A stretch of 64,000 bases of DNA. It comes from Rhizophagus irregularis. Taxonomy: Eukaryota > Glomeromycota > Glomeromycetes > Glomerales > Glomeraceae. The DNA lies in assembly GCF_026210795.1 (NCBI RefSeq), contig NC_089429.1, positions 4,402,001 to 4,466,000 of the forward strand. Reading direction: 5' to 3'. The translations under genes were made by a program, and so were the position numbers. Below are positions 1 to 64,000 of this stretch, one piece after another. How positions within the stretch are numbered: the stretch's first letter is position 1; each line of letters opens with the position of its first letter. The notes beneath the pieces are model-generated. The model was not told the DNA's origin and made no database searches. It worked only from the letters and a program-made list of their open reading frames with translations.

Positions 1-285
1 ATCTTTTTGGAATTTTGATATAGCGGATTTAACAGCATTATTAATAACAGTTTTAATTCCATTAGCTTTACTGGTACTTCCAGTAATACTTTTCAAATCA
101 ACATTCTTATATAAATTCTTTATAAGATTATTGCTGAAAGCATTAAAAAATGGTTTGATTTCCTTTGTATAAGCTGTTGCGAATCCTGATGCAACTCCTT
201 TACGGCATGTACTTTCACATGCTTCAATTGGACTTAAAGAGAACAAAATTGCCAAAATAGCAAATACGAGCACAAAGTATTTCAT
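1..285 (-). CDS. Small secreted protein, 5' part (3' end outside window)
   Basis: The minus strand is open from an ATG at 285 to the window edge, giving 95 residues without a stop. The first 22 residues (MKYFVLVFAILAILFSLSPI then EA) form a clear signal peptide with a plausible cleavage after the alanine. The mature part starts CESTCRKGVASGFATAY, with two early cysteines that could form a disulfide, followed by a helical-looking region rich in N, K and S. I do not recognise a named domain. Such small secreted proteins are common in fungi of this type, and a role outside the cell or at the wall is inference. The gene shares the 2.1-kb upstream spacer with the kelch gene, in divergent orientation. 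Confidence 0.75.
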   Translation of the reverse strand, partial: MKYFVLVFAILAILFSLSPIEACESTCRKGVASGFATAYTKEIKPFFNAFSNNLIKNLYKNVDLKSITGSTSKANGIKTVINNAVKSAISKFQKD

Positions 286-2386
286 TTTTCTTAAAGAGAA
301 CGTAATGATAAGAAAGGTTATAGAAGGAAGAAAAAAAAAAGGATTGATGGATTAAGGGTGATAATGGATGATACAAAGGAACAAAATAGGAGGAAACGAT
401 AGAATCAAAGGTATAATAATAAGGAAAGGGAATTAACCGAAAACAAGCAGTTAAACTTTTTTCGGTTATGGGAATTGAAGACACTTTTCCTGATGCATTA
501 ATTCGCTTCAATTTTATACGAAATTTTTTTACTTGAATACATGAATGAATGTGAGGAATGTTAAATAATTGGTTAATTTCATAAACTCAAAGTATTCATT
601 ATAATAGCATGAAAAAAGATGACAATAAATAAACTAATAAAAAACGAGGATGCACGAACAATTTATAGGACGATCAAAATCACAAAAGCCACAAAAAACA
701 ACAAATAACGGGTACAACTTGTGTTCCCACTATATACAGTGAACTTACAATGAGCAAAACTACGAATTATTTGATATTAATGGTCAAAAGCGAAGCGTTA
801 TATGTTTCTAAAAATATAAGTTCCGACTTCCGATTTCAAAAATAAATAAATAAATGATATAAACTTAATCGATTTCTTTTATGTGAAATAGATCGAATAA
901 AAGTTTATTCATGTTTTTGTTTCTCTTAATTTAGAACAAAGGTATATTAAAATAAATATATTAGGAAAATCGGCTTTCGATAGTCGATTTCGAATATGTA
1001 CCAATCATACCAATCAATAGGATGCAAATGTAGTGTTATATAAATTGAACATACCCGTCGAAATTTATAAGGATATTTCCAAAACGTGAATTATATATAT
1101 GGTATTTGGGCATTTTAATAAAGAAGTGGTGTTAATAACATTGTAGATCCCAATTATGAATTGGCGTAAATGAATTGAATTCGAATTATATTGTTGAGAT
1201 ATGTTCTCTTGAAATTATATCAACCATAAATATTATAAACTTAGATTAAATTTCAAGTTTCGTAAGAAATTCTAGATAGAATTTTTTTTAAAAAAAAAAA
1301 ATGAGGACGTATCTACGATATGTCAAATAAAAAATAAAAAAATAGTACTTTGCCTCATTAGACTTAGACTCATTTATGTTGATCGTACCGTTTTAATATT
1401 TAGTACCCTACATTAATAATAACCAATCAGAAATTAGAATAAAAATCCAAAAACCGAAATGGTTTACATAAACAAACAACTATTGCATCTTAAAAGTATT
1501 TCCGAACTTTAAAAATAAAATGAAACATTATTGGCTAATACAAACATACCCCTATCTAGAACTACTGTAGTGTAACAAAAATTAATATGGGTAAACAATA
1601 AAATTCTTTTTTCGTTTTTTAGAAAATTAAAATTGGTTATCTTTTATATATAAAGACTTTTAAAGGTAAACAATTGAACACATAAAACTTATAGTTATAA
1701 TTCATATTAATTTTTTTTAGTCAATGTTTTTATAAAAAAAAAAGGGTTTCATTGCTAATCTAAATAAATATATGTAAATAAAAAAATAATTTATATAAAA
1801 AATAAATTATTATTAATAATTAATAAATTACCATATAAAGTTATACGTCAAGTTAAAATTAATGTTTTAATAAAAAATATTTGTTTCGTCAGCATATGTT
1901 TTGTATGCATTTTAAGGACAATATATAATTCCAAAAAGAAGGGCGTAATTATTAATTAACACAGTGACAATTTTGGTAAATTTATGATCATTCGGTTCAT
2001 TTCGGTCGAAATTTTATAATAATCGTAACAAAATAATTATTAAAGAGTATCACACAAGTAATTGTCCTCATAAATTGTTAGGTTACACAAGAACAGCATA
2101 TGGTTAATAAAAAAACCAATCATGGCAATCACATTAGTTCATTCTTTCTTAAATTAGTTGGGTAATCAATTTATATGAACGGATAAACAAGATAAAGAAA
2201 ATTTTGTATGATTATGAAGTACAAGCGTTATTTTTGTTTATTTTTTTTGTTAAAAAAAAAATAGCTTATGAAACATTCTCCATAATTTACGAATTTCACT
2301 CTCTTTCTTGTATCAGTAAATTTTTTTTAACTTTTCAATTTTTAAAGAAGAAAATTACTCTCTTTTCATATGATCATAATATAAGG
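286..2386. other. Divergent intergenic spacer
   Basis: This AT-rich spacer of 2.1 kb lies between two genes reading outward, so it should hold both promoters. It has many A/T homopolymer runs. No ORF of convincing composition, no repeat with clear ends and no RNA gene was seen. Confidence 0.5.
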
Positions 2387-4003
2387 ATGATATCCATTAA
2401 ATATATAAAAATAATAATATTATCTACAATATTATTATTTAATACTCTTGTCAAAGGCTATGAACCATTGGCCCGTTATGGTCATGGTTCAATTGTTCTT
2501 GAAAATAATTTATATTTCTTTGGAGGTTATGTAAAAGAATCTGACGAAAAAGAAATTAATACAAATGATTTCTTTTATATAGATTTATCAAAGCAATTTG
2601 ACAGTTTAAATCCACAATATATTGACCTTAAACCGACTTCTAGTCCTCCAGTAAGATTTAGTCAAGGTTCACTTACACCTAATAATCAAGGAACTGGATT
2701 TCATGTTATCGGTGGTGTCTTGGATGATATTAATAATAATAAACCATTTTATGATAATTTTGTTTATGAATACGAAGAAACCACAAATTCATGGTCCGTA
2801 CCAAAAATTACTAATTCTCCAAAATATTCCCAATTAAAAGAATTTGTTTCTGTTTTTGATGATGGAAAATCTTATATTTTTGGTGGAATTAACGCTGATA
2901 ATCCAAAAACGATTTTAGAAATGCAAATATTTGATAGTGAATCTTTAACTTGGTCTTTGGCTTCAAATAAAATACCAAATTTACAGGCTTTATCCGGTTA
3001 TACTGCTACTTTACTACCTGATGGTACTATTGTATATATTGGAGGTGCATCTAATCCCTTATCCGACGTACGTTATTTATTTATTATAAAAAAAAAGAAA
3101 AGAAAAATTTTCTAAAAAAAAAAACAAAAATTAATTTATTTTTTTTTAGATTTATATATATGATACAAGAAATGATATGTGGAAATATACGAAAATTGAC
3201 GCAGAAGGAATAGATCCAAGAAGTGGACATACTGCGGTACTAGGTAGATATTTTATTTTAAAAAATCTCCTTTCTTTTATTTTTTTCAAAGAAATTTTTC
3301 TTACTAAATGTATTGTTTTTTTAATATTTATAGCTTCTGATAATCGAATAATTGTTTATGGAGGAGTACGTGATGATAATTCTGAAGCTCTTCCCCAATT
3401 AGTTGTATTAGATACAAATGATTATAAATGGATAGCCCCAAAAATTGAGGAGACAGAGTCACGTGCTCATCATATGGCTAATTTGGTTAACGATTATATG
3501 ATCATTTCATTTGGTAAATTTCTACTTTTTTTTTCCAACTTACCGTTTAAGCGTTGCATACAATTATCCGTACTAATAAAATATTTTGTTTTTTAATAGG
3601 TAAATTTTCGAAATCTAATAGTCTTAGCAATGAGATACAAATATTAGATACAAGAACATACGAATGGGTTGATTCAATTTCATTTGAACCAACAAAATCA
3701 GCAAATTCGATTTTCCTAACGAGTAATGAAACATCAGAAACAGTTTTTCCAACTTACGTAATGAGTGATGATCTGAGCTCAGGATCAGATAAAGGATCAA
3801 ATTCTTTTTTTTCAAAAGTTCCAAAATACTTTCAAGCGGTTATCTTCTGTTTGGGTGGTCTCATTGTTATAACAATAATATTTTTAACATATTACAATAT
3901 TAGACGAAAGAAAAAAGCCAAAACTAGACATCTCAGTGTATTACCTTATACCAATTGTAATGAAGAAGCAAAAGAAGATATAATACGTGAATATGCACAT
4001 TGA
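2387..4003 (+). CDS. Kelch-repeat type I membrane protein (4 exons)
   Basis: Exons 2387-3067, 3150-3243, 3334-3513 and 3600-4003 join in phase to 452 residues. Introns of 82, 90 and 86 nt start with GTACGT, GTAGAT and GTAAAT and end in TAG. The ATG at 2387 is preferred over the in-frame one at 2204 because it begins a signal peptide (MISIKYIKIIILSTILLFNT...). About six kelch-type beta-propeller repeats follow, with the usual aromatic-GG doublets (YFFGGY, HVIGGV, YIFGGI, VYIGGA, IVYGGV) and a downstream tryptophan. A membrane helix lies near residues 398-419, followed by RRKKK and a short cytosolic tail of 33 residues. The propeller should face the cell exterior or the secretory lumen. Kelch propellers usually bind proteins or sugars; the ligand cannot be told. 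Confidence 0.88.
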
Positions 4004-4345
4004 ATTAATTTTTATTAACAAATGGTATCATAGATGATTAATTTAATTTGTAATGTAATAATAGTGTTTAGATAACGTGAAATGAAATGTGTATAGACGT
4101 AAAATAAATATAATATCGTAGTGAATATAGTTTATAATTATCGAAATTATATATTAAAACGATTCGCCTATTTTTTTTGATTTTCTCTCTCATTGTCATC
4201 ATTAGATGCATATATTAAAAAGCTAATTCAATAATATAAAATATATAATTATATGTTTATTCTAAAATTCTAATATCTAATATATTTATCATAATAACTT
4301 GTAACGCTTACATTAAACATTTCTTAGCATGTCACGATTGTCACG
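4004..4345. other. Convergent 3' spacer
   Basis: The 3' ends of the kelch gene and the fucosyltransferase-like gene face each other here. An AATAAA at 4103-4108 is a plausible polyadenylation signal for the kelch gene. Nothing else was seen. Confidence 0.45.
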
Positions 4346-5861
4346 TCACACGCTTCTCCACAAAGTTGAAATATTCTTGATTTTGTTATTTCCAGAATTT
4401 TTCAATTTGTCCCTAGCATATCTAATACGTCTAGTGTACCTACTTTGTATTCTTGCACATCCTATAGGTCCAGAAACAAACCAATCAGCATTAATTAAAA
4501 CCAATTTATCAAAAATTCCTTGTATTCCGCTTCCTTTTAACTCTTTATTGATTTTTTCATCTTGATCACTCTTTAAATCGTCCAAAGCATTTAAAGATAT
4601 CCAAGTGTTTAATTTAATAGTACTATTAAGCATACGCATAGCTTGATGATGTTCTTCTTTAATATTAAAAAAACTAGAAGATTGAGCTTTACCTTGTAAA
4701 GGATAATCAGTAGCAAGATAAATATTATCTATTTTATTATCTCTAGAGAAATCTTTTATCCAATCAATCAAATTTTTTGCACATTTTGTCATTAATTTAG
4801 GTTTACCTTTTTCAAATCTCCAATGTATTGCAAGATAATTACCAAGTTTTTTTGTAATATTTTGTTGAATATCAATTATTTTTTTTGAATAAGGTATGAC
4901 GGGAAATTTTATTGTATCAGCAAATAAAAGTGTTGATAAATGATGTGTCATTAATAATACTTTGGAATTAGTTTGTAATTCACTTTTCATAAAATTTTCA
5001 ATTTTCATATTATCTTTTGTAGGAGGATATAAAACATTTACACCTAAATAAATTGTTTTAAATTTGGTGGTGACAGAATCTAATTTTAAATCAAATTGAT
5101 TTAAACATTCTTTATTATTTAAAGTCTTAATGGTACGAATTGTAGGTTCTTCATATTCAACTACAAATGGTTTTTCTCTTGGTATTATATTAGCGTGATA
5201 TGTATCAGGTTTTTCATCCAATTCTTTTGTCCATTTCATAAAATCTTGTTGTGTTATAAATTGTGCCATAGGAAAGATTTTTTGTAATCCATCCACGTCA
5301 TAATAAAATGAAAATGAGAATGGGAGACATACATGCATTCTTGATCCACCAACATTTGGTAAGACTATCGTACGATTTAAACGTTGAGCTATTTGTACGA
5401 ATGATTCAAAATGCATATTTGCCTGAGATTCTTGTTCTAATGGATGATAAGCCAATAGGAATCTACACTCGTCTTTGCCACAATATTTTCTATTAATTTT
5501 CACGTCATGTGATGATTCATTTGTTAGTTGAACTTTTATCCTTTCTAAACCTTGTATTTTCGATATCTAATCGAAGAAAAAAAAAAAATTAGAATCTTTT
5601 TATTTATTAAATAAGGTAAAATAATATCATCTAACAACAACTTACATTAGTTCCATCATCATTCAACGCGTTGTTAATTTGTTCAAAAATTAAATTTATA
5701 AAAGAATTTAATAACGTTAATATAATGAATATTATTATTAATTTTTTAATCCGTGAAAAAATTTGTTTTCGACTTATTATTTTGATGTTATTAATCTTGT
5801 TATTATTATTGTTGTTGTTGTTATTATTATTTTCAATCATTTTTTTTTTCGTATATTTCAT
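4346..5861 (-). CDS. O-fucosyltransferase-like type II membrane protein (2 exons)
   Basis: Exon 1 (5861-5646) begins with ATG; exon 2 (5566-4346) ends with the stop. The 79-nt intron starts GTAAGT and ends TTAG, and joining gives 478 residues. The long exon has no ATG near its start, only a GTG, which confirms the upstream exon. The N-terminus has a run of 13 asparagines coded mostly by AAT/AAC, then a basic stretch and a membrane anchor near residues 39-60 (LIIIFIILTLLNSF). The lumenal part has RLNRTIVLPN at about 134-143, HWRFEKG at about 320 and NIYLATDYP about 40 residues later, in the order known for GDP-fucose protein O-fucosyltransferase folds (nucleotide-binding arginine, then ATD). 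A Golgi or ER glycosyltransferase is likely; donor and acceptor are not proven. Confidence 0.82.
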
Positions 5862-7788
5862 TTATATAATTAAATAAATTCTGAAGAAAAGTAAGAAAAA
5901 ATTTATTTTTCTTAAAATTCATTTTAAATGCTTGATTTGTCGTGTTTAAATATAATTTTATTTTACATTAAAAAAAAAAGATAAAGAATTTTTTTTTTTT
6001 TTTTTGTTTGATATAATTGGTAATAAAACAAAAACAAACTGTTTGGAATTAATAAATGCCAAGAAATGCAATCTTGAAAGAAATTATAATTCTATTGGAT
6101 GATCTATTTATTTAATTTTTTTTCTCTTAAAATAGACAATATTTTTATCGATCAATTAAATCATTTTTCGAACATTTTTTTTTTTTAAAAAAAAAGATTC
6201 TTGTAGTTGATGGTGGGGTTTTCAAATAATTTTTTTTTTTTTAAGATTTGTACTATAATTTTTAAAAAATTTGATAGTTGATTCATTTTTTATTTTTTGA
6301 TTTTTTATATTTTATATTTTTTTTTTATTTTTAATTATCGCAATTTGAGTTCGGACGAAAAATTTTTAATTTGTGATATTTGTGATATAATTATTTTTAT
6401 TTGTCGCTTTACATGCGGTCGTACTGCGGTTGTACTTTTATTTGTTAACGTTAAATACCAATAGATTATTAAAAATTTGATATAATTATGGAATATACTT
6501 GTTAAAATTTTAAAGAATCCACAAAAAAAAAATCGAATTCGATTTACAACTGGATGCGAAAAACCTAGTGTTTGGATAACTATTGCTCAAATTGAAAAGC
6601 CGAAATTAACCCAAATATGTCATGGTAAGTCCATTATTTTTTTTTCTTTTTCTCATAAGAGGCTTATATGTCTGATTAAGTAAATTATTATATAGGTTAT
6701 GTATAGGGAAACCAGCAATTTGATAAATACCTTGGAGGTAGGGAATTATACGTTTGACGATATTTTCAAGGTCGACGAGAGGTAGAACGAAAAAAATAGT
6801 TAATTACTTATTGTAGACGTCATATCACAGAATCCAAACCAAATATATCAATGAATATCAACGGGTCAGTCGGGTCACGGCATAAATTTACTACTCTGCC
6901 GTAGACTAACACGAAAGATGGATCTAAATATATAGTTCTTTCCTTTTTTGAATAGCTACAGCTGAAGAAGCATACCATTGGTTGGCATGGTTGGCATATT
7001 TTTTTTTCTTAACCATGTGATCTATAATATCATGACGTCATTAAAATTACGCCCTTTTTTTCTTTTTTTTTAAAAAAATTAGATAGATAATAGTAATAAA
7101 TAGGTACCCATCTTAATTACAACATATTTCGATCAGACACTTGATCTTGTGATTATATGCTACCGCATTCATAGCTTTAGTTTTTAATTACTATCGATAT
7201 TACTTTTCCACTCGTCATTTAATCGTTTAGTGTGTTTTCCCCACTCAATACTTTTTTTGAAATCTAAATAAATAATTGTTACTTTAGAAATTTTTTTTCT
7301 GTTACGTCATCACTCCATCATTATAAAATAAATTACTAACCATAAAAATATCTATTCATATAACCTGGGGGTGTTGATTAATTCCAAGTTAAAAATCATG
7401 ATCATCTAAGCATGTTAATCATCAACATTAACTAATTCACGCACATGAAACACGTGATCGTTAAAATTTCTATGGGAACGCCACTTGACACTTGAAGCCG
7501 TTTTACAATGTTCCAATTATGCCTAGAGATGCGAATCCTTACTAACCTAGTCTTTCTTCTACGGGGCTTGATGCGCATATTCATAGGTTACGTAAATCTA
7601 CTTGAAATAAAAAAAGACTAGGTAAGTAATCCAATCTCACAATATCTCTTAATAAATTAAAAAAAGGTTTCACTCGGAACACGCAATTTATTTATTAAAA
7701 AAAAAGGAAGAAAAAAAAACCTTTATTAATATGAAATGATATAATACAAAAAATATTCAAATGAAATAATTATACTCTATTCACTCTA
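5862..7788. other. Intergenic spacer with one exon-like patch
   Basis: The spacer holds many poly-A and poly-T runs. One patch at about 6487-6626 on the plus strand is open for about 45 codons, has protein-like composition (RFTTGCEKPSVWITIAQIEK) and ends at a consensus donor GTAAGT. No start codon or partner exon was found, so it is probably a relic. Confidence 0.35.
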
Positions 7789-9612
7789 TCAATAAAATAC
7801 ATGACTAACATATTGCCTTAATACTCCATATCGATGATACATCTTGCAAACTTCTTCCATTTTTCCTGTAAAATGAACAGTAGGGTTCCAATAAAAACAA
7901 ACAGGTCTAGATATTTTCTCACGACTTTCTAAAAATTTTTCAAACGCCTCCGCTGATATTTTCCATCCATCAGATATTCTTAGATTATGTAAACTTTGTG
8001 GTTGTTTCTCCGTAATCTCCTTTAATATGACATCAAAATTCATCTTTCTATCAGTAGTATTTCCTTGATTCGATGGTGATGTTGCTTGATTTATCGTATC
8101 AGAAATTCCTTTTGATGGTCGTAGATGTAAGGATTTTAATTTATTACAAGATTGTAATAATTTCGTCAATTCCTTTATATTTTCTTGTAAGATAGGTCCC
8201 TCATATAATAAAATATCTGGACAATATTGTGCGATATTATCGATCAATAATCCGGAATTTTTAGGATCTGATAACTTGTGACTATGTATTATAATGTGTT
8301 GTAACTTTTTACAATTTTTAATAAAATTTGCAAATATATCAAGATATATTGTTGAATTAACACTACAAAAGTAAAATAATTTTAACTTTTTTAAAGAAAC
8401 CCCTGTTAATTGAATCCATTTGGATCGTGGATAATCTTGATCACCAAATGATGATAAAATTAATTCTTCAAGGTTCACAAAATTTGATAATTCTTCAATA
8501 GGAAAATACATTCTACCAATAGTTAAACGTGTTATAAATTGTGCTTTTTTAATTATTTCGTAAGGAGCGCCGTTTGTATTTTTCCAAGATATTTGTCGAA
8601 TATTTCCGGATGTAAGATTTTCTTCCATACTTATTGTTGATAAATATTTTTGAACGTTAATTAATTTAGATAATTCATTTATATCTTCATATGGATGAAT
8701 TTCTAATTGTTGAATATTTCGACTATAATTTGAAAGTGTTGATACTATTTTAGCCATAAATTTAGTCGTATTAACGGTTGATCCACAAGTGAATGTTCTT
8801 AATTTTTTTAAAACTTTCTTTGCTTCAGGGATTTCGGTTATCACATTCGCTAAAATTTCGGGAACTATAATTCCTGAACCTGCGTTTAAATTATATAAAA
8901 CGCTAGATTTTCTAAAGAAAAGTCTCATTAATTCTTGAATAACTATAAATATTTTTTTTCTAAGAGTAGGATTTATTACTATAACCCTCCCATTTTCAAT
9001 AGTAACTCCTGTAACCAATAAAATCCAAAAAATAACATGAACTTCCAAAGAACAAATATGCAAACCCTTTAAAAAACATGAGTAATCAAAAACCGGATTC
9101 TTAGTAATACATGGTGGTTTTATTCCAGCTCGAGATAAGATATCCTTTGAAGATTGTGGTAACGTTGCGACATACGTCGTTATTAATCCGGTACGCCATC
9201 TATCCGAACCGGTTCCCGAGTTCTTGATGTAAAACCAAGGATTTCTCCATAGGATAGGAAGTGCATATATACACCAAAAACGACTCACTAATGCACAACA
9301 AAATAATGAATTTGAGTCCTCGGCAAGTAATTCAAAAATTCGTATTAGACAATGTTCATTGAGGATAGGTGTTGAATTAGTAATTACTCTTTTCGGGTTA
9401 ATCCTCCTAAGTGTAGAAACAAGAATTATTATATTATGATCAAAGGATTATCAATCTTTAGAAAAAATTATAGAATAAACACACCTCACTTATCTTTTAA
9501 AACAAATCAAATTTTATTAAGGTAGAAATTGCCTTGCTCAATTAATCTTACAAAAAAAATAAACATACCTTGAATGGTACCAATGTAAGTGAGGGATTAT
9601 TCTCGTTGACAT
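7789..9612 (-). CDS. F-box protein with leucine-rich C-terminal part (2 exons)
   Basis: Exon 1 is only 44 nt (9612-9569, MSTRIIPHLHWYHS plus two bases) and ends at a perfect donor GTATGT. A 162-nt intron ends in TACACTTAG, and exon 2 runs 9406-7789. The join restores an AGG codon and gives 553 residues. The F-box lies near residues 27-73: ILNEHCLIRIFELLAED followed by CCALVSRFWCIYALPILWRN. The rest has irregular leucine-rich segments (LEELILSSF, LKKLKLFYF, CKKLQHIIIH, CNKLKSLHLR). From the family, an SCF ubiquitin ligase adaptor that binds Skp1 through the F-box and targets through the leucine-rich part. Substrate unknown. Without exon 1 the reading frame has no ATG before the F-box. Confidence 0.83.
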
Positions 9613-12414
9613 TGTCGTATATTTACGTACTAGTTTCGAAGATAGAAAATGAGAATTCAATATTTGGAAATTTGTAATTATTTTAAAATATTCAAAAAGA
9701 TATTATCATACCAATACGAAAAGTTGCTTCCTTCTATTTAATCTATTAAGAAATCAGTGAAAAGCGTAATAATTATGAAATTATTATCTTTTTAAAAGTA
9801 ATTATTTTCAAATAAAATTTGTGCGAGGTCTATGATAACAAAATTTATCGTTAGTTCTTGTAATTTTTTGATTTGTTACTTAAAAATGATGTCATCATTA
9901 ATTAGCTAAGAAAATTTTAAATAACTTGCCTTAAACGATAAGAGAAAAATTTTAACGTAAATGAATGAATTAAAATGAAAATGATTGATTATGATAAAAA
10001 ATTTCAGATTAAAAAAAAAAACCATGTATATATAAATGATGATAAACGGACTCCTTTTAAAGAAATTTTTTTATGTAATATATTTGAAACGGTTTGTATC
10101 AATTTTTTTTTTTTTTAGACAAAAAGATTTTTTTTTTTTTAAGTTGAAATCCAAAAAGTGGGAGAAAAAAAAATTTTTTTTTTTTCAGTATGCAAGAAGA
10201 ATGTTACATTATTACCATTTTCTGATAAATGAAAGGCATTTAGTCATGTACTACCAAACGGTTACAGTTACACGTGATTTATTTTTTTGAATACTTTAGG
10301 CTGTTAGGCTGTTAGTATTAAATAGATAAAATGAAACAATGGATAAATTTTTTTTATTGTTCATTTCTTTTTTCGTAAATAAATCAAAGAATTTATCGTT
10401 AAATACTGATACTTTTACGTCAATAATAGTTAGTGAAAACCCTAACCCTGTCGCTAAATTAAAGTTTCATTGATAATAGTTTAACCTATGATAGGCGACA
10501 TCTATAAATTGTTAAACCAATAGCATTCATCCAGACAAATTAATCATTTATGTAAAAACCAATACAGTTTAATTAGTAAGTTATTATTGAATACAAATTA
10601 AGAAATATAACAATTCAAAAAAGAAAAGTTTCCCTTGAATAACAGAATTTCTTTCGTTCGTTAATGTAAATTGATTTAGTGTAACTAATATGTGCCTTTT
10701 CTCTGATAAGTTAAATCTTTCACAATTAATATTTCCTTAAAAAGCACATAAAAGCAAGGAGATTTGATTGGTCGATCAACCTAAACAAAAAAAGCTTGAA
10801 TTCCCGTGAAATTTACCAACTTTTTCAGCCCGATTTCTGATAATAAACTTTTTTAACTCATCTATTCAACTTACGATCATTAAATGGACAGGTTTGTGTT
10901 TACTTATATTAGTGTATACACAAACGCAATAATCGGATCATTTATCAAATCGTATGATTCAGATATTTGATCATCAAAGCACTAATCTAAATTCGAAATT
11001 AAAATATGAAAAATCCGTAAGTTTGTGAGAAATAAATAAATGTACCTTTTTTTTTATAGTGATAAAAAAGTGGGATGTAGTTTAGCCGAAAAAACGTAGA
11101 CCTGGTTTGTTTGATTATCCGGTGCCGGAAATCTCAATTAATTCCGGATGATCGGCAATCAGTTGTTCTGCGGGTTTAAATTCCGAGATATTGGGAAAAT
11201 CACCGTATTTAGCGAAAAATTCCTTTAATATGTGGAAGAGTCTTTGAAATAAAAGATAATATGATTAAAAGCTTTTTATGTTTCAAGTTTAGTTTTAAAC
11301 TTTCAGAAATGTATTATAAAAAAATTATTCAGAATATTAATTGCACGAAAAACAAAAAAAAAAATATTTATTTATTTGAATCAGAGAATGAATTTGTTGG
11401 TCAAAGTAATAATAACTTCTTTACTATTGGTTAATTATTGAATCGGCTAATTATCTATTATGGCACTTCATGAAACCTTTTAAAATATTTTTTTTTTTCG
11501 GTACAGCAAAACAAGTTTCTAGCTAGTAACGACGCGTATTACTGTAAAAAAAATCGCACTGTACTCCTTTAAGATTACAATTAAATATCCAACTCAATAT
11601 ATAAATTTCGTAATACGTAGATTCATTTAATTTTATAAAAATCAGCATATCAAAATGTTAAAAATAATAAATTTAAATTTAGAATTTCCTTATTTACAGT
11701 TTATACACATTTTTAAGTAAATCAGTCTAAGCGAATTAAGATTAGCATATTATCATTATAAAAAAATTCCTTGTGAAAAATTTTATCCGTAATTTCCATA
11801 AAAACTATAAAAACTCCGTGAATATGGTCCATTTACGGAAAAATAAAAAAAGCAACGTGAATACTCTATAAAAATTTTTCGGAAAATGATCACGTGTTGA
11901 GTTTCTTCGGAATAAAAACTGGAGTTTTTTCCAGAATTTTTTTTATAGGGATATTATACATTTATGGAAATAACTCGGAATAAAAAAAAACCACGGAATA
12001 AATTTTTTATAGGGATGTCATATTCTAAAGTTTTTAATTTAAAATTATCTAAAAGCCATTTGAATAAAACGCGCTAATATAAACGCTTACGGTTAAACCC
12101 TGGTATAAATATAAAAAACTTATGTGTTGAAGAGTTCGAAAATAATTTCAAAAAAAAATTTTTAATGAATCGGAACGCTTTTGTTAAATTTGTGGTTCAA
12201 TTAAAAGCTTAGTTTTTTGAAAGGTGTGAGATAATTTTGATTTTCGATAGACCATTTTTCCGCCTATTCCGATTTTCTGAATACCAATTTTGATACAAAA
12301 ATTGCTATTATAATCATGCGACATTTTAAAATTAATTTGTGCAAAGCCATCTTATAACAGAAAGGCACACGAGAGGCACACATTCGATGGACGTTTAATA
12401 ATTTTTCACACTCG
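9613..12414. other. Intergenic spacer
   Basis: This AT-rich stretch has no intact gene. The open frame at 10036-10290 is made mostly of F and K from homopolymers and is not believed. The region 11757-12014 carries several near-inverted pieces related to the CCCTATAAAA-type element (3' ends TTTTTTATAGGG at about 11950 and 12016), but its borders are unclear. Confidence 0.4.
11115..11241 (-). pseudogene. Exon-like relic, C-terminal piece of an unknown protein
   Basis: On the minus strand a stretch of 42 codons ends in TAA and reads RLFHILKEFFAKYGDFPNIS followed by EFKPAEQLIADHPELIEISG. Base composition is less AT-rich than the surroundings, as for coding DNA here. A possible acceptor TTTCAAAG lies just upstream. 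No upstream exon was found, so it is either a broken gene or the last exon of a gene whose other exons I missed. The family is not recognised. Confidence 0.4.
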
Positions 12415-12588
12415 CCCTATGAAAATTTTATCCGTTATTTCTGTAAAACTCCATAACCTTTCACGGATCCATTCACGGAAAATGAAAATAATTCGATAAA
12501 TTCCGTGATATAAGGTTATTAATTCCGAAATATGAGCTTTTTACGGAAAAAAGATGGAATATAAAAAACGGATAGACTGTTTACAGGG
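12415..12588. repeat. MITE-like inverted-repeat element, CCCTRTAAAA type
   Basis: The element starts CCCTATGAAAATTTTATCCG and ends CGGATAGACTGTTTACAGGG, so its ends are imperfect inverted repeats of about 20 bp. It is flanked by TCG on both sides, which would be a 3-bp target-site duplication. The inside has several CGGA and TCCG blocks and no ORF. Confidence 0.6.
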
Positions 12589-12889
12589 TCGGGTTTTTGG
12601 CAAATATATGCAGTTCTCGAAAAGTAATCGGAAATTACAAAAATGCAAAAAATGGCTGCCGAAACGGTAGGCGATTAACATTTTTATAAAAAATTATTTT
12701 AGAGATTTTTTTTTCAGAATATTATGATATTAATTGCTAAGCAACTTTATTTTTCTGAAACATTATTCACGAAAAAGTAAATAAAAAAAAAGATTAATGT
12801 ATTATAAATAATGAGATAAATTTAAAGGATTTCTTTATGTATTTAGTATGTATAACAACAATAAAATAACTAAATGGAATAAATAATTT

Positions 12890-13072
12890 TTCGGCGAAAT
12901 ATCGCTTCGGCGAAATGGAATTCGGTGAAATGGAATTCGATGAAATGGTATTTCGGCGAACGTCCTTTCGGCGAAATATTCCTTCGGCAAAATGGATTTC
13001 GGCAAAATGGACTTCGGTAAAATGGACTTTGGCAAATGGATTTCGGCAAAATGAATGGATTTCGGCGCAAAG
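12890..13072. repeat. Minisatellite with TTCGGCGAAATGGA-like unit
   Basis: About 11-12 degenerate units of about 15-16 bp with core TTCGGCRAAATGGA follow each other head to tail. All frames on both strands stay partly open because of the unit, giving false repeat peptides. The array is much richer in GC than its surroundings. Confidence 0.8.
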
Positions 13073-14200
13073 TCCTGATACCAATTTTACATGCATAATC
13101 TTCGCAACATTTAACAACAAATTTGCAAATTTGAAACCATTCTAACCACTGATTTTTCATTTGTTGCACTTTTTGTAATTCTGATTAGTACTTTTTCGAG
13201 AATTATAGAGATTTATTTCTGAATTTTCTTTTTACCATTTTTTTTGATTTATTTTCTAATTTTTCTTTTCCAAAATTCCCATTCCTTTTTTTTGGAACTC
13301 ATTTTCCCTCTCTTTGCGATGTTGCACTTTTCGCGTAAAATTGCGTTTTTACTTTTATTGCGTTACTTTATGTGACCTTGCATTAGTTTAGGTTCTGTTT
13401 CACGATACTCTTTGAGTTTCACTTGATAAAAATAAAGATAAAAATAAAATATAATTAAGAACACTTATACTAATGAAATCAAACTTTGTATCATGTAACC
13501 CAGACACAATGAATAAAATAAGGTTTTTAAAATGAATTCATGATTCTCCCATGAAAATATTTATTTATTTTTATGTCAAGTGACATAATTACAAAATTTC
13601 TCAACGTACATTATCTGGTATATTAAATAAACTAAGGAACGGAATCTGTTGTTTAAGCAAGTCTGGAACAATAGTATATAAAGATCAAAGTTTTTAAAGT
13701 TTTTTTTTGTCCATTGACAAATATGGTATACCATAGATATTTCTTTATCGAGATCATTGTGCAATTACAGCAAACCAATCATCTATCGATTCATGCTTCA
13801 TGGTATGCGAGCAGCGAACAAGGAACTTTCTGTATCACCGTATCCTGAATTCTATAGTACAGAGCGAACCGAGGGACTAATAATTTTATCTAACTTTAGA
13901 ATAGATGATCATTTAAATTGAATCACTATAATCAATGGCCGAATCAAAAAAGAAAGCTAAATATATTGCATTAATTCGATTTAGAAAGATGAATATGTCA
14001 AAATATGCCTATATGAATTCTGTCACACAAATTAAATGTTTCACAAATTGATCTTGTGTGTATCAGCTGACGTACACATTATTCATATGACTAGTTTGAT
14101 GATGATCTGATGATCAGTATTTACTCCTTAAGTAAAAGATTCAACGTAAAATAAAATAACCGATTTGAATTTTTTTTGAAAGCAGCTGCTAAAACAAAGG
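13073..14200. other. Intergenic spacer upstream of the first BTB-SPRY gene
   Basis: No gene or repeat with clear borders was seen. Short minus-strand open frames here lack protein-like composition. Confidence 0.4.
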
Positions 14201-14226
14201 TGGTACAAATCTAAATTTATAAAATC
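14201..14226 (+). promoter_or_regulatory. Core promoter motif TGGTACAAATCT plus TATA-like
   Basis: TGGTACAAATCTAAATTTAT followed by AAAATC lies 75-100 nt before the ATG at 14301. The same block precedes other family members (see 19284 and 36604). A T-run followed by an A-run directly before the ATG is also shared. Confidence 0.55.
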
Positions 14227-14300
14227 ACCTACTAATTTGTTTTATTCTGAAATGAAATTTTTTCACCTAAAAAATTAATTTTTTTTTTTTTAAAAAAAAA

Positions 14301-15776
14301 ATGTTGAGTGGATATTCATTAGGACGAGATTTAAAATTATTAATAAATAACCCAAAGTATAGTGATGTAGAAATTTTATGTGGAGATGAAATCATACTAT
14401 ATGGTTGTAAAGCAATTTTAGCTGCAAGGTCTAAAGTATTTGATAAATTACTCTATAAAGGGGCGAAAGAAAATTATGAAAATCAAATTTTTCTCCCAAC
14501 GATCAATTATTCTGGAATGGAGATTATATTAGAATATATTTATACGGGATCAATTGAAGAAGAATCTTTAACAAAAGATAATATAATTGAATCATTTAAT
14601 GCCGCAGATTATTTTCAATTACCAGACCTTCAAGATCTTATTATTAAAACTCTTAAAAATATTTTAGAAAAGAATTGTGAAGAAAATAATTATACACCAG
14701 AATTATTATCTAAAGCTGTGGAAACAATGCCGTTATCAGAAGAAAATACTCTTTTAGATTTATTGGTTGAAAAAGTAGCAATTATTCCATTAAATATTAT
14801 TGAATTTGGTCGATTATCTATTAAAGCACTTGAGTATCTTTTATCTTGTGAAGATTATGAAAAAGAAACGTTCTTCGTAACTCCTGAATATGAAGTGTTT
14901 CGATACAGTGCTGTTTTAGCAGCAAAACAAGTTTCTAATAGCGCATATAAAACTCTTATGAAACGGTTACCAACCCTAGAACAAATAGAACAAATAGAGA
15001 ACTTAGTCCAAGTAGAAAATAAATTGTTTACCTATCACCAAAAAGTTGCTGAAGAATTGAAGCCTTTAATTAAATTTATAGATTTCGGGAGATTCAAAGG
15101 TCAAGTATTAGATGATATTATTGAGCCACTAAAAATTATTCCAACTGAAATAATTTTAAATGCTAATCAAAATAATACAAAACTAATTCAATTCACTTTG
15201 AATGATATACAAGAAATGCCAATGCAATTTTGTAAATTTAATGAACTCGATCATGTTTGGGATGAGTCGACATGTGGATCAAAACTAATTATTGAAGACA
15301 ATGGAAAAGTTGTAAGCGCTTCAGATGATTGTAATTTTAATCAAAGCGTCAGAAGTAAAATAGCATTAGGGAATAAAGGTATTTTCGAATGGGATGTCGT
15401 TATCGAGAAAACTTGTGCACAGGCTTGGATTGGAGTGTGTGCATCTGAAAACCTTAATTATGAAGAAAACTTGGCAATATTTCAACCTACTGGATGGGCA
15501 ATATCTTCCAATGGTTATTATTATAAAAGTTGGTCAAACTATTGTACTTCATTTGAAAATGGTACAAGAATTTCCGTTCGTTTAGATATGAATAAAGGAA
15601 CTTGTACTTTTACAGTTAATGGTAAAAGGTATCCGGAAATTACAGAATGGAAAAATTTACCATCAAAACTTTATCCAATGGTATCATTACGTCACCCTGG
15701 TCGTTTTAGAATTGAGTTCACTCGTAATAAACAGAATGAAAAAGGATTTTGGGAAAGTTTAAAATATATTTTATAA
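14301..15776 (+). CDS. BTB-BACK-SPRY protein, copy 1
   Basis: Single exon, 491 residues. The BTB/POZ domain spans about residues 10-118 (SDVEILCGDE, ILAARSKVFDKLLY, LEYIYTGSI). A BACK-like helical part spans about 135-285 (FGRLSIKALEYLLS, TPEYEVFRYSAVLAAKQVS, PLIKFIDF). A SPRY domain spans about 318-472 (GIFEWDVVIEK, AWIGVC, TRISVRLDMNKGTCTFTVNG, LPSKLYPMVSLRHPGRFRIE). From family knowledge the BTB binds CUL3 or self-associates, and SPRY binds a partner, so a substrate receptor of a CUL3 ligase is likely; the target is unknown. The C-terminal extension ending GFWESLKYIL is shared in form with copies 2 and 3. The start is the only ATG before the conserved GYSL motif. Confidence 0.9.
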   Translation: MLSGYSLGRDLKLLINNPKYSDVEILCGDEIILYGCKAILAARSKVFDKLLYKGAKENYENQIFLPTINYSGMEIILEYIYTGSIEEESLTKDNIIESFNAADYFQLPDLQDLIIKTLKNILEKNCEENNYTPELLSKAVETMPLSEENTLLDLLVEKVAIIPLNIIEFGRLSIKALEYLLSCEDYEKETFFVTPEYEVFRYSAVLAAKQVSNSAYKTLMKRLPTLEQIEQIENLVQVENKLFTYHQKVAEELKPLIKFIDFGRFKGQVLDDIIEPLKIIPTEIILNANQNNTKLIQFTLNDIQEMPMQFCKFNELDHVWDESTCGSKLIIEDNGKVVSASDDCNFNQSVRSKIALGNKGIFEWDVVIEKTCAQAWIGVCASENLNYEENLAIFQPTGWAISSNGYYYKSWSNYCTSFENGTRISVRLDMNKGTCTFTVNGKRYPEITEWKNLPSKLYPMVSLRHPGRFRIEFTRNKQNEKGFWESLKYIL

Positions 15777-16570
15777 TGAATATAACAGGAATGACACTCT
15801 TATAAATTCAATTTCGCGAAATTTTTGACGATAATTTTTTCTCAGTTTAATTTTAACAATAAATAAAAAATTTTTAATTTGTAAAGTTTCAAAATATGAA
15901 AACAATGTATTAATTGGCTGAATATTTATAAATAAAAATATAAGTTGTACTATAATATAAATATTTATTTGAATTATTCAATCAGAATTAAAAATTTTAA
16001 TTAAACTTACAAATTTCTTTTTTAAATTTTTTAATTGAACTAAATGTAACGTTTGACACAGTTCGAAAATTATTTATTGTTTATTTTAATTTTCTAAAAC
16101 GATTTTACGTTATTATGCTAATTATTATTTTCATATCAAAATGATTGAAATTTATAATGGAGAGAGGAAAATGTTTCTTGGATAATTTTTTGAAACAAAT
16201 CATACATTTAAGTTTGAAGCGTCTGCATTATAGGCACACGACAGAATTAAACGTACAGCGATAGTTTAAAATCATCAGCAACATGCAGGCGTAGAAAAAA
16301 AGGTTTATGTTGTGTAAATATTGCAAATAATTTATTTATATATATATATATAACAGATATAATTATACTACAAATTCATCTTTAAATTAATTATATATCA
16401 AATATAATTAACAGAAAGAATAGTAAATATAATCGCCAAAAATTTTCGGCATTCTTATAATACATCCTGCACGTTAAACGTAAAAATAAAAATTCATCGG
16501 AATTTAAAATTTCAACGATGTCGCACAAGTCGCACAAATCTTACAATCTAAATTATTAAAAAAAAAAAAA
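15777..16570. other. Convergent spacer between copies 1 and 2
   Basis: Tail-to-tail spacer with AATAAA signals near 15860 and 15930. A TA dinucleotide run lies at about 16338-16352. Nothing else was seen. Confidence 0.4.
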
Positions 16571-18058
16571 TTATTTTAACTTCTCTCTTAAATTTTTCCA
16601 AAATCTTCTTTCCTTCCTATTGTTAGGGATGGTTTTTACATCTTGATAAGGCTCAATTCTAAAACGACCAGGATGACGCAATGATACTACTGGATAAAGT
16701 TTTGATGGTAAATTATCCCATGCTGATATTTCCGGATATTTTTTACCATTGATTGTAAAAGAACAAGATCTTTTGTTCATATCTAAATGAACAGTAATTC
16801 TTGCACCATCACCAAATTTAGGACAATAATTTTTTACCCAATTTCCAGAGTTATAACAATAACCACTTGAACCTATAACCCATCCAGTAGGTTGATATCC
16901 CGCCCATGTATCAAAATTGAAATTTTCAGATGCACATACTCCAACCCAAGACCATAAACTATCTTTCTCAATAATTACATCCCATTCAAAAATACCTTTA
17001 TTTTCTAACGCTATTTTAGCTCTAATGCTTTGATGTGAAACACATTCATTTCTTTGTGCATAATATACGACTTTTCCATCATCCTCAACAATAAGTTTTG
17101 ATCCACATGCTGTCTCATCCCAAACAATTTCATTAAGCTTACATATTGACATTGTTGATATTCCTCGAATATCATTTAAATTTGAATTAGTAAATTTTGT
17201 ATTATTTCGATAAATATTTAAAATTATTTCACTTGGAATAATTTTTAATGGTTCAATTATATCAACTAATATTTGACCTTTGATACGCCTAAAATCAATG
17301 AATTTAGCCAAAGGTTCTAATTCTTTAGCAATTTTTTGATGATCGGGAATATTTATTTGGCCTTCATTCTCTAATCGTTTTATTTGTTTTAAAGGTGGTA
17401 GCGTTTTCATAAGTATTTTGAATGCATTATTAGAAACTTGTTTTGCTGCCAGCATAGCGCTATATCGAAAAACTTCATATTCTGGAGTTGCAAAGAAACT
17501 TTCTTTTTCATGCGTATAAGTATAAGATAAAAGATATTCAAGTGCTGTAATGGATAATCGACCAAATTCAATAGTATTTAATGAAATAGTCGCTACTTCT
17601 TTAATCAATAAATTTAAAAGAATATTTGTCTCCGATAATGGCGTTGTATCTGCAGCTTTAGATAATAATTCCGGTAAATAATTTTCTGCGAAACTAGTAT
17701 TTTTAATAGTTTTTATAATAAAATTCTGAAGGTCTAGTAATTGAATATAATCTGCTGCATAATACACTTCAATTATATTATCTTTAGTTAAAGATTCTTC
17801 TTTAATTGATCCTCTATAAATATATTCCAATATAATTTCCATTCCAATAGAATTAATTGTCGGAAAAGTAATTTGTTTTTCATAACTTTCTTTCATTCCA
17901 TTATAAAGTAATTTATCAAATACTTCGGACCTCGCTGCCAAAATTGCTCTACAGCCATATAATTTCTTTTTATCCTCACATAAAATTTCTATATCACTAT
18001 ACTTTGGATTATTTATTAATAATCTCAAATCTTGTTCTAACGAATATCCTCTCGTCAT
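16571..18058 (-). CDS. BTB-BACK-SPRY protein, copy 2
   Basis: Single exon of 495 residues on the minus strand, one of only two inverted members (the other is partial at the right edge). The start MTRGYSLEQDLRLLINN is the commonest form in the cluster. BTB, BACK-like and SPRY parts follow in the same order and spacing as in copy 1. The two variable SPRY segments read YYAQRNECVSHQ and NSGNWVKNYCPKFG; the second is almost the same as in copy 3, its divergent neighbour. The tail is the longest in the family and basic (NRKERRFWKNLREKLK). Copies 1-3 share the FW-containing tail and look like a subgroup. Confidence 0.9.
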   Translation of the reverse strand: MTRGYSLEQDLRLLINNPKYSDIEILCEDKKKLYGCRAILAARSEVFDKLLYNGMKESYEKQITFPTINSIGMEIILEYIYRGSIKEESLTKDNIIEVYYAADYIQLLDLQNFIIKTIKNTSFAENYLPELLSKAADTTPLSETNILLNLLIKEVATISLNTIEFGRLSITALEYLLSYTYTHEKESFFATPEYEVFRYSAMLAAKQVSNNAFKILMKTLPPLKQIKRLENEGQINIPDHQKIAKELEPLAKFIDFRRIKGQILVDIIEPLKIIPSEIILNIYRNNTKFTNSNLNDIRGISTMSICKLNEIVWDETACGSKLIVEDDGKVVYYAQRNECVSHQSIRAKIALENKGIFEWDVIIEKDSLWSWVGVCASENFNFDTWAGYQPTGWVIGSSGYCYNSGNWVKNYCPKFGDGARITVHLDMNKRSCSFTINGKKYPEISAWDNLPSKLYPVVSLRHPGRFRIEPYQDVKTIPNNRKERRFWKNLREKLK

Positions 18059-18133
18059 TTTTATTTTTTAAGGGGAAAAAAATTTTTTTTACTCTTACGT
18101 TATGTTTAATGTGGATATTTATATAAATAAATA

Positions 18134-18158
18134 ATTTTACAAATTTAGAATTGTAGTG
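18134..18158 (-). promoter_or_regulatory. Core promoter motif of copy 2
   Basis: On the minus strand GCACTACAATTCTAAATTTG followed by TAAAAT matches the TAGTACAAATCT / AATTTGTAAAAC block of copy 3 with few changes. It lies about 76-100 nt before the ATG at 18058. Confidence 0.45.
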
Positions 18159-19283
18159 CAAAAACGGGATTCATTTATATTATGCATAAGTGTGACAAAT
18201 AGATCTCTCAATAAAAACAATTCTAATTACTATTTTTTAGCCACGCCACAAATTTAACATTTTTGTCACATTAACGTAATCTTCAGCTGTGCCTTTCTTT
18301 CAAAAAATCCTCATCAGCTATTTGTTCTGTATTTATTTATTTGTTTGGATTTTTACTAATTATAATTTGCATACAAAGCTTTATTTCGTTAGCTATCATC
18401 ACATGGCTATCGTTGCCCATATGTTGAAATCATTGGAATGTTTGTACAACATTTCAATAAGTTTACTCCGTTCTTTTAAAAGCATGGTCCGTTCCTTTAT
18501 TTTGATCGTATTAATCGTGCGTCATTTAATATAATAATAATATTTGAGCCTTAATTTCGCCTGAAAAATCGTAAATTTTAACCAAAGAATTTTTAAAAGT
18601 TGTATTTGACACGTCAAGGATTATGTTACAGTATTGGAATAAAAACGAATATTATAATCAAAATTTGAAAATATTCTCATTATTAAAGTAAAAAATTTAA
18701 GAACCTTTATATTTTGGTGGAACATTTGTTTGACATGATAAAGTACTAAAACTTTTCTGTTTAAGTTCGTACCACGTATAAAAAAAAATTTTTATCGCTT
18801 ACTTAATTAAGATAGATTGATCTATACTCTTAAAAAAATTGAAATGATTATCCCTTCCTATCTCTTCATTTAATATTTATAGAAATTTTGTACTTCAATA
18901 TTAATAAATTTTATATTACTAAAAATTTAATTTTTTTTATTTATATAATTTATATATATCTGTTTATTATTTGACTTTGCGCCAAAGCCATGAAATAAAT
19001 AATCATGTGATGACGGTTAAAACTTAGTATCACGTGTCGTTATATCTAATTTCTCGTCAATAAAAAATCTTTGTCTGAATCGGTTAATATGAGATTTAAC
19101 ATCGATCTTATGACGCAAAGATCTACGTCAATCATAAATATAATTTATTGGTGTTAATTTATTAGTGTTTACGTTTTATATCTACTATTTTTAAATTTAA
19201 ATAATAGGTACTCCAATAACTCCATAAGATAAATAATGCTGCAGATAGGTAACTAATTTTAAGAGGTGTAACTAAAACAAAAG
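18159..19283. other. Divergent spacer between copies 2 and 3
   Basis: Head-to-head spacer without a believable gene. It holds both promoters. A short open frame at 18289-18534 has no protein-like features. Confidence 0.4.
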
Positions 19284-19308
19284 TAGTACAAATCCGAATT
19301 TGTAAAAC
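19284..19308 (+). promoter_or_regulatory. Core promoter motif TAGTACAAATCC plus TATA-like
   Basis: TAGTACAAATCCGAATTTGT followed by AAAAC lies about 80-100 nt before the ATG at 19387, at the same distance as in copy 1. Confidence 0.55.
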
Positions 19309-19386
19309 AATTTTATGTAACGATTATCCTGAAATGGAATCATTGAAATAAACAAAAAATTTTTTCCCCTAAAAAAAAAAAATAAA

Positions 19387-20844
19387 ATGAGAGGATATTC
19401 ATTAGAACAAGACTTAAGATTGTTAATAAATAATCCAAGATATAGTGATATAGAAATTTTGTGTGGTGATGAAACGAAACTATATGGTTGTAGAGCAATT
19501 TTGGCAGCAAGGTCCGAAGTATTTGACAAATTACTTTATAATGGAATGAAAGAAAGTTATGAAAAACAAATTACTTTTCCGACAATTAATTCTTCTGGAA
19601 TGGAGATTATATTGGAATATGCTTATACAGGATCAATTAGAGAAGAATCTTTAATTAAAGATAATATAATTGAAGCTTTTTATGCTGCAGACTATTTTCA
19701 GTTACCGGAACTTCAAGATTTTATTATGATGATTCTTAGAAATATATTGAAAAAAAATTACGCAGAAAATTATTCACCAGAATTATTATCCAAAGCAGTA
19801 GATTCAACGCCATTATCAGAGGAAAATATTCTTTTAAATTTATTGGTTGAAGCGGTAGCAACTATTCCATTAAATACTATTAAATTTGGTCGGTTATCTA
19901 TTACGGCGCTCGAGTATCTTTTATCTTGTACACATGAAAAAGAAAGTTCTTTCGCAACTCCTGAATATGAAGTGTTTCGATATAGTGCTATTTTAGCAGC
20001 AAAACAAGTTTCTAATAGCGTATTTAAAACTCTTATGAAAAGGCTACCAACCTTGGAACAAATAGAACAAATGGAGAACCCGATTGTTCAAGTAAATATT
20101 ACCGATCAACAAACAATTCAAACAATTGCTAAAGAATTGGAACCTTTGGTTAAATTCATTGATTTCAGACGAATCAAAGGGCAACTACTAGTTGATATCA
20201 TTGAACCACTAAAAATTGTTCCAAGTGAAATAATTTTAAATATTTATCGTAATAATACAAAATTTACCAATTCAAATTTAAATTATATTCGAGGAATACC
20301 ACTACCAATCGATTCTGATTATATTTGGGATGAATCAGCATGTGGATCAAATCTTGTTATTGAGGATAATGGAAGAGTTGTACGTAATGATTTTAATACA
20401 TGTCAAAGCGTTAGAGCTAAATTAGCATTAGAAGATAAAGGTATTTTTGAGTGGGATGTCGTCATTGAGCGAGTATGTGAATATGCTTGGGTTGGAGTAT
20501 GTGCATCAGAAGATTTTGATTATGAAATATTTGCAGGAGTTCAATCTACTGGATGGGTGATAGGTTCAAGGGGTTACTGTCATAATTCTGGAAATTGGGT
20601 AAAAAATTATTGCCCTAAATTTGGAGATGATGCAAGAATTACCGTTCATTTGAATATGAATAAAAGAACTTGCGCTTTTACAGTAAATGGTGTCAAATAT
20701 CCAGAAATAGCGGAATGGAATAATTTACCATCAAAACTTCATCCAGTAGTATCGTTACGTTATCCTGGTCGTTTCCGAATTGAGCCCGCTCATAACAAGA
20801 ATGAGAAAGGTTTTTGGAAAAGTTTAATAAATAGGTGGAAATAA
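19387..20844 (+). CDS. BTB-BACK-SPRY protein, copy 3
   Basis: Single exon, 485 residues, start MRGYSLEQDLRLLINN directly after an A-run. BTB at about 8-117, BACK-like to about 285, SPRY at about 313-465. The first variable SPRY segment is short (RNDFNTC before QSVRAK), the second reads NSGNWVKNYCPKFG as in copy 2. The C-terminal NKNEKGFWKSLINRWK matches the extension of copy 1. Role as for copy 1: candidate CUL3 adaptor with a SPRY recognition module. Confidence 0.9.
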   Translation: MRGYSLEQDLRLLINNPRYSDIEILCGDETKLYGCRAILAARSEVFDKLLYNGMKESYEKQITFPTINSSGMEIILEYAYTGSIREESLIKDNIIEAFYAADYFQLPELQDFIMMILRNILKKNYAENYSPELLSKAVDSTPLSEENILLNLLVEAVATIPLNTIKFGRLSITALEYLLSCTHEKESSFATPEYEVFRYSAILAAKQVSNSVFKTLMKRLPTLEQIEQMENPIVQVNITDQQTIQTIAKELEPLVKFIDFRRIKGQLLVDIIEPLKIVPSEIILNIYRNNTKFTNSNLNYIRGIPLPIDSDYIWDESACGSNLVIEDNGRVVRNDFNTCQSVRAKLALEDKGIFEWDVVIERVCEYAWVGVCASEDFDYEIFAGVQSTGWVIGSRGYCHNSGNWVKNYCPKFGDDARITVHLNMNKRTCAFTVNGVKYPEIAEWNNLPSKLHPVVSLRYPGRFRIEPAHNKNEKGFWKSLINRWK

Positions 20845-21158
20845 ATATAACGAAAGAATAATTCGGATTTTTCGACGTTTTTATTGTAAAATATAGAATA
20901 TATTTTAGGATATTAGTGTCGTAAGTGATTTGAAGACGCGAAATATCTTTGGTTTTTCTTCAATTTTCATTATTAATAATAGATGTTATTTATAGAGGTT
21001 TTATAAATGTAAAGTATCAGGACAATGTATTTATTATTTTATAAATAAAAACATTCTACAATATATATATATAGCCAAATGATCAACGTTATTATATATT
21101 TTAGGTTCGCGTTTAAGTATTTTACTATTCTTATTTCTTACTTAAAACAAATTAAATG

Positions 21159-21277
21159 TCATTAAAGCAAGATTGCTAATAAATAACTTATGGGAATGAG
21201 GTGAAATAATATTGATCTAAGTTAATTTTAGCAGCAAGATCCGAATTATTTATAATGAATGAAGTAAGTTACGAAGA
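21159..21277 (+). pseudogene. Relic of a BTB-SPRY 5' end
   Basis: TCATTAAAGCAAGATTGCTA then ATAAATAAC matches the SLEQDLRLLINN region. It is followed after an internal loss by TTAGCAGCAAGATCCGAA (LAARSE) and TATAATGAATGAAGTAAGTT (LYNGMKESYE region). The middle of the BTB domain and everything after it are missing. Confidence 0.65.
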
Positions 21278-21529
21278 AAAAAAAAATTTTTTTTCGCTAA
21301 ATATGACGAGGGCGAAGCTTTCATTGTCGGGTTTATGATCAAAGTTATAGGTGATGTCAAAATCTTGAATTGCGACAGCAATTACGGTGTTAGCGTTACG
21401 GCATATGTCTAAATTATTTAAAATGCGTAACCGTATTACAATTTCGATGGCACTTATAATCAAAGTGCATTTTTCGCCAAATTTTGACATTGTCAACTTT
21501 TGTTGAATCATAGTATGTTTATTTTATTT

Positions 21530-21682
21530 TTATGTAAATAACCAAAGGTTCTAATTCATAAATTTCTCTTACTGTTTTAGCCGTCCAATTAAATTTTATG
21601 TCATTAAAAAAAATCTTATATTGCATTCTATCGAAAAAAATTTCATATTCGTGGTTGCAAAAGGTTTTACTTCCCATTAATG
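21530..21682 (-). pseudogene. Relic of a BTB-SPRY middle part
   Basis: On the minus strand CCTTTTGCAACCACGAATAT then GAA matches the FATPEYEVFRYSA region, and GAATTAGAACCTTTGGTTAT matches ELEPLVKYIDF. About 35 codons between them are changed or lost. It lies opposite to the nearby plus-strand relic, so it comes from another copy or a local inversion. Confidence 0.6.
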
Positions 21683-22685
21683 TTATCCTTCCGTTATTGG
21701 TATTCTTCCGTAAAGACATCATGAACGTCAAAATAACGCGTAATTATTGCCGGGAATACCAAACTCGTCATTGACGAAGCAATGAAGTAAGCATTAAATG
21801 TATGGTTATATTCTAATTTATCTAAAGGTGCTCATATTCCATCGCAATCAATCTCACGCCTCATCAGAAATGGGATCTTGTGGTAGATCTTTCTCAATAT
21901 CACAACCTATCTTATTATGCGTACAGCTATTAAGAAAAACTTCAAAAAATAACCTTACTCTTATCTACTTATATCTTCATGGAAAGTATTGTCCAAAAAA
22001 ATTTATTAATGATAACAGAGTAGAAAGACAAACTATACGATGCATGACGTAAGGAAACCATTACTTCATATAATTATATAAACCTAATGTTTCGCTAACG
22101 CCCGATGAATTATCATGTAGGTCAAACTCGTATCTCGAAGTTTGCGTTTCAATTGAACATAACAATTGATATTGTATTCTTTTTTCTTAATTAAGAAAGA
22201 TTAGTTTTATGTGCTAATAATTGAACAGTGTTTGGATTTTTTTCGTAAAATCTGAACCTTTAAATTGTTTAAAATTAGCTTGAACATTTAACTGAAATCG
22301 ATCGATGCTTGCACTATATTCTTTTTATGCAATATAGTGACATACGATTAATTTATAAAGCTAAAAATATTCTGGTTTGAAAAGAATATTCAATGATTTT
22401 TTATGAACCTGAGTCATAGCTTTAAAATATCAATCGTGTTATAATAATATGTCCCCTCCCTCTACCTGTTTATAGTGACAAAAAGAGGAAGTCAAATTTT
22501 AGTACTCTTTAGTTAGAATGCTGCCCAAACCCTTATTGTAATTGATTATTATGAGTATATTAAAAAAAATTCTTTGAATTTTTCTATAGATCCTTTAGAA
22601 TAATTGTATGCAGTAAGATCAGACTTCTTTGTTTTAAAATATAGAATTAATAAAAAATGTCTCATGAAAATCAGCTTGCCCTTTG

Positions 22686-23141
22686 AAACGCCAGCACGAC
22701 CAACATCTTCAAATAAATCAGTAAGTAAAGAAGAAATTGAAAAATTTACAAGTTTAAACGATAATTTCAGTAAAAGACTGCCGCCACAGACTTCCGAAAA
22801 GTCACCTAAGCCAAAGAAAGATAAGCTAAGTTCGGATGATTCGGATGAGGAGTTAGATACGAACAAGAAAAAAAGAAAGAAAAAGAAAGAACAATCACAT
22901 GGTGACGTTGAATCAGAGAATAGGATATTATCGCCTGGAATCTTACACGAATTTACTTTTTATTTAGACTGAAATCAAGATAGATCTTAAGCAGGTGTAG
23001 GTGCCTCTGACGGTTTAGTAGATAGAATTCTAATGTATATTAGTTTTATACCTATTGTATTATTTGCCTATAATTTTTGTGATTGGTCGTTAACAATTTT
23101 TAAATAAAGGTGAAATAATGCGCGTTACTAAAAAAAAAAAA
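22686..23141 (+). pseudogene. Processed retrocopy of the 3' part of a cellular mRNA
   Basis: The insert is flanked by a perfect 13-bp direct repeat AGCTTGCCCTTTG (22673-22685 and 23142-23154). It ends with AATAAA (23103-23108), then about 20 nt later a run of about 13 A. These are the marks of LINE-driven retroposition of a polyadenylated RNA, truncated at its 5' end. The coding part stays open for about 95 codons up to the stop at about 22970-22972: RPTSSNKSVSKEEIEKFTSL, an acidic patch SSDDSDEELD, then KKKRKKKK, like a nuclear-localisation segment. The parent gene is not in the window. The upstream flank supplies an in-frame ATG (22604), so a short chimeric protein of 122 residues is formally possible. 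Confidence 0.7.
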
Positions 23142-23154
23142 AGCTTGCCCTTTG

Positions 23155-23577
23155 CTGATGAAGCATGTAAATTAGAATCCTTTAAACTTGATATAAATTT
23201 CCAATATACTATCTATCCAATTAAGAGATTTCCTCAAATAATTAACCATTAAATTCCTAGCAAGTGGTGCTCCATATTCGCTTCACAGTCAAGAGGAAAG
23301 CTCAACAGTTACTGAAAGGACAGTTCTCTACAATTTTTATGTACTTAATTTCATTAATAATTGATAGTGTTAAAATGAATAACTAATATTAATATAGTTA
23401 TAAATCTGCATTAATGAACTTCTTGTCCTTTAGTTACTTTATTTCATATATCAAGATAAGTTCCATATATACATATATATTATTATAAATTGTATACAAA
23501 AGTTTTATAAGAAATTTCATGAGAAAAGTTTTTATATACAGCAGAATATTTAATGAAACTTATCCCTCAACAAATGA
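23155..23577. other. Spacer, target flank of the retrocopy
   Basis: Directly after the second target-site copy the frame that would continue the pre-insertion sequence stays open for about 34 codons (ADEACKLESFKLDINFQYTI and on), so the target may itself have been coding. Nothing else is recognised. Confidence 0.3.
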
Positions 23578-23724
23578 CCCTATAAAAAATTTTTATCCGA
23601 GTATTTCGTCTTTCGTAAAAATCCCGTGATAAATGATACATTCACGGATATCCGTGTTAGCGAGATGGAAATTTCCATGATTTAAGGCTATAAATTTCAT
23701 TAAAATGATACATTTTTTACAGGG
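23578..23724. repeat. MITE-like element, CCCTRTAAAA type
   Basis: Begins CCCTATAAAAAATTTTTATC and ends GATACATTTTTTACAGGG; the ends are imperfect inverted repeats. TGA flanks both sides as a likely 3-bp target-site duplication. About 147 bp, no ORF, with internal CACGG and CCGTG blocks. Confidence 0.6.
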
Positions 23725-23740
23725 TGAACGTGAATGCGCA

Positions 23741-23858
23741 AATTTCATTTTTTTTTTAAAAAAAAATATTCTGGAGGAGATATCGATATTTATAATTATG
23801 AGATAATAATAATAAATTGTACTGATATAGAAATTTTACGTGAAGATATAAAAGAAAT
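23741..23858 (+). pseudogene. Relic of a BTB-SPRY 5' end
   Basis: A T-run and A-run like the family's 5' leader is followed by degraded sequence ending GATATAGAAATTTTACGTGA then AGATATAAAAGAAAT, which matches SDIEILCEDEKKL of intact copies. The relic stops exactly where an inverted-repeat element starts. Confidence 0.6.
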
Positions 23859-23859
23859 A

Positions 23860-24056
23860 CCCTATAAAAAAAGAATGTCCGGAAATTTTTATCGAAAAAT
23901 GTCCGGAAAATGAAAAATGTCCGATATTTCGGACATTTTCGGAAATTCACAATGTCTCGGCGTCCGGAATATTGGCATATTGCAATTTTCCAGCCATTCT
24001 CCGGACACCCGGACATTTTCTGGACATTGTTGATGAACATTCTTTTTTTTATGGGG
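23860..24056. repeat. MITE-like element with GTCCGG blocks
   Basis: Left end CCCTATAAAAAAAGAATGTC, right end ACATTCTTTTTTTTATGGGG; the terminal inverted repeats of about 19-20 bp are nearly perfect. The inside is rich in GTCCGG / CCGGAC and TCGGACATTT blocks on both strands, so the whole unit can fold back. No clear target-site duplication. Confidence 0.65.
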
Positions 24057-24245
24057 AAAAGTTTTTGAAACCAAATTTATTTTGAAATGAGCAACCTTGA
24101 GTCAGGTGTTTCGATGTTTCTCGGGCCGAAATACTGCCGAAATATATTCCGAAGTCCGAACTTATATATATAAGGTTATCTATTCAGATTAGGACATTTT
24201 TTTCGGCATTCCTTTCTTTGAAAATTCAAAAGTCGTTTTAATATA
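24057..24245. other. Short leader region before the TLDc gene
   Basis: Promoter and leader space for the gene at 24246. It has a TATA-like TATATATATAAGG near 24164-24176. Confidence 0.35.
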
Positions 24246-25743
24246 ATGTATGATAATAAATTTTTACCAAAATTATCTCAAAATTTTCTTGAAATTTTAG
24301 ATGATAATGAATTTTATGATATTACTATTGAAGTTGGTAATGACCCTTACGTAAAAATTTTTCGTGCTCATATGGTCATTTTAAACTATCGTTCTCCTTA
24401 TTTGCGAAGAATTTTATCAACTACCGTTAATAAAAATAAAAATGATGGAATTTTGACACATATTAAATTGCCAAATATTTTACCTGAAACTTTTCAAATG
24501 ATATTGAGGTAAGAGAATTGAAATAATAAATTATGCCGATTTTTTTTTTTTAAAAAAAATGTATTTTAATACTTACGGGAACATTCAAATATTTTTATTT
24601 AGATATATTTATGGAGGAAGGCTTTCTCTAGAGGAATATGATACTTCACATATTATTAAAATTTTGATTGCAGCCAGTGAACTTAGTCTTCAAGAATTAA
24701 TCACTCATTTACAATCATTTTTGATTGAAAATAAAAAAAATTGGATGGAACAAAATTTTAATTTGATATATAAAACAAGTTTTGAGAATGATTTCTTAAA
24801 ATTACAAAATTTTTGCACAGAATTAATATCCTACGAACCAGAGAAAATTTTTAATTCAATCGATTTCATTTCACTTACAGAAAAATCTTTGATTTCTATT
24901 ATTCAGAATGATAATTTTCAAATGAATGTGATACAAGTTTGGGAACATGTGCTTAAATGGGGTATTGCTAAAAATCCTGGACTTCCTTCGGATCCTTCAA
25001 ACTACTCAAAAGATGAGTTTATTACTTTAAGGGGTACTTTACAACAACTTATTCCTTTTATAAAATTCTTTAATTTAAATCATAAAGAATTTTTAAATAA
25101 AGTATATCCATATAAAAAAATTTTACCAAAAGATTTACGCGAAAATTTAATCAAAAATTTTATAGATCAGCCAAATAATAAGCTAGAATCAAAGATAATA
25201 ACTAAAGAAATTAATCCAAAAAGTATTGATTCAAGAATCATTACAAATCAACATGCTGAATTAATCTCTAAATGGATTGATAAATTAGAAATTACTGATA
25301 ATATGAAAAATTCATATGAATTTAAGTTGATTCTTCGTGGATCTCGTGATGGATTCTTATCTAGTAAATTCCATGAAATATGTGATAATCAATCTCATAC
25401 TATATCAATTATTAAAGTGAAAGACAGTAATGAAATTCTTGGAGGATATAATCCAATAAAATGGAAATCTGATGGTAGTTTTGGCACTACTAAAGATAGT
25501 TTTATATTCTCTTTTAAGAATAAAGAAAGTATTGAAAATTATATTTTAAGTCGAGTAAAAAATGATGAATATAAATATGCTACAAGTAATCGCATTAATC
25601 ACGGACCATCATTTTATAATGATCTTTTTTTGTATGACCCATATTGTGGTTTTGCAACACCATCAGGTTATGAAAAACCAATTAATAAAGTTGGATTTTT
25701 TTATGTAGAAGAATATGAAATATTTCAAATTATGAAAGATTGA
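24246..25743 (+). CDS. BTB-BACK-TLDc protein (2 exons)
   Basis: Exon 1 (24246-24508) and exon 2 (24603-25743) join in phase at an AGA codon (MILR then YIYGG) to 467 residues. The 94-nt intron starts GTAAGA and ends TTTAG. BTB spans about 1-115 (FYDITIEVGN, FRAHMVILNYRSPYLRRIL, YIYGGRLSLEE). BACK spans about 125-265 (LTEKSLISIIQNDNFQMNVI, VWEHVLKWG, LIPFIKFFNL, VYPYKKILP). TLDc spans about 299-465 (YEFKLILRGSRDGFLSSKFH, GYNPIKWKSDGSFGTTKDSF, a C-terminal EEYEIFQI). TLDc domains are linked to oxidative-stress protection and V-ATPase binding; with BTB-BACK an adaptor role is inferred. It is unrelated in sequence to the SPRY copies around it beyond the BTB-BACK fold, and unlike them it has an intron. 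Confidence 0.9.
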
Positions 25744-26860
25744 TTAATATTTTAATGATTAGATGCCAGTTTATTAAGATATATTATCTATTTACTTATT
25801 ACGAAACTATGGCTAGAAATATTGATTGCAGCATTATGAATTCTAAAATTGATTTAGCTGGTTTAGTATATTGAATCCTTTCCAGATGTAATGTCTCATC
25901 CCTCCCGTTGTGATCTCGCTCAATAAAATTCATTTTTCAATATCGAAATTGCTAAACGTATAATAACAATAAAAAAATAATTTACGGATTGCGTAACATT
26001 AATATCTGAACGAACGCGTGGCACTTTTTCTCCTGATTTTTTTTGATACCAATCGATAACATACAATGAACTGCCGTATTTTTAATATTAGTCCGTTGTA
26101 TAGGGCCAGAATTAAGATAGTGCCAGCCAATCTCTAAATAAGGTAATAAAAATTTGACCGGAATTATGATCATTTTGCCCCATTTTACGCAAACTCAGAC
26201 CTGACCCTTTTATATATATTTCGGGGTCCTATTGAACTTAATTTAAAAGCATTCATATTATTGACAAGAGTAATTTAATAAGTTGATTTATAGCAATAGA
26301 GAATATTTATGATAGATGATGGGAATTTTATTCTTTAATTTTGATATACCTGTATAGTAAAAAAGCTAAAAAAAATGGAAAAATGGTTCAAATTACAAAA
26401 GTGCATGTAGATTACGTAGATTACTCGAATAAATCTAATTTTTTATCATTTAAAATTTATTTAAAATTTATTTAAAATGAAAAATAAACTAGAATGCTAG
26501 GGCTATATTTTGATATCTTTCAGGATCATAATGCTTTTTTACTTCTTGAGAAAGATTAAAATGTTTGATTTTAAAGATAAAATGTAATGTGAAATTTATA
26601 AGATCAAATAAAAAAGTATAAATTAAAGAAAATAATCTACAACACTTTATACAAAGGCATTAAAAATTAGTCATAAGCATAATTATAAAAAAAAATTGCT
26701 AAACTAAATTCCATCTTAATTCATGATTAACCTCACAAGACTTCTACAGTTTTTCAGCTCTCAAATAGGCTATATTCACACACAATTTAGTACGATCATC
26801 ATGGGGCTATAGTAATTCCGTTAATTTTGTCACACATATACATCTTGTTTTCATAGGATT
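25744..26860. other. Intergenic spacer
   Basis: AATAAA at about 25922 may serve the TLDc gene. No believable gene. The minus-strand open frame at 25982-26173 shows no known domain. Confidence 0.4.
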
Positions 26861-26890
26861 GGTACAACATAGTACAGAATGTATAAATAT
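26861..26890 (+). promoter_or_regulatory. Core promoter of copy 4
   Basis: GGTACAACATAGTACAGAAT then GTATAAATAT: two GTAC boxes and a TATA-like box, about 83-112 nt before the ATG at 26973. Same order as in the copies at 45874 and 49318. Confidence 0.5.
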
Positions 26891-26972
26891 CAGGCTTAAT
26901 TCAAAAATGGAATTATTCTATTTCTCAAAAAAAAAAGGAAACAATAGAAAAAAATTTTTTTTTTTTGATAAA

Positions 26973-28367
26973 ATGGTAAGAGGATATTCATTAAATCAAG
27001 ATTTAAAATTGTTAGTGAATAATCCAAAGTATAGTGATATAGAAATTTTATGTAAGGATGAAAGGAAATTATATGCTTGTAGAGCAATTTTAGCAGCAAG
27101 GTCCGAAGTACTTGATGGACTGCTTTATAATGGGATGAAAGAGAGTTTCGAAAAACAAATTTCTCTTCCAACGATCAATTCTTGTGGAATGGAAATCATA
27201 TTAGAATATATTTATGTTGGATCAATTAAAGAAAATTCTTTGACTAAAGATAATATAGTCGAAACTTATTATGCTGCGGATTATTTTCAAATAACAAGTC
27301 TTCAAGAATTAATTATGAATAATTTCAGAAATTCACTAGAAAACAATTACACAAGAAATTATTTACCAGAGTTATTATCTAAAGTCGCGGAAATAATGCC
27401 ATTATCAGAAGATAATATTCTTCTTGATTTATTTGTCAAAGAAATAGCATCTGTTTCATTAAATGATATTGAATTTGGTCGATTATCTATTACAGCTCTT
27501 CAATATCTTTTATTTTATACATATGAAAAAGAAATACCTTTCGCAACACCAGAATATGAAGTATTTCGATATAGCGCTATTCTTGCAGCAAAACAAGTTT
27601 CTAATATTACATACAAAACTCTTATGGAACGGTTGCCAACTTTAGAGCAAATAGAGGACTCGATTCAATTAGAAAATAAATTTATCGCGAATCATCAAAA
27701 AGTTTCTAAAGAATTGGATCCATTGATCAAATATATCGATTTCAAGCGAATCAAAAGAAGTCAATTTGATTTCATTGAACCGTTAAAAATTATTCCAGCT
27801 GAAATAATTCAACAAAATTCAGAACCGATTAATACAGATTTAATAAATATTCGAGGAATACCGATTTATAGAATTAAAGAATCTGATCTTTTTTGGGATG
27901 AGTCGGCATGTGGATCAAATCTTAATATTAGTGATAATGGGAAAGTTGTAAGTGCATCGGATTATTGTAATTACCAACGAAGCGTTAGAGCCAATATATT
28001 ATTAGAAAATAAAGGTATTTATGAATGGGATGTTATCATTGAGAAAGCTTGTACATATGCCTGGGTTGGAGTGTGCGCATCAGAAAATTTTAGTTTTCAA
28101 ACGGCTGCAGGACTTCAACCCACTGGATGGGTATTAGGTTCCGGTGGTTATTGCGCTAATTCAACGTCAAAATATTGTCCTTCATTTGGAGATGGCACAA
28201 AAGTTACTGTTCATTTAGATATGAATAAAAGAACTTGTGCTTTTACAGTCAATGGTACAAAATATAAGGAGGTATTGGCATGGAATGATTTACCGTCAAA
28301 ACTTTATCCAGTGGTATCATTACGTCGTTCTGGCTGCTTTCGAATTCAACCTTATCAAAAAAATTAG
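26973..28367 (+). CDS. BTB-BACK-SPRY protein, copy 4
   Basis: Single exon, 464 residues from the ATG at 26973 (MVRGYSLNQDLKLLVNN). The frame is open upstream to 26859, but those residues come from the leader homopolymers and are not conserved. The first variable SPRY segment SASDYCNYQR resembles copy 1 (SASDDCNFNQ) rather than its neighbours. The second segment is short (NSTSKYCPSFG). The linker before SPRY is shorter than in other copies, and the protein ends RIQPYQKN without the FW tail. Confidence 0.9.
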   Translation: MVRGYSLNQDLKLLVNNPKYSDIEILCKDERKLYACRAILAARSEVLDGLLYNGMKESFEKQISLPTINSCGMEIILEYIYVGSIKENSLTKDNIVETYYAADYFQITSLQELIMNNFRNSLENNYTRNYLPELLSKVAEIMPLSEDNILLDLFVKEIASVSLNDIEFGRLSITALQYLLFYTYEKEIPFATPEYEVFRYSAILAAKQVSNITYKTLMERLPTLEQIEDSIQLENKFIANHQKVSKELDPLIKYIDFKRIKRSQFDFIEPLKIIPAEIIQQNSEPINTDLINIRGIPIYRIKESDLFWDESACGSNLNISDNGKVVSASDYCNYQRSVRANILLENKGIYEWDVIIEKACTYAWVGVCASENFSFQTAAGLQPTGWVLGSGGYCANSTSKYCPSFGDGTKVTVHLDMNKRTCAFTVNGTKYKEVLAWNDLPSKLYPVVSLRRSGCFRIQPYQKN

Positions 28368-29019
28368 AATATTTTAGTAGCATAATGTAACTAGAATACT
28401 CTAAGATTTATCCTATTAGCCTATATATCCGGTTGGTTTTTATAGAGTATCCGTATATTGATTTTTTTACATAGGTTTATCCAGATTATACTTTCGGATA
28501 TCTTAGGTTTAATAAAAGGTTTGATGCGGGCTTGAAAATGACAGCTAAAAGATCGATGTCTGTTAATTATAAATTTATTTGAATTATTTATAATATAATT
28601 TTTATTCGGGTTATCCGTTACTAACTGACATAGGATACTCGGACAATATTTTTGGAACGGATAATTCCATAATAGCATTAAGGTTATCCGGTTCGAAGCT
28701 CTATAGGCAAGAAAAATAACTTAATATTTTATATTTTTCCTTACAAGGAATGGCCCAAATATGGTTGAAAAATTGGTTTCAACCTTTGTGTGATTATTAT
28801 ATTATATTAATTACTCAAGAAAAATGCTTCTAAGACTATTAATTTATTATAAAGAATTATTACCTATAAATTTTCTATAATTTTTATGTTCTTCTTTTCC
28901 CACCTTTCTTTCATATTTAAATTAATAAGCAAGAGTGTTAGACTATTAGTTTATATTTTAATATTAAATTAATTGAATAATTATTAATATGTTAATCAAT
29001 AAACTATTAACAATTTAAA
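28368..29019. other. Intergenic spacer
   Basis: Sequence with several TATCCG and CGGATA blocks between 28420 and 28700, perhaps an eroded inverted-repeat element; borders could not be set. No gene. Confidence 0.35.
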
Positions 29020-29475
29020 TCTATTACAAAACATTTTGACCTGCAATTTTCTCCCAGATATAAATTCTACTATTGAAAATATGACAAAATATGGATTCCA
29101 TTTATAATTGTTTATCTACAAAATTATACTACTATGTTTCAAATTAATTTCTATTACAATTTTTTATACAATATTTTGACCCTGCAATTTTCTCCCTGAT
29201 TTAAATTCTACTATTGTAAATATGACAAAATATGAATTCTATTTATAATTATTTATCTATAAAGTTATACTGTTATGTTTCTAATTAATTTCTATTACAA
29301 TTTTTTATACAATATTTTGACCCTGCCTGATTTAAATTCTACTAATGAAAATATTATAAAATATGGTTTTCATTTACAATTGTTTTATCTATATAATTGT
29401 ACTATTAATTAATTTCTATTACAATTTTTATACAAACCATTGGAACCAGCTTTCTCCCAGGTTTGAATTCAGGTG
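29020..29475. repeat. Tandem repeat with about 140-bp unit
   Basis: The block TTTTGACCCTGCAATTTTCT ... TTTCTATTACAATTTTTTAT recurs at about 29035, 29175, 29316 and, shorter, 29435. Spacing is 140 and 141 bp, then about 121 bp. Units are 80-90 percent alike by eye; the third has lost part of the CTGCAATTTTCTCC block. Confidence 0.75.
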
Positions 29476-31364
29476 TTATTGATTTATATATTTCTACTAC
29501 TGAAGTATTAATTTTTTTTTATATCGCAGCGCATTTGCAATTTTATTAGAATAAAAATAAAAACTACTCTAATATTATTAAATTACAAACCACTCGTCAT
29601 ACTAAAGTGTACCCCACGTGTGCACTGTCAAGTAATCAATTCGACTCAATAGGCAGACATCGTTTGAAACGTGTCATTCTTTGCTCGAAAGCCCTATTTT
29701 CTGCATCAGGTGATTACGGAACGTATTAATTATTAATGAAAAAAAAAACAGTTTAAATTAAAATTCATAATGACCACAATAAATGCATCGTAAATTATCT
29801 AAAATTTGATCTTGAAATCTTTGGCAACCACGTTACAATACCCATATGGAAATTCTGAAATATTAACATTTATTCATGAAATCCAATAGATTATAAAATT
29901 TTTATGGCACCTAATGGTGTTCCATGTTGATAGAGCTTCCATTATGCAAAATTAAAAGTAAACTATTGTTGTGAAATAAAAAGTTATCCACAACACTATA
30001 ATCATTATTTTGCATAAAAAATTTCCTTGAAAAAACGAAGCATTATCACTAAATGACAATAATAAAACAATAAATGGAATAATGGAAATTGTACATTTTT
30101 TCCAATTTTACAATTTCACCAATAAGAGCGAGTATTCCTTTATTAGTAATTTTCCACATCATATTGCTTTTTGCATCAAAAGTATTTGATTGCCTTCTTA
30201 ATGATCCTAATAATAACAGCACTGAACTTTTTTTAAAAGTCATGATGTTCAAAATAAAAATTAGATAAAAAGTCAAAATATAAAGTAATTAAAAAAAAAA
30301 TTTAGTATCTAAATGACACAACTTACTCATTGATTTTTCACTTTTATTACTTGTACTTTAGGCCATATTCTGAATAAAACAGGATATTAAAGAACTTTTA
30401 GATTTTATAATCATTGAGAATCAAATAATTTTAAAAATCATTGATAGTTACCTTTTCTTCCATAATAAGTATAAGCACAAGTATTAGAAATTTCAGAAAT
30501 ATTTTATTTCCGGAGCCTTTTGCCTTTTGGTATCTCAGCCTGAATCTCCAACCTTTTCCTATTCCAAACCAATTGTTCTTTTAGGATTTTTACAGTATCT
30601 CTTCGTCTTTATCTTTAAGTTGACAACGTGTGTTCGTCATCACAAAATTACAAACGTTTTCCTATCGTCAATATTTTTATTTCCCTGCCAAAAGCAAAGA
30701 AACTGTGACGATGATAACTATAATAAGTTACAGTTTTCTTTTTAAAAATACTGGTCACTACAAGCTTTTTTGAATTTATGAATTAAAAGTCATCAAAAAA
30801 AACTTTAATTTCTTTAGATTTAACCGGTAATGATATAATTAATAATTTGGGTTTGAAAAATTATGAATAATTAAAATAATTTTTCTATCTTATAAAGATT
30901 TTTGTAATAATATGATTCTAGGATAAATATACATCTTTAAACATAAATTTTATTAAACTCTTTGTAACTGGTAAAATATATTTTTTATAAGAAACATAAC
31001 CCTTAAAATTAGCATATTTTATAACTAATTATGTTTCACACAAACTTTACATTTCTGAAACGTGTTAGCGTGTGAGTTAAACCACACCACTTACACAATT
31101 AATTGGCTTTGCTGGGCTTTGGTCAAATTTGCCAATCACAATATATTATGGCATAATATTTGAGGCTCTTAAATATAAACATAGAACAAGTTAATCGAGC
31201 AAAGCCTTGTACTGCTGTTACATTAAACATATGACAGTTTGTCAGAAAATGCGAAAACGCACCGAAATTCGGGATAATCGGATAATTTACCTATGAATCC
31301 TTGCTATAAAGAGCGTAATTAATACTATTGTTTTTGTTTTAAAATTAATTTAGCTAATTTTAGC
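29476..31364. other. Intergenic spacer
   Basis: No gene is supported. The minus-strand open frame at 30049-30276 and plus-strand one at 30527-30745 have no recognisable domain. A small fold-back lies at 29942-30017 (listed separately). Confidence 0.4.
29942..30017. repeat. Small fold-back, TTATGCAAAAT arms
   Basis: TTATGCAAAAT at 29942-29952 and ATTTTGCATAA at 30007-30017 are perfect 11-bp inverted repeats 54 bp apart. It may be a tiny non-autonomous element or chance in AT-rich DNA. Confidence 0.35.
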
Positions 31365-31757
31365 TTATCGCCGTTTTCGAAATATGTGTAGATCCAAAAT
31401 TACTCCACTAAAAAAACGGATTTTTAAAATTTTGCGAAACTTAGCGATTTTTCTGAATAATTATATAGAAAAAGGACAATTATTAAAGAAATTGAAGCGA
31501 AACTCAAAAAACTTTAAATACTTACATGAGTTTCCTTATAAGCAAAGATTTAATGTTTACGTAAAAACAATAATTTTTTACAAGGAAACTCACTTAAATA
31601 TCTCGAATTTTTTGAGTTTCGCTTTAATTTCCTCAATAACTACCTTTTTTCCATGTAAATATTCAAAAAAATCGCCAAGTTTCGCAAAATTTTGAAAATT
31701 GGTTTTTTTAATGGGTGGCTTGGATTACATTACACATATTTCTGAAAACGGCGATAA
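31365..31757. mobile_element. Fold-back MITE, TTATCGCCG family, 393 bp
   Basis: Starts TTATCGCCGTTTTCGAAATA and ends TATTTCTGAAAACGGCGATA plus A; the ends pair over about 26 bp. Inner blocks also pair: TTTTGCGAAACTTAGCGATT with the complement of AATCGCCAAGTTTCGCAAAA, GAAGCGAAACTC with GAGTTTCGCTTT, and GAGTTTCCTT with AAGGAAACTC. The whole element is thus one long imperfect hairpin. The open frame at 31384-31695 lies inside it and is an artefact. The element at 55921-56097 has the same ends. Confidence 0.8.
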
Positions 31758-32895
31758 ATAAGTTTCAGCTCAGCCTGATTTAGTACACAAGTATATACAA
31801 AGTATACAAAGCAAGGTTTATTTAATATCAAAGCAACAACATCAAATGAAACAATTTCCAAGTTTTAATATTTCTTTATAGCCATTGCTAGTGTAACTAA
31901 ACAGGGAGGCTGTACTTATATGTTTTTGTAATTAGAAATGAGTATCATTAAAAATAAGCCATTAACCAGGAAATGACATCACTATAAAGTCCGGAGTATT
32001 GTTTATGATGCATTTATATGATCAAAATGTCCCTCAAATTGTTAAAAATTGTTAAATCCGAAGGACCATATTTCTATGCAAAATGATATAATAACTATGT
32101 TTTTGATAAAGAATTTTTTAATGACGAGAGGATATGTGATATAGAAGTATAAGGGAATATTCTAAATTTATTGATCGAAATAGCTACAAATATTCATTAA
32201 GTACCGTTGAATTTTGAAAAAAGAACCCAGAAGTAACAATTCAATTTAAATATGATTGGTGGGATTCTGGCTGGGACAGCCAGAATTATAGAAATTTTTT
32301 TTTTTGTTTTTTTTTCGATTTTTCGAATTTTCAGAAACTTATTCGGAGCGTTATTAGATACGAATAATAAACTTGAGCTTTGCAATCTGTCCGTATGAAT
32401 AATTTACCAACGTATCTTAATCTGTAGTATCATTCTATTGTAAAAAAAAGCGCATTTATTTTACATAACAAATTCAATAATTATTCTTCAGAATCCACCG
32501 GTTTAAATATATTTCTTACCGATCGATTTTTTTGGGTAGCGTTAGTGATAGTGTCGGCCGAAATTTTGTCGCATTTTTGACTATCAGACTCTGAATATGC
32601 CGATCTCCACTGTAACACATCATTGTTAAATTTCTTTGTTCGATTTATTATTTATATTATACGAAAGATGTATTCGGAAATTATGAACTAAATATTTATA
32701 CTTTACTTATATGTAATTTTCCGGAAGTAATTTGAGTAACGGAAAAAAAATAGTGTTATATGATTCGTACTTTAATCAATTTGTGCAATGGTCACAAAAT
32801 TAATAGTTAAAGTTACACGACGTAAACTAAACAATAAAATTCCCAATTTTTTACTTCTTTGTCTTTTTGAAAACAAGAAAAACATTTTCTCTAAA
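31758..32895. other. Spacer before copy 5, with relic
   Basis: Holds the relic at 32121-32216 and a 13-bp imperfect palindrome GGCTGGGACAGCC at about 32269-32281. A weak GTAC box (TTCGTACTTTAATC, about 32764) may belong to the promoter of copy 5. No other gene. Confidence 0.35.
32121..32216 (+). pseudogene. BTB-SPRY relic with large internal loss
   Basis: ATGACGAGAGGATAT is the family start (MTRGY). It runs straight into GTGATATAGAAGT (SDIEV region), then GGGAATATTCTAAATTTATT (NILLNLL) and ACCGTTGAATTTTG (TIEFG). Most of BTB, the second half of BACK and SPRY are absent in under 100 bp. Confidence 0.65.
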
Positions 32896-34284
32896 ATGAT
32901 GAAAGGATATTCGTTAGAGTATGATTTAGGATTATTAATAAACAATCCAAAGTATAGTGATATAGAAATTTTATGTGAAGATGAAAAGAAACTATATGGT
33001 TGTAGAGCAATCTTGGCTGCGAGATCCGAAGTATTTGATAGATTATTTTATAACGGAATGAAAGAAAGTTACGATAATCAAATTTCTTTTCCAGAAATTA
33101 ATTCTTCTGGAATGAAGATTATTTTAGATTATATTTATACAGGATCAATAAAAGAAGAATCTTTAAATAAAGACAATATAATCGAAGCATATTATGCTGC
33201 AGACTTTTTTCAATTATTAGACCTTCAAGATTTTATAATGAAATTTATTGAAAACACTAATTATACGGAAAATTATTCACCAGAATTATTATCTAGAGCT
33301 GCGGAGAAAATACCATTTTCAGATGACAATATTCTTCTAAATTTATTGATTGAAACAGTAGCAAATACTCCATTAAATACAATAGAATTAGGTCGATTAT
33401 CTATTACGGCACTTCAATATCTTCTATCTTGTACATATGAAAAAGAAAAACCCTTCGCAACCCCAGAATATGAAGTTTTTCGATATAGCGCTAACCTTGC
33501 AGCAAAACAAGTTTCTAATATTACATATAAAAGTCTTGTGAAAAGGCTGCCAACCTTGGAAGAATTAGAGAATTCGAAACAAATAGAAATTAAACGTATT
33601 TACAATAACAAAAAGATTGCTAAAGAATTGGAACCTTTAATTAAATTTATTGATTTCAGGCGAATTAAAGGACAAATATTGGCAGATATCATTGACCCGT
33701 TAGATATTATTTCAACTAAAGTAATTTTAGATGTTTATCGACAAAAGGCAAGATTAAATAATACAGATTCAAATGAATTTCGAGGAACACTTAACAATTA
33801 TGTTTGGGATAAGTCAGCATGTGGGTCAAAACTTATAGTTGAGGATAACGGAAAAGTTGTATATGCACAAAACGGATGGTATAACCTTCAAAATGTTAGA
33901 TCTAAAATGACATTTGAAAATAAAGGTATTTTCGAATGGGATGTTATTATTGAGAAAATATGTGAGAATATTTGGGTTGGAATTTGTGCATCAGAAAATT
34001 TTAATTATGAAAACTTTGCAGGATTTCAACCTACTGGATGGGTATTAGGTTCAAATGGTAACTGTCTTAATTCCAACAATTGGTCAAATTATTGTCCTTC
34101 ATTTGGAGATGGTACGAAAATTACCGTTCATTTAGATATGAATAAAAGAACTTGCGCTTTTTCAGTCAATGGTAAAAGGTATTCAGAAATATCAGAATGG
34201 AATAATTTACCATCAAAACTTCATCCAGTTGTATCATTACGGTATCCTGGACGTTTTCGAATTAAGCCTCATCAAAAAGTTTGA
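32896..34284 (+). CDS. BTB-BACK-SPRY protein, copy 5
   Basis: Single exon, 462 residues from the ATG at 32896 (MMKGYSLEYDLGLLINN); the second ATG, three bases on, is equally possible. The frame is open upstream to 32788 but those residues are not conserved. SPRY variable segments are YAQNGWYNLQ and NSNNWSNYCPSFG. It keeps FAGFQPTGWVLGSNG and the DGTKITVHLDMNKRTCAFSVNG strand pair. It ends RIKPHQKV. It stands alone, with 4.5 kb without an intact gene upstream and 2.4 kb downstream. Confidence 0.9.
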   Translation: MMKGYSLEYDLGLLINNPKYSDIEILCEDEKKLYGCRAILAARSEVFDRLFYNGMKESYDNQISFPEINSSGMKIILDYIYTGSIKEESLNKDNIIEAYYAADFFQLLDLQDFIMKFIENTNYTENYSPELLSRAAEKIPFSDDNILLNLLIETVANTPLNTIELGRLSITALQYLLSCTYEKEKPFATPEYEVFRYSANLAAKQVSNITYKSLVKRLPTLEELENSKQIEIKRIYNNKKIAKELEPLIKFIDFRRIKGQILADIIDPLDIISTKVILDVYRQKARLNNTDSNEFRGTLNNYVWDKSACGSKLIVEDNGKVVYAQNGWYNLQNVRSKMTFENKGIFEWDVIIEKICENIWVGICASENFNYENFAGFQPTGWVLGSNGNCLNSNNWSNYCPSFGDGTKITVHLDMNKRTCAFSVNGKRYSEISEWNNLPSKLHPVVSLRYPGRFRIKPHQKV

Positions 34285-36603
34285 TTAAATATTTACTATT
34301 TATAAATGGGATATTTTCTGTGGTGGTATTTATTTTCATTATAATTTATTACATTAAAATATTATTTGGTATAAAATATATCAATGTATTATAGATTGGA
34401 AATTTTATAATCTCAATTTTTAAATTATCTAGAAATTGTTAATGTTAAAAAAATAAAATTTATTATTATTTATTATTCTATTAATTTTTATTACAATTTT
34501 TTTGTTGCAATAAAACAATAGCCATAAATAAATATAAAATAATATAAAGTTTTTGGAGTTGATCTTCCGTTACTGTAACTAGTTAAACTTATTAAAAAAA
34601 AAGCTATAAATCAATCACACGATAAAGTCTATAAAATGTTCGCCGGTTACAATGATGATTTAAATTAAATAAAAAGAATTAGATTACTCAATTTTTTATT
34701 TAAAAAAAAACATATACATATTATTATCTTGCTAATAAGTTAAACTAAACAATCTCTAATGCAAAAATAATATTTTTAATCGTATTTTGTTTTATCTTTT
34801 GAAGTGTATTTACACTTTTTTCAATATTTAAATATTTGATTTGTTACAGAGCTACGAAATTATAAAAATGGAGAAAGCTTCATTCTTGATTCGATCGACT
34901 ATGTGAAAATAGATGCTTGATAATTGGCGGTGTCAAATAGAACAAGATCTAAATTTTTGGAAGTGCAAGTTCAATGAAAAACTGAATCATAATCAGTTAT
35001 CACGTATAAACACGTGACGCGTGCTTGCGCAGCAGTTATTATCATGCTTCAAGAAAGACTGATTAAGTAAGTGATGCTATTTAAATTTATAATAATTCAC
35101 AGTTGATTAGTATTTCAATTTTATTTTTTAATGAAATAAATAAATCTAGCAAAAATTAAAATTTTGCAAGTTCGGTCACTAAGTGATACGAGATTTGGGT
35201 TTCGGAGGAATCGGAAGATTCGGAACGTTTGGCCAATCACAAACAGTTTCGCCCGCAAAGAAACTTATATTTCAAATTTGGTTTAGATAAAAATTAACTT
35301 ATGTTTATCTGTTATTTTTCTGTCAAAAAGGAAAAGGAAATTTATATATATTAACAATGAATCAGATATGCTGAAAGCCGTATATGATTCCGCGAAGCAG
35401 GATGAATTAGGATCAGGGTTACAATTAAAGGACAAGATGAATTAATAGGTAAAGATGGTTTTTTTTAGGAAACCGGGAACTCGAACGGCGCAGAACAACA
35501 TCGCTAATTCTCTTTCGGAGGATGGCCAATTTTTTGAAGCGACGGACAGTCTAACGCCTAGTAGTGAATATGTTTAGAGAATTTAGTGATAGGATTAAAG
35601 ATATTAGTGGTAATACTGAAAGTTCAAAAGATAAAGGTAAAGTAGTTGAAATTGAGATTTGAGAAGGAAGAACTGAACATGAATAATAAGCGTATCGTCA
35701 AAGACCAGGGTAGTAGATTAATCGTTCAATAGAGTTATCAAGTTATACTTTAATTAATTTAGCCAATAGCGTTAGTTTTTTAAAAATCTTTTTGTATTAG
35801 ATTAGATTGTAGATAGATACTTACTGAGATTTACGTCTACATTATGAATAATTACGTTTTAGTGATTTTCATAGTGTCTAATAAAGTTTAAAAAAAGAAG
35901 GAAATTTACTACAAAAAGAAGAATACACGAGTTCCATTTGATAGTAATGATGTAATGATTATGAAAAATAACGCAAAGATAAAGTACTCCTTGTTTCACA
36001 GTTAACACAAAAAGTGATTTCATCGATTATCATGAAAAAACAGATCTAATGAATTCACGTAAAGATTTTAAAGTAATAAGTCATTTCGTTCACGGTAATA
36101 AAAAAATAAAAATATAGTAAAATTATTTTAATAATAATAACGCGCAACTCTTATTCTTGTTGTATACCAGATTTTTATATTTGTTTTCCGTCACGCGTAA
36201 AATTTACACGGCTTAATATCTTAACAAATGAATAAGTTAATGAAATATAGATACTGCCGCCGGATTCAATTGAGAAACATGATAATGTAGTATGTAGATC
36301 TAGTAGTGAAGCGAGTCTGTCCGTGTACTCATATGATGAGTCGGTACAGCGGTACATGATTGATTCGCATCAATCATTGTTCCGTCAAAACCAACCTAGT
36401 TATAAAAAAGTCCTGATTTATAGTAGTACACATACTAATTTTTATTTATTTTTATTTTATTTTATTTTTTTTATTTTTACAAGATGAACTAGTAATCTAA
36501 TAATAAGGAGCTAATTTTTTTTTTCATTTTTTTCATCTAAATCAATTATACTTTATTTAGAAAAATTCCTCGTTTTAAATTCAAAAAAATTTTTAGGGGC
36601 ATG
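34285..36603. other. Intergenic spacer with a decayed less AT-rich patch
   Basis: The segment 35380-35710 is less AT-rich and reads like eroded coding DNA in short blocks (for example RIKDISGNTESSKDKGKVVE at about 35595). No family could be named and no borders are seen. The rest is AT-rich spacer without support for a gene. Confidence 0.35.
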
Positions 36604-36630
36604 TTGTACAAATCTAAATCGATACAAGAT
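36604..36630 (+). promoter_or_regulatory. Core promoter of copy 6
   Basis: TTGTACAAATCTAAATCGAT then ACAAGAT, about 75-100 nt before the ATG at 36703; nearly the same block as before copies 1 and 3. Confidence 0.55.
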
Positions 36631-36702
36631 TTCATTTATATATCTTGAATTAGTTTTTTTATAAAATAATTTTTTTTTTCCGCCAAAAAAAAAATTCTCA
36701 AA

Positions 36703-38112
36703 ATGAAGAGAGGACGTTCATTAAAAAAAGATTTAAGATTTTTATTAAATAACCAAAAGTATAGTGATGTAGAAATTTTATGTAGTGATGAAGAGAAATT
36801 TTATTGTTCTAGAAATATTTTATCAGCAAGATCAGAAATATTTGACGGTCTACTTTATAATGAAGAAAGTTATGAAAACCAGATTTCTTTTCCAACCATT
36901 GATTCTTCGGTAATGAAAATTGTTCTAGAATATATTTATACAGGATCAATTGAAGAAGAATCTTTAAATAAAGATAACGTATTTGAAGTTTTTAACGTCG
37001 CTGATTACTTTCAATTACCGGTACTTCAGGATTTTATTATGGAAATTTTCAAAAATAATCTAGTAGAAAAGAATTACGTGAATTTCTCACCAGAATTTTT
37101 ATCCAGAGCTGTGGATATAATGCCGTTATCAAAAGATAACATTCTTCTAACTTTATTGGTTAAAACAGTAGCGACTATTCCGTTAAACGAGATTGAATTC
37201 GGTCGATTATCTGTTAAAGCTCTTCGATACCTTTTATCTTATGCGCATGAAAAAGAAATGACTTTTGTAACTACCGAATATGAAATTTTTCGTTATAGCG
37301 CTATCCTTGCAGCAAAACAAGTTTCCAATGATACATATAATACTTTTATGGAAAGGTTACCAACCTTGGAACAAATAGAAAAAGTGGAGAATTCAGTCCA
37401 AGTAAATACTACCGATCGTCAAGAAGTTGCTAAAGAAATAGAATCTTTTATTAAATTTATTGACTTCAGTAAGATTAAAGGACAAATTTTAGCTAATATC
37501 GTTGAACCATTAGAAATTGTTCCAGATAAAATAATTCTAGATGCTTATAGAAAAAAGGCTGTATCAAATTTTATAGAATTAGATGAATTTCGAAGTATGA
37601 CAGAATTTAGTGAACCTAATTATGTTTGGGATGAATCAGCATGTGGATCAAAACTTTTTATTATGGAAAATGGGAATATTATACAATCAACATTTGGCCA
37701 AACCAGTCTTCAGAGTGTTAGAGCCGAGATATTATTAGAGTATAATAAAGGAATCTTTGAATGGGATGTCATTATTGAACAATCTTGTAGAAGCAGTTAT
37801 GTTGGAGTATGCGCGTCAGAAAATTTTGATTATCAAGCCTGGGCAGGAAATCAATCTACTGGATGGGTGTTATGTTCCAATGGTAGTTGTTATAATTCTG
37901 GAGTTTGGATGAGAAACTATTGCCCAACGTTTGCCGACTGTAACAACATAAAAATTACCGTTCATTTAGATATGAATAGAACAACTATCGCTTTTACAGT
38001 TTCTGGTATAAAGTATCCCGAAGTGTGGTATAATTTACCAGCAAAACTTTATCCAGTAGTGTCATTAAGGTATCCTGGTCGCTTTCGAATTAAGTCTCAT
38101 AGAAAAAATTGA
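36703..38112 (+). CDS. BTB-BACK-SPRY protein, copy 6 (most diverged)
   Basis: Single exon, 469 residues. It departs most from the family: start MKRGRSLKKDLRFLLNNQKY, LSARSEIFDGLLYNEESYE (the GM-K part of the usual LYNGMKESYE is missing), and MNRTTIAFTVSG in place of MNKRTCAFTVNG. SPRY has an extra residue in LLEYNKGIFEWD and a longer NSGVWMRNYCPTFADCNNIK segment. The frame is intact, so it may be functional with altered binding, or an early stage of decay. Confidence 0.87.
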   Translation: MKRGRSLKKDLRFLLNNQKYSDVEILCSDEEKFYCSRNILSARSEIFDGLLYNEESYENQISFPTIDSSVMKIVLEYIYTGSIEEESLNKDNVFEVFNVADYFQLPVLQDFIMEIFKNNLVEKNYVNFSPEFLSRAVDIMPLSKDNILLTLLVKTVATIPLNEIEFGRLSVKALRYLLSYAHEKEMTFVTTEYEIFRYSAILAAKQVSNDTYNTFMERLPTLEQIEKVENSVQVNTTDRQEVAKEIESFIKFIDFSKIKGQILANIVEPLEIVPDKIILDAYRKKAVSNFIELDEFRSMTEFSEPNYVWDESACGSKLFIMENGNIIQSTFGQTSLQSVRAEILLEYNKGIFEWDVIIEQSCRSSYVGVCASENFDYQAWAGNQSTGWVLCSNGSCYNSGVWMRNYCPTFADCNNIKITVHLDMNRTTIAFTVSGIKYPEVWYNLPAKLYPVVSLRYPGRFRIKSHRKN

Positions 38113-38397
38113 GTGAATTTATAAGCCGTATTTTACTTTTTTGTAAACAAAGAATTTAATTGATAATAAAAAAACATTTAAGTAACGTTAAAGTTTTTTA
38201 AAAAATAATGGCGCTTGAGCTTATTGATTACTAGTTGCTAAAATTTTTATAGAATTTACCATCATGAATATATACTTAATAAATATTGAAAATTTAGTAT
38301 TTGAGTACTCGTAACGCGTTAAAGTCTGTAAATATGATTTCACTCTAAGTTCTGCATGATAAGTTAGCGTTATGTCTTTATGCGGATGCTATATAAC

Positions 38398-38580
38398 GTT
38401 GTAGCGGTAGCGGCTATTCCATTAAAATACCATGAATATTTATTTTAGTCGATTGTCTTTTTCAGGTATTTGGATTATGAAGTTCCATGTAGTGCTATTG
38501 TTATTGAACCATTAGAAATTATTCAGCTAAAATGTTTATCGACACATCCAATAATTAAGATTTAAGTGATACTACTCGAG
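38398..38580 (+). pseudogene. BTB-SPRY relic, middle part
   Basis: GTAGCGGTAGCGGCTATTCC then ATTAAAATACC matches VAVATIPLNTI. TATGAAGTTCCATGTAGTGC matches YEVFRYSAI. ATTGAACCATTAGAAATTAT matches IEPLEII, and GATACTACTCGAGAAG the N-D-IRG region. Several internal pieces are missing and frames shift between blocks. Confidence 0.65.
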
Positions 38581-38934
38581 AAGTATTTAATTTATTTAAT
38601 TATTTTATTAAAAGTAAGAAATATTAGATAGAGATAATATTAACACACGGTAGAACAAACTACACTTAGCTACGCCCGCTGCTACGGTACGGTATAAGTG
38701 ATCTATTCAGTTAAAATCGAACACTCATATTAACAATACGAGTCCACCTTTCGTTAAAAAAAGAAAACTACCTATAGAGAAACGTGGTCGCTACGATAGT
38801 AAGAAAGAGCAACAAAAGATGTATAATAAAAGAGGGATCAAAGAAAAATCGATGAGGCCTCTAAATATACATATAATGTACAATGTCGTACGTAAATACT
38901 GTCGAGTACGAAATGGTTCCACTATTAAAAAACT

Positions 38935-39130
38935 ATGATTTTGTCAATTGCATCAAAAGATTCTATGGACAGAAATGCATTGAATTATTGTTCCTCGTTT
39001 GGAGAAGGTACGGAAATTACCGTTTATTTAGTTATGAATAAAGAACTTTTGATTTTACGGTCAAATAGTATTGTTATGTTATCGCGGCAGCATTCGAATT
39101 CAATCTCATCAAAAATATTAGTATGTTTAT
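38935..39130 (+). pseudogene. BTB-SPRY relic, SPRY end
   Basis: The frame at 38935-39132 reads NALNYCSSFGEGTEITVYLV then MNKEL, matching NYCPSFGDGTRITVHLDMNKR. It is followed by out-of-frame remains of the C-terminus (GTTATCGCGGCAGCATTCGA then ATTCAATCTCATCA, compare FRIQPHQ). The piece belongs with 38398-38580 as one dead copy. Confidence 0.65.
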
Positions 39131-39534
39131 GAGTTATTAAGCAAAGAAATTAACATTAGATTTTCGTATTTTGTTATAATATTAAGTAATATAGTATTGG
39201 CCTTCATTTCCACCAATCTTTGGTGAAAAAAAAGGAATGTCAATAAATGTAGTAATAAATCAAAAATCTAACTTTAACTATTAATATGTGTGATAAAAAA
39301 AATTACATTTTTTAGTTTTTCATTTGAGTCAATGTCTTATAATTCAGGCCAAACTTGTGATGCCGGCCAATTTCTTATATCACGTGATATATTTAGCATT
39401 GAACAATTCTGCCCAGAATTATGAGATCACATGATGTAATTTTTAAATGGACGGATTACACGTGACTTATAACTAATGGTGGCACAGCTGAAATAGATTT
39501 TCCTTTCACATGGACGTAGTACTGCAGTGTTATA

Positions 39535-39556
39535 TAGTACAAATATAAATTTATGG
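39535..39556 (+). promoter_or_regulatory. Core promoter of copy 7
   Basis: TAGTACAAATATAAATTTAT then GG, about 130-150 nt before the ATG at 39685. Another GTAGTAC box lies at 39516-39522. Confidence 0.5.
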
Positions 39557-39684
39557 TTCATAATAAATATTCCAAATTAGAATCATCGTCCTGTTTTCCA
39601 AATAGGTATTATTAATAAAGAAATGTGTTGCTAATTTTTTTTTAAAAAAATAAAGAATTTCTGTTTCAAATAAAAACCAAAGGA

Positions 39685-41106
39685 ATGATGAGAGGATGTT
39701 CCTTAGAACAAGATTTAAAACTATTAATAAATAATTCAAAGTATAGTGATATAGAAATTATATGTGAAGATGAAAAGAAATTATATGGTTGTAGAGCAAT
39801 TTTAGCTGCAAGGTCTGAAGTATTTGATAGATTACTTTATAATGGGATGAAGGAAAGTTATGATAAACAAATTTCTTTTCCAAAGATTAATTCCATTGGA
39901 ATTGAGGTCATATTAGAATATATTTATACAGGATTTATTAAAGAGGAATCTTTAACAAAGGATAATATGATTGAAATTTTTTACGCTGCAGATTATTTTC
40001 AATTATCTGATCTTAAGGATTTTGTTGTGAAAACTTTCAAAAATACATTAAAAAAGAATTCTGCAAAAAATTATTCACCAGAATTATTATCTAAATTTGC
40101 AGAAAAAATGCCATTAACAGAAAATAATGCTTTTTTGGATTTATTAGTTGAAGCAGTAGCGACTATTCCACTGAATACCATTGAATTTGGTCGATTATCT
40201 ATTAAAGGTCTTCAGTATCTTTTATCTTGTACATATGAAAAGGAAAAGCTTTTTGCAACTATTGAATATGAGGTCTTTCGATATAGTGCTATTCTTGCAG
40301 CAAAACAAGTTTCTAATGATGCATATGAAACTCTTATAGAACGGTTACCAACCTTAGAACAAATAGAACAAGTAGAGAATTCAGTTCAAATAGATAATAA
40401 AGATAGATTAATTATTAATCATCAAGAAATTACTAAGGAATTGGAACCTTTAATTAAATTTATTGATCTCATACGAATTAAAGGAGTGATATTGACTGAT
40501 TTCATTGAACCACTAGAAATTATCTCAGCAAGAATAATTTCAGATGTTTATCGACAAAAAGTGAGACTTAATAAATCTGATTCAAATGAAATTCGAGGAA
40601 AATATGACAACTGTATTTGGGATGAATCACAATGTGGGTCAAAGCTTATTATTGAGGATGATAGAAAAGTTGTATATGCACCAAATGATCTTATTTCATA
40701 TCAAAATGTTAGAGCCAAAATGTTAATAGAAAATAGTGGTATCTTTGAATGGGACATAATAGTTGAGAAAGTATGTACAAATGCTTGGGTTGGAGTCTGT
40801 TCATCAGAAAATTTTAATTATGAATTCTTTGCTGGAGATCAACCAACCGGATGGGTATTAGGCAGCGGTGGTAATATTTATAATTCAGGAAAATGGATAA
40901 GATATTGTCCTTCATTTGGCGATGGTACAAGAATTACTGTTCATTTAGATTTGAATAAAAGAATTTGTTCTTTTACAGTTAATGGTAAAAAGTATCGGGA
41001 AGTATCAGAATGGAATAATTTACCATCAAAACTTTATCCAGTAGTATCTTTTAATCATCCTGCTCGACTTCGAATTCAGCCTCATTTAAAAAAATATTTA
41101 ATGTAG
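39685..41106 (+). CDS. BTB-BACK-SPRY protein, copy 7
   Basis: Single exon, 473 residues, start MMRGCSLEQDLKLLINN (the second ATG at 39688 is equally possible). Most of SPRY pairs with copy 8 (CTNAWVGVCSSENFNYEFFA, KKYREVSEWNNLPSKLYPVV), but the last block SFNHPARLRIQPH is that of copies 10-12, where copy 8 has SLRYPGRSRIQPH. The block EKEKLFATIEYEVF is that of copy 10. The gene is therefore a mosaic. About 350 bp after the stop also match the region after copy 8. Confidence 0.9.
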   Translation: MMRGCSLEQDLKLLINNSKYSDIEIICEDEKKLYGCRAILAARSEVFDRLLYNGMKESYDKQISFPKINSIGIEVILEYIYTGFIKEESLTKDNMIEIFYAADYFQLSDLKDFVVKTFKNTLKKNSAKNYSPELLSKFAEKMPLTENNAFLDLLVEAVATIPLNTIEFGRLSIKGLQYLLSCTYEKEKLFATIEYEVFRYSAILAAKQVSNDAYETLIERLPTLEQIEQVENSVQIDNKDRLIINHQEITKELEPLIKFIDLIRIKGVILTDFIEPLEIISARIISDVYRQKVRLNKSDSNEIRGKYDNCIWDESQCGSKLIIEDDRKVVYAPNDLISYQNVRAKMLIENSGIFEWDIIVEKVCTNAWVGVCSSENFNYEFFAGDQPTGWVLGSGGNIYNSGKWIRYCPSFGDGTRITVHLDLNKRICSFTVNGKKYREVSEWNNLPSKLYPVVSFNHPARLRIQPHLKKYLM

Positions 41107-42184
41107 AAAAATTTTGTTTACGATCTATAAATAATGTTTTTCTTATTATTATAGTATCTCAAATTTATTAATTTATTTATAAATGTTTAAGTCTAAAATA
41201 TTACATTATAAAACAGTACAAATAAATTATTATAATAACTAAATAGTGAAAATGTTATATTCTAAAGAAAAAACTGTGTATTATGAGTAATTCTTAATTA
41301 TTTTAAGAATTTATATTTTATGACTCGATCGAGTTTACACTAGTGATATTATGATACAGTATATTACGATTATAATGCTGAACTGTCGGAAAAAATTATT
41401 AATTGACTTATAATTAATACTAAAACTTCTTTCAAAGTTTATCTCAAGAAAAGCAACTGAAATTCATTGATAGTTCAGCGTAATTTAAAAGAAAATATTT
41501 TATATGTGATTTAACAACTGAATACAACCGGAAAGAGAATATACTCACGTTATTATTGGCTCGTCTTATTTGACATTGTTAAGAAATTTTGAGATTAAAT
41601 CGAAGTATATTTAAAGAAAATTTATAGAACACGAATAGTTTATTCCAACATGAAAATTAACAACCCGCTAATAAATACTGTAGTTCTAAAATGTGTCATC
41701 TAAGTAAAGAAAGTTGTATTTTAACGATTTCAGTTAAGGAATCCGACGACTTGAACGGGGCAGAAGTTATCGCCTCAAGGAATCATTCGCGTGAACTATT
41801 AAAAATGGACAGTGCTGGCAATAATAGCGGACATCCCTATATTATTACAATTTTGTTGCTTAAAATTTACAAAACAACTTAATTTTAGTATTAAATTTCA
41901 TGGTATTTACTTAATATTTACTAATATGTTAATAATGTATTATGGATCGGATCACCATATTATTTTTACTATACATTATATACAAATTTTTGATTGATGA
42001 TCGGGATATATGAATGAATTATCACATTGCGAATAATGTATTATAACAATATTAAAAAATTATCTGTTGTACTAATAATCACTTAATTAAATTATATAAT
42101 AATTTGGGATTTCCATTATTTATTTTGCTACATTATTTTAGAAATATTTGTGGCTCAGAATTAAGTGATCAGCAGGTGATGCTA
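41107..42184. other. Spacer downstream of copy 7
   Basis: 41130-41470 matches 45190-45510 after copy 8 (for example TATTCTAAAGAAAAAACTGT and GCTGAACTGTCGGAAAAAAT), marking a shared duplication unit. The rest shows nothing I can name. Confidence 0.5.
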
Positions 42185-42475
42185 ATGCTGCTGGCAATAT
42201 TATAATCGAACACATGGCTACATGTTTATGGCATTTTTATCGCCATAGTTGAATCTCTTCAAAAATTCGTTTTTTCAAAGCCTGCTAAGCCATTAATGAC
42301 GTGTCATTGTTTTCGTAAATTATTTCTTAAGCGTTAACTATCAAAATAGCCAATGTTGGCAATATTATAACCAAACACATGGATACGACAATGACATTTT
42401 TACCACCATATATAGTGGAATCTCTTCAAAAACCTCAAAGCTTGACAAGCTATTAATGACGGGTCATTATTTTCG
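42185..42475. repeat. Two direct repeats of about 130 bp upstream of a secreted-protein gene
   Basis: GGCAATATTATAATCGAACA CATGG at 42193 recurs as GGCAATATTATAACCAAACA CATGG at 42358. GACGTGTCATTGTTTTCGTA at 42298 recurs as GACGGGTCATTATTTTCGTA at 42458. The offsets are 165 and 160 bp. The pair ends about 170 bp before the ATG of the secreted protein and may be part of its regulatory region. Confidence 0.65.
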
Positions 42476-42648
42476 TAGCCTAAGGCATCGATAATCCCTT
42501 TTAGACGAGAGAATTGTTTCTCTAAGCAACCAAACTTATATGACTAAGCATTAAGTCTCTGTACCGATTTTGTAATACCTCTTGACTCTGCACTGATTGA
42601 AAAACAGAAAAATTTCAACTCTGAAAAAAAAAGTAAAACAAAATCAAA

Positions 42649-43128
42649 ATGAAATTCAACCTTTTTTTGCTCCTTTTAGCTACCCTTCTTGCTGTTGGGT
42701 CGCCTCAGGGTATTTCATATAGATTTCAAGTTCAAGAAGGCAATTCAAATAGGTTTTGGGTAGCGACTGGTAAACAAATAGGTCTAAGAGAAAATTTTGG
42801 TGATTGGTGGATTGCTTTAACTGGTGATCAAAAAAATTATAAGATTTCTCACTCTAAAAGTGGTTTGGTAGTCACATACGTTGCAGGCAAAGCGCTCTCT
42901 CTTACTAGTAACTCTCCTCTATCACAATTTCAACTTTGGCAATTTTTTCCTCCTAATCTTGAACACCTTGATCCAATAGTATCCATCCGAACCTCCAATT
43001 TCAAAGATGAGTATGCGTTTCCAGGACCAATTGGCGTTTATATTTTTGCTTGTAATTCTACGACAAATTCTACTGTTAGTCATCCAATATGGAAATTTAA
43101 ATCACATGTTCCTACTTCTACCCCTTAA
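42649..43128 (+). CDS. Small secreted protein, possible beta-trefoil fold
   Basis: Single exon, 159 residues. A strong signal peptide covers residues 1-20 (MKFNLFLLLLATLLAVGSPQ). The mature part has three similar segments with aromatic and Q-W / W-F endings (NSNRFWVATGKQIGL, YKISHSKSGLVV, SQFQLWQFFP, HPIWKFKS), the spacing expected of a ricin-B-like beta-trefoil. Two N-glycosylation sites are seen in CNSTTNSTVS, and there is one cysteine in the mature chain. A sugar-binding secreted protein is a guess from this pattern; I recognise no named family. It sits between copies 7 and 8 of the BTB-SPRY cluster and has its own leader. Confidence 0.75.
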   Translation: MKFNLFLLLLATLLAVGSPQGISYRFQVQEGNSNRFWVATGKQIGLRENFGDWWIALTGDQKNYKISHSKSGLVVTYVAGKALSLTSNSPLSQFQLWQFFPPNLEHLDPIVSIRTSNFKDEYAFPGPIGVYIFACNSTTNSTVSHPIWKFKSHVPTSTP

Positions 43129-43595
43129 ATTGTTTTTTTAACTTTTATATTAGATATACTGCATATGTATTTTTTTTGCAATTTTGTATCTACAGTACTT
43201 GAAACGAATTAGATAATTACTAAAAAATAAAGCAAGGATCTATTGCTTACAAACATGGCACCGTTTCATATTTGTCAATAATTTTTCGAATGTGAGGGTA
43301 TCGTTATATATTGCCAGAGTGCGTAATTAACATATAATTTCGTAAAAACAAAATTTCTGTAGGATCTCTTATTCCGCTATTTTCAATACTTTAATAAATT
43401 TTTAGCCTCATGATTCATGAATTAGAAATTACGTCAGATTTACGTCAGAGTCAAGTTGAACTTCGTAATCTATTAATAAATTGGACAATAACTAATATCA
43501 ATATTGAAAACCAAACTTGAAAGTCTAATCGATTTAATATATACCAAATACTCAAGAAAACTTTTATTTGACTGCGTAATGGACGAAATTTTCTC
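43129..43595. other. Spacer before copy 8
   Basis: AATAAA near 43226 may serve the secreted-protein gene. No other feature. Confidence 0.4.
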
Positions 43596-43680
43596 ATCAT
43601 GAAGGCGCAGCAAATTTCTCGGAAATATTTTTTCCCATATGGCTAGCACGACTAGACGACTAGTACGAATCTGCATAAAT
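43596..43680 (+). promoter_or_regulatory. Promoter of copy 8: GAAGGCGCAGCAA element plus GTAC box
   Basis: ATCATGAAGGCGCAGCAAAT is followed by TTCTCGGAAATATTTTTTCC, CATATGGCTAG, TAGTACGAATCT and GCATAAAT, ending about 48 nt before the ATG. The same order recurs before copies 9, 11, 12 and the pseudogene. Confidence 0.6.
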
Positions 43681-43727
43681 TGGAATTTAAAATTTTTTTT
43701 TTTAAAAAAAAAAATTTTTTATCTGCA

Positions 43728-45155
43728 ATGACGAGAGGGTATTCATTAGAACAAGATTTAAGATTATTAGTAAATAATCCAAAATATAGTGATATAGAAA
43801 TTATATGTGAGGATGAAAAGAAATTACATGGTTGTAGAGCAATTTTAGCAGCTAGATCCGAAGTATTTGATAGATTACTTTATAATGGAATGAAGGAAAG
43901 TTATGAAAAAGAAATTTCTATTCCAAAGATTAATTCCATTGGAATGGAAATCCTATTAGAATATATGTATACAGGATCAATTAAAGAAGAATTTTTAACA
44001 AAAGATAATATGATTGAAATTTTTTACGCTGCAGATTATTTTCAATTAACAGAACTTCAAAATTTTGTAATGAAAACTTTTAAAAATACATTAGAAAAGA
44101 ATTCCATAGAAAATTATTCACCAGAATTATTATCAAAATTTGCGGAAAAATTTCCATTAACAGAAAATAATATTTTTTTAAATTTATTAATTGAAGCAGT
44201 AGCAATTATTCCGTTAGATACTATTGAATTTGGTCGATTATCTATTAAAGGTCTTCAGTATCTTTTATCTTGTACATATGAAAAGAAAAAACCTTTTGCA
44301 ACTCCGGAATATGAGGTTTTTCGATATAGTGCTATCCTTGCAGCGAAACAAGTTTCTAATGAAGCGTATAAAACTCTTATGGAACGGCTACCAACCTTGG
44401 ATCAAGTAGAACAATTAGAGAATTTGGTTCAAATAGATAGCATAAATAAATTTATTATCAATCACCAAGAAATTGCTAAAGAATTGGAGCCTTTAATTAA
44501 ATTTATCGATTTCATACGAATTAAAGGAAGAGTTTTGGCAAATGTCATAGAACCATTAGAACTTATCTCAGCAAATATTATTACAGATATTTATCGACAA
44601 AAAGCGATATTAAATAAATCCGATTCAAATGATATTCGAGGAATACCCATGCTAACTTATTCAAATTATGTTTGGGATGAATTAGAATTTGGATCAAAAC
44701 TTATTATTGAAGATAATAAAAAAGTTGTATATGCACCAAATGATCTTAATTCATGGCAAAATGTTAGAGCTAAAATTTTATTAGAAAATAATGGTATCTT
44801 TGAATGGGACGTAATAGTTGAGAAAGTATGTGCAAATGCTTGGGTTGGAGTCTGTTCATCAGAAAATTTTAATTATGAATTCTTTGCTGGAAATCAACCA
44901 ACCGGATGGGTATTAGGTAACGATGGTAGTATTTGTAATTCGGGAAAATGGTTAAGTTATTGTCCTTCATTTGGTGATGGTACAAGAATTACTGTTCATA
45001 TAGATTTGAATAAAAGAACTTGTTCTTTTACAGTTAATGGTAAAAAATATCGGGAAGTATCAGAATGGAATAATTTGTCGCCGAAACTTTATCCAGTAGT
45101 ATCATTGCGTTACCCTGGTCGATCTCGAATTCAGCCTCATTTTAAAAATGGTTAA
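43728..45155 (+). CDS. BTB-BACK-SPRY protein, copy 8
   Basis: Single exon, 475 residues from the ATG at 43728 (MTRGYSLEQDLRLLVNN); the upstream in-frame extension begins with TTG and comes from the poly-T/poly-A leader. SPRY segments read YAPNDLNSWQ and NSGKWLSYCPSFG. VWDELEFGSKL replaces the usual VWDESACGSKL, losing a cysteine kept in most copies. The SPRY C-terminus is SLRYPGRSRIQPH. It is closest to copy 7 in SPRY and in the 3' flank. Confidence 0.9.
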   Translation: MTRGYSLEQDLRLLVNNPKYSDIEIICEDEKKLHGCRAILAARSEVFDRLLYNGMKESYEKEISIPKINSIGMEILLEYMYTGSIKEEFLTKDNMIEIFYAADYFQLTELQNFVMKTFKNTLEKNSIENYSPELLSKFAEKFPLTENNIFLNLLIEAVAIIPLDTIEFGRLSIKGLQYLLSCTYEKKKPFATPEYEVFRYSAILAAKQVSNEAYKTLMERLPTLDQVEQLENLVQIDSINKFIINHQEIAKELEPLIKFIDFIRIKGRVLANVIEPLELISANIITDIYRQKAILNKSDSNDIRGIPMLTYSNYVWDELEFGSKLIIEDNKKVVYAPNDLNSWQNVRAKILLENNGIFEWDVIVEKVCANAWVGVCSSENFNYEFFAGNQPTGWVLGNDGSICNSGKWLSYCPSFGDGTRITVHIDLNKRTCSFTVNGKKYREVSEWNNLSPKLYPVVSLRYPGRSRIQPHFKNG

Positions 45156-45700
45156 TTTTGTTTACAAGCTTATTATCTGATCGTTATTTTGCTAGTTATA
45201 AAGAATGTTTTTTCTTATTATTATATCTCAAATTTATTTGTTAAACATTTGGGTCTAAAAAATTTACAATGTACTCGTAGGATTATAAAACAATACAAAT
45301 AAAGTATCAATAATAACTGAGTAGTGATAACGTTATATTCTAAAGAAAAAACTGTGTATTATGAATAATGGCCAATTTGATCAAGCTTACAATAGCAGTA
45401 ATATGATATATTATGGGTTTAACGCTGAACTGTCGGAAAAAATAATTAATTGACTAATAATTAATACTAGAATTTTTTCGAAGTTTATCTCAAGAAAAAG
45501 GATAGTTCATCATAAGTTACCTACTGTAAGAATAAAGATAATTACTGCGTCAAATTATATGTGATTTAACACAATAACTAATATCAAATAATCAATATTA
45601 GTATTGATAGAAAACTCAATTTGACATGCTATGAACTTGATGATTGGTTTTTGGCATAAAAAGCCTAATCGGCGTATTAGAACGAAATTTTCCCGAGTTG
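45156..45700. other. Spacer between copies 8 and 9
   Basis: 45190-45510 matches the flank of copy 7 (see 41107-42184). A plus-strand open frame at 45631-45828 overlaps the promoter element and is not believed. Confidence 0.45.
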
Positions 45701-45800
45701 TTAATCATGAAGGCGCAGCAAATTTTTCGGAAATATTTTTTCCCATGTGGCTTGTGTATCTAGTACAACATAGTACGAACCTTTATATGATGCATAAAAT
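45701..45800 (+). promoter_or_regulatory. Promoter of copy 9
   Basis: TTAATCATGAAGGCGCAGCA, then TTTTCGGAAATATTTTTTCC, CATGTGG, two GTAC boxes (TAGTACAACATAGTACGAAC) and TGCATAAAAT, about 74 nt before the ATG. It is nearly a copy of the promoter at 43596. Confidence 0.6.
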
Positions 45801-45873
45801 AAGCCCGCTTCATTTGAAATTTAAATAATTTTTATTTTCTTTTTTTTTAAAAAAAAAAACTTTTTTATCTGCA

Positions 45874-47295
45874 ATGACGAGAGGATATTCATTAGAACAA
45901 GATTTAAGATTATTAATAAATAATCAAAAATATAGTGATGTAGAAATTATATGTGAGGATGAAAAGAAATTACATGGTTGTAGAGCAATTTTAGCGGCAA
46001 GATCCGAAGTATTTGATAGATTACTTTATAATGGAATGAAGGAAAGTTATGAAAAAGAAATTTCTTTTCCAAAGATTAATTCTATTGGAATGGAGATGAT
46101 ATTAGAATATATTTATACAGGATCAATTAAAGAAGAATCTTTAACAAAAGATAATATGATTGAAATTTTTTACGCTGCAGATTATTTTCAATTAACAGAA
46201 CTTCAAAATTTTATAATGAAAACTTTCAAGAATACATTAAAAAAAAATTACACAGAGAACTATTCACCGGAATTATTATCTAAATTTGCGGAAAAAATTC
46301 CATTAACAGAAAATAATATTCTTCTAAATTTATTAGTTGAAGCGGTATCAATTATTCCATTAAATAGAATTGAATTTGGTCGATTATCTATTTCAGGTCT
46401 TCAATATCTTTTAACTTGTACACATGAAGAAGGAACTCCTTTTGCAACCCCAGAATATGAAGTTTTTCGATATAGCGCTATTCTTACAGCAAAACAAGTT
46501 TCTGATAATGCATATAAAGCCCTTATGAAACAGTTACCAACCTTGGAACAAATAAAACAAATAGAAAACCCAATAAAGGTAAAAAATGAAAATAAAATTA
46601 TTACCGATCACCAAAAGGTAGTTAAAGAATTGGAGCCTTTAATTAAATTTATTGATTTCAGAAGAATTGAAGGACAAATTTTGACCGATGTCATCGAACC
46701 ATTAGAAATTATCTCTGAAAAAATAATTTTGGATGTTTATCGACAAAAAGCAAAATTAAATGAATCTGATTTAAATAATATTCGAGGAATACCCATACCA
46801 GTTTGTGTATGGGATGATACAGCATGTGGATCAAAACTTATATTTGAGAATAATGGAAAAATTGTACGCTTACAAAGTCAAACAAAATCATCACGAAATG
46901 TTAAAGCTAAAATGATACTGGAAGATAAAGGTATTTTTGAATGGGATTTTATTATAGAAAAAGCTTGTGGAGATGCTTGGGTAGGAGTATGTTCGCCAGA
47001 AAATTTAAATTATGAATTCTTTGCAGGAAAGCAACCAGTTGGATGGGTATTAGGTACTAAGGGACGTTGTTATAATTCTGGAAATTATATAAACAATTAT
47101 TGTCCATCATTCGGAGATGGTGCAAGAATTACTGTTCATCTGGATATGAATAAAAGAACTTGTGCTTTTACAGTTAACGGTACTAAGTATAAGGAGGTAA
47201 CAGAATGGAATAATTTACCATCAAAGCTTTATCCAGTAGCATCATTATGCTATCCTGGTCGTTTTAGAATTGAGCCTCATCAAAAATATATTTAG
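45874..47295 (+). CDS. BTB-BACK-SPRY protein, copy 9
   Basis: Single exon, 473 residues, start MTRGYSLEQDLRLLINNQKY. The N-terminal 110 residues are almost those of copy 8. SPRY differs: segment 1 RLQSQTKSSR before NVKAK, then CSPENLNYEFFAGKQPVGWV and NSGNYINNYCPSFG. VWDDTACGSKLI keeps the cysteine. It ends CYPGRFRIEPHQKYI. The sharp change in similarity between the two halves suggests recombination between copies. Confidence 0.9.
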   Translation: MTRGYSLEQDLRLLINNQKYSDVEIICEDEKKLHGCRAILAARSEVFDRLLYNGMKESYEKEISFPKINSIGMEMILEYIYTGSIKEESLTKDNMIEIFYAADYFQLTELQNFIMKTFKNTLKKNYTENYSPELLSKFAEKIPLTENNILLNLLVEAVSIIPLNRIEFGRLSISGLQYLLTCTHEEGTPFATPEYEVFRYSAILTAKQVSDNAYKALMKQLPTLEQIKQIENPIKVKNENKIITDHQKVVKELEPLIKFIDFRRIEGQILTDVIEPLEIISEKIILDVYRQKAKLNESDLNNIRGIPIPVCVWDDTACGSKLIFENNGKIVRLQSQTKSSRNVKAKMILEDKGIFEWDFIIEKACGDAWVGVCSPENLNYEFFAGKQPVGWVLGTKGRCYNSGNYINNYCPSFGDGARITVHLDMNKRTCAFTVNGTKYKEVTEWNNLPSKLYPVASLCYPGRFRIEPHQKYI

Positions 47296-47663
47296 TTATG
47301 GAAATTTTATTAATGAGTTTATGAATTTAGTCACTAAATAATGTAATTTTACTTGTAAATTATCAAGTCTAAAAATTGCAGTGTAATAGGTTGATAAAAA
47401 CAGTATCACACTAACTAAATAGTTTGATAAATTTGAAAAAAAATTGAGGGTTATGAGAATTTATTTTTTTATTTGAGTCGAATCTTACTAGTATAAAAAT
47501 TATTACTTTAGTAGAAATCAAAATATATAACTAGTTTCCTTTATGTATTCATTAGACAGAATCTCTTAGATTCGATTTATTTGATTTATTTAATAAATTT
47601 AATTGACGAATAATATTTAATTTTAAGGTATTTTTGTATTTGTATTTGTTATACATAGGGATT

Positions 47664-47787
47664 GTGTCACTCATGATCACAATTGCGAGTGATTAGCTGT
47701 CTTCGTTTACTTATTTCCCGGCCTCATATAGATAGCCGGGAAATTACTAATTTTAGTTTAAATAATTAAATATTTAATGAGTGACAC
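47664..47787. repeat. Fold-back element with GTGTCACTCAT ends
   Basis: GTGTCACTCAT at 47664-47674 pairs with ATGAGTGACAC at 47777-47787, both perfect. Inside, ATTTCCCGGC (47713-47722) and GCCGGGAAAT (47735-47744) form a perfect 10-bp stem with a 12-nt loop. Confidence 0.65.
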
Positions 47788-47804
47788 GCACCAGGGGATT
47801 ACCC

Positions 47805-47887
47805 ATTTATTTCATGGGAAGGGAACATTAGGGGTTTTTCCTTTCGGGAAAAAAACCCTATTATTCCCAACTCCTCATGAAATAAAT
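47805..47887. repeat. Fold-back element with ATTTATTTCATG ends
   Basis: ATTTATTTCATG at 47805-47816 pairs with CATGAAATAAAT at 47876-47887 (perfect, 12 bp). Inner GGGAA / TTCCC and GGGTTTTTCC with GGAAAAAAACCC extend the hairpin over nearly the whole 83 bp. It starts 17 bp after the previous fold-back. Confidence 0.65.
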
Positions 47888-48033
47888 AATTCGAATGCCA
47901 AAAAAATTTATTATTTATACTTTTGCTCAAAGTAACAAACTTGTTTCACATTTATCTACACTTACCAATAAATATACATTGAATACCATTCGTACCATTC
48001 GAGAAAACCTGTTAGTTGTTAAACCTTAATTTG

Positions 48034-48054
48034 TTAATCATGAAGGCGCAGCAA
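48034..48054 (+). promoter_or_regulatory. Orphan GAAGGCGCAGCAA promoter element
   Basis: TTAATCATGAAGGCGCAGCA plus A is identical to the element of copy 9 but no BTB-SPRY start follows within 1.2 kb. It is probably all that is left of a lost copy. Confidence 0.5.
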
Positions 48055-49188
48055 TAATTCTCGTTCATCGTATACAGTATAGTAAGTGAGTAAACTCTTC
48101 TTTTTTTCTTTTTTTCCGTATTAAAAATATTTTTTTAAATCTATTAGATGATAAAGAAGTTAAATATTCTTAAAGAACTTAAGTATGGAATATTATCATT
48201 CAATTGTAAACTATATTTGAAACGCGTTTTCTTACAGATTTTATAATATTAATTTAATACTTCAGTTTAATGAAGCAAGACTTGCACTTGCAAGACTTGG
48301 GTGACTAATAAGAGTCATTTAACAAGTATGGAATACAAACATTTTTATTAATATTGTTTAAATATTTGTGAAAGAAATAGATTTTTTTTTTAACTGTCAT
48401 AATACATTTATTTTTCAATTTTACAGCGCGATTTCAGTGCTTTGCAAATAAGTTGTTCGGCAGGTATGGAACCACTCAAGTATTAATATTAATTTTTTTA
48501 TTAAAACAACTCTAATATTCATAACAATATTAATGTATTTTTAGCTGAAACAAGCCCTTGGAGTCATTTTGTATTTTTTTTATGCGTATTTAAAAATTAT
48601 TTCATTAAAAATAATGTTTGTTTATTTGCTTATTGAAATTGATTCTATTGTAATAAAGTGTAAAAGCACTAATTTTTAAATAAAGAATAAAATTATATAA
48701 AATCTTTTATATATAATATTTCAAAAAAAAATTTTTTTTTTTTTGATAAATGTTACGACTGTTACGTATAAATTATCTAAATACTTTCTGTTGTACGGAT
48801 CACGTGATATTTAAGGAGTATTAAAGTGAGTAACGTAAGGCAAAAAAATTTCATCTTTACGTTCCTCATCCGTTCATCCTATTTTGCAGAGCCAAATTTA
48901 AAAACGAAATTTACAGGACCGGAATTGTAAGTAATGCCGGCCGGTATCTGGAAAAGGAAATAATTTCCTGACTGGGATTATCAAATTATCCATAAGAGGA
49001 AAATTTTACAAAATTACATACAACCTTTTTCCGGGGACTCACTTGGTGATCGAAATGTCGATCATTTTGGCCAAAAATTAACGTGTCCGGATATCCAAAA
49101 TTTTTATCCGTTCAATCCGGAATCCAAATACCGTAGGTATCTGTTAAAAAACGGATAACGGAAATGAACTCTAATCGGAAATACTATT

Positions 49189-49236
49189 TTCCATATGTTG
49201 GTACAACCTTGTACGAAAACTTTGTTATATAAATAA
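49189..49236 (+). promoter_or_regulatory. Core promoter of copy 10
   Basis: TTCCATATGTTGGTACAACC, then TTGTACGAAAAC, TTTGTTATATAAAT, about 82-130 nt before the ATG. The CCATATG, GTAC and TATA parts match the other copies; the GAAGGCGCAGCAA part is absent. Confidence 0.5.
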
Positions 49237-49317
49237 GGTTCCTTTTGAATTATTTATTTATTAGTATTTATTTTTTTTGAAAAAAATTAAATTATTTCTT
49301 TTTTTTTTTCCTAAACA

Positions 49318-50745
49318 ATGATGAGAGGAGATTCATTAGAACAAGATTTGAGATTATTAATAAATAATCCAAAATATAGTGATGTAGAAATTTTATGTGA
49401 AGATAAAAAGAAATTATATGGTTGTAGAGCAATTTTAGCTGCAAGGTCCGAAGTATTTGATAGGTTACTTTATAATGGAATGAAGGAAAGTTACGAAAAT
49501 CAAATTTCATTTCCAAAGATCAATTCAATTGGAATGGAAATCATATTAGAATATATATATACGGGATCAATTAAAGAAGAGTCTTTAACAAAAGATAATG
49601 TGATAGAGTCTTATTACGCTGCAGATTTTTTACAATTAACTGAACTTCAGAATTTTATTATGAACACTTTTAAAAAAACATTAAAAAATTATTGTACAGA
49701 AAATTATTCACCAGAGTTACTATCTAAATTTGCGGAAAAAATTCCATTAACAGAAGATAATATTTTTTTAAATTTATTAGTTGAAGCGGTAGCAGTTATA
49801 CCATTAAATAATATTGAATTTGGTCGATTATCTATTAAAGGTATTCAGTATCTTTTATCTTGTACATATGAAAAGGAAAAGCTTTTTGCGACCGTTGAAT
49901 ATGAGGTCTTTCGATATAGTGCTATTCTTGCAGCAAAACAAGTTTCTAATGATGCTCATAAAACTCTTATGGAACGGTTACCAACCCTTGAACAATTAGA
50001 ACAAGTAATGAATTCGGCTCAAGTAGATAATGATGATAAATCAATTATCAATCACCAAGAAATTGCTAAAGAATTGGAACCTTTAGTGAAATATATTGAT
50101 TTCATGAGAATTGATGGACAAATATTGGTTGAGATTATTGAACCATTAGGAATTATTCCAGCAAAAATAATTTTGTTTGTTTATCGAAAAAAAGTAAGAT
50201 TAACTAAATCTGAATTAAATAATACTCGAGGAATACCCATTCCAATTTATTCAAAATATGTTTGGGATGAGTTAGAACGTGGATCAAATGTTCTTATTAA
50301 AGAAAATGGAAAAATTGTATGTTTAAAAAGTGCAACTGATTCATGGCGAAATGTTAGAGCCAAAATGATACTAGAAGGTAAAGGAATTTTTGAATGGGAT
50401 TTTATTATGGAAAAAGCTTGTGTAAATGCTTGGGTGGGAGTATGTGCACCAGAAAATTTAAGTTACGAATTCTTTGCAGGAAAACAACTAACTGGATGGG
50501 TATTAGGTACCAATGGATATTGTTATAACTCTAATAAAGGATCAAGTTATTGCCCACCATTTGGAGATGGTTCAAGAATTACTGTTCATTTGGATATGAA
50601 TAAAAGAACTTGTTCTTTTATCGTTAACGGTACAAAATATCCGGAAGTGTCAGCATGGAATAATTTACCATCAAAGCTTTATCCGGTAGCATCTTTTAAT
50701 TATCCTGCTCGACTTCGAATTCAGCCCCATCAGAAAAGTGTTTAA
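49318..50745 (+). CDS. BTB-BACK-SPRY protein, copy 10
   Basis: Single exon, 475 residues, start MMRGDSLEQDLRLLINN (second ATG at 49321 also possible). The BACK part has EKEKLFATVEYEVF, shared only with copy 7. VWDELERGSNVLI replaces the usual DESACGS, losing the cysteine. SPRY has CLKSATDSWR then NVRAK, CAPENLSYEFFAGKQLTGWV and NSNKGSSYCPPFG, and ends SFNYPARLRIQPHQKSV. Copies 10, 11 and 12 form one subgroup by SPRY. Confidence 0.9.
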   Translation: MMRGDSLEQDLRLLINNPKYSDVEILCEDKKKLYGCRAILAARSEVFDRLLYNGMKESYENQISFPKINSIGMEIILEYIYTGSIKEESLTKDNVIESYYAADFLQLTELQNFIMNTFKKTLKNYCTENYSPELLSKFAEKIPLTEDNIFLNLLVEAVAVIPLNNIEFGRLSIKGIQYLLSCTYEKEKLFATVEYEVFRYSAILAAKQVSNDAHKTLMERLPTLEQLEQVMNSAQVDNDDKSIINHQEIAKELEPLVKYIDFMRIDGQILVEIIEPLGIIPAKIILFVYRKKVRLTKSELNNTRGIPIPIYSKYVWDELERGSNVLIKENGKIVCLKSATDSWRNVRAKMILEGKGIFEWDFIMEKACVNAWVGVCAPENLSYEFFAGKQLTGWVLGTNGYCYNSNKGSSYCPPFGDGSRITVHLDMNKRTCSFIVNGTKYPEVSAWNNLPSKLYPVASFNYPARLRIQPHQKSV

Positions 50746-52964
50746 TCATTTTATATAAGCTTTTGTTTTAGATAATCAGATTTTTTTTTATGTTTTTGTT
50801 ATAGAAATTTTTAGATACTCAGATTTTTTTTATAAACTTTTGTTATAGAAATTTTAGATAATCAGATTTAGTTCATGATAAAAAAAATACTCAAAAAGTA
50901 ATGACAAATTTCTGATCAGAATAAATAATTTATTTGTTATCCGTTATTTATTTATCTCGGTAGAGCTTATTCGTAATGTAGAGCTATTATAATTTTTTTG
51001 TTATTATTTAGTAGTTATTTAATACTTGAACTTGCATAGCTATTTCCTATTAACGTAAAAGGGTTGATAAAATATGTGAGCACTGCATGAACGTCGCTCG
51101 TAAAATGTAACATAAAAAGGTAACAATACGGAGTTTTTGAACCGATGATCCTTCCTCTTTTGGATAATGTCAGGCTGCATTACGTAATTCTGGCCCTGAA
51201 GAGATGTGTAGCAATGAGTGCCGATCTCTTGTTACCTATTTATATATTACCCGGAGTCCCTGGTCCGCCTAAGGATCAACAGAAATTACTATATAAATTC
51301 GGATAAAGCCCAAATTATTGTTCTTCCTTAATTAGCATTGACCTGCATATATGTTATAATACAATATGGGTTAGCACCATGTCTATAAAAAAACAAACTC
51401 CGATAAATGATCGTTTTTCTAGTTAGAAACTCAGACACGTGATCATTTTTCTGAAAAATTTTTTTATAGGGGATGATAAGTATTAAGTCTGGTAATTTTA
51501 ATTTTAATTTTCAATATGAAAATAGTACTATGCAAAAATGCTCAAATCTGTTACCGATTTTCAACCATAAAAAAAATGAAAAATGCTTGCTATTTTAATA
51601 ATAACCGCTTGCATTTAGAAATTTGTTGGACACTTGTGTAGCAATTTTCAATTTTTAGTGTGATCAACAAAAATTAACCCCATAAACACTGACAAACCCT
51701 TGCTTCACATTTATCTACGCATACAAATTACTAGCGAATGGGAACTATTAGAGCATCTGAAGTGCTATAATCAAATGTAAAAGAATAAATATAAAGTAAA
51801 AAAATGTATCATGAAAAAAATGTTTCGACTAAAAAAAAACTAATTACTAAAGAATATACAGTATATAATATAAAATAAATTTCGTGATAAAAAATTTTTT
51901 TTAAAAAAATCTTTCTACAAACTTTTTATTATGAAAAAAAAAAGTATTACATTTTTAATTTATGTAGCAATAAAAAAATGACTAATAGCCACGTACTGTA
52001 CATCTGTGCTAAAATTACATTGGCCATTAGCCCATTACACGTGGCGGTCTTGAGTATAATTTACTATCCTCTGCAGCTTCGCTACGCTTCGAAAAAATAA
52101 TTGTAAAATATAGTGAGTTACGAGTTAATTAGAACAAATTTAAACAAAAGTTATACAGAATTATAAAAGTAACATATAATTAATGTGTAATTCGAAAGAT
52201 TATAGAAATAAAAATAGTATGAAATAAAGAGTTCAAGTGGTATTACCTATAGTTTCTAAATTGTACAATTCAGTATTTACTATCGTATGTCATAAAAATA
52301 TATTAATTATTTTATATAACAGCATATCAAACAACCAAATTCACACTTAATAAATTTAATTAATTTCAGTTTAATTTTAATTGATATATAATATACTAAA
52401 TACCACCTAAATAAAACTTGTTATCTATTAATGAACTTGATTGACTAAAATAATTATGTATAAACAAAAAATTTCCCTAGATAATAAGGCGATATGAAGT
52501 TTCTAATATCAAAATTTACTTTAATTTAAACTGGTCGCACGGGTTTTAATTTTTAAGGGCAAAATTTTTTTATCATCTAATCATGTATCAAGAAATTTCA
52601 CATATTAAAATTTTGTATCAATTTGCATATTATAATATTATAACAAATAAATACTATTTAGGTAAAATCAATACATTCTTAACTTTAGTTTATCATATGA
52701 CACAATTTTAGAGCAATTTTATTGGTTAAACACAAAAAAATTAAAATTTGGATCAAATTTTTATAACTTTATGTCGCCGGCTATACTAATTTTCGCCCCT
52801 ACTTCTATTGATTCTGGCTAGTGAACCGTGTCCGATTGACCAACATTTGGAATTTTTTGTTTTGTAATCATTTGTAATCATCCGGACCCATGTCTTCTGC
52901 CGTCATTATATGGAATCCAAGCTAATTCCACGTCGGATCCAAGAGGCGAAAATTAGTATAACCT
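50746..52964. other. Spacer between copies 10 and 11, repeated after copy 11
   Basis: Blocks here recur in order in 54780-55470: GAGCATCTGAAGTGCTATAA, GTACTGTACATCTGTGCTAA, ACATTGGCCATTAG, GGCGGTCTTGAGT, CCTCTGC(A)GC TTCG and AAATAGTATGAAATAAAGAG. At 51375-51470 an inverted-repeat element (CTATAAAAAAAC ... TTTTTTTATAGGGG) is possible. No gene. Confidence 0.5.
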
Positions 52965-53050
52965 ATGATGAAGGCGCAGCAATGATTTTCGGAAATATTT
53001 ATCCATATGGCTAGTACAAAATCTTTGTTGCATAAATTATTGCATAAATA
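52965..53050 (+). promoter_or_regulatory. Promoter of copy 11
   Basis: ATGATGAAGGCGCAGCAATG, TTTTCGGAAATATTTATCCA, TATGGCTAGTACAAAATCTT, TGTTGCATAAAT in the order seen at 43596 and 45701, ending about 48 nt before the ATG. Confidence 0.6.
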
Positions 53051-53097
53051 AAGTTTAATTTTTTTTTTAAAAAAAATTTTTTTTTTTTTATAAAGAA

Positions 53098-54540
53098 ATG
53101 GAACCGAGTTACAGTAAAAATTACAGGGCAAGAGGATATTCATTAGAACAAGATTTGAGATTATTAATAAATAATCCAAAATATAGTGATATAGAAATTT
53201 TATGTGAAGATGAAAAGAAATTACATGGTTGTAGGGCAATTTTAGCTGCAAGGTCCGAAGTATTTGATAGATTACTTTATAATGGAATGAAGGAAAGTTA
53301 TGATAAACAAATTTCTTTTCCAAAGATTAGTTCAATTGGAATGGAAATAATATTAGAATATATATATACGGGATCAATTAAAGAAGAATCTTTAACAAAA
53401 GATAATACTGTCGAAGCATTTTACGCTGCCGACTATTTTCAATTACCGGACCTTCAGGATTTTATCATGAAAACAGTTAAGAATACCAATTTTGCAAAAA
53501 ATTATTCACCAGAATTATTATCTAAAATTTCGGAAAAAATTCCATTATCGGAAGATAATATCTTTTTAAATTTATTAGTTGAAGCGGTAGCAGCTATACC
53601 ATTAAATAATATTGAATTTGGTCGATTATCTATTGCAGGTCTTAAATATCTTTTATCTTGTACAAATGAAAAGAAAAAGCCTTTTGCAACTCCTGAATAT
53701 GAAGTTTTTCGATATAGTGCTATTCTTGCAGCAAAACAAGTTTCTAATGATGCACATAAAATTCTTATAGAACAGTTACCAACCCTTGAACAAATAGAAA
53801 AGGTAGTGAATTCGGCTAAAGTAGAAAATGATGATAAATTAATTATCGATCAAAAGGTTGCTAAAGAATTGGAACCTTTAGTGAAATATATTGATTTTAT
53901 GAGAATTGATGGACAAATTTTGGCCGATATTATTGAACCATTAGAAATTATCCCAGCAACTGTTATTTTGGATATTTATCGACAAAAAGCAAGATTAAAT
54001 AAATCTGAGTTAAATGATACTCGAGGAATACCTATCCAAATTTATTCAAAATATGTTTGGGATGAGTCTGAATGTGGATCAAATGTTCTTATTGAAGATA
54101 ATGGAAAAATTGTATATTTAAAAAGTAGAACTGGTTCATGGCGAAATGTTAGAGCTAAAATGGTACTAGAAGGTAAAGGAATTTTTGAATGGGACGTTAT
54201 TATGGAGAAAGCTTGTGTAGATGCCTGGGTAGGAGTATGTGCACCAGAAAATTTAAGTTATGAATTCTTTGCAGGAAGGCAACCAACTGGATGGGTATTA
54301 GGTACCAATGGATATTGCGCTAATTCTAACAAGGGAATAATTTACTGCTCATCTTTCGGAGATGGTACAAGAATTACTGTTCATTTAGATATGAATAAAA
54401 GAACTTGTTCTTTTACAGTTAATGGTACAAAATATCCGGAAGTGTCAGCATGGAATAATTTACCTGCAAAGCTTTACCCAGTAGTATCTTTTAATCATCC
54501 TGCTCGACTTAGAATTCAGCCTCATCAGAAAGATGTTTAA
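53098..54540 (+). CDS. BTB-BACK-SPRY protein, copy 11, with extended N-terminus
   Basis: Single exon, 480 residues. In place of the usual MTRGYS it starts MEPSYSKNYRARGYSLEQDL. The extra 30-odd bases between the ATG and the conserved AGAGGATATTC contain TTACAG twice (GAGTTACAGTAAAAATTACA G), as if filled in after a break. No splice donor is seen that would remove them. BTB, BACK and SPRY are otherwise intact. SPRY segments are YLKSRTGSWR and NSNKGIIYCSSFG, close to copies 10 and 12. It ends SFNHPARLRIQPHQKDV. Confidence 0.9.
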   Translation: MEPSYSKNYRARGYSLEQDLRLLINNPKYSDIEILCEDEKKLHGCRAILAARSEVFDRLLYNGMKESYDKQISFPKISSIGMEIILEYIYTGSIKEESLTKDNTVEAFYAADYFQLPDLQDFIMKTVKNTNFAKNYSPELLSKISEKIPLSEDNIFLNLLVEAVAAIPLNNIEFGRLSIAGLKYLLSCTNEKKKPFATPEYEVFRYSAILAAKQVSNDAHKILIEQLPTLEQIEKVVNSAKVENDDKLIIDQKVAKELEPLVKYIDFMRIDGQILADIIEPLEIIPATVILDIYRQKARLNKSELNDTRGIPIQIYSKYVWDESECGSNVLIEDNGKIVYLKSRTGSWRNVRAKMVLEGKGIFEWDVIMEKACVDAWVGVCAPENLSYEFFAGRQPTGWVLGTNGYCANSNKGIIYCSSFGDGTRITVHLDMNKRTCSFTVNGTKYPEVSAWNNLPAKLYPVVSFNHPARLRIQPHQKDV

Positions 54541-55805
54541 ATTATAGGAAATTATTTTATCATTTTTATATAAGTTTATTAAAAAATATTCTAATCGGAA
54601 TACTAAGAGGTGTATTTATTATAGATTTGTCCCGATTGAATTTACTCTAATGTAGAGGAGTGAATATATTAGAATTTTTCAAAGTTTGTCAAAATGTTTT
54701 GGTTTAGTATTATGAAATTTGTATAGCTATTAATGTAAAAGGTGATAAAGTATGCGATATATGGTAAAATTTATTTTTCATAATCAAAGTAGAAAACTTG
54801 TTTTATATTTATCTATACTTATAAATGACTAGGGAAGGGGAACCGTTAGACAGTTAGAGCATCCGAAGCGTTATAATAATTAACTCGGCACTAAACTATT
54901 TTTTATAATTTAATATATTTAATAAACTTTATACAACTTTAATTTATTTTTTTTAAAAATATTCATTTTAGTGAACATTTTTTTTTCATACATTTTTTTT
55001 TTAGTATATATTTTTTATTACTGATCGATAAAAAAAATTTATTACATGTTTAATTTATATAGCAACGCAACTTTTTTTTACAATAAAAAAATAATTAATA
55101 GTCATATACTGTACATCTGTACTAAAATTTTATTGGCCATTACACGCGGTGGTCTTGAGTGTCCTCTGCTGCGCTTCAAGAAATCATTTTAATATTTACC
55201 CTATAAAAAACTGGATACGTTTTTTATAAAGTTTTTGTGATTTTTTTCCTTAGAAATAACGTATCATAAGAGAATACGGAAAAATGCATTAAACTAACGA
55301 GAAATTTTTGACAAAAGTTATATAAGAATTATAAGAATAAAATATAATTATTGCGTAGTTCAAAAGATTATAAAATAAAAATAGTATGAAACAAAGAGCT
55401 TAGTGTAAATTTTAAATCGTATAGTTCAGTATTTAGCGTGTCAATTACTGTCTAGAGCACTCCTAAGTCTTTTACAATTTACCCAGATTAAAAATTGAAT
55501 AGCACCCGGATACAACTTCTATCCTGACAATACTAAAAGAATTTAATATACAAGACTTTAAATTTTGTATTAAATATGCAGATTTTTAAAGAAGTGCTAG
55601 ACGGTAATAAGCAATGAATCAAATTTATTGGTAGCACAACATTTAAACGAGATGAAAATGTATCAAATATTTAACCAAATTCACACTTACTAAATTTTAA
55701 AATTGACAAGTTACAATACTTGACGAAAGAAATTATTTATACAGTATATTGATTTCAGTCTAATCGAAGTATAATATACTGAATAACAACTTCAGTAAAT
55801 CATTA
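54541..55805. other. Spacer between copy 11 and the pseudogene
   Basis: 54780-55470 is a diverged copy of 51690-52290 (see the spacer after copy 10). No gene. Confidence 0.5.
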
Positions 55806-55890
55806 TAATCATGATAAAGGCGTAGCAATGACGGATTCACGGAAATGCTTTGTTCCATATAGTTAGTACAACATCTTTGTTACATAAATG
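55806..55890 (+). promoter_or_regulatory. Promoter of the pseudogene copy
   Basis: AATCATGATAAAGGCGTAGC, ATTCACGGAAATGC, TTCCATATAGTTAGTACAAC, ATCTTTGTTACATAAATG: all parts of the shared promoter are present with point changes, as expected without selection. Confidence 0.55.
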
Positions 55891-55920
55891 AAGTTTCATT
55901 TGAAAGTTGAAAAAAAAAAT

Positions 55921-56097
55921 TTATCGCCGTTTTCAAAATGATGTATTCAGTTAAATTGAATAAAAAAAAAGAAAACCGAAAACCGGACGAAAACCGGACG
56001 AAATATGGTCAAAAAACGGACGAAAACCGGGCGAATATTGGTATTCGAATATACAATCACAAATAAATTGCGTACACTATTTTGAAAACGGCGATAA
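55921..56097. mobile_element. MITE, TTATCGCCG family, 177 bp
   Basis: TTATCGCCGTTTTCAAAAT at 55921-55939 and ATTTTGAAAACGGCGATAA at 56079-56097 are perfect 19-bp inverted repeats. The inside has three to four ACCGGACGAAA-like direct repeats and no ORF. It lies between the promoter and the first codon of the pseudogene. Ends match the larger element at 31365-31757. Confidence 0.85.
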
Positions 56098-56149
56098 ATA
56101 AAAAACTTCACTTTTTATATAAATAAAGAATTTTTTTTTCTTCTAAGCA

Positions 56150-57373
56150 ATAACGAGAGGATATTCATTTAAGAGTTATTAATAAATAATCCAAAGTATA
56201 GATAGAGAATTTATGTGAAGGTGAAAAGAAATTACATGGCTGTACCGCTGTAGAACAATTTTAGCTGCAAGTTCCGAAGTGTTTGATAGATTCCTTTATA
56301 ATGAAATGAAGGAAAGTTATGAAATTCCTTTTCCAAATATTAAATTCCATTGGAATGGAGATCGCAATAGAATATATCTACAATGGATCAATTAAAGAAG
56401 AGTCTTTAACAAAAGATAATATAATTGAAGCTTCTTACGCTACCGACTATTTTCATTTATCAGGTCTTCAGAATTTTATTATCAAAACTTTCAAAAATAA
56501 GATAAAAAAAAAATCACAATGAAAATAATTCACCAGAATTATTATCTAAATTTGCAGAAAAAATTCCATTAACGAAAAATAATATTCTTTTAAATTTATT
56601 GGTTAAAGCAGCATTACATACCATTGAATTTGATCGTTTGTCTATTGCAAGTCTTCAATATCTTTATATTGTACTTATGAAAGAAAAAGCCTTTTGCAAC
56701 GAAGTTTTTCGATATAGTGCTACTCTTGCAGCAAAACATGATGCGTATAAAACTTTCATGGAACGATTACCAACCTTGGAAAAAATAGGACAGGTAAAAA
56801 ACTCAGTTTAAATAAAAATAAATCTATCACCCAAAAAGTTGCTAAAGAACTGATATCATTGAACTACTAGCGTTAGAAATTATTCCAGCAAAATAATTTT
56901 GAATTTTTATTGACAAAAAGCAAGATTAAATCGATTTAAATAATATTCGAGGGATACCCAACCAAATTGTGTTTTGGAGGATAATGGAAAAGTCGCATGT
57001 CTGCAAAGTAAAACTCAAAGATGGCATAACGTCAGAGCTAAAATGATACTAGAAAATAAAGGTATTTTTGAATGGGTGTTATTATAGAGAAATCTTATTT
57101 AGATGTTTGGATTGGAGTATATACATCAGAAGATTTAAATCATGAATTTTTGACGGGAAGGCAAACTATTAGATAGGTATTACCGTATTAGGTATTATCG
57201 GCGAGTGTTTTAATTCTAAAAATCTAATTAATTATTGTCCATCATTTCGTGAAGACGGTGCAAGAATTACTGTTCATTGGATATGAACAAAAGAACTTGT
57301 GCTTTCACAGTTAACGGTACTAAGTATTAGGCAGGAGGTATCATAATGGAATAATTTACCATCAAAGCTTTAG
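56150..57373 (+). pseudogene. BTB-BACK-SPRY pseudogene
   Basis: A nearly full-length copy matches the family from the ACGAGAGGATATTCATT start region to ATTTACCATCAAAGCTTTA. The start codon reads ATA instead of ATG. Many small deletions and insertions shift the frame: after GATATTCATT, in the SDIEIL region, between the BACK and SPRY parts, in EWDV and in GWVLG, and there are in-frame stops. Open fragments remain at 56319-56522 (BTB) and 56599-56811 (BACK). The last 60-70 bases of the SPRY code are lost. By eye it is nearest to copies 9-12. This is a host gene copy that died fairly recently, since long blocks stay above 85 percent identity. Confidence 0.85.
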
Positions 57374-58580
57374 TTATAGGAAAAAATTATGTCACTATAT
57401 CAAGGTTATTTCATAACAAAATAATCAAAATTAATAATTAATATAAAAACTATTCATAATGTAGATAATGTAGATGAAAATAGAGTTTATCAAAATATTT
57501 TTTGCGGTTCGTAAACTATTTTGCAGTTATTATGAGCGCTGTATGAACACCATTCGTAAAATTTTTCAAAGTGAAGCGCTATAATCACGTGACCATCAAA
57601 TGATAAAAAAAAATCACTATCTCAGAAAAAAATATTCATTAAAATAAATATTAAAAAAAAATGAAAAAATGTAAAATATATATATTAAAAGTTAAATAAA
57701 ATGTTATAAAAAAATTTTTGCAAACTTTTTATAATAAAAGTATTACATTATTAACTTAAATAGTAATGACACTTTTTATTTTACAATGAAATAATAATCA
57801 ATAATCAATATCTTACTTCCTCTGCTGCGCTTCGAACAATAATTGTAAATTATCGTACGGTTATATATGACCATAACATGTTTTAATTTTAGATATTTTT
57901 TATAGTATATTGACTAAAGTTTATTCGTAGTATCAAATAAACTATATTGATTTATGTTAAATGTAATATTATATACACATATAATACATATTTTACTATT
58001 GATTTACGTTAAAAGTAATATTACAATTATTAAAAATATTTCCTTGTAAGAATTCCTTGATAGAGTCATTATCTGTTATCCAATTGGATATTTTGCGACT
58101 TTTGAATTTCCTGTAACGGTGCTTCTTGTAAAATGTTATTTTCTATTAATATAGTATAATTAGCTTGGCTTAATTTTTTATGATAATTATTATAATATTT
58201 GAATTTATAATTTTTAATATAAAGCAACAATAAGAAAATAAAGAAAATACCTTTTTTTGATGTTGCATTTTCAAGAACAGAGAAATAAATGAAAGAAAGA
58301 ATTTATCATTTGATTTAAATAGATTTTACTGATAAGTACAATAGGCTTCTTGTTATGGTCAGTGCCGTACGATAATATATTAATAAAATATAAATCAAAT
58401 CAATATTTGTCGTAGCATAACTTTTAAACGATATGTTGTTTATATATATATATATATACATAAGTACCAAATTCAAACGACATGACAGTCTGATCAATAT
58501 ATAATCTATTAAGTAAACTTGTTAGTTGTTAGCTACTATTAGGAAATAAATGATTTTGATAGAGACTGCGTATTATTAAT
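57374..58580. other. Spacer between the pseudogene and copy 12
   Basis: 57540-57870 again carries GAAGCGCTATAATCA and CCTCTGCTGCGCTTCGAACA, the third instance of the flank seen after copies 10 and 11, here shortened. A TA-run lies at about 58440-58460. No gene. Confidence 0.45.
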
Positions 58581-58663
58581 AATCATGAAGGCGCAGGCGC
58601 GCAGCAATGGTTATCGGGAAATATTTGTTCCATATGGTTAGTACATCTTTATTGCATAAATAT
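58581..58663 (+). promoter_or_regulatory. Promoter of copy 12
   Basis: AATCATGAAGGCGCAGGCGC GCAGCAATGG, TTATCGGGAAATATTTGTTC, CATATGGTTAGTACATCTTT, ATTGCATAAAT. The GCGCAG part is partly duplicated compared with other copies. Ends about 60 nt before the ATG. Confidence 0.6.
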
Positions 58664-58723
58664 TGGAATAAAAAAAAAATTTTTTTACTTTTTTTTTAAA
58701 AAAAAATATAGTATTTTTAAGAA

Positions 58724-60154
58724 ATGACGAGAGGATATTCATTAGAGCAAGATTTAAGAGTATTAATAAATAATCCAAAGTATAGTGATATAGAAATTTT
58801 ATGTGAAGATGAAAAGAAATTACATGGTTGTAGAGCAATTTTAGCTGCAAGGTCCGAAGTATTTGATAGATTACTTTATAATGGAATGAAGGAAAGTTAT
58901 GATAAACAAATTTCTTTTCCAAAAATTAATTCCGCTGGAATGGAGATCATATTAGAATATATATATACGGGATCAATTAAAGAAGAATCTCTAACAAAAG
59001 ATAATATGATTGAATCTTTTTACGCTGCAGATTATTTTCAATTAACAGAACTTCAGAATTTTATTATGAAAACGTTTAATAATACACTAGAAGAGAATTG
59101 TACAGAAAATTATTCACCAGAGTTACTGTCTAAATTTGCGGCAAAATTTCCATTATCGGAAGATAATATTTTTCTAAATTTATTAGTTGAAGCGGTAGCA
59201 GTTATACCATTAAATAATATTGAATTTGGTCGATTATCTATTGCAGGTCTTCAATATCTTTTATCTTGTACAAATGAAAAGAAAAATCCTTTTGCAACTC
59301 CTGAATATGAGGTTTTTCGATATAGTGCTATTCTTGCAGCGAAGCAAGTTTCTAATGATGCTCATAAAACTCTTATGGAACGGTTACCAACCTTTGAACA
59401 AATAGAAAAAGTAGTGGATTCAGCTCAAGTAGATAATGATGATAAATTAATTATCAATCGTCAAAATGTTGCTAGTGAATTAGATCCTTTAGTGGAATAT
59501 GTTGATTTTATCCGAATCGATGGACAAATTTTGGCCGATATTATTGAACCATTAGGAATTATCCCAGCAAAAATAATTTTGGATGTTTATCGACAAAAAG
59601 CAAGATTATATAAATCTGAGTTAAGTAATACGCGAGGAATACCCATCACAATTTGTTCCAAATATGTTTGGGATGAGTCTGAATGTGGATCAAATGCTCT
59701 TATTGAAGATAATGGAAAAATTGTATATTTAAAAAGTAGCACTAGTTCATGGCGAAATGTTAGAGCTAAAATGATACTAGAAGGTAAAAGAATTATTGAA
59801 TGGGATGTTATTATGGAGAAAGCTTGTGTAGATGCCTGGGTAGGAGTATGTGCACCAGAAAATTTAAGTTATGAATTCTTTGCAGGAGGACAACCAACTG
59901 GATGGGTATTAGGTACCGGTGGATATTGTTATAACTCTAATAAAGGATCAAGTTATTGCCCACCATTCGGAGATGGTTCAAGAATTACTGTTCATTTAGA
60001 TATGAATAAAAGAACTTGTTCTTTTACAGTTAATGGTACAAAATATCCGGAAGTGTCAGCATGGAATAATTTACCTTCAAAGCTTTATCCGGTGGTGTCT
60101 TTTAATTATCCTGCTCGACTTCGAATTCTTCCTCATCAGAAAAGTAGTGATTAA
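58724..60154 (+). CDS. BTB-BACK-SPRY protein, copy 12
   Basis: Single exon, 476 residues, start MTRGYSLEQDLRVLINN. The BTB half is nearly identical to copy 11. In SPRY the usual GKGIFEWDV reads GKRIIEWDV, changing a glycine kept in nearly all copies. Variable segments are YLKSSTSSWR and NSNKGSSYCPPFG; the second is the same as in copy 10, not copy 11. It ends SFNYPARLRILPHQKSSD. So it shares blocks with both neighbours. Confidence 0.9.
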   Translation: MTRGYSLEQDLRVLINNPKYSDIEILCEDEKKLHGCRAILAARSEVFDRLLYNGMKESYDKQISFPKINSAGMEIILEYIYTGSIKEESLTKDNMIESFYAADYFQLTELQNFIMKTFNNTLEENCTENYSPELLSKFAAKFPLSEDNIFLNLLVEAVAVIPLNNIEFGRLSIAGLQYLLSCTNEKKNPFATPEYEVFRYSAILAAKQVSNDAHKTLMERLPTFEQIEKVVDSAQVDNDDKLIINRQNVASELDPLVEYVDFIRIDGQILADIIEPLGIIPAKIILDVYRQKARLYKSELSNTRGIPITICSKYVWDESECGSNALIEDNGKIVYLKSSTSSWRNVRAKMILEGKRIIEWDVIMEKACVDAWVGVCAPENLSYEFFAGGQPTGWVLGTGGYCYNSNKGSSYCPPFGDGSRITVHLDMNKRTCSFTVNGTKYPEVSAWNNLPSKLYPVVSFNYPARLRILPHQKSSD

Positions 60155-63100
60155 GTTACAGAAAAAATTGTGTCATCATTTGGTTTTTGTCCATAATAAA
60201 AACGTTTTATATTTTATATTTATTATAAATTTATCACGAATGATTTATATTGTGAATATGATGCTGAACGGCTAAACTGGCAGAACAAATAATTGATAAA
60301 TGTAATTGCTTTAAACACTTTACAGGTAGGTAAAAAGATCTTTTAATAGTTTAGATGATTAACAAATTTCACAATAATCTTAAAAATCATCTTTTGAAGC
60401 TTTTATTATAATAATATTGATTCTAACAAATTTATATTTCTCTTTATACTACAAATCTTGAAAGATTTAATGTTTATGATAAAAACGAATAATTTTCAGG
60501 ATTAGAGGAGAAATGGAAATACAAGTTCATAGTAGATTTAGTTATATACAATGGTGAAGAATGTTTTTAACATTAACAACTGAAATATTGTTTAAAATTA
60601 GTTAAAGAATTTGATTTAATTAAAAATAATTATAGATATTTATAAAAATTTCAGGGGAGTTTCATAATAAAAGAATGAAGTTATTTTGCATAATCGATTT
60701 CAAATCGAGTCCTATAAAACTAATATAATTCTACAACTACTATAATTAATATTTAATTTATTGGTAGTTTAACCTGTTTGCTTCAATTTTACTATTTTAC
60801 TGGTTTATTGAGTAGGAATTTTAGACCTGAAGAAGTTAATGTTATGCAATTTGGAGGTTTGAACATTCGGATTTGATATTAAAATTATATAATGGTTATT
60901 ACAAGATTAGTTGTTTTAATAAAGTATTTATTTTAAAACAGCATTAAAATAGGATAAATAGTTATTAACCAATATAAAATAATTTTTTGTTTCTTCAATA
61001 AATCGTTAAAATAGTTGTGGCTAGTGTGGCTAGGTTATTCATTCTACAACCCTATTATGCATGATCAAACTTTTATGAATTAATCATCAAGATATTTTGG
61101 TAGGCTAATTGAGATACATTTCTTGTAACATGAGTAAACAAAAAGAGAAAATTGTTTAGGCTATTTTCCCTCATTTGAAAATGATGCAAAATTACTGTTC
61201 GTTTGAAAATGAATAAAAAAACTTTACGGTCAACTGTGCAATGTATCTGAAAAGTATTAGGGTAGAATTATTTGCCATCAAAGCTTTGCCTTGTAATATC
61301 ATTATGTTCATTTTTATATAAATTTAATTAAGAATTTGCTTGATATTGTTCTAAGAATAATATAAATCAAGGTTTAATTAGTAAGTCATAACGAAAACAT
61401 TATCATTATTTTCATATATAATATGGAAAGTTATAAAAGTTGAGGACTAAAAATTATTTGTTTTTTTTGTAACTATACATACATTACAATAGTACAATTT
61501 TCTATATTGAGTTCAATAATTGATGTTTTAACATGGGTCATTTTTTAATTTACAGATTTATAATTTTTTTCTATTCCTAACTTTTTTTTAAATTATCGGC
61601 GTTAATTTCGTAGTACAATCTGGATAAAAAATTATGAATCTGTCTATTCACAAGTTTACTTCTATATATGAGCGACAGAATTCAATTAGGAATTGAGTTA
61701 ACTCAGAAACGTTAAGAATGTGGACCAAAAAACCAGGACTTGAAGAAGTAGAGTTTGACGGACATTTATGATCATGTGATCATGATCTGGTCGTTCCAAA
61801 AAAACAGATCGTTCGTCAGACACGCCGCAACCCACTAATCACACCACCACACCAATGAATCCAACTCATATCACTTACTTTTGGAAGAATCTCTGATATC
61901 CAAGAAATGTTATATTAGCGTAATTATTTATTCTTTTTATTTTTATCAAAAGGAAATACAAAGTCATAACGATTTTATCATTCCAAATTTGCAAATATTT
62001 AGAAAATTTTTCTTTCAATTTCTTGATCAATCGTTGGTTACCGATTTTTGGATGAAGAGACAGTCTACTTTTACATGTGACTTATCTGTAACTTTTCTTA
62101 TTCAATGAAAGATTATTAGTATTTATTACATTATTGATATACCGTGCACATTTAAAGGAGATTTAGTATGTCTTAAACAATTACAACACATATTTATTAA
62201 TGCTTGCTCTTGGCCAGATATAGTTAACCTATAAACCGTTTCTCCTCCACATAGAGGTGGCGAAATTATTTTTAAAATAAACTTTCTCATCTTACCCATA
62301 TTATCATATTTATTATTTTGAACTATGGGACTAAGGACCAAGGATTAAACACAGGTTTCTCTACCCAATTTTAAATTTTATATTCATTCAAGTATGATTT
62401 GATGTGTGGAGAGTTGGCTGTACCTTACCTTTGTTTTACTTGACGAAATATAATAGAAGAGGAGAGAAAAAGATAAAAGTAAATCTTTTTTATTAATTCA
62501 TGAGTTATTTAAATATTGAAGTAACTATCGATACTCATTGATTATTAGTCAGCAGGTTGAAGATCAATGTGCTGACCCGTTTCTTTGCTATTATTTATTA
62601 TGTCCGATCATTATTAAAATTATAATAATTAATTGCAAAATGTTTGGCATAAAATAATTTCAGCTAAACTAGCTAAACTGATTTTTGATGCATAAACAAT
62701 CACACGTCCAAAAATAGTGCTAAATATTCATTGATTCATGCGAAGGAAATCACATGACATAATCCTGATACTTTTTTTCGGTTACTATACAAAAATGTTT
62801 AATGGTTTAAAGAATTTATTTCATAATCAGAGAAATTGTTATACATACAAGTTAAAATTTATTTGATGGGAAATCGAATTGTGGAAATTTCGTGTATTAT
62901 TACAAATTAATAAAAAATTACAGTCTGTTCAATGAAGCATACGAACTTCTGTTTATAAATTATTATCTATAGAACTAAGAGCGCTCTACCTAAAGCATGG
63001 CTTCTTATATAATATAGTATTAACAAAAAAAATATATATATATAAATTTGAAGTTAGGAATCAAGAAATTTAATTTATATTCAATAAATTTATTTCAAAA

Positions 63101-63180
63101 TAAATAAATAAATATAATTAGACATACAAAATATATATACATAAAAATTCATAAAATTTTTTACTAAAAATATCTTCTTT
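60155..63180. other. Spacer between copy 12 and copy 13
   Basis: Three kb without an intact gene. One SPRY relic is listed at 61161-61306. Open frames at 61881-62108 and 62126-62341 have no recognisable domain. Confidence 0.4.
61161..61306 (+). pseudogene. SPRY-end relic
   Basis: CTATTTTCCCTCATTTGAAA then ATGATGCAAAATTACTGTTC matches YCPSFGDGARITVH. GAAAATGAATAAAAAAACTT matches DMNKRT. TTTGCCATCAAAGCTTTGCC matches LPSKLYP. Frames are shifted between blocks and nothing upstream of SPRY remains. Confidence 0.6.
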
Positions 63181-64000
63181 TTAACGAGGCTGAATTCGAA
63201 TTCGGCCAGGATAACATAATGATGCAACCGGATAAAGCTTCGATGGTAAATTATTCCACGCTGATATTTCTGGATATTTTGTACCTTTAACTGTAAAAGA
63301 ACAAGTTCTTTTATTCATATCTATATGTACTGTAATTTTTGCTCCATCTCCGAATGATTGACAATAATTATTGTATACTCTATTTCCTGAATAGCACCTA
63401 CCATTGGAACCTAATACCCATCCAGTAGGTTGGTCACCTGCCCAGGTTTCATAATTGAAATTTTCTGATGCACATACTCCAACCCAAGAAGCACTACAAT
63501 CTTTCTCAATAATAACATCCCATTCAAAAATACCTTCATTTTCAAGTATCATTTTAGCTCTGATATTTTGCCGTACACGAAGATCGTTTGTGGCGCGTAC
63601 AACTTTTCCATTATCCTCAATAATAAGTTTTGACCCACGTGCTGATTCATCCCAAACATAATTGGATTCAGCAAAATCAATTGGTTTTTGTGGTTTTCCT
63701 CGAATTCCATTTGAATCAGAGTCATTTGATAATGCTTTACGTCGATAAACACTTACAATTATTTCAGATGGGATAATTTCCAATGGTTCAATGATTTCAA
63801 TTAATATTCGAGCCTTAATTTGATTGAATTCAATAAATTTAATCAAAGGCTCCAATCTTTTAGCAACTTTTTGACGATCAGTAAATTCATTTTCTAACTT
63901 GATTGAATTTGTGTTTTCCAATTGTTCTAATGTTGGTAATTGTCTCATAAGAATTTTATGTGCATCATTAGAAACTTGTTTTGCTACAAGAATAGCGCTA
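63181..64000 (-). CDS. BTB-BACK-SPRY protein, copy 13 (5' part outside window)
   Basis: The minus-strand frame is open from the window edge to TAA at 63181-63183, about 273 residues, starting inside the BACK part (SAILVAKQVSNDAHKILMRQ). It covers the linker (KRLEPLIKFIEF, IEPLEIIPSEI) and the whole SPRY domain (GIFEWDVIIEKDCSASWVGV, TVHIDMNKRTCSFTVKG, LPSKLYPVASLCYPGRIRIQ). Segments are RATNDLRVRQ and SGNRVYNNYCQSFG. VWDESARGSKLI has R where most copies have C. An ATG at 63948 is internal and is not the start. It is inverted relative to copies 3-12. Confidence 0.88.
   Translation of the reverse strand, partial: SAILVAKQVSNDAHKILMRQLPTLEQLENTNSIKLENEFTDRQKVAKRLEPLIKFIEFNQIKARILIEIIEPLEIIPSEIIVSVYRRKALSNDSDSNGIRGKPQKPIDFAESNYVWDESARGSKLIIEDNGKVVRATNDLRVRQNIRAKMILENEGIFEWDVIIEKDCSASWVGVCASENFNYETWAGDQPTGWVLGSNGRCYSGNRVYNNYCQSFGDGAKITVHIDMNKRTCSFTVKGTKYPEISAWNNLPSKLYPVASLCYPGRIRIQPR

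What the first reader, a model, noticed from the sequence alone, without database searches (positions are those of the whole stretch)
14301..64000. A 50-kb birth-and-death cluster of intronless BTB-BACK-SPRY genes
Seen: twelve intact copies, one cut by the edge, one long pseudogene and at least six shorter relics of one family, with hardly any other gene between them. Known: BTB-BACK proteins with a C-terminal binding domain often serve CUL3 ubiquitin ligases, and SPRY domains bind proteins with fast-evolving loops. Inferred: the cluster may supply a varied set of recognition proteins, for example in self/non-self or host interaction. The BTB-BACK-SPRY order in such tandem numbers is unusual for fungi as far as I know.
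Basis: partly seen in the sequence, partly recalled or inferred. Interest (0 to 1): 0.75.

Follow-up and report, generated by a model that had tools for sequence, protein, structure and literature searches.

The report
Tandem cluster of fungal BTB-SPRY genes
A probably fungal DNA stretch carries a row of a dozen sister genes whose proteins look like interchangeable target-recognition parts of a protein-tagging machine, with the attachment end kept alike and the target-binding loops made different from copy to copy.

Summary
The array is real: twelve uninterrupted genes of 469-498 aa, a thirteenth cut by the window edge, one long pseudogene (56125-57372) and about six short relics, three of them secure. 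BTB is found in 12 of 12 complete copies and SPRY in 13 of 13, above Pfam's cut-off. The middle is predicted helical, but BACK is not confirmed (0 of 13).

Best explanation: a birth-and-death array of substrate receptors for a CUL3-type ubiquitin ligase. The BTB half is conserved (median dN/dS 0.29), keeps the CUL3-binding phi-x-E motif in 10 of 12 copies, and passed between g08 and g09 by a conversion-like event. Only the SPRY half has codons with dN/dS above 1 (M8a-M8 P=0.004; 0 of 47 null simulations reach it). About half of these align with loops B, C and D of the ligand face of SPSB/GUSTAVUS. Without the two indel-bearing loops the excess disappears, so the claim rests on them.

CUL3 binding, ligands and biological role (self/non-self or not) are untested. 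The host is inferred, not shown, to be an arbuscular mycorrhizal fungus. New variant of a known kind.

The parts
14301..15776 (+). g01, intact BTB-helical-SPRY gene, 491 aa; phi of the phi-x-E motif is Ala
   Evidence: ORF; Pfam; alignment
16571..18058 (-). g02, intact copy, 495 aa, the only complete copy on the - strand
19387..20844 (+). g03, intact copy, 485 aa
26907..28367 (+). g04, intact copy, 486 aa; homology starts at an internal Met (residue 23)
32788..34284 (+). g05, intact copy, 498 aa; homology starts at an internal Met (residue 37)
36703..38112 (+). g06, intact copy, 469 aa, among the most divergent; phi of the phi-x-E motif lost in a two-residue deletion
39685..41106 (+). g07, intact copy, 473 aa
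43728..45155 (+). g08, intact copy, 475 aa; BTB part shared with g09 by a conversion-like event
45874..47295 (+). g09, intact copy, 473 aa; BTB part 95-97% identical to g08, the rest 71-88%
49318..50745 (+). g10, intact copy, 475 aa
53098..54540 (+). g11, intact copy, 480 aa
58724..60154 (+). g12, intact copy, 476 aa; reference numbering for the sites
63181..64000 (-). g13, copy cut by the window edge; 272 aa of the C-terminal part, with SPRY
56125..57372 (+). long pseudogene of the family, many stops
   Evidence: nhmmer 1e-158 and 4e-95; one-frame translation
61146..61308 (+). relic of the SPRY part
   Evidence: nhmmer 1.4e-19
38398..39121 (+). relic in four colinear pieces (middle part, then SPRY)
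   Evidence: nhmmer 7.6e-13, 2.7e-6, 3.3e-6, 7.9e-4
11235..11521 (+). relic of the BTB/middle part, upstream of the stated range
   Evidence: nhmmer 8.3e-5 with a large composition bias
23782..23858 (+). probable short relic of the BTB start
   Evidence: blastn 2e-9, nhmmer 0.012
21183..21302 (+). possible short relic of the BTB part
   Evidence: blastn 3.4e-6, tblastn 0.026
32156..32214 (+). possible short relic
   Evidence: blastn 1e-6 only

Best explanation
A tandem birth-and-death array of substrate receptors for a CUL3-type ubiquitin ligase. In each protein the BTB domain, with the helical segment after it, would dimerise and dock on CUL3. The C-terminal SPRY domain would grip a short peptide or a protein surface with the loops on one face and present it for ubiquitylation. 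Duplication makes new copies, local exchange can keep BTB parts alike, and selection changes the SPRY loops, so the array yields one docking end with many specificities. Shown here: the array, the domains, the conserved BTB and its motif, one exchange (g08-g09), and fast loops in the SPRY. Inferred: CUL3 docking, ubiquitylation, and that the loop differences change the ligand.
For: BTB 12 of 12, SPRY 13 of 13. In the AlphaFold model the SPRY part (residues 321-470) has 10-residue pLDDT means of 71-93 and matches B30.2/SPRY structures, Foldseek E from 7e-13, TRIM67, TRIM9 and RanBP9/10 ranking above SPSB. By sequence the closest SPRY chains in the PDB are GUSTAVUS and SPSB1, receptors of SOCS-box ligases. 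The BTB profile matches SPOP and KBTBD2/4, though its top hit is a ZBTB17-BCL6 fusion. phi-x-E (M55-K56-E57, g12 numbering): Met-x-Glu in 10 of 12, the Glu in 12 of 12; motif from PMC3616122 (passages). Median dN/dS: BTB 0.29, middle 0.45, SPRY 0.50. A class above 1 only in SPRY: M1a-M2a P=0.0005, M8a-M8 P=0.004 on gap-free columns; BTB and middle P=1. 0 of 47 null simulations reach either statistic. Two other alignments give M8a-M8 P 0.004-0.011. Of 13 sites above 0.9, 7 lie in SPSB loops A-E (35 of 155 residues), P=0.010; above 0.5, 10 of 16, P=0.0003. Site 369 aligns with SPSB1 Thr111 and 337 with Arg77, both peptide contacts.
Against: BACK/3-box unconfirmed (a weak KLHL11-Cul3 match, E 0.2). 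phi is Ala in g01 and deleted in g06. Without residues 334-343 and 404-411 the class above 1 vanishes (P=1 in two versions); without g02 and g03 it weakens (P 0.03-0.11, two versions). The g07-g12 clade alone is weak (M8a-M8 P=0.045, M1a-M2a P=0.32), and the BTB topology gives M1a-M2a P=0.056. The codon code is my own and somewhat liberal (4 of 47 nulls above the 5% line). Loops A and E carry no selected site; 335, 407-409, 442 and 469 lie outside the face loops; the loop boundaries were drawn after the sites were known. No expression, CUL3 or ligand data.
Confidence: 0.6

Rival explanations
1. Genomic drift: the cluster grows and shrinks by unequal exchange, many copies matter little, and the SPRY loops differ because they are unconstrained (dN/dS about 1), not because difference is favoured.
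For: Pseudogene and relics. Outside loop B and 404-411 the fastest sites fit dN/dS=1. Drift has been argued for plant F-box families (PMC3030570, passages). BTB/POZ families are broadly inflated in R. irregularis (PMC8647823; PMC3886924; passages).
Against: All 12 complete copies keep open frames at pairwise dS 0.18-0.65, with median dN/dS of the three domains 0.29-0.50. M8a-M8, which allows a class at exactly 1, still rejects neutrality on the whole SPRY core.
Confidence: 0.25
2. BTB-SPRY scaffolds that do not use ubiquitin: BTB dimerises and SPRY assembles signalling or transcription complexes.
For: The best BTB sequence match is a fusion of the BTB parts of ZBTB17 and BCL6, E 2.7e-10 over both domains. 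BACK/3-box was not detected. SPRY domains also occur in proteins such as Ash2L and DDX1.
Against: Met-x-Glu kept in 10 of 12. Pfam listed no DNA-binding or kinase domain in the copies.
Confidence: 0.15
3. Effectors that act inside a partner plant, comparable in recognition logic to nematode SPRYSECs.
For: A nematode secreted SPRY protein (SPRYSEC-15) is among the 7 PDB sequences below E 1e-6 (4.7e-7). SPRYSEC SPRY domains also show positive selection in loops of surface A on a GUSTAVUS-based model (PMC5071358, passages).
Against: By inspection the aligned N-termini (M-x-RGYSLEQDL...) show no hydrophobic signal stretch; no signal-peptide program was run. No BTB is mentioned for SPRYSECs in the passages read.
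Confidence: 0.04

Closest known systems
MATH-BTB / SPOP-type CUL3 adaptors (expanded in grasses and, recalled, nematodes)
   Same: BTB plus a substrate domain; expansion with diversifying selection and pseudogenes reported for monocot MATH-BTB (cited in PMC3030570, passages). The nematode case (Thomas 2006) is recalled; the paper is not held.
   Different: Substrate domain is SPRY, at the C-terminus; about 180 residues of predicted helical segment lie between the two domains.
SPSB1-4 / GUSTAVUS (SPRY-SOCS box)
   Same: Closest SPRY relatives by sequence in the PDB; ligand face formed by loops A-E (PMC2923778, passages).
   Different: BTB instead of a SOCS box (none listed). Arg77, Thr111 and Trp217 of SPSB1 align with variable or different residues, so the (D/E)(I/L)NNN motif is not the expected ligand; Tyr129 aligns with a Tyr or Phe in 13 of 13.
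BTB-BACK-Kelch (KLHL/KBTBD)
   Same: BTB with phi-x-E, then a helical segment and a C-terminal recognition domain.
   Different: SPRY instead of Kelch; BACK not detected by profile.
TRIM (B30.2/SPRY) restriction factors
   Same: SPRY under positive selection (TRIM5alpha, cited in PMC5071358, passages); TRIM67 and TRIM9 are the top Foldseek matches of the SPRY model.
   Different: No RING, B-box or PRY listed by Pfam.
BTB-BACK-TLDc genes (one lies inside the cluster)
   Same: BTB protein family; 26.6% identity over 109 columns spanning the end of BTB and the start of the middle segment, E 0.002.
   Different: TLDc C-terminus and one predicted intron.
Naegleria gruberi BTB-SPRY protein with a LYR domain
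   Same: BTB and SPRY in one protein (table in PMC4381221, passage).
   Different: Carries a LYR domain; no array described in the passage read.

Membership tests
CUL3 (CRL3) BTB substrate adaptor | BTB/POZ domain | tested here: met
   PF00651 in 12 of 12 complete copies
CUL3 (CRL3) BTB substrate adaptor | phi-x-E motif in the alpha3-beta4 region | tested here: met
   Met-x-Glu in 10 of 12; Glu in 12 of 12; g01 has Ala at phi, g06 has phi deleted (motif)
CUL3 (CRL3) BTB substrate adaptor | 3-box / BACK helices | tested here: inconclusive
   Helical in models of low confidence; profile searches negative; weak Foldseek match to KLHL11-Cul3, E 0.2
CUL3 (CRL3) BTB substrate adaptor | Physical CUL3 binding and ubiquitylation of a substrate | not testable with these tools
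   Needs bench work
BACK domain (PF07707) | Match to the Pfam model | tested here: not met
   0 of 13 at E<=1 and 0 of 13 middle segments at E<=10; the same library scored the BTB-BACK-TLDc neighbour at E 0.00093, just under the cut-off
SPRY domain (PF00622) | Match above gathering score and SPRY beta-sandwich fold | tested here: met
   13 of 13; Foldseek of the g12 model to B30.2/SPRY structures
SPSB / GUSTAVUS | SOCS box after the SPRY | tested here: not met
   No SOCS box listed at E<=1 in Pfam scans of 13 copies
SPSB / GUSTAVUS | Arg77, Thr111, Tyr129, Trp217 pocket for (D/E)(I/L)NNN | tested here: not met
   Aligned positions variable or different except the Tyr
TRIM | RING, B-box, coiled coil | tested here: not met
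   No RING or B-box listed; coiled coil not tested
SPRYSEC effectors | N-terminal signal peptide | tested here: inconclusive
   Absent by inspection; no predictor run

The most novel reading that the evidence does not exclude
A fungal repertoire of recognition ligases: a clustered set of BTB-SPRY receptors in which the CUL3-docking half is kept uniform by gene conversion while ligand-face loops of the SPRY half are diversified by selection, serving recognition of non-self proteins (viruses, mobile elements, endosymbionts, or foreign nuclei after hyphal fusion).
Probability: 0.2. Interest if true: 0.85.

Novelty: new variant of a known kind. Interest (0 to 1): 0.5.

Why it matters
Expanded BTB families are a known feature of arbuscular mycorrhizal genomes, and roles in perception have been proposed for such high-copy genes (PMC8647823, passage). 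If this cluster belongs there, it gives that idea a testable form: copies share a ligase-docking end and differ in a ligand-binding face. It would also be a fungal counterpart to MATH-BTB, F-box and TRIM repertoires, and a starting point for asking whether such fungi have an intracellular recognition system.

Tried and rejected
Relatives elsewhere: three profile scans of viral contigs and one of genome contigs gave 40, 15, 25 and 44 pattern matches and no tblastn-confirmed relative. The window's genome is not held, so copy number, isolate comparison and the organism could not be checked; metagenome scans are capped at 0 and were not tried.

BACK: Pfam at E<=10 and a PDB profile search (only two hits, E 0.43 and 0.56, one named Ceg14 and one a Dot/Icm substrate) were negative. 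A dedicated BTB-middle model stayed poor (mean pLDDT 50.7); Foldseek gave no match at E<=0.001 and its best was KLHL11-Cul3 at E 0.2, probability 0.20.

Whole-protein model: mean pLDDT 58.6, and 27-39 by 10-residue block in residues 1-70, although Pfam is certain of BTB; so no statement on BTB structure rests on it.

Gene conversion: of 66 pairs, only g08-g09 is significant after global permutation (P=0.018, 500 permutations); g07-g11 is P=0.08. AU tests reject the other topologies on BTB only narrowly (P 0.029-0.046), reject the middle-segment tree on SPRY (P=0.009) but not the full tree (P=0.38), and do not reject the SPRY or full tree on the middle segment. So exchange of the BTB part is shown for one pair, not the whole array.

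Tandem origin: over the 12 complete copies sequence distance rises with physical distance (Mantel r 0.37, reached in 72 of 10,000 permutations), but flanking homology is short and patchy, so no large duplicated block is visible.

Rfam: no RNA family in the window at gathering scores.
Full report
OBSERVATION. The window is 64 kb at 26-29% G+C. Twelve complete ORFs of 469-498 aa and one cut by the edge form one family. Identity of the others to g12 is 59-86%, the partial g13 included. Eleven of the twelve complete copies lie on the + strand. BTB is found in 12 of 12 and SPRY in 13 of 13 (counting g13) above Pfam's gathering score. A profile search of the gene-masked window finds the long pseudogene 56125-57372 and three secure short relics (61146-61308, 38398-39121, 11235-11521); three more candidates rest mainly on blastn. 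The reversed window gave no nhmmer or tblastn hit and 13 merged blastn places, best E 4e-5, against 22 places in the real one. The relic at 11235 lies upstream of the stated range. Other genes inside: a BTB-BACK-TLDc gene with one predicted intron (the 94-bp choice gives 467 aa; a second splice choice was also open), and a 159-aa ORF with a hydrophobic start and no Pfam family.

WHERE IT COMES FROM. No genome is held. Low G+C content, several BTB genes and a BTB-BACK-TLDc neighbour suggest an arbuscular mycorrhizal fungus such as Rhizophagus; this is inference, partly from recall. Papers seen in passages: expanded families in these fungi, BTB/POZ and Kelch among them, sometimes form tandem arrays and strain-specific gene sets proposed to serve perception (PMC8647823); BTB-type domains make up about 25% of a set of annotated R. 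irregularis genes, the passage being cut before it defines the set (PMC3886924); BTB/POZ is abundant in arbuscular mycorrhizal fungi (PMC7550596). 'SPRY' does not occur in the main text of PMC8647823 or PMC6123716.

ARCHITECTURE. BTB occupies about residues 16-117, a segment predicted helical 121-300, a variable linker to about 315, and SPRY 316-470 (g12 numbering). In the model, 10-residue pLDDT means are 71-93 over residues 321-470, and Foldseek finds B30.2/SPRY structures from E 7e-13, with TRIM67, TRIM9 and RanBP9/10 first, SPSB3 14th and GUSTAVUS 17th. By sequence the nearest solved SPRY domains are GUSTAVUS and SPSB1; a nematode SPRYSEC and SPSB3 follow. BACK is not confirmed: 0 of 13 by Pfam even at E<=10, no PDB profile match below E 0.4, and a low-confidence model whose best Foldseek match, KLHL11-Cul3, has E 0.2. 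The only hint for it is a 26.6% match over 109 columns (E 0.002) to the BTB-BACK-TLDc neighbour that runs from BTB into the middle segment.

CUL3 MOTIF. PMC3616122 (passages) describes phi-x-E: in KLHL3 it is Met83-Ser84-Glu85, and E85A left Cul3 binding too weak to measure. In this family Met55-Lys56-Glu57 falls in the corresponding stretch (placement by eye; HMMER aligns the same stretch with KBTBD4). Met-x-Glu is present in 10 of 12 and Glu57 in 12 of 12; g01 has Ala at phi and g06 has phi deleted. The family's BTB profile matches SPOP and KBTBD2/4, but its top match is a ZBTB17-BCL6 fusion.

EVOLUTION OF THE PARTS. Pairwise dS is 0.18-0.65. Median pairwise dN/dS is 0.29 (BTB, 66 pairs), 0.45 (middle), 1.0 (20-residue linker) and 0.50 (SPRY; 78 pairs each). 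Copies g07-g12, which are adjacent, form a clade in the full tree (support 97). Distance in sequence grows with distance on the DNA (Mantel r 0.37, 72 of 10,000 permutations). In the BTB tree g08 pairs with g09 (96), but in the SPRY tree g08 pairs with g07 (100) and g09 with g10-g12 (98). g08 and g09 are 95-97% identical over residues 1-120, 88% over 121-180, and 71-82% beyond, and their shared run at residues 90-113 is significant (global P=0.018). So the BTB part moved between copies at least once.

SELECTION. I wrote site models M0, M1a, M2a, M7, M8a and M8. On 149 gap-free SPRY codons M1a-M2a gives P=0.0005, M8a-M8 P=0.004 and M7-M8 P=3e-11, with about 10% of sites at dN/dS near 2. BTB and middle give P=1 for the first two and P 0.08-0.31 for M7-M8. 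Three other topologies (the BTB one without g13) give M8a-M8 P 0.0036-0.027 and M1a-M2a P 0.0006-0.056. Leaving out g06 gives M8a-M8 0.007. The N and C halves give 0.001 and 0.004; g01-g06 alone 0.003; g07-g12 alone 0.045 (M1a-M2a 0.32). Of 47 null simulations under M8a (48 planned, stopped by time) none reached the observed values (largest 6.7 against 8.3, and 10.4 against 15.2), though 4 passed the nominal 5% line for M8a-M8. Two other alignments give M8a-M8 P 0.004-0.011. Against this, removing residues 334-343 and 404-411, which border indels and are also the fastest loops, leaves no class above 1 (P=1, in two versions). Dropping g02 and g03, the copies with indels in loop B, gives M8a-M8 P=0.03 (N half) and 0.07 (core without 404-411), M1a-M2a P=0.04 and 0.11. 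I conclude that the loops evolve at or above the neutral rate inside conserved proteins, with moderate support for above.

WHERE THE SITES LIE. PMC2923778 (passages) places the SPSB ligand site on five loops A-E opposite the SOCS box, with contacts including Arg77, Thr111, Tyr129 and Trp217 of SPSB1; mutants of SPSB2 loop residues 123-125 and 126-128 lose binding. By the HMMER alignment, read by eye with SPSB1 numbering checked against residues named in the paper, g12 residue 337 aligns with Arg77, 369 with Thr111, 383 with Tyr129, and 386 and 389 with SPSB2 residues 123 and 126. Loops were taken as the non-strand stretches of the model that hold those contacts; they were drawn after the sites were known. 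Using the posteriors, 7 of 13 sites above 0.9 (337, 341-343, 369, 385, 389) lie in the 35 face-loop residues of 155, P=0.010; above 0.5, 10 of 16, P=0.0003. Mean posterior dN/dS is 0.66 in face loops, 0.26 in other non-strand residues and 0.30 in strands. Loops A and E contribute none, and 335, 407-409, 442 and 469 lie outside. Tyr129's counterpart is Tyr or Phe in 13 of 13; the other contacts are not kept, so the SPSB ligand motif is not expected here.

MECHANISM. Shown: conserved BTB with a mostly intact CUL3 motif, variable SPRY loops that align with the ligand face of relatives, pseudogenes and relics, and one exchange. Inferred: CUL3 docking, ubiquitylation, and copy-specific ligands. The biological role is open; self/non-self is one option among several and has no direct evidence.

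NOVELTY. Full-text searches returned 0 papers for BTB with SPRY plus Rhizophagus or CUL3/fungi terms and for SPRY domain with arbuscular mycorrhizal. A looser search held 118 papers, of which I saw 20 titles and abstract starts, none on BTB-SPRY by title. Six phrase variants gave one paper, on a Naegleria protein. The library lacks most subscription papers. The design logic (uniform ligase hook, diversified receptor domain, clustered turnover) is known from MATH-BTB, F-box and TRIM families, so I call it a new variant of a known kind.

Noticed in passing
31365-31757: A near-palindromic stretch of about 390 bp (self-match 78.6% over 402 columns) that could fold into a long hairpin; possible element or hairpin-RNA source.
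   Followed up: partly
55919-56099: A 181-bp element with perfect 21-bp terminal inverted repeats (no other exact copy of the repeat in the window), just upstream of the long pseudogene; looks like a miniature inverted-repeat element.
   Followed up: partly
29033-29470: Tandem array with a unit of about 141 bp, roughly three copies.
   Followed up: no
24246-25743: BTB-BACK-TLDc gene with one predicted intron (24509-24602) sitting inside the array.
   Followed up: partly
42649-43128: 159-aa ORF with a hydrophobic N-terminus and no Pfam family; possible small secreted protein.
   Followed up: no
2387-4003: Kelch-repeat gene in pieces, apparently with introns and, by inspection, a C-terminal membrane segment.
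   Followed up: no
4346-5416: O-fucosyltransferase-like gene on the - strand (PF10250, E 1.3e-10).
   Followed up: no
12794-13160: Repeats of about 31 bp (70% matches) with small ORFs open on both strands.
   Followed up: no
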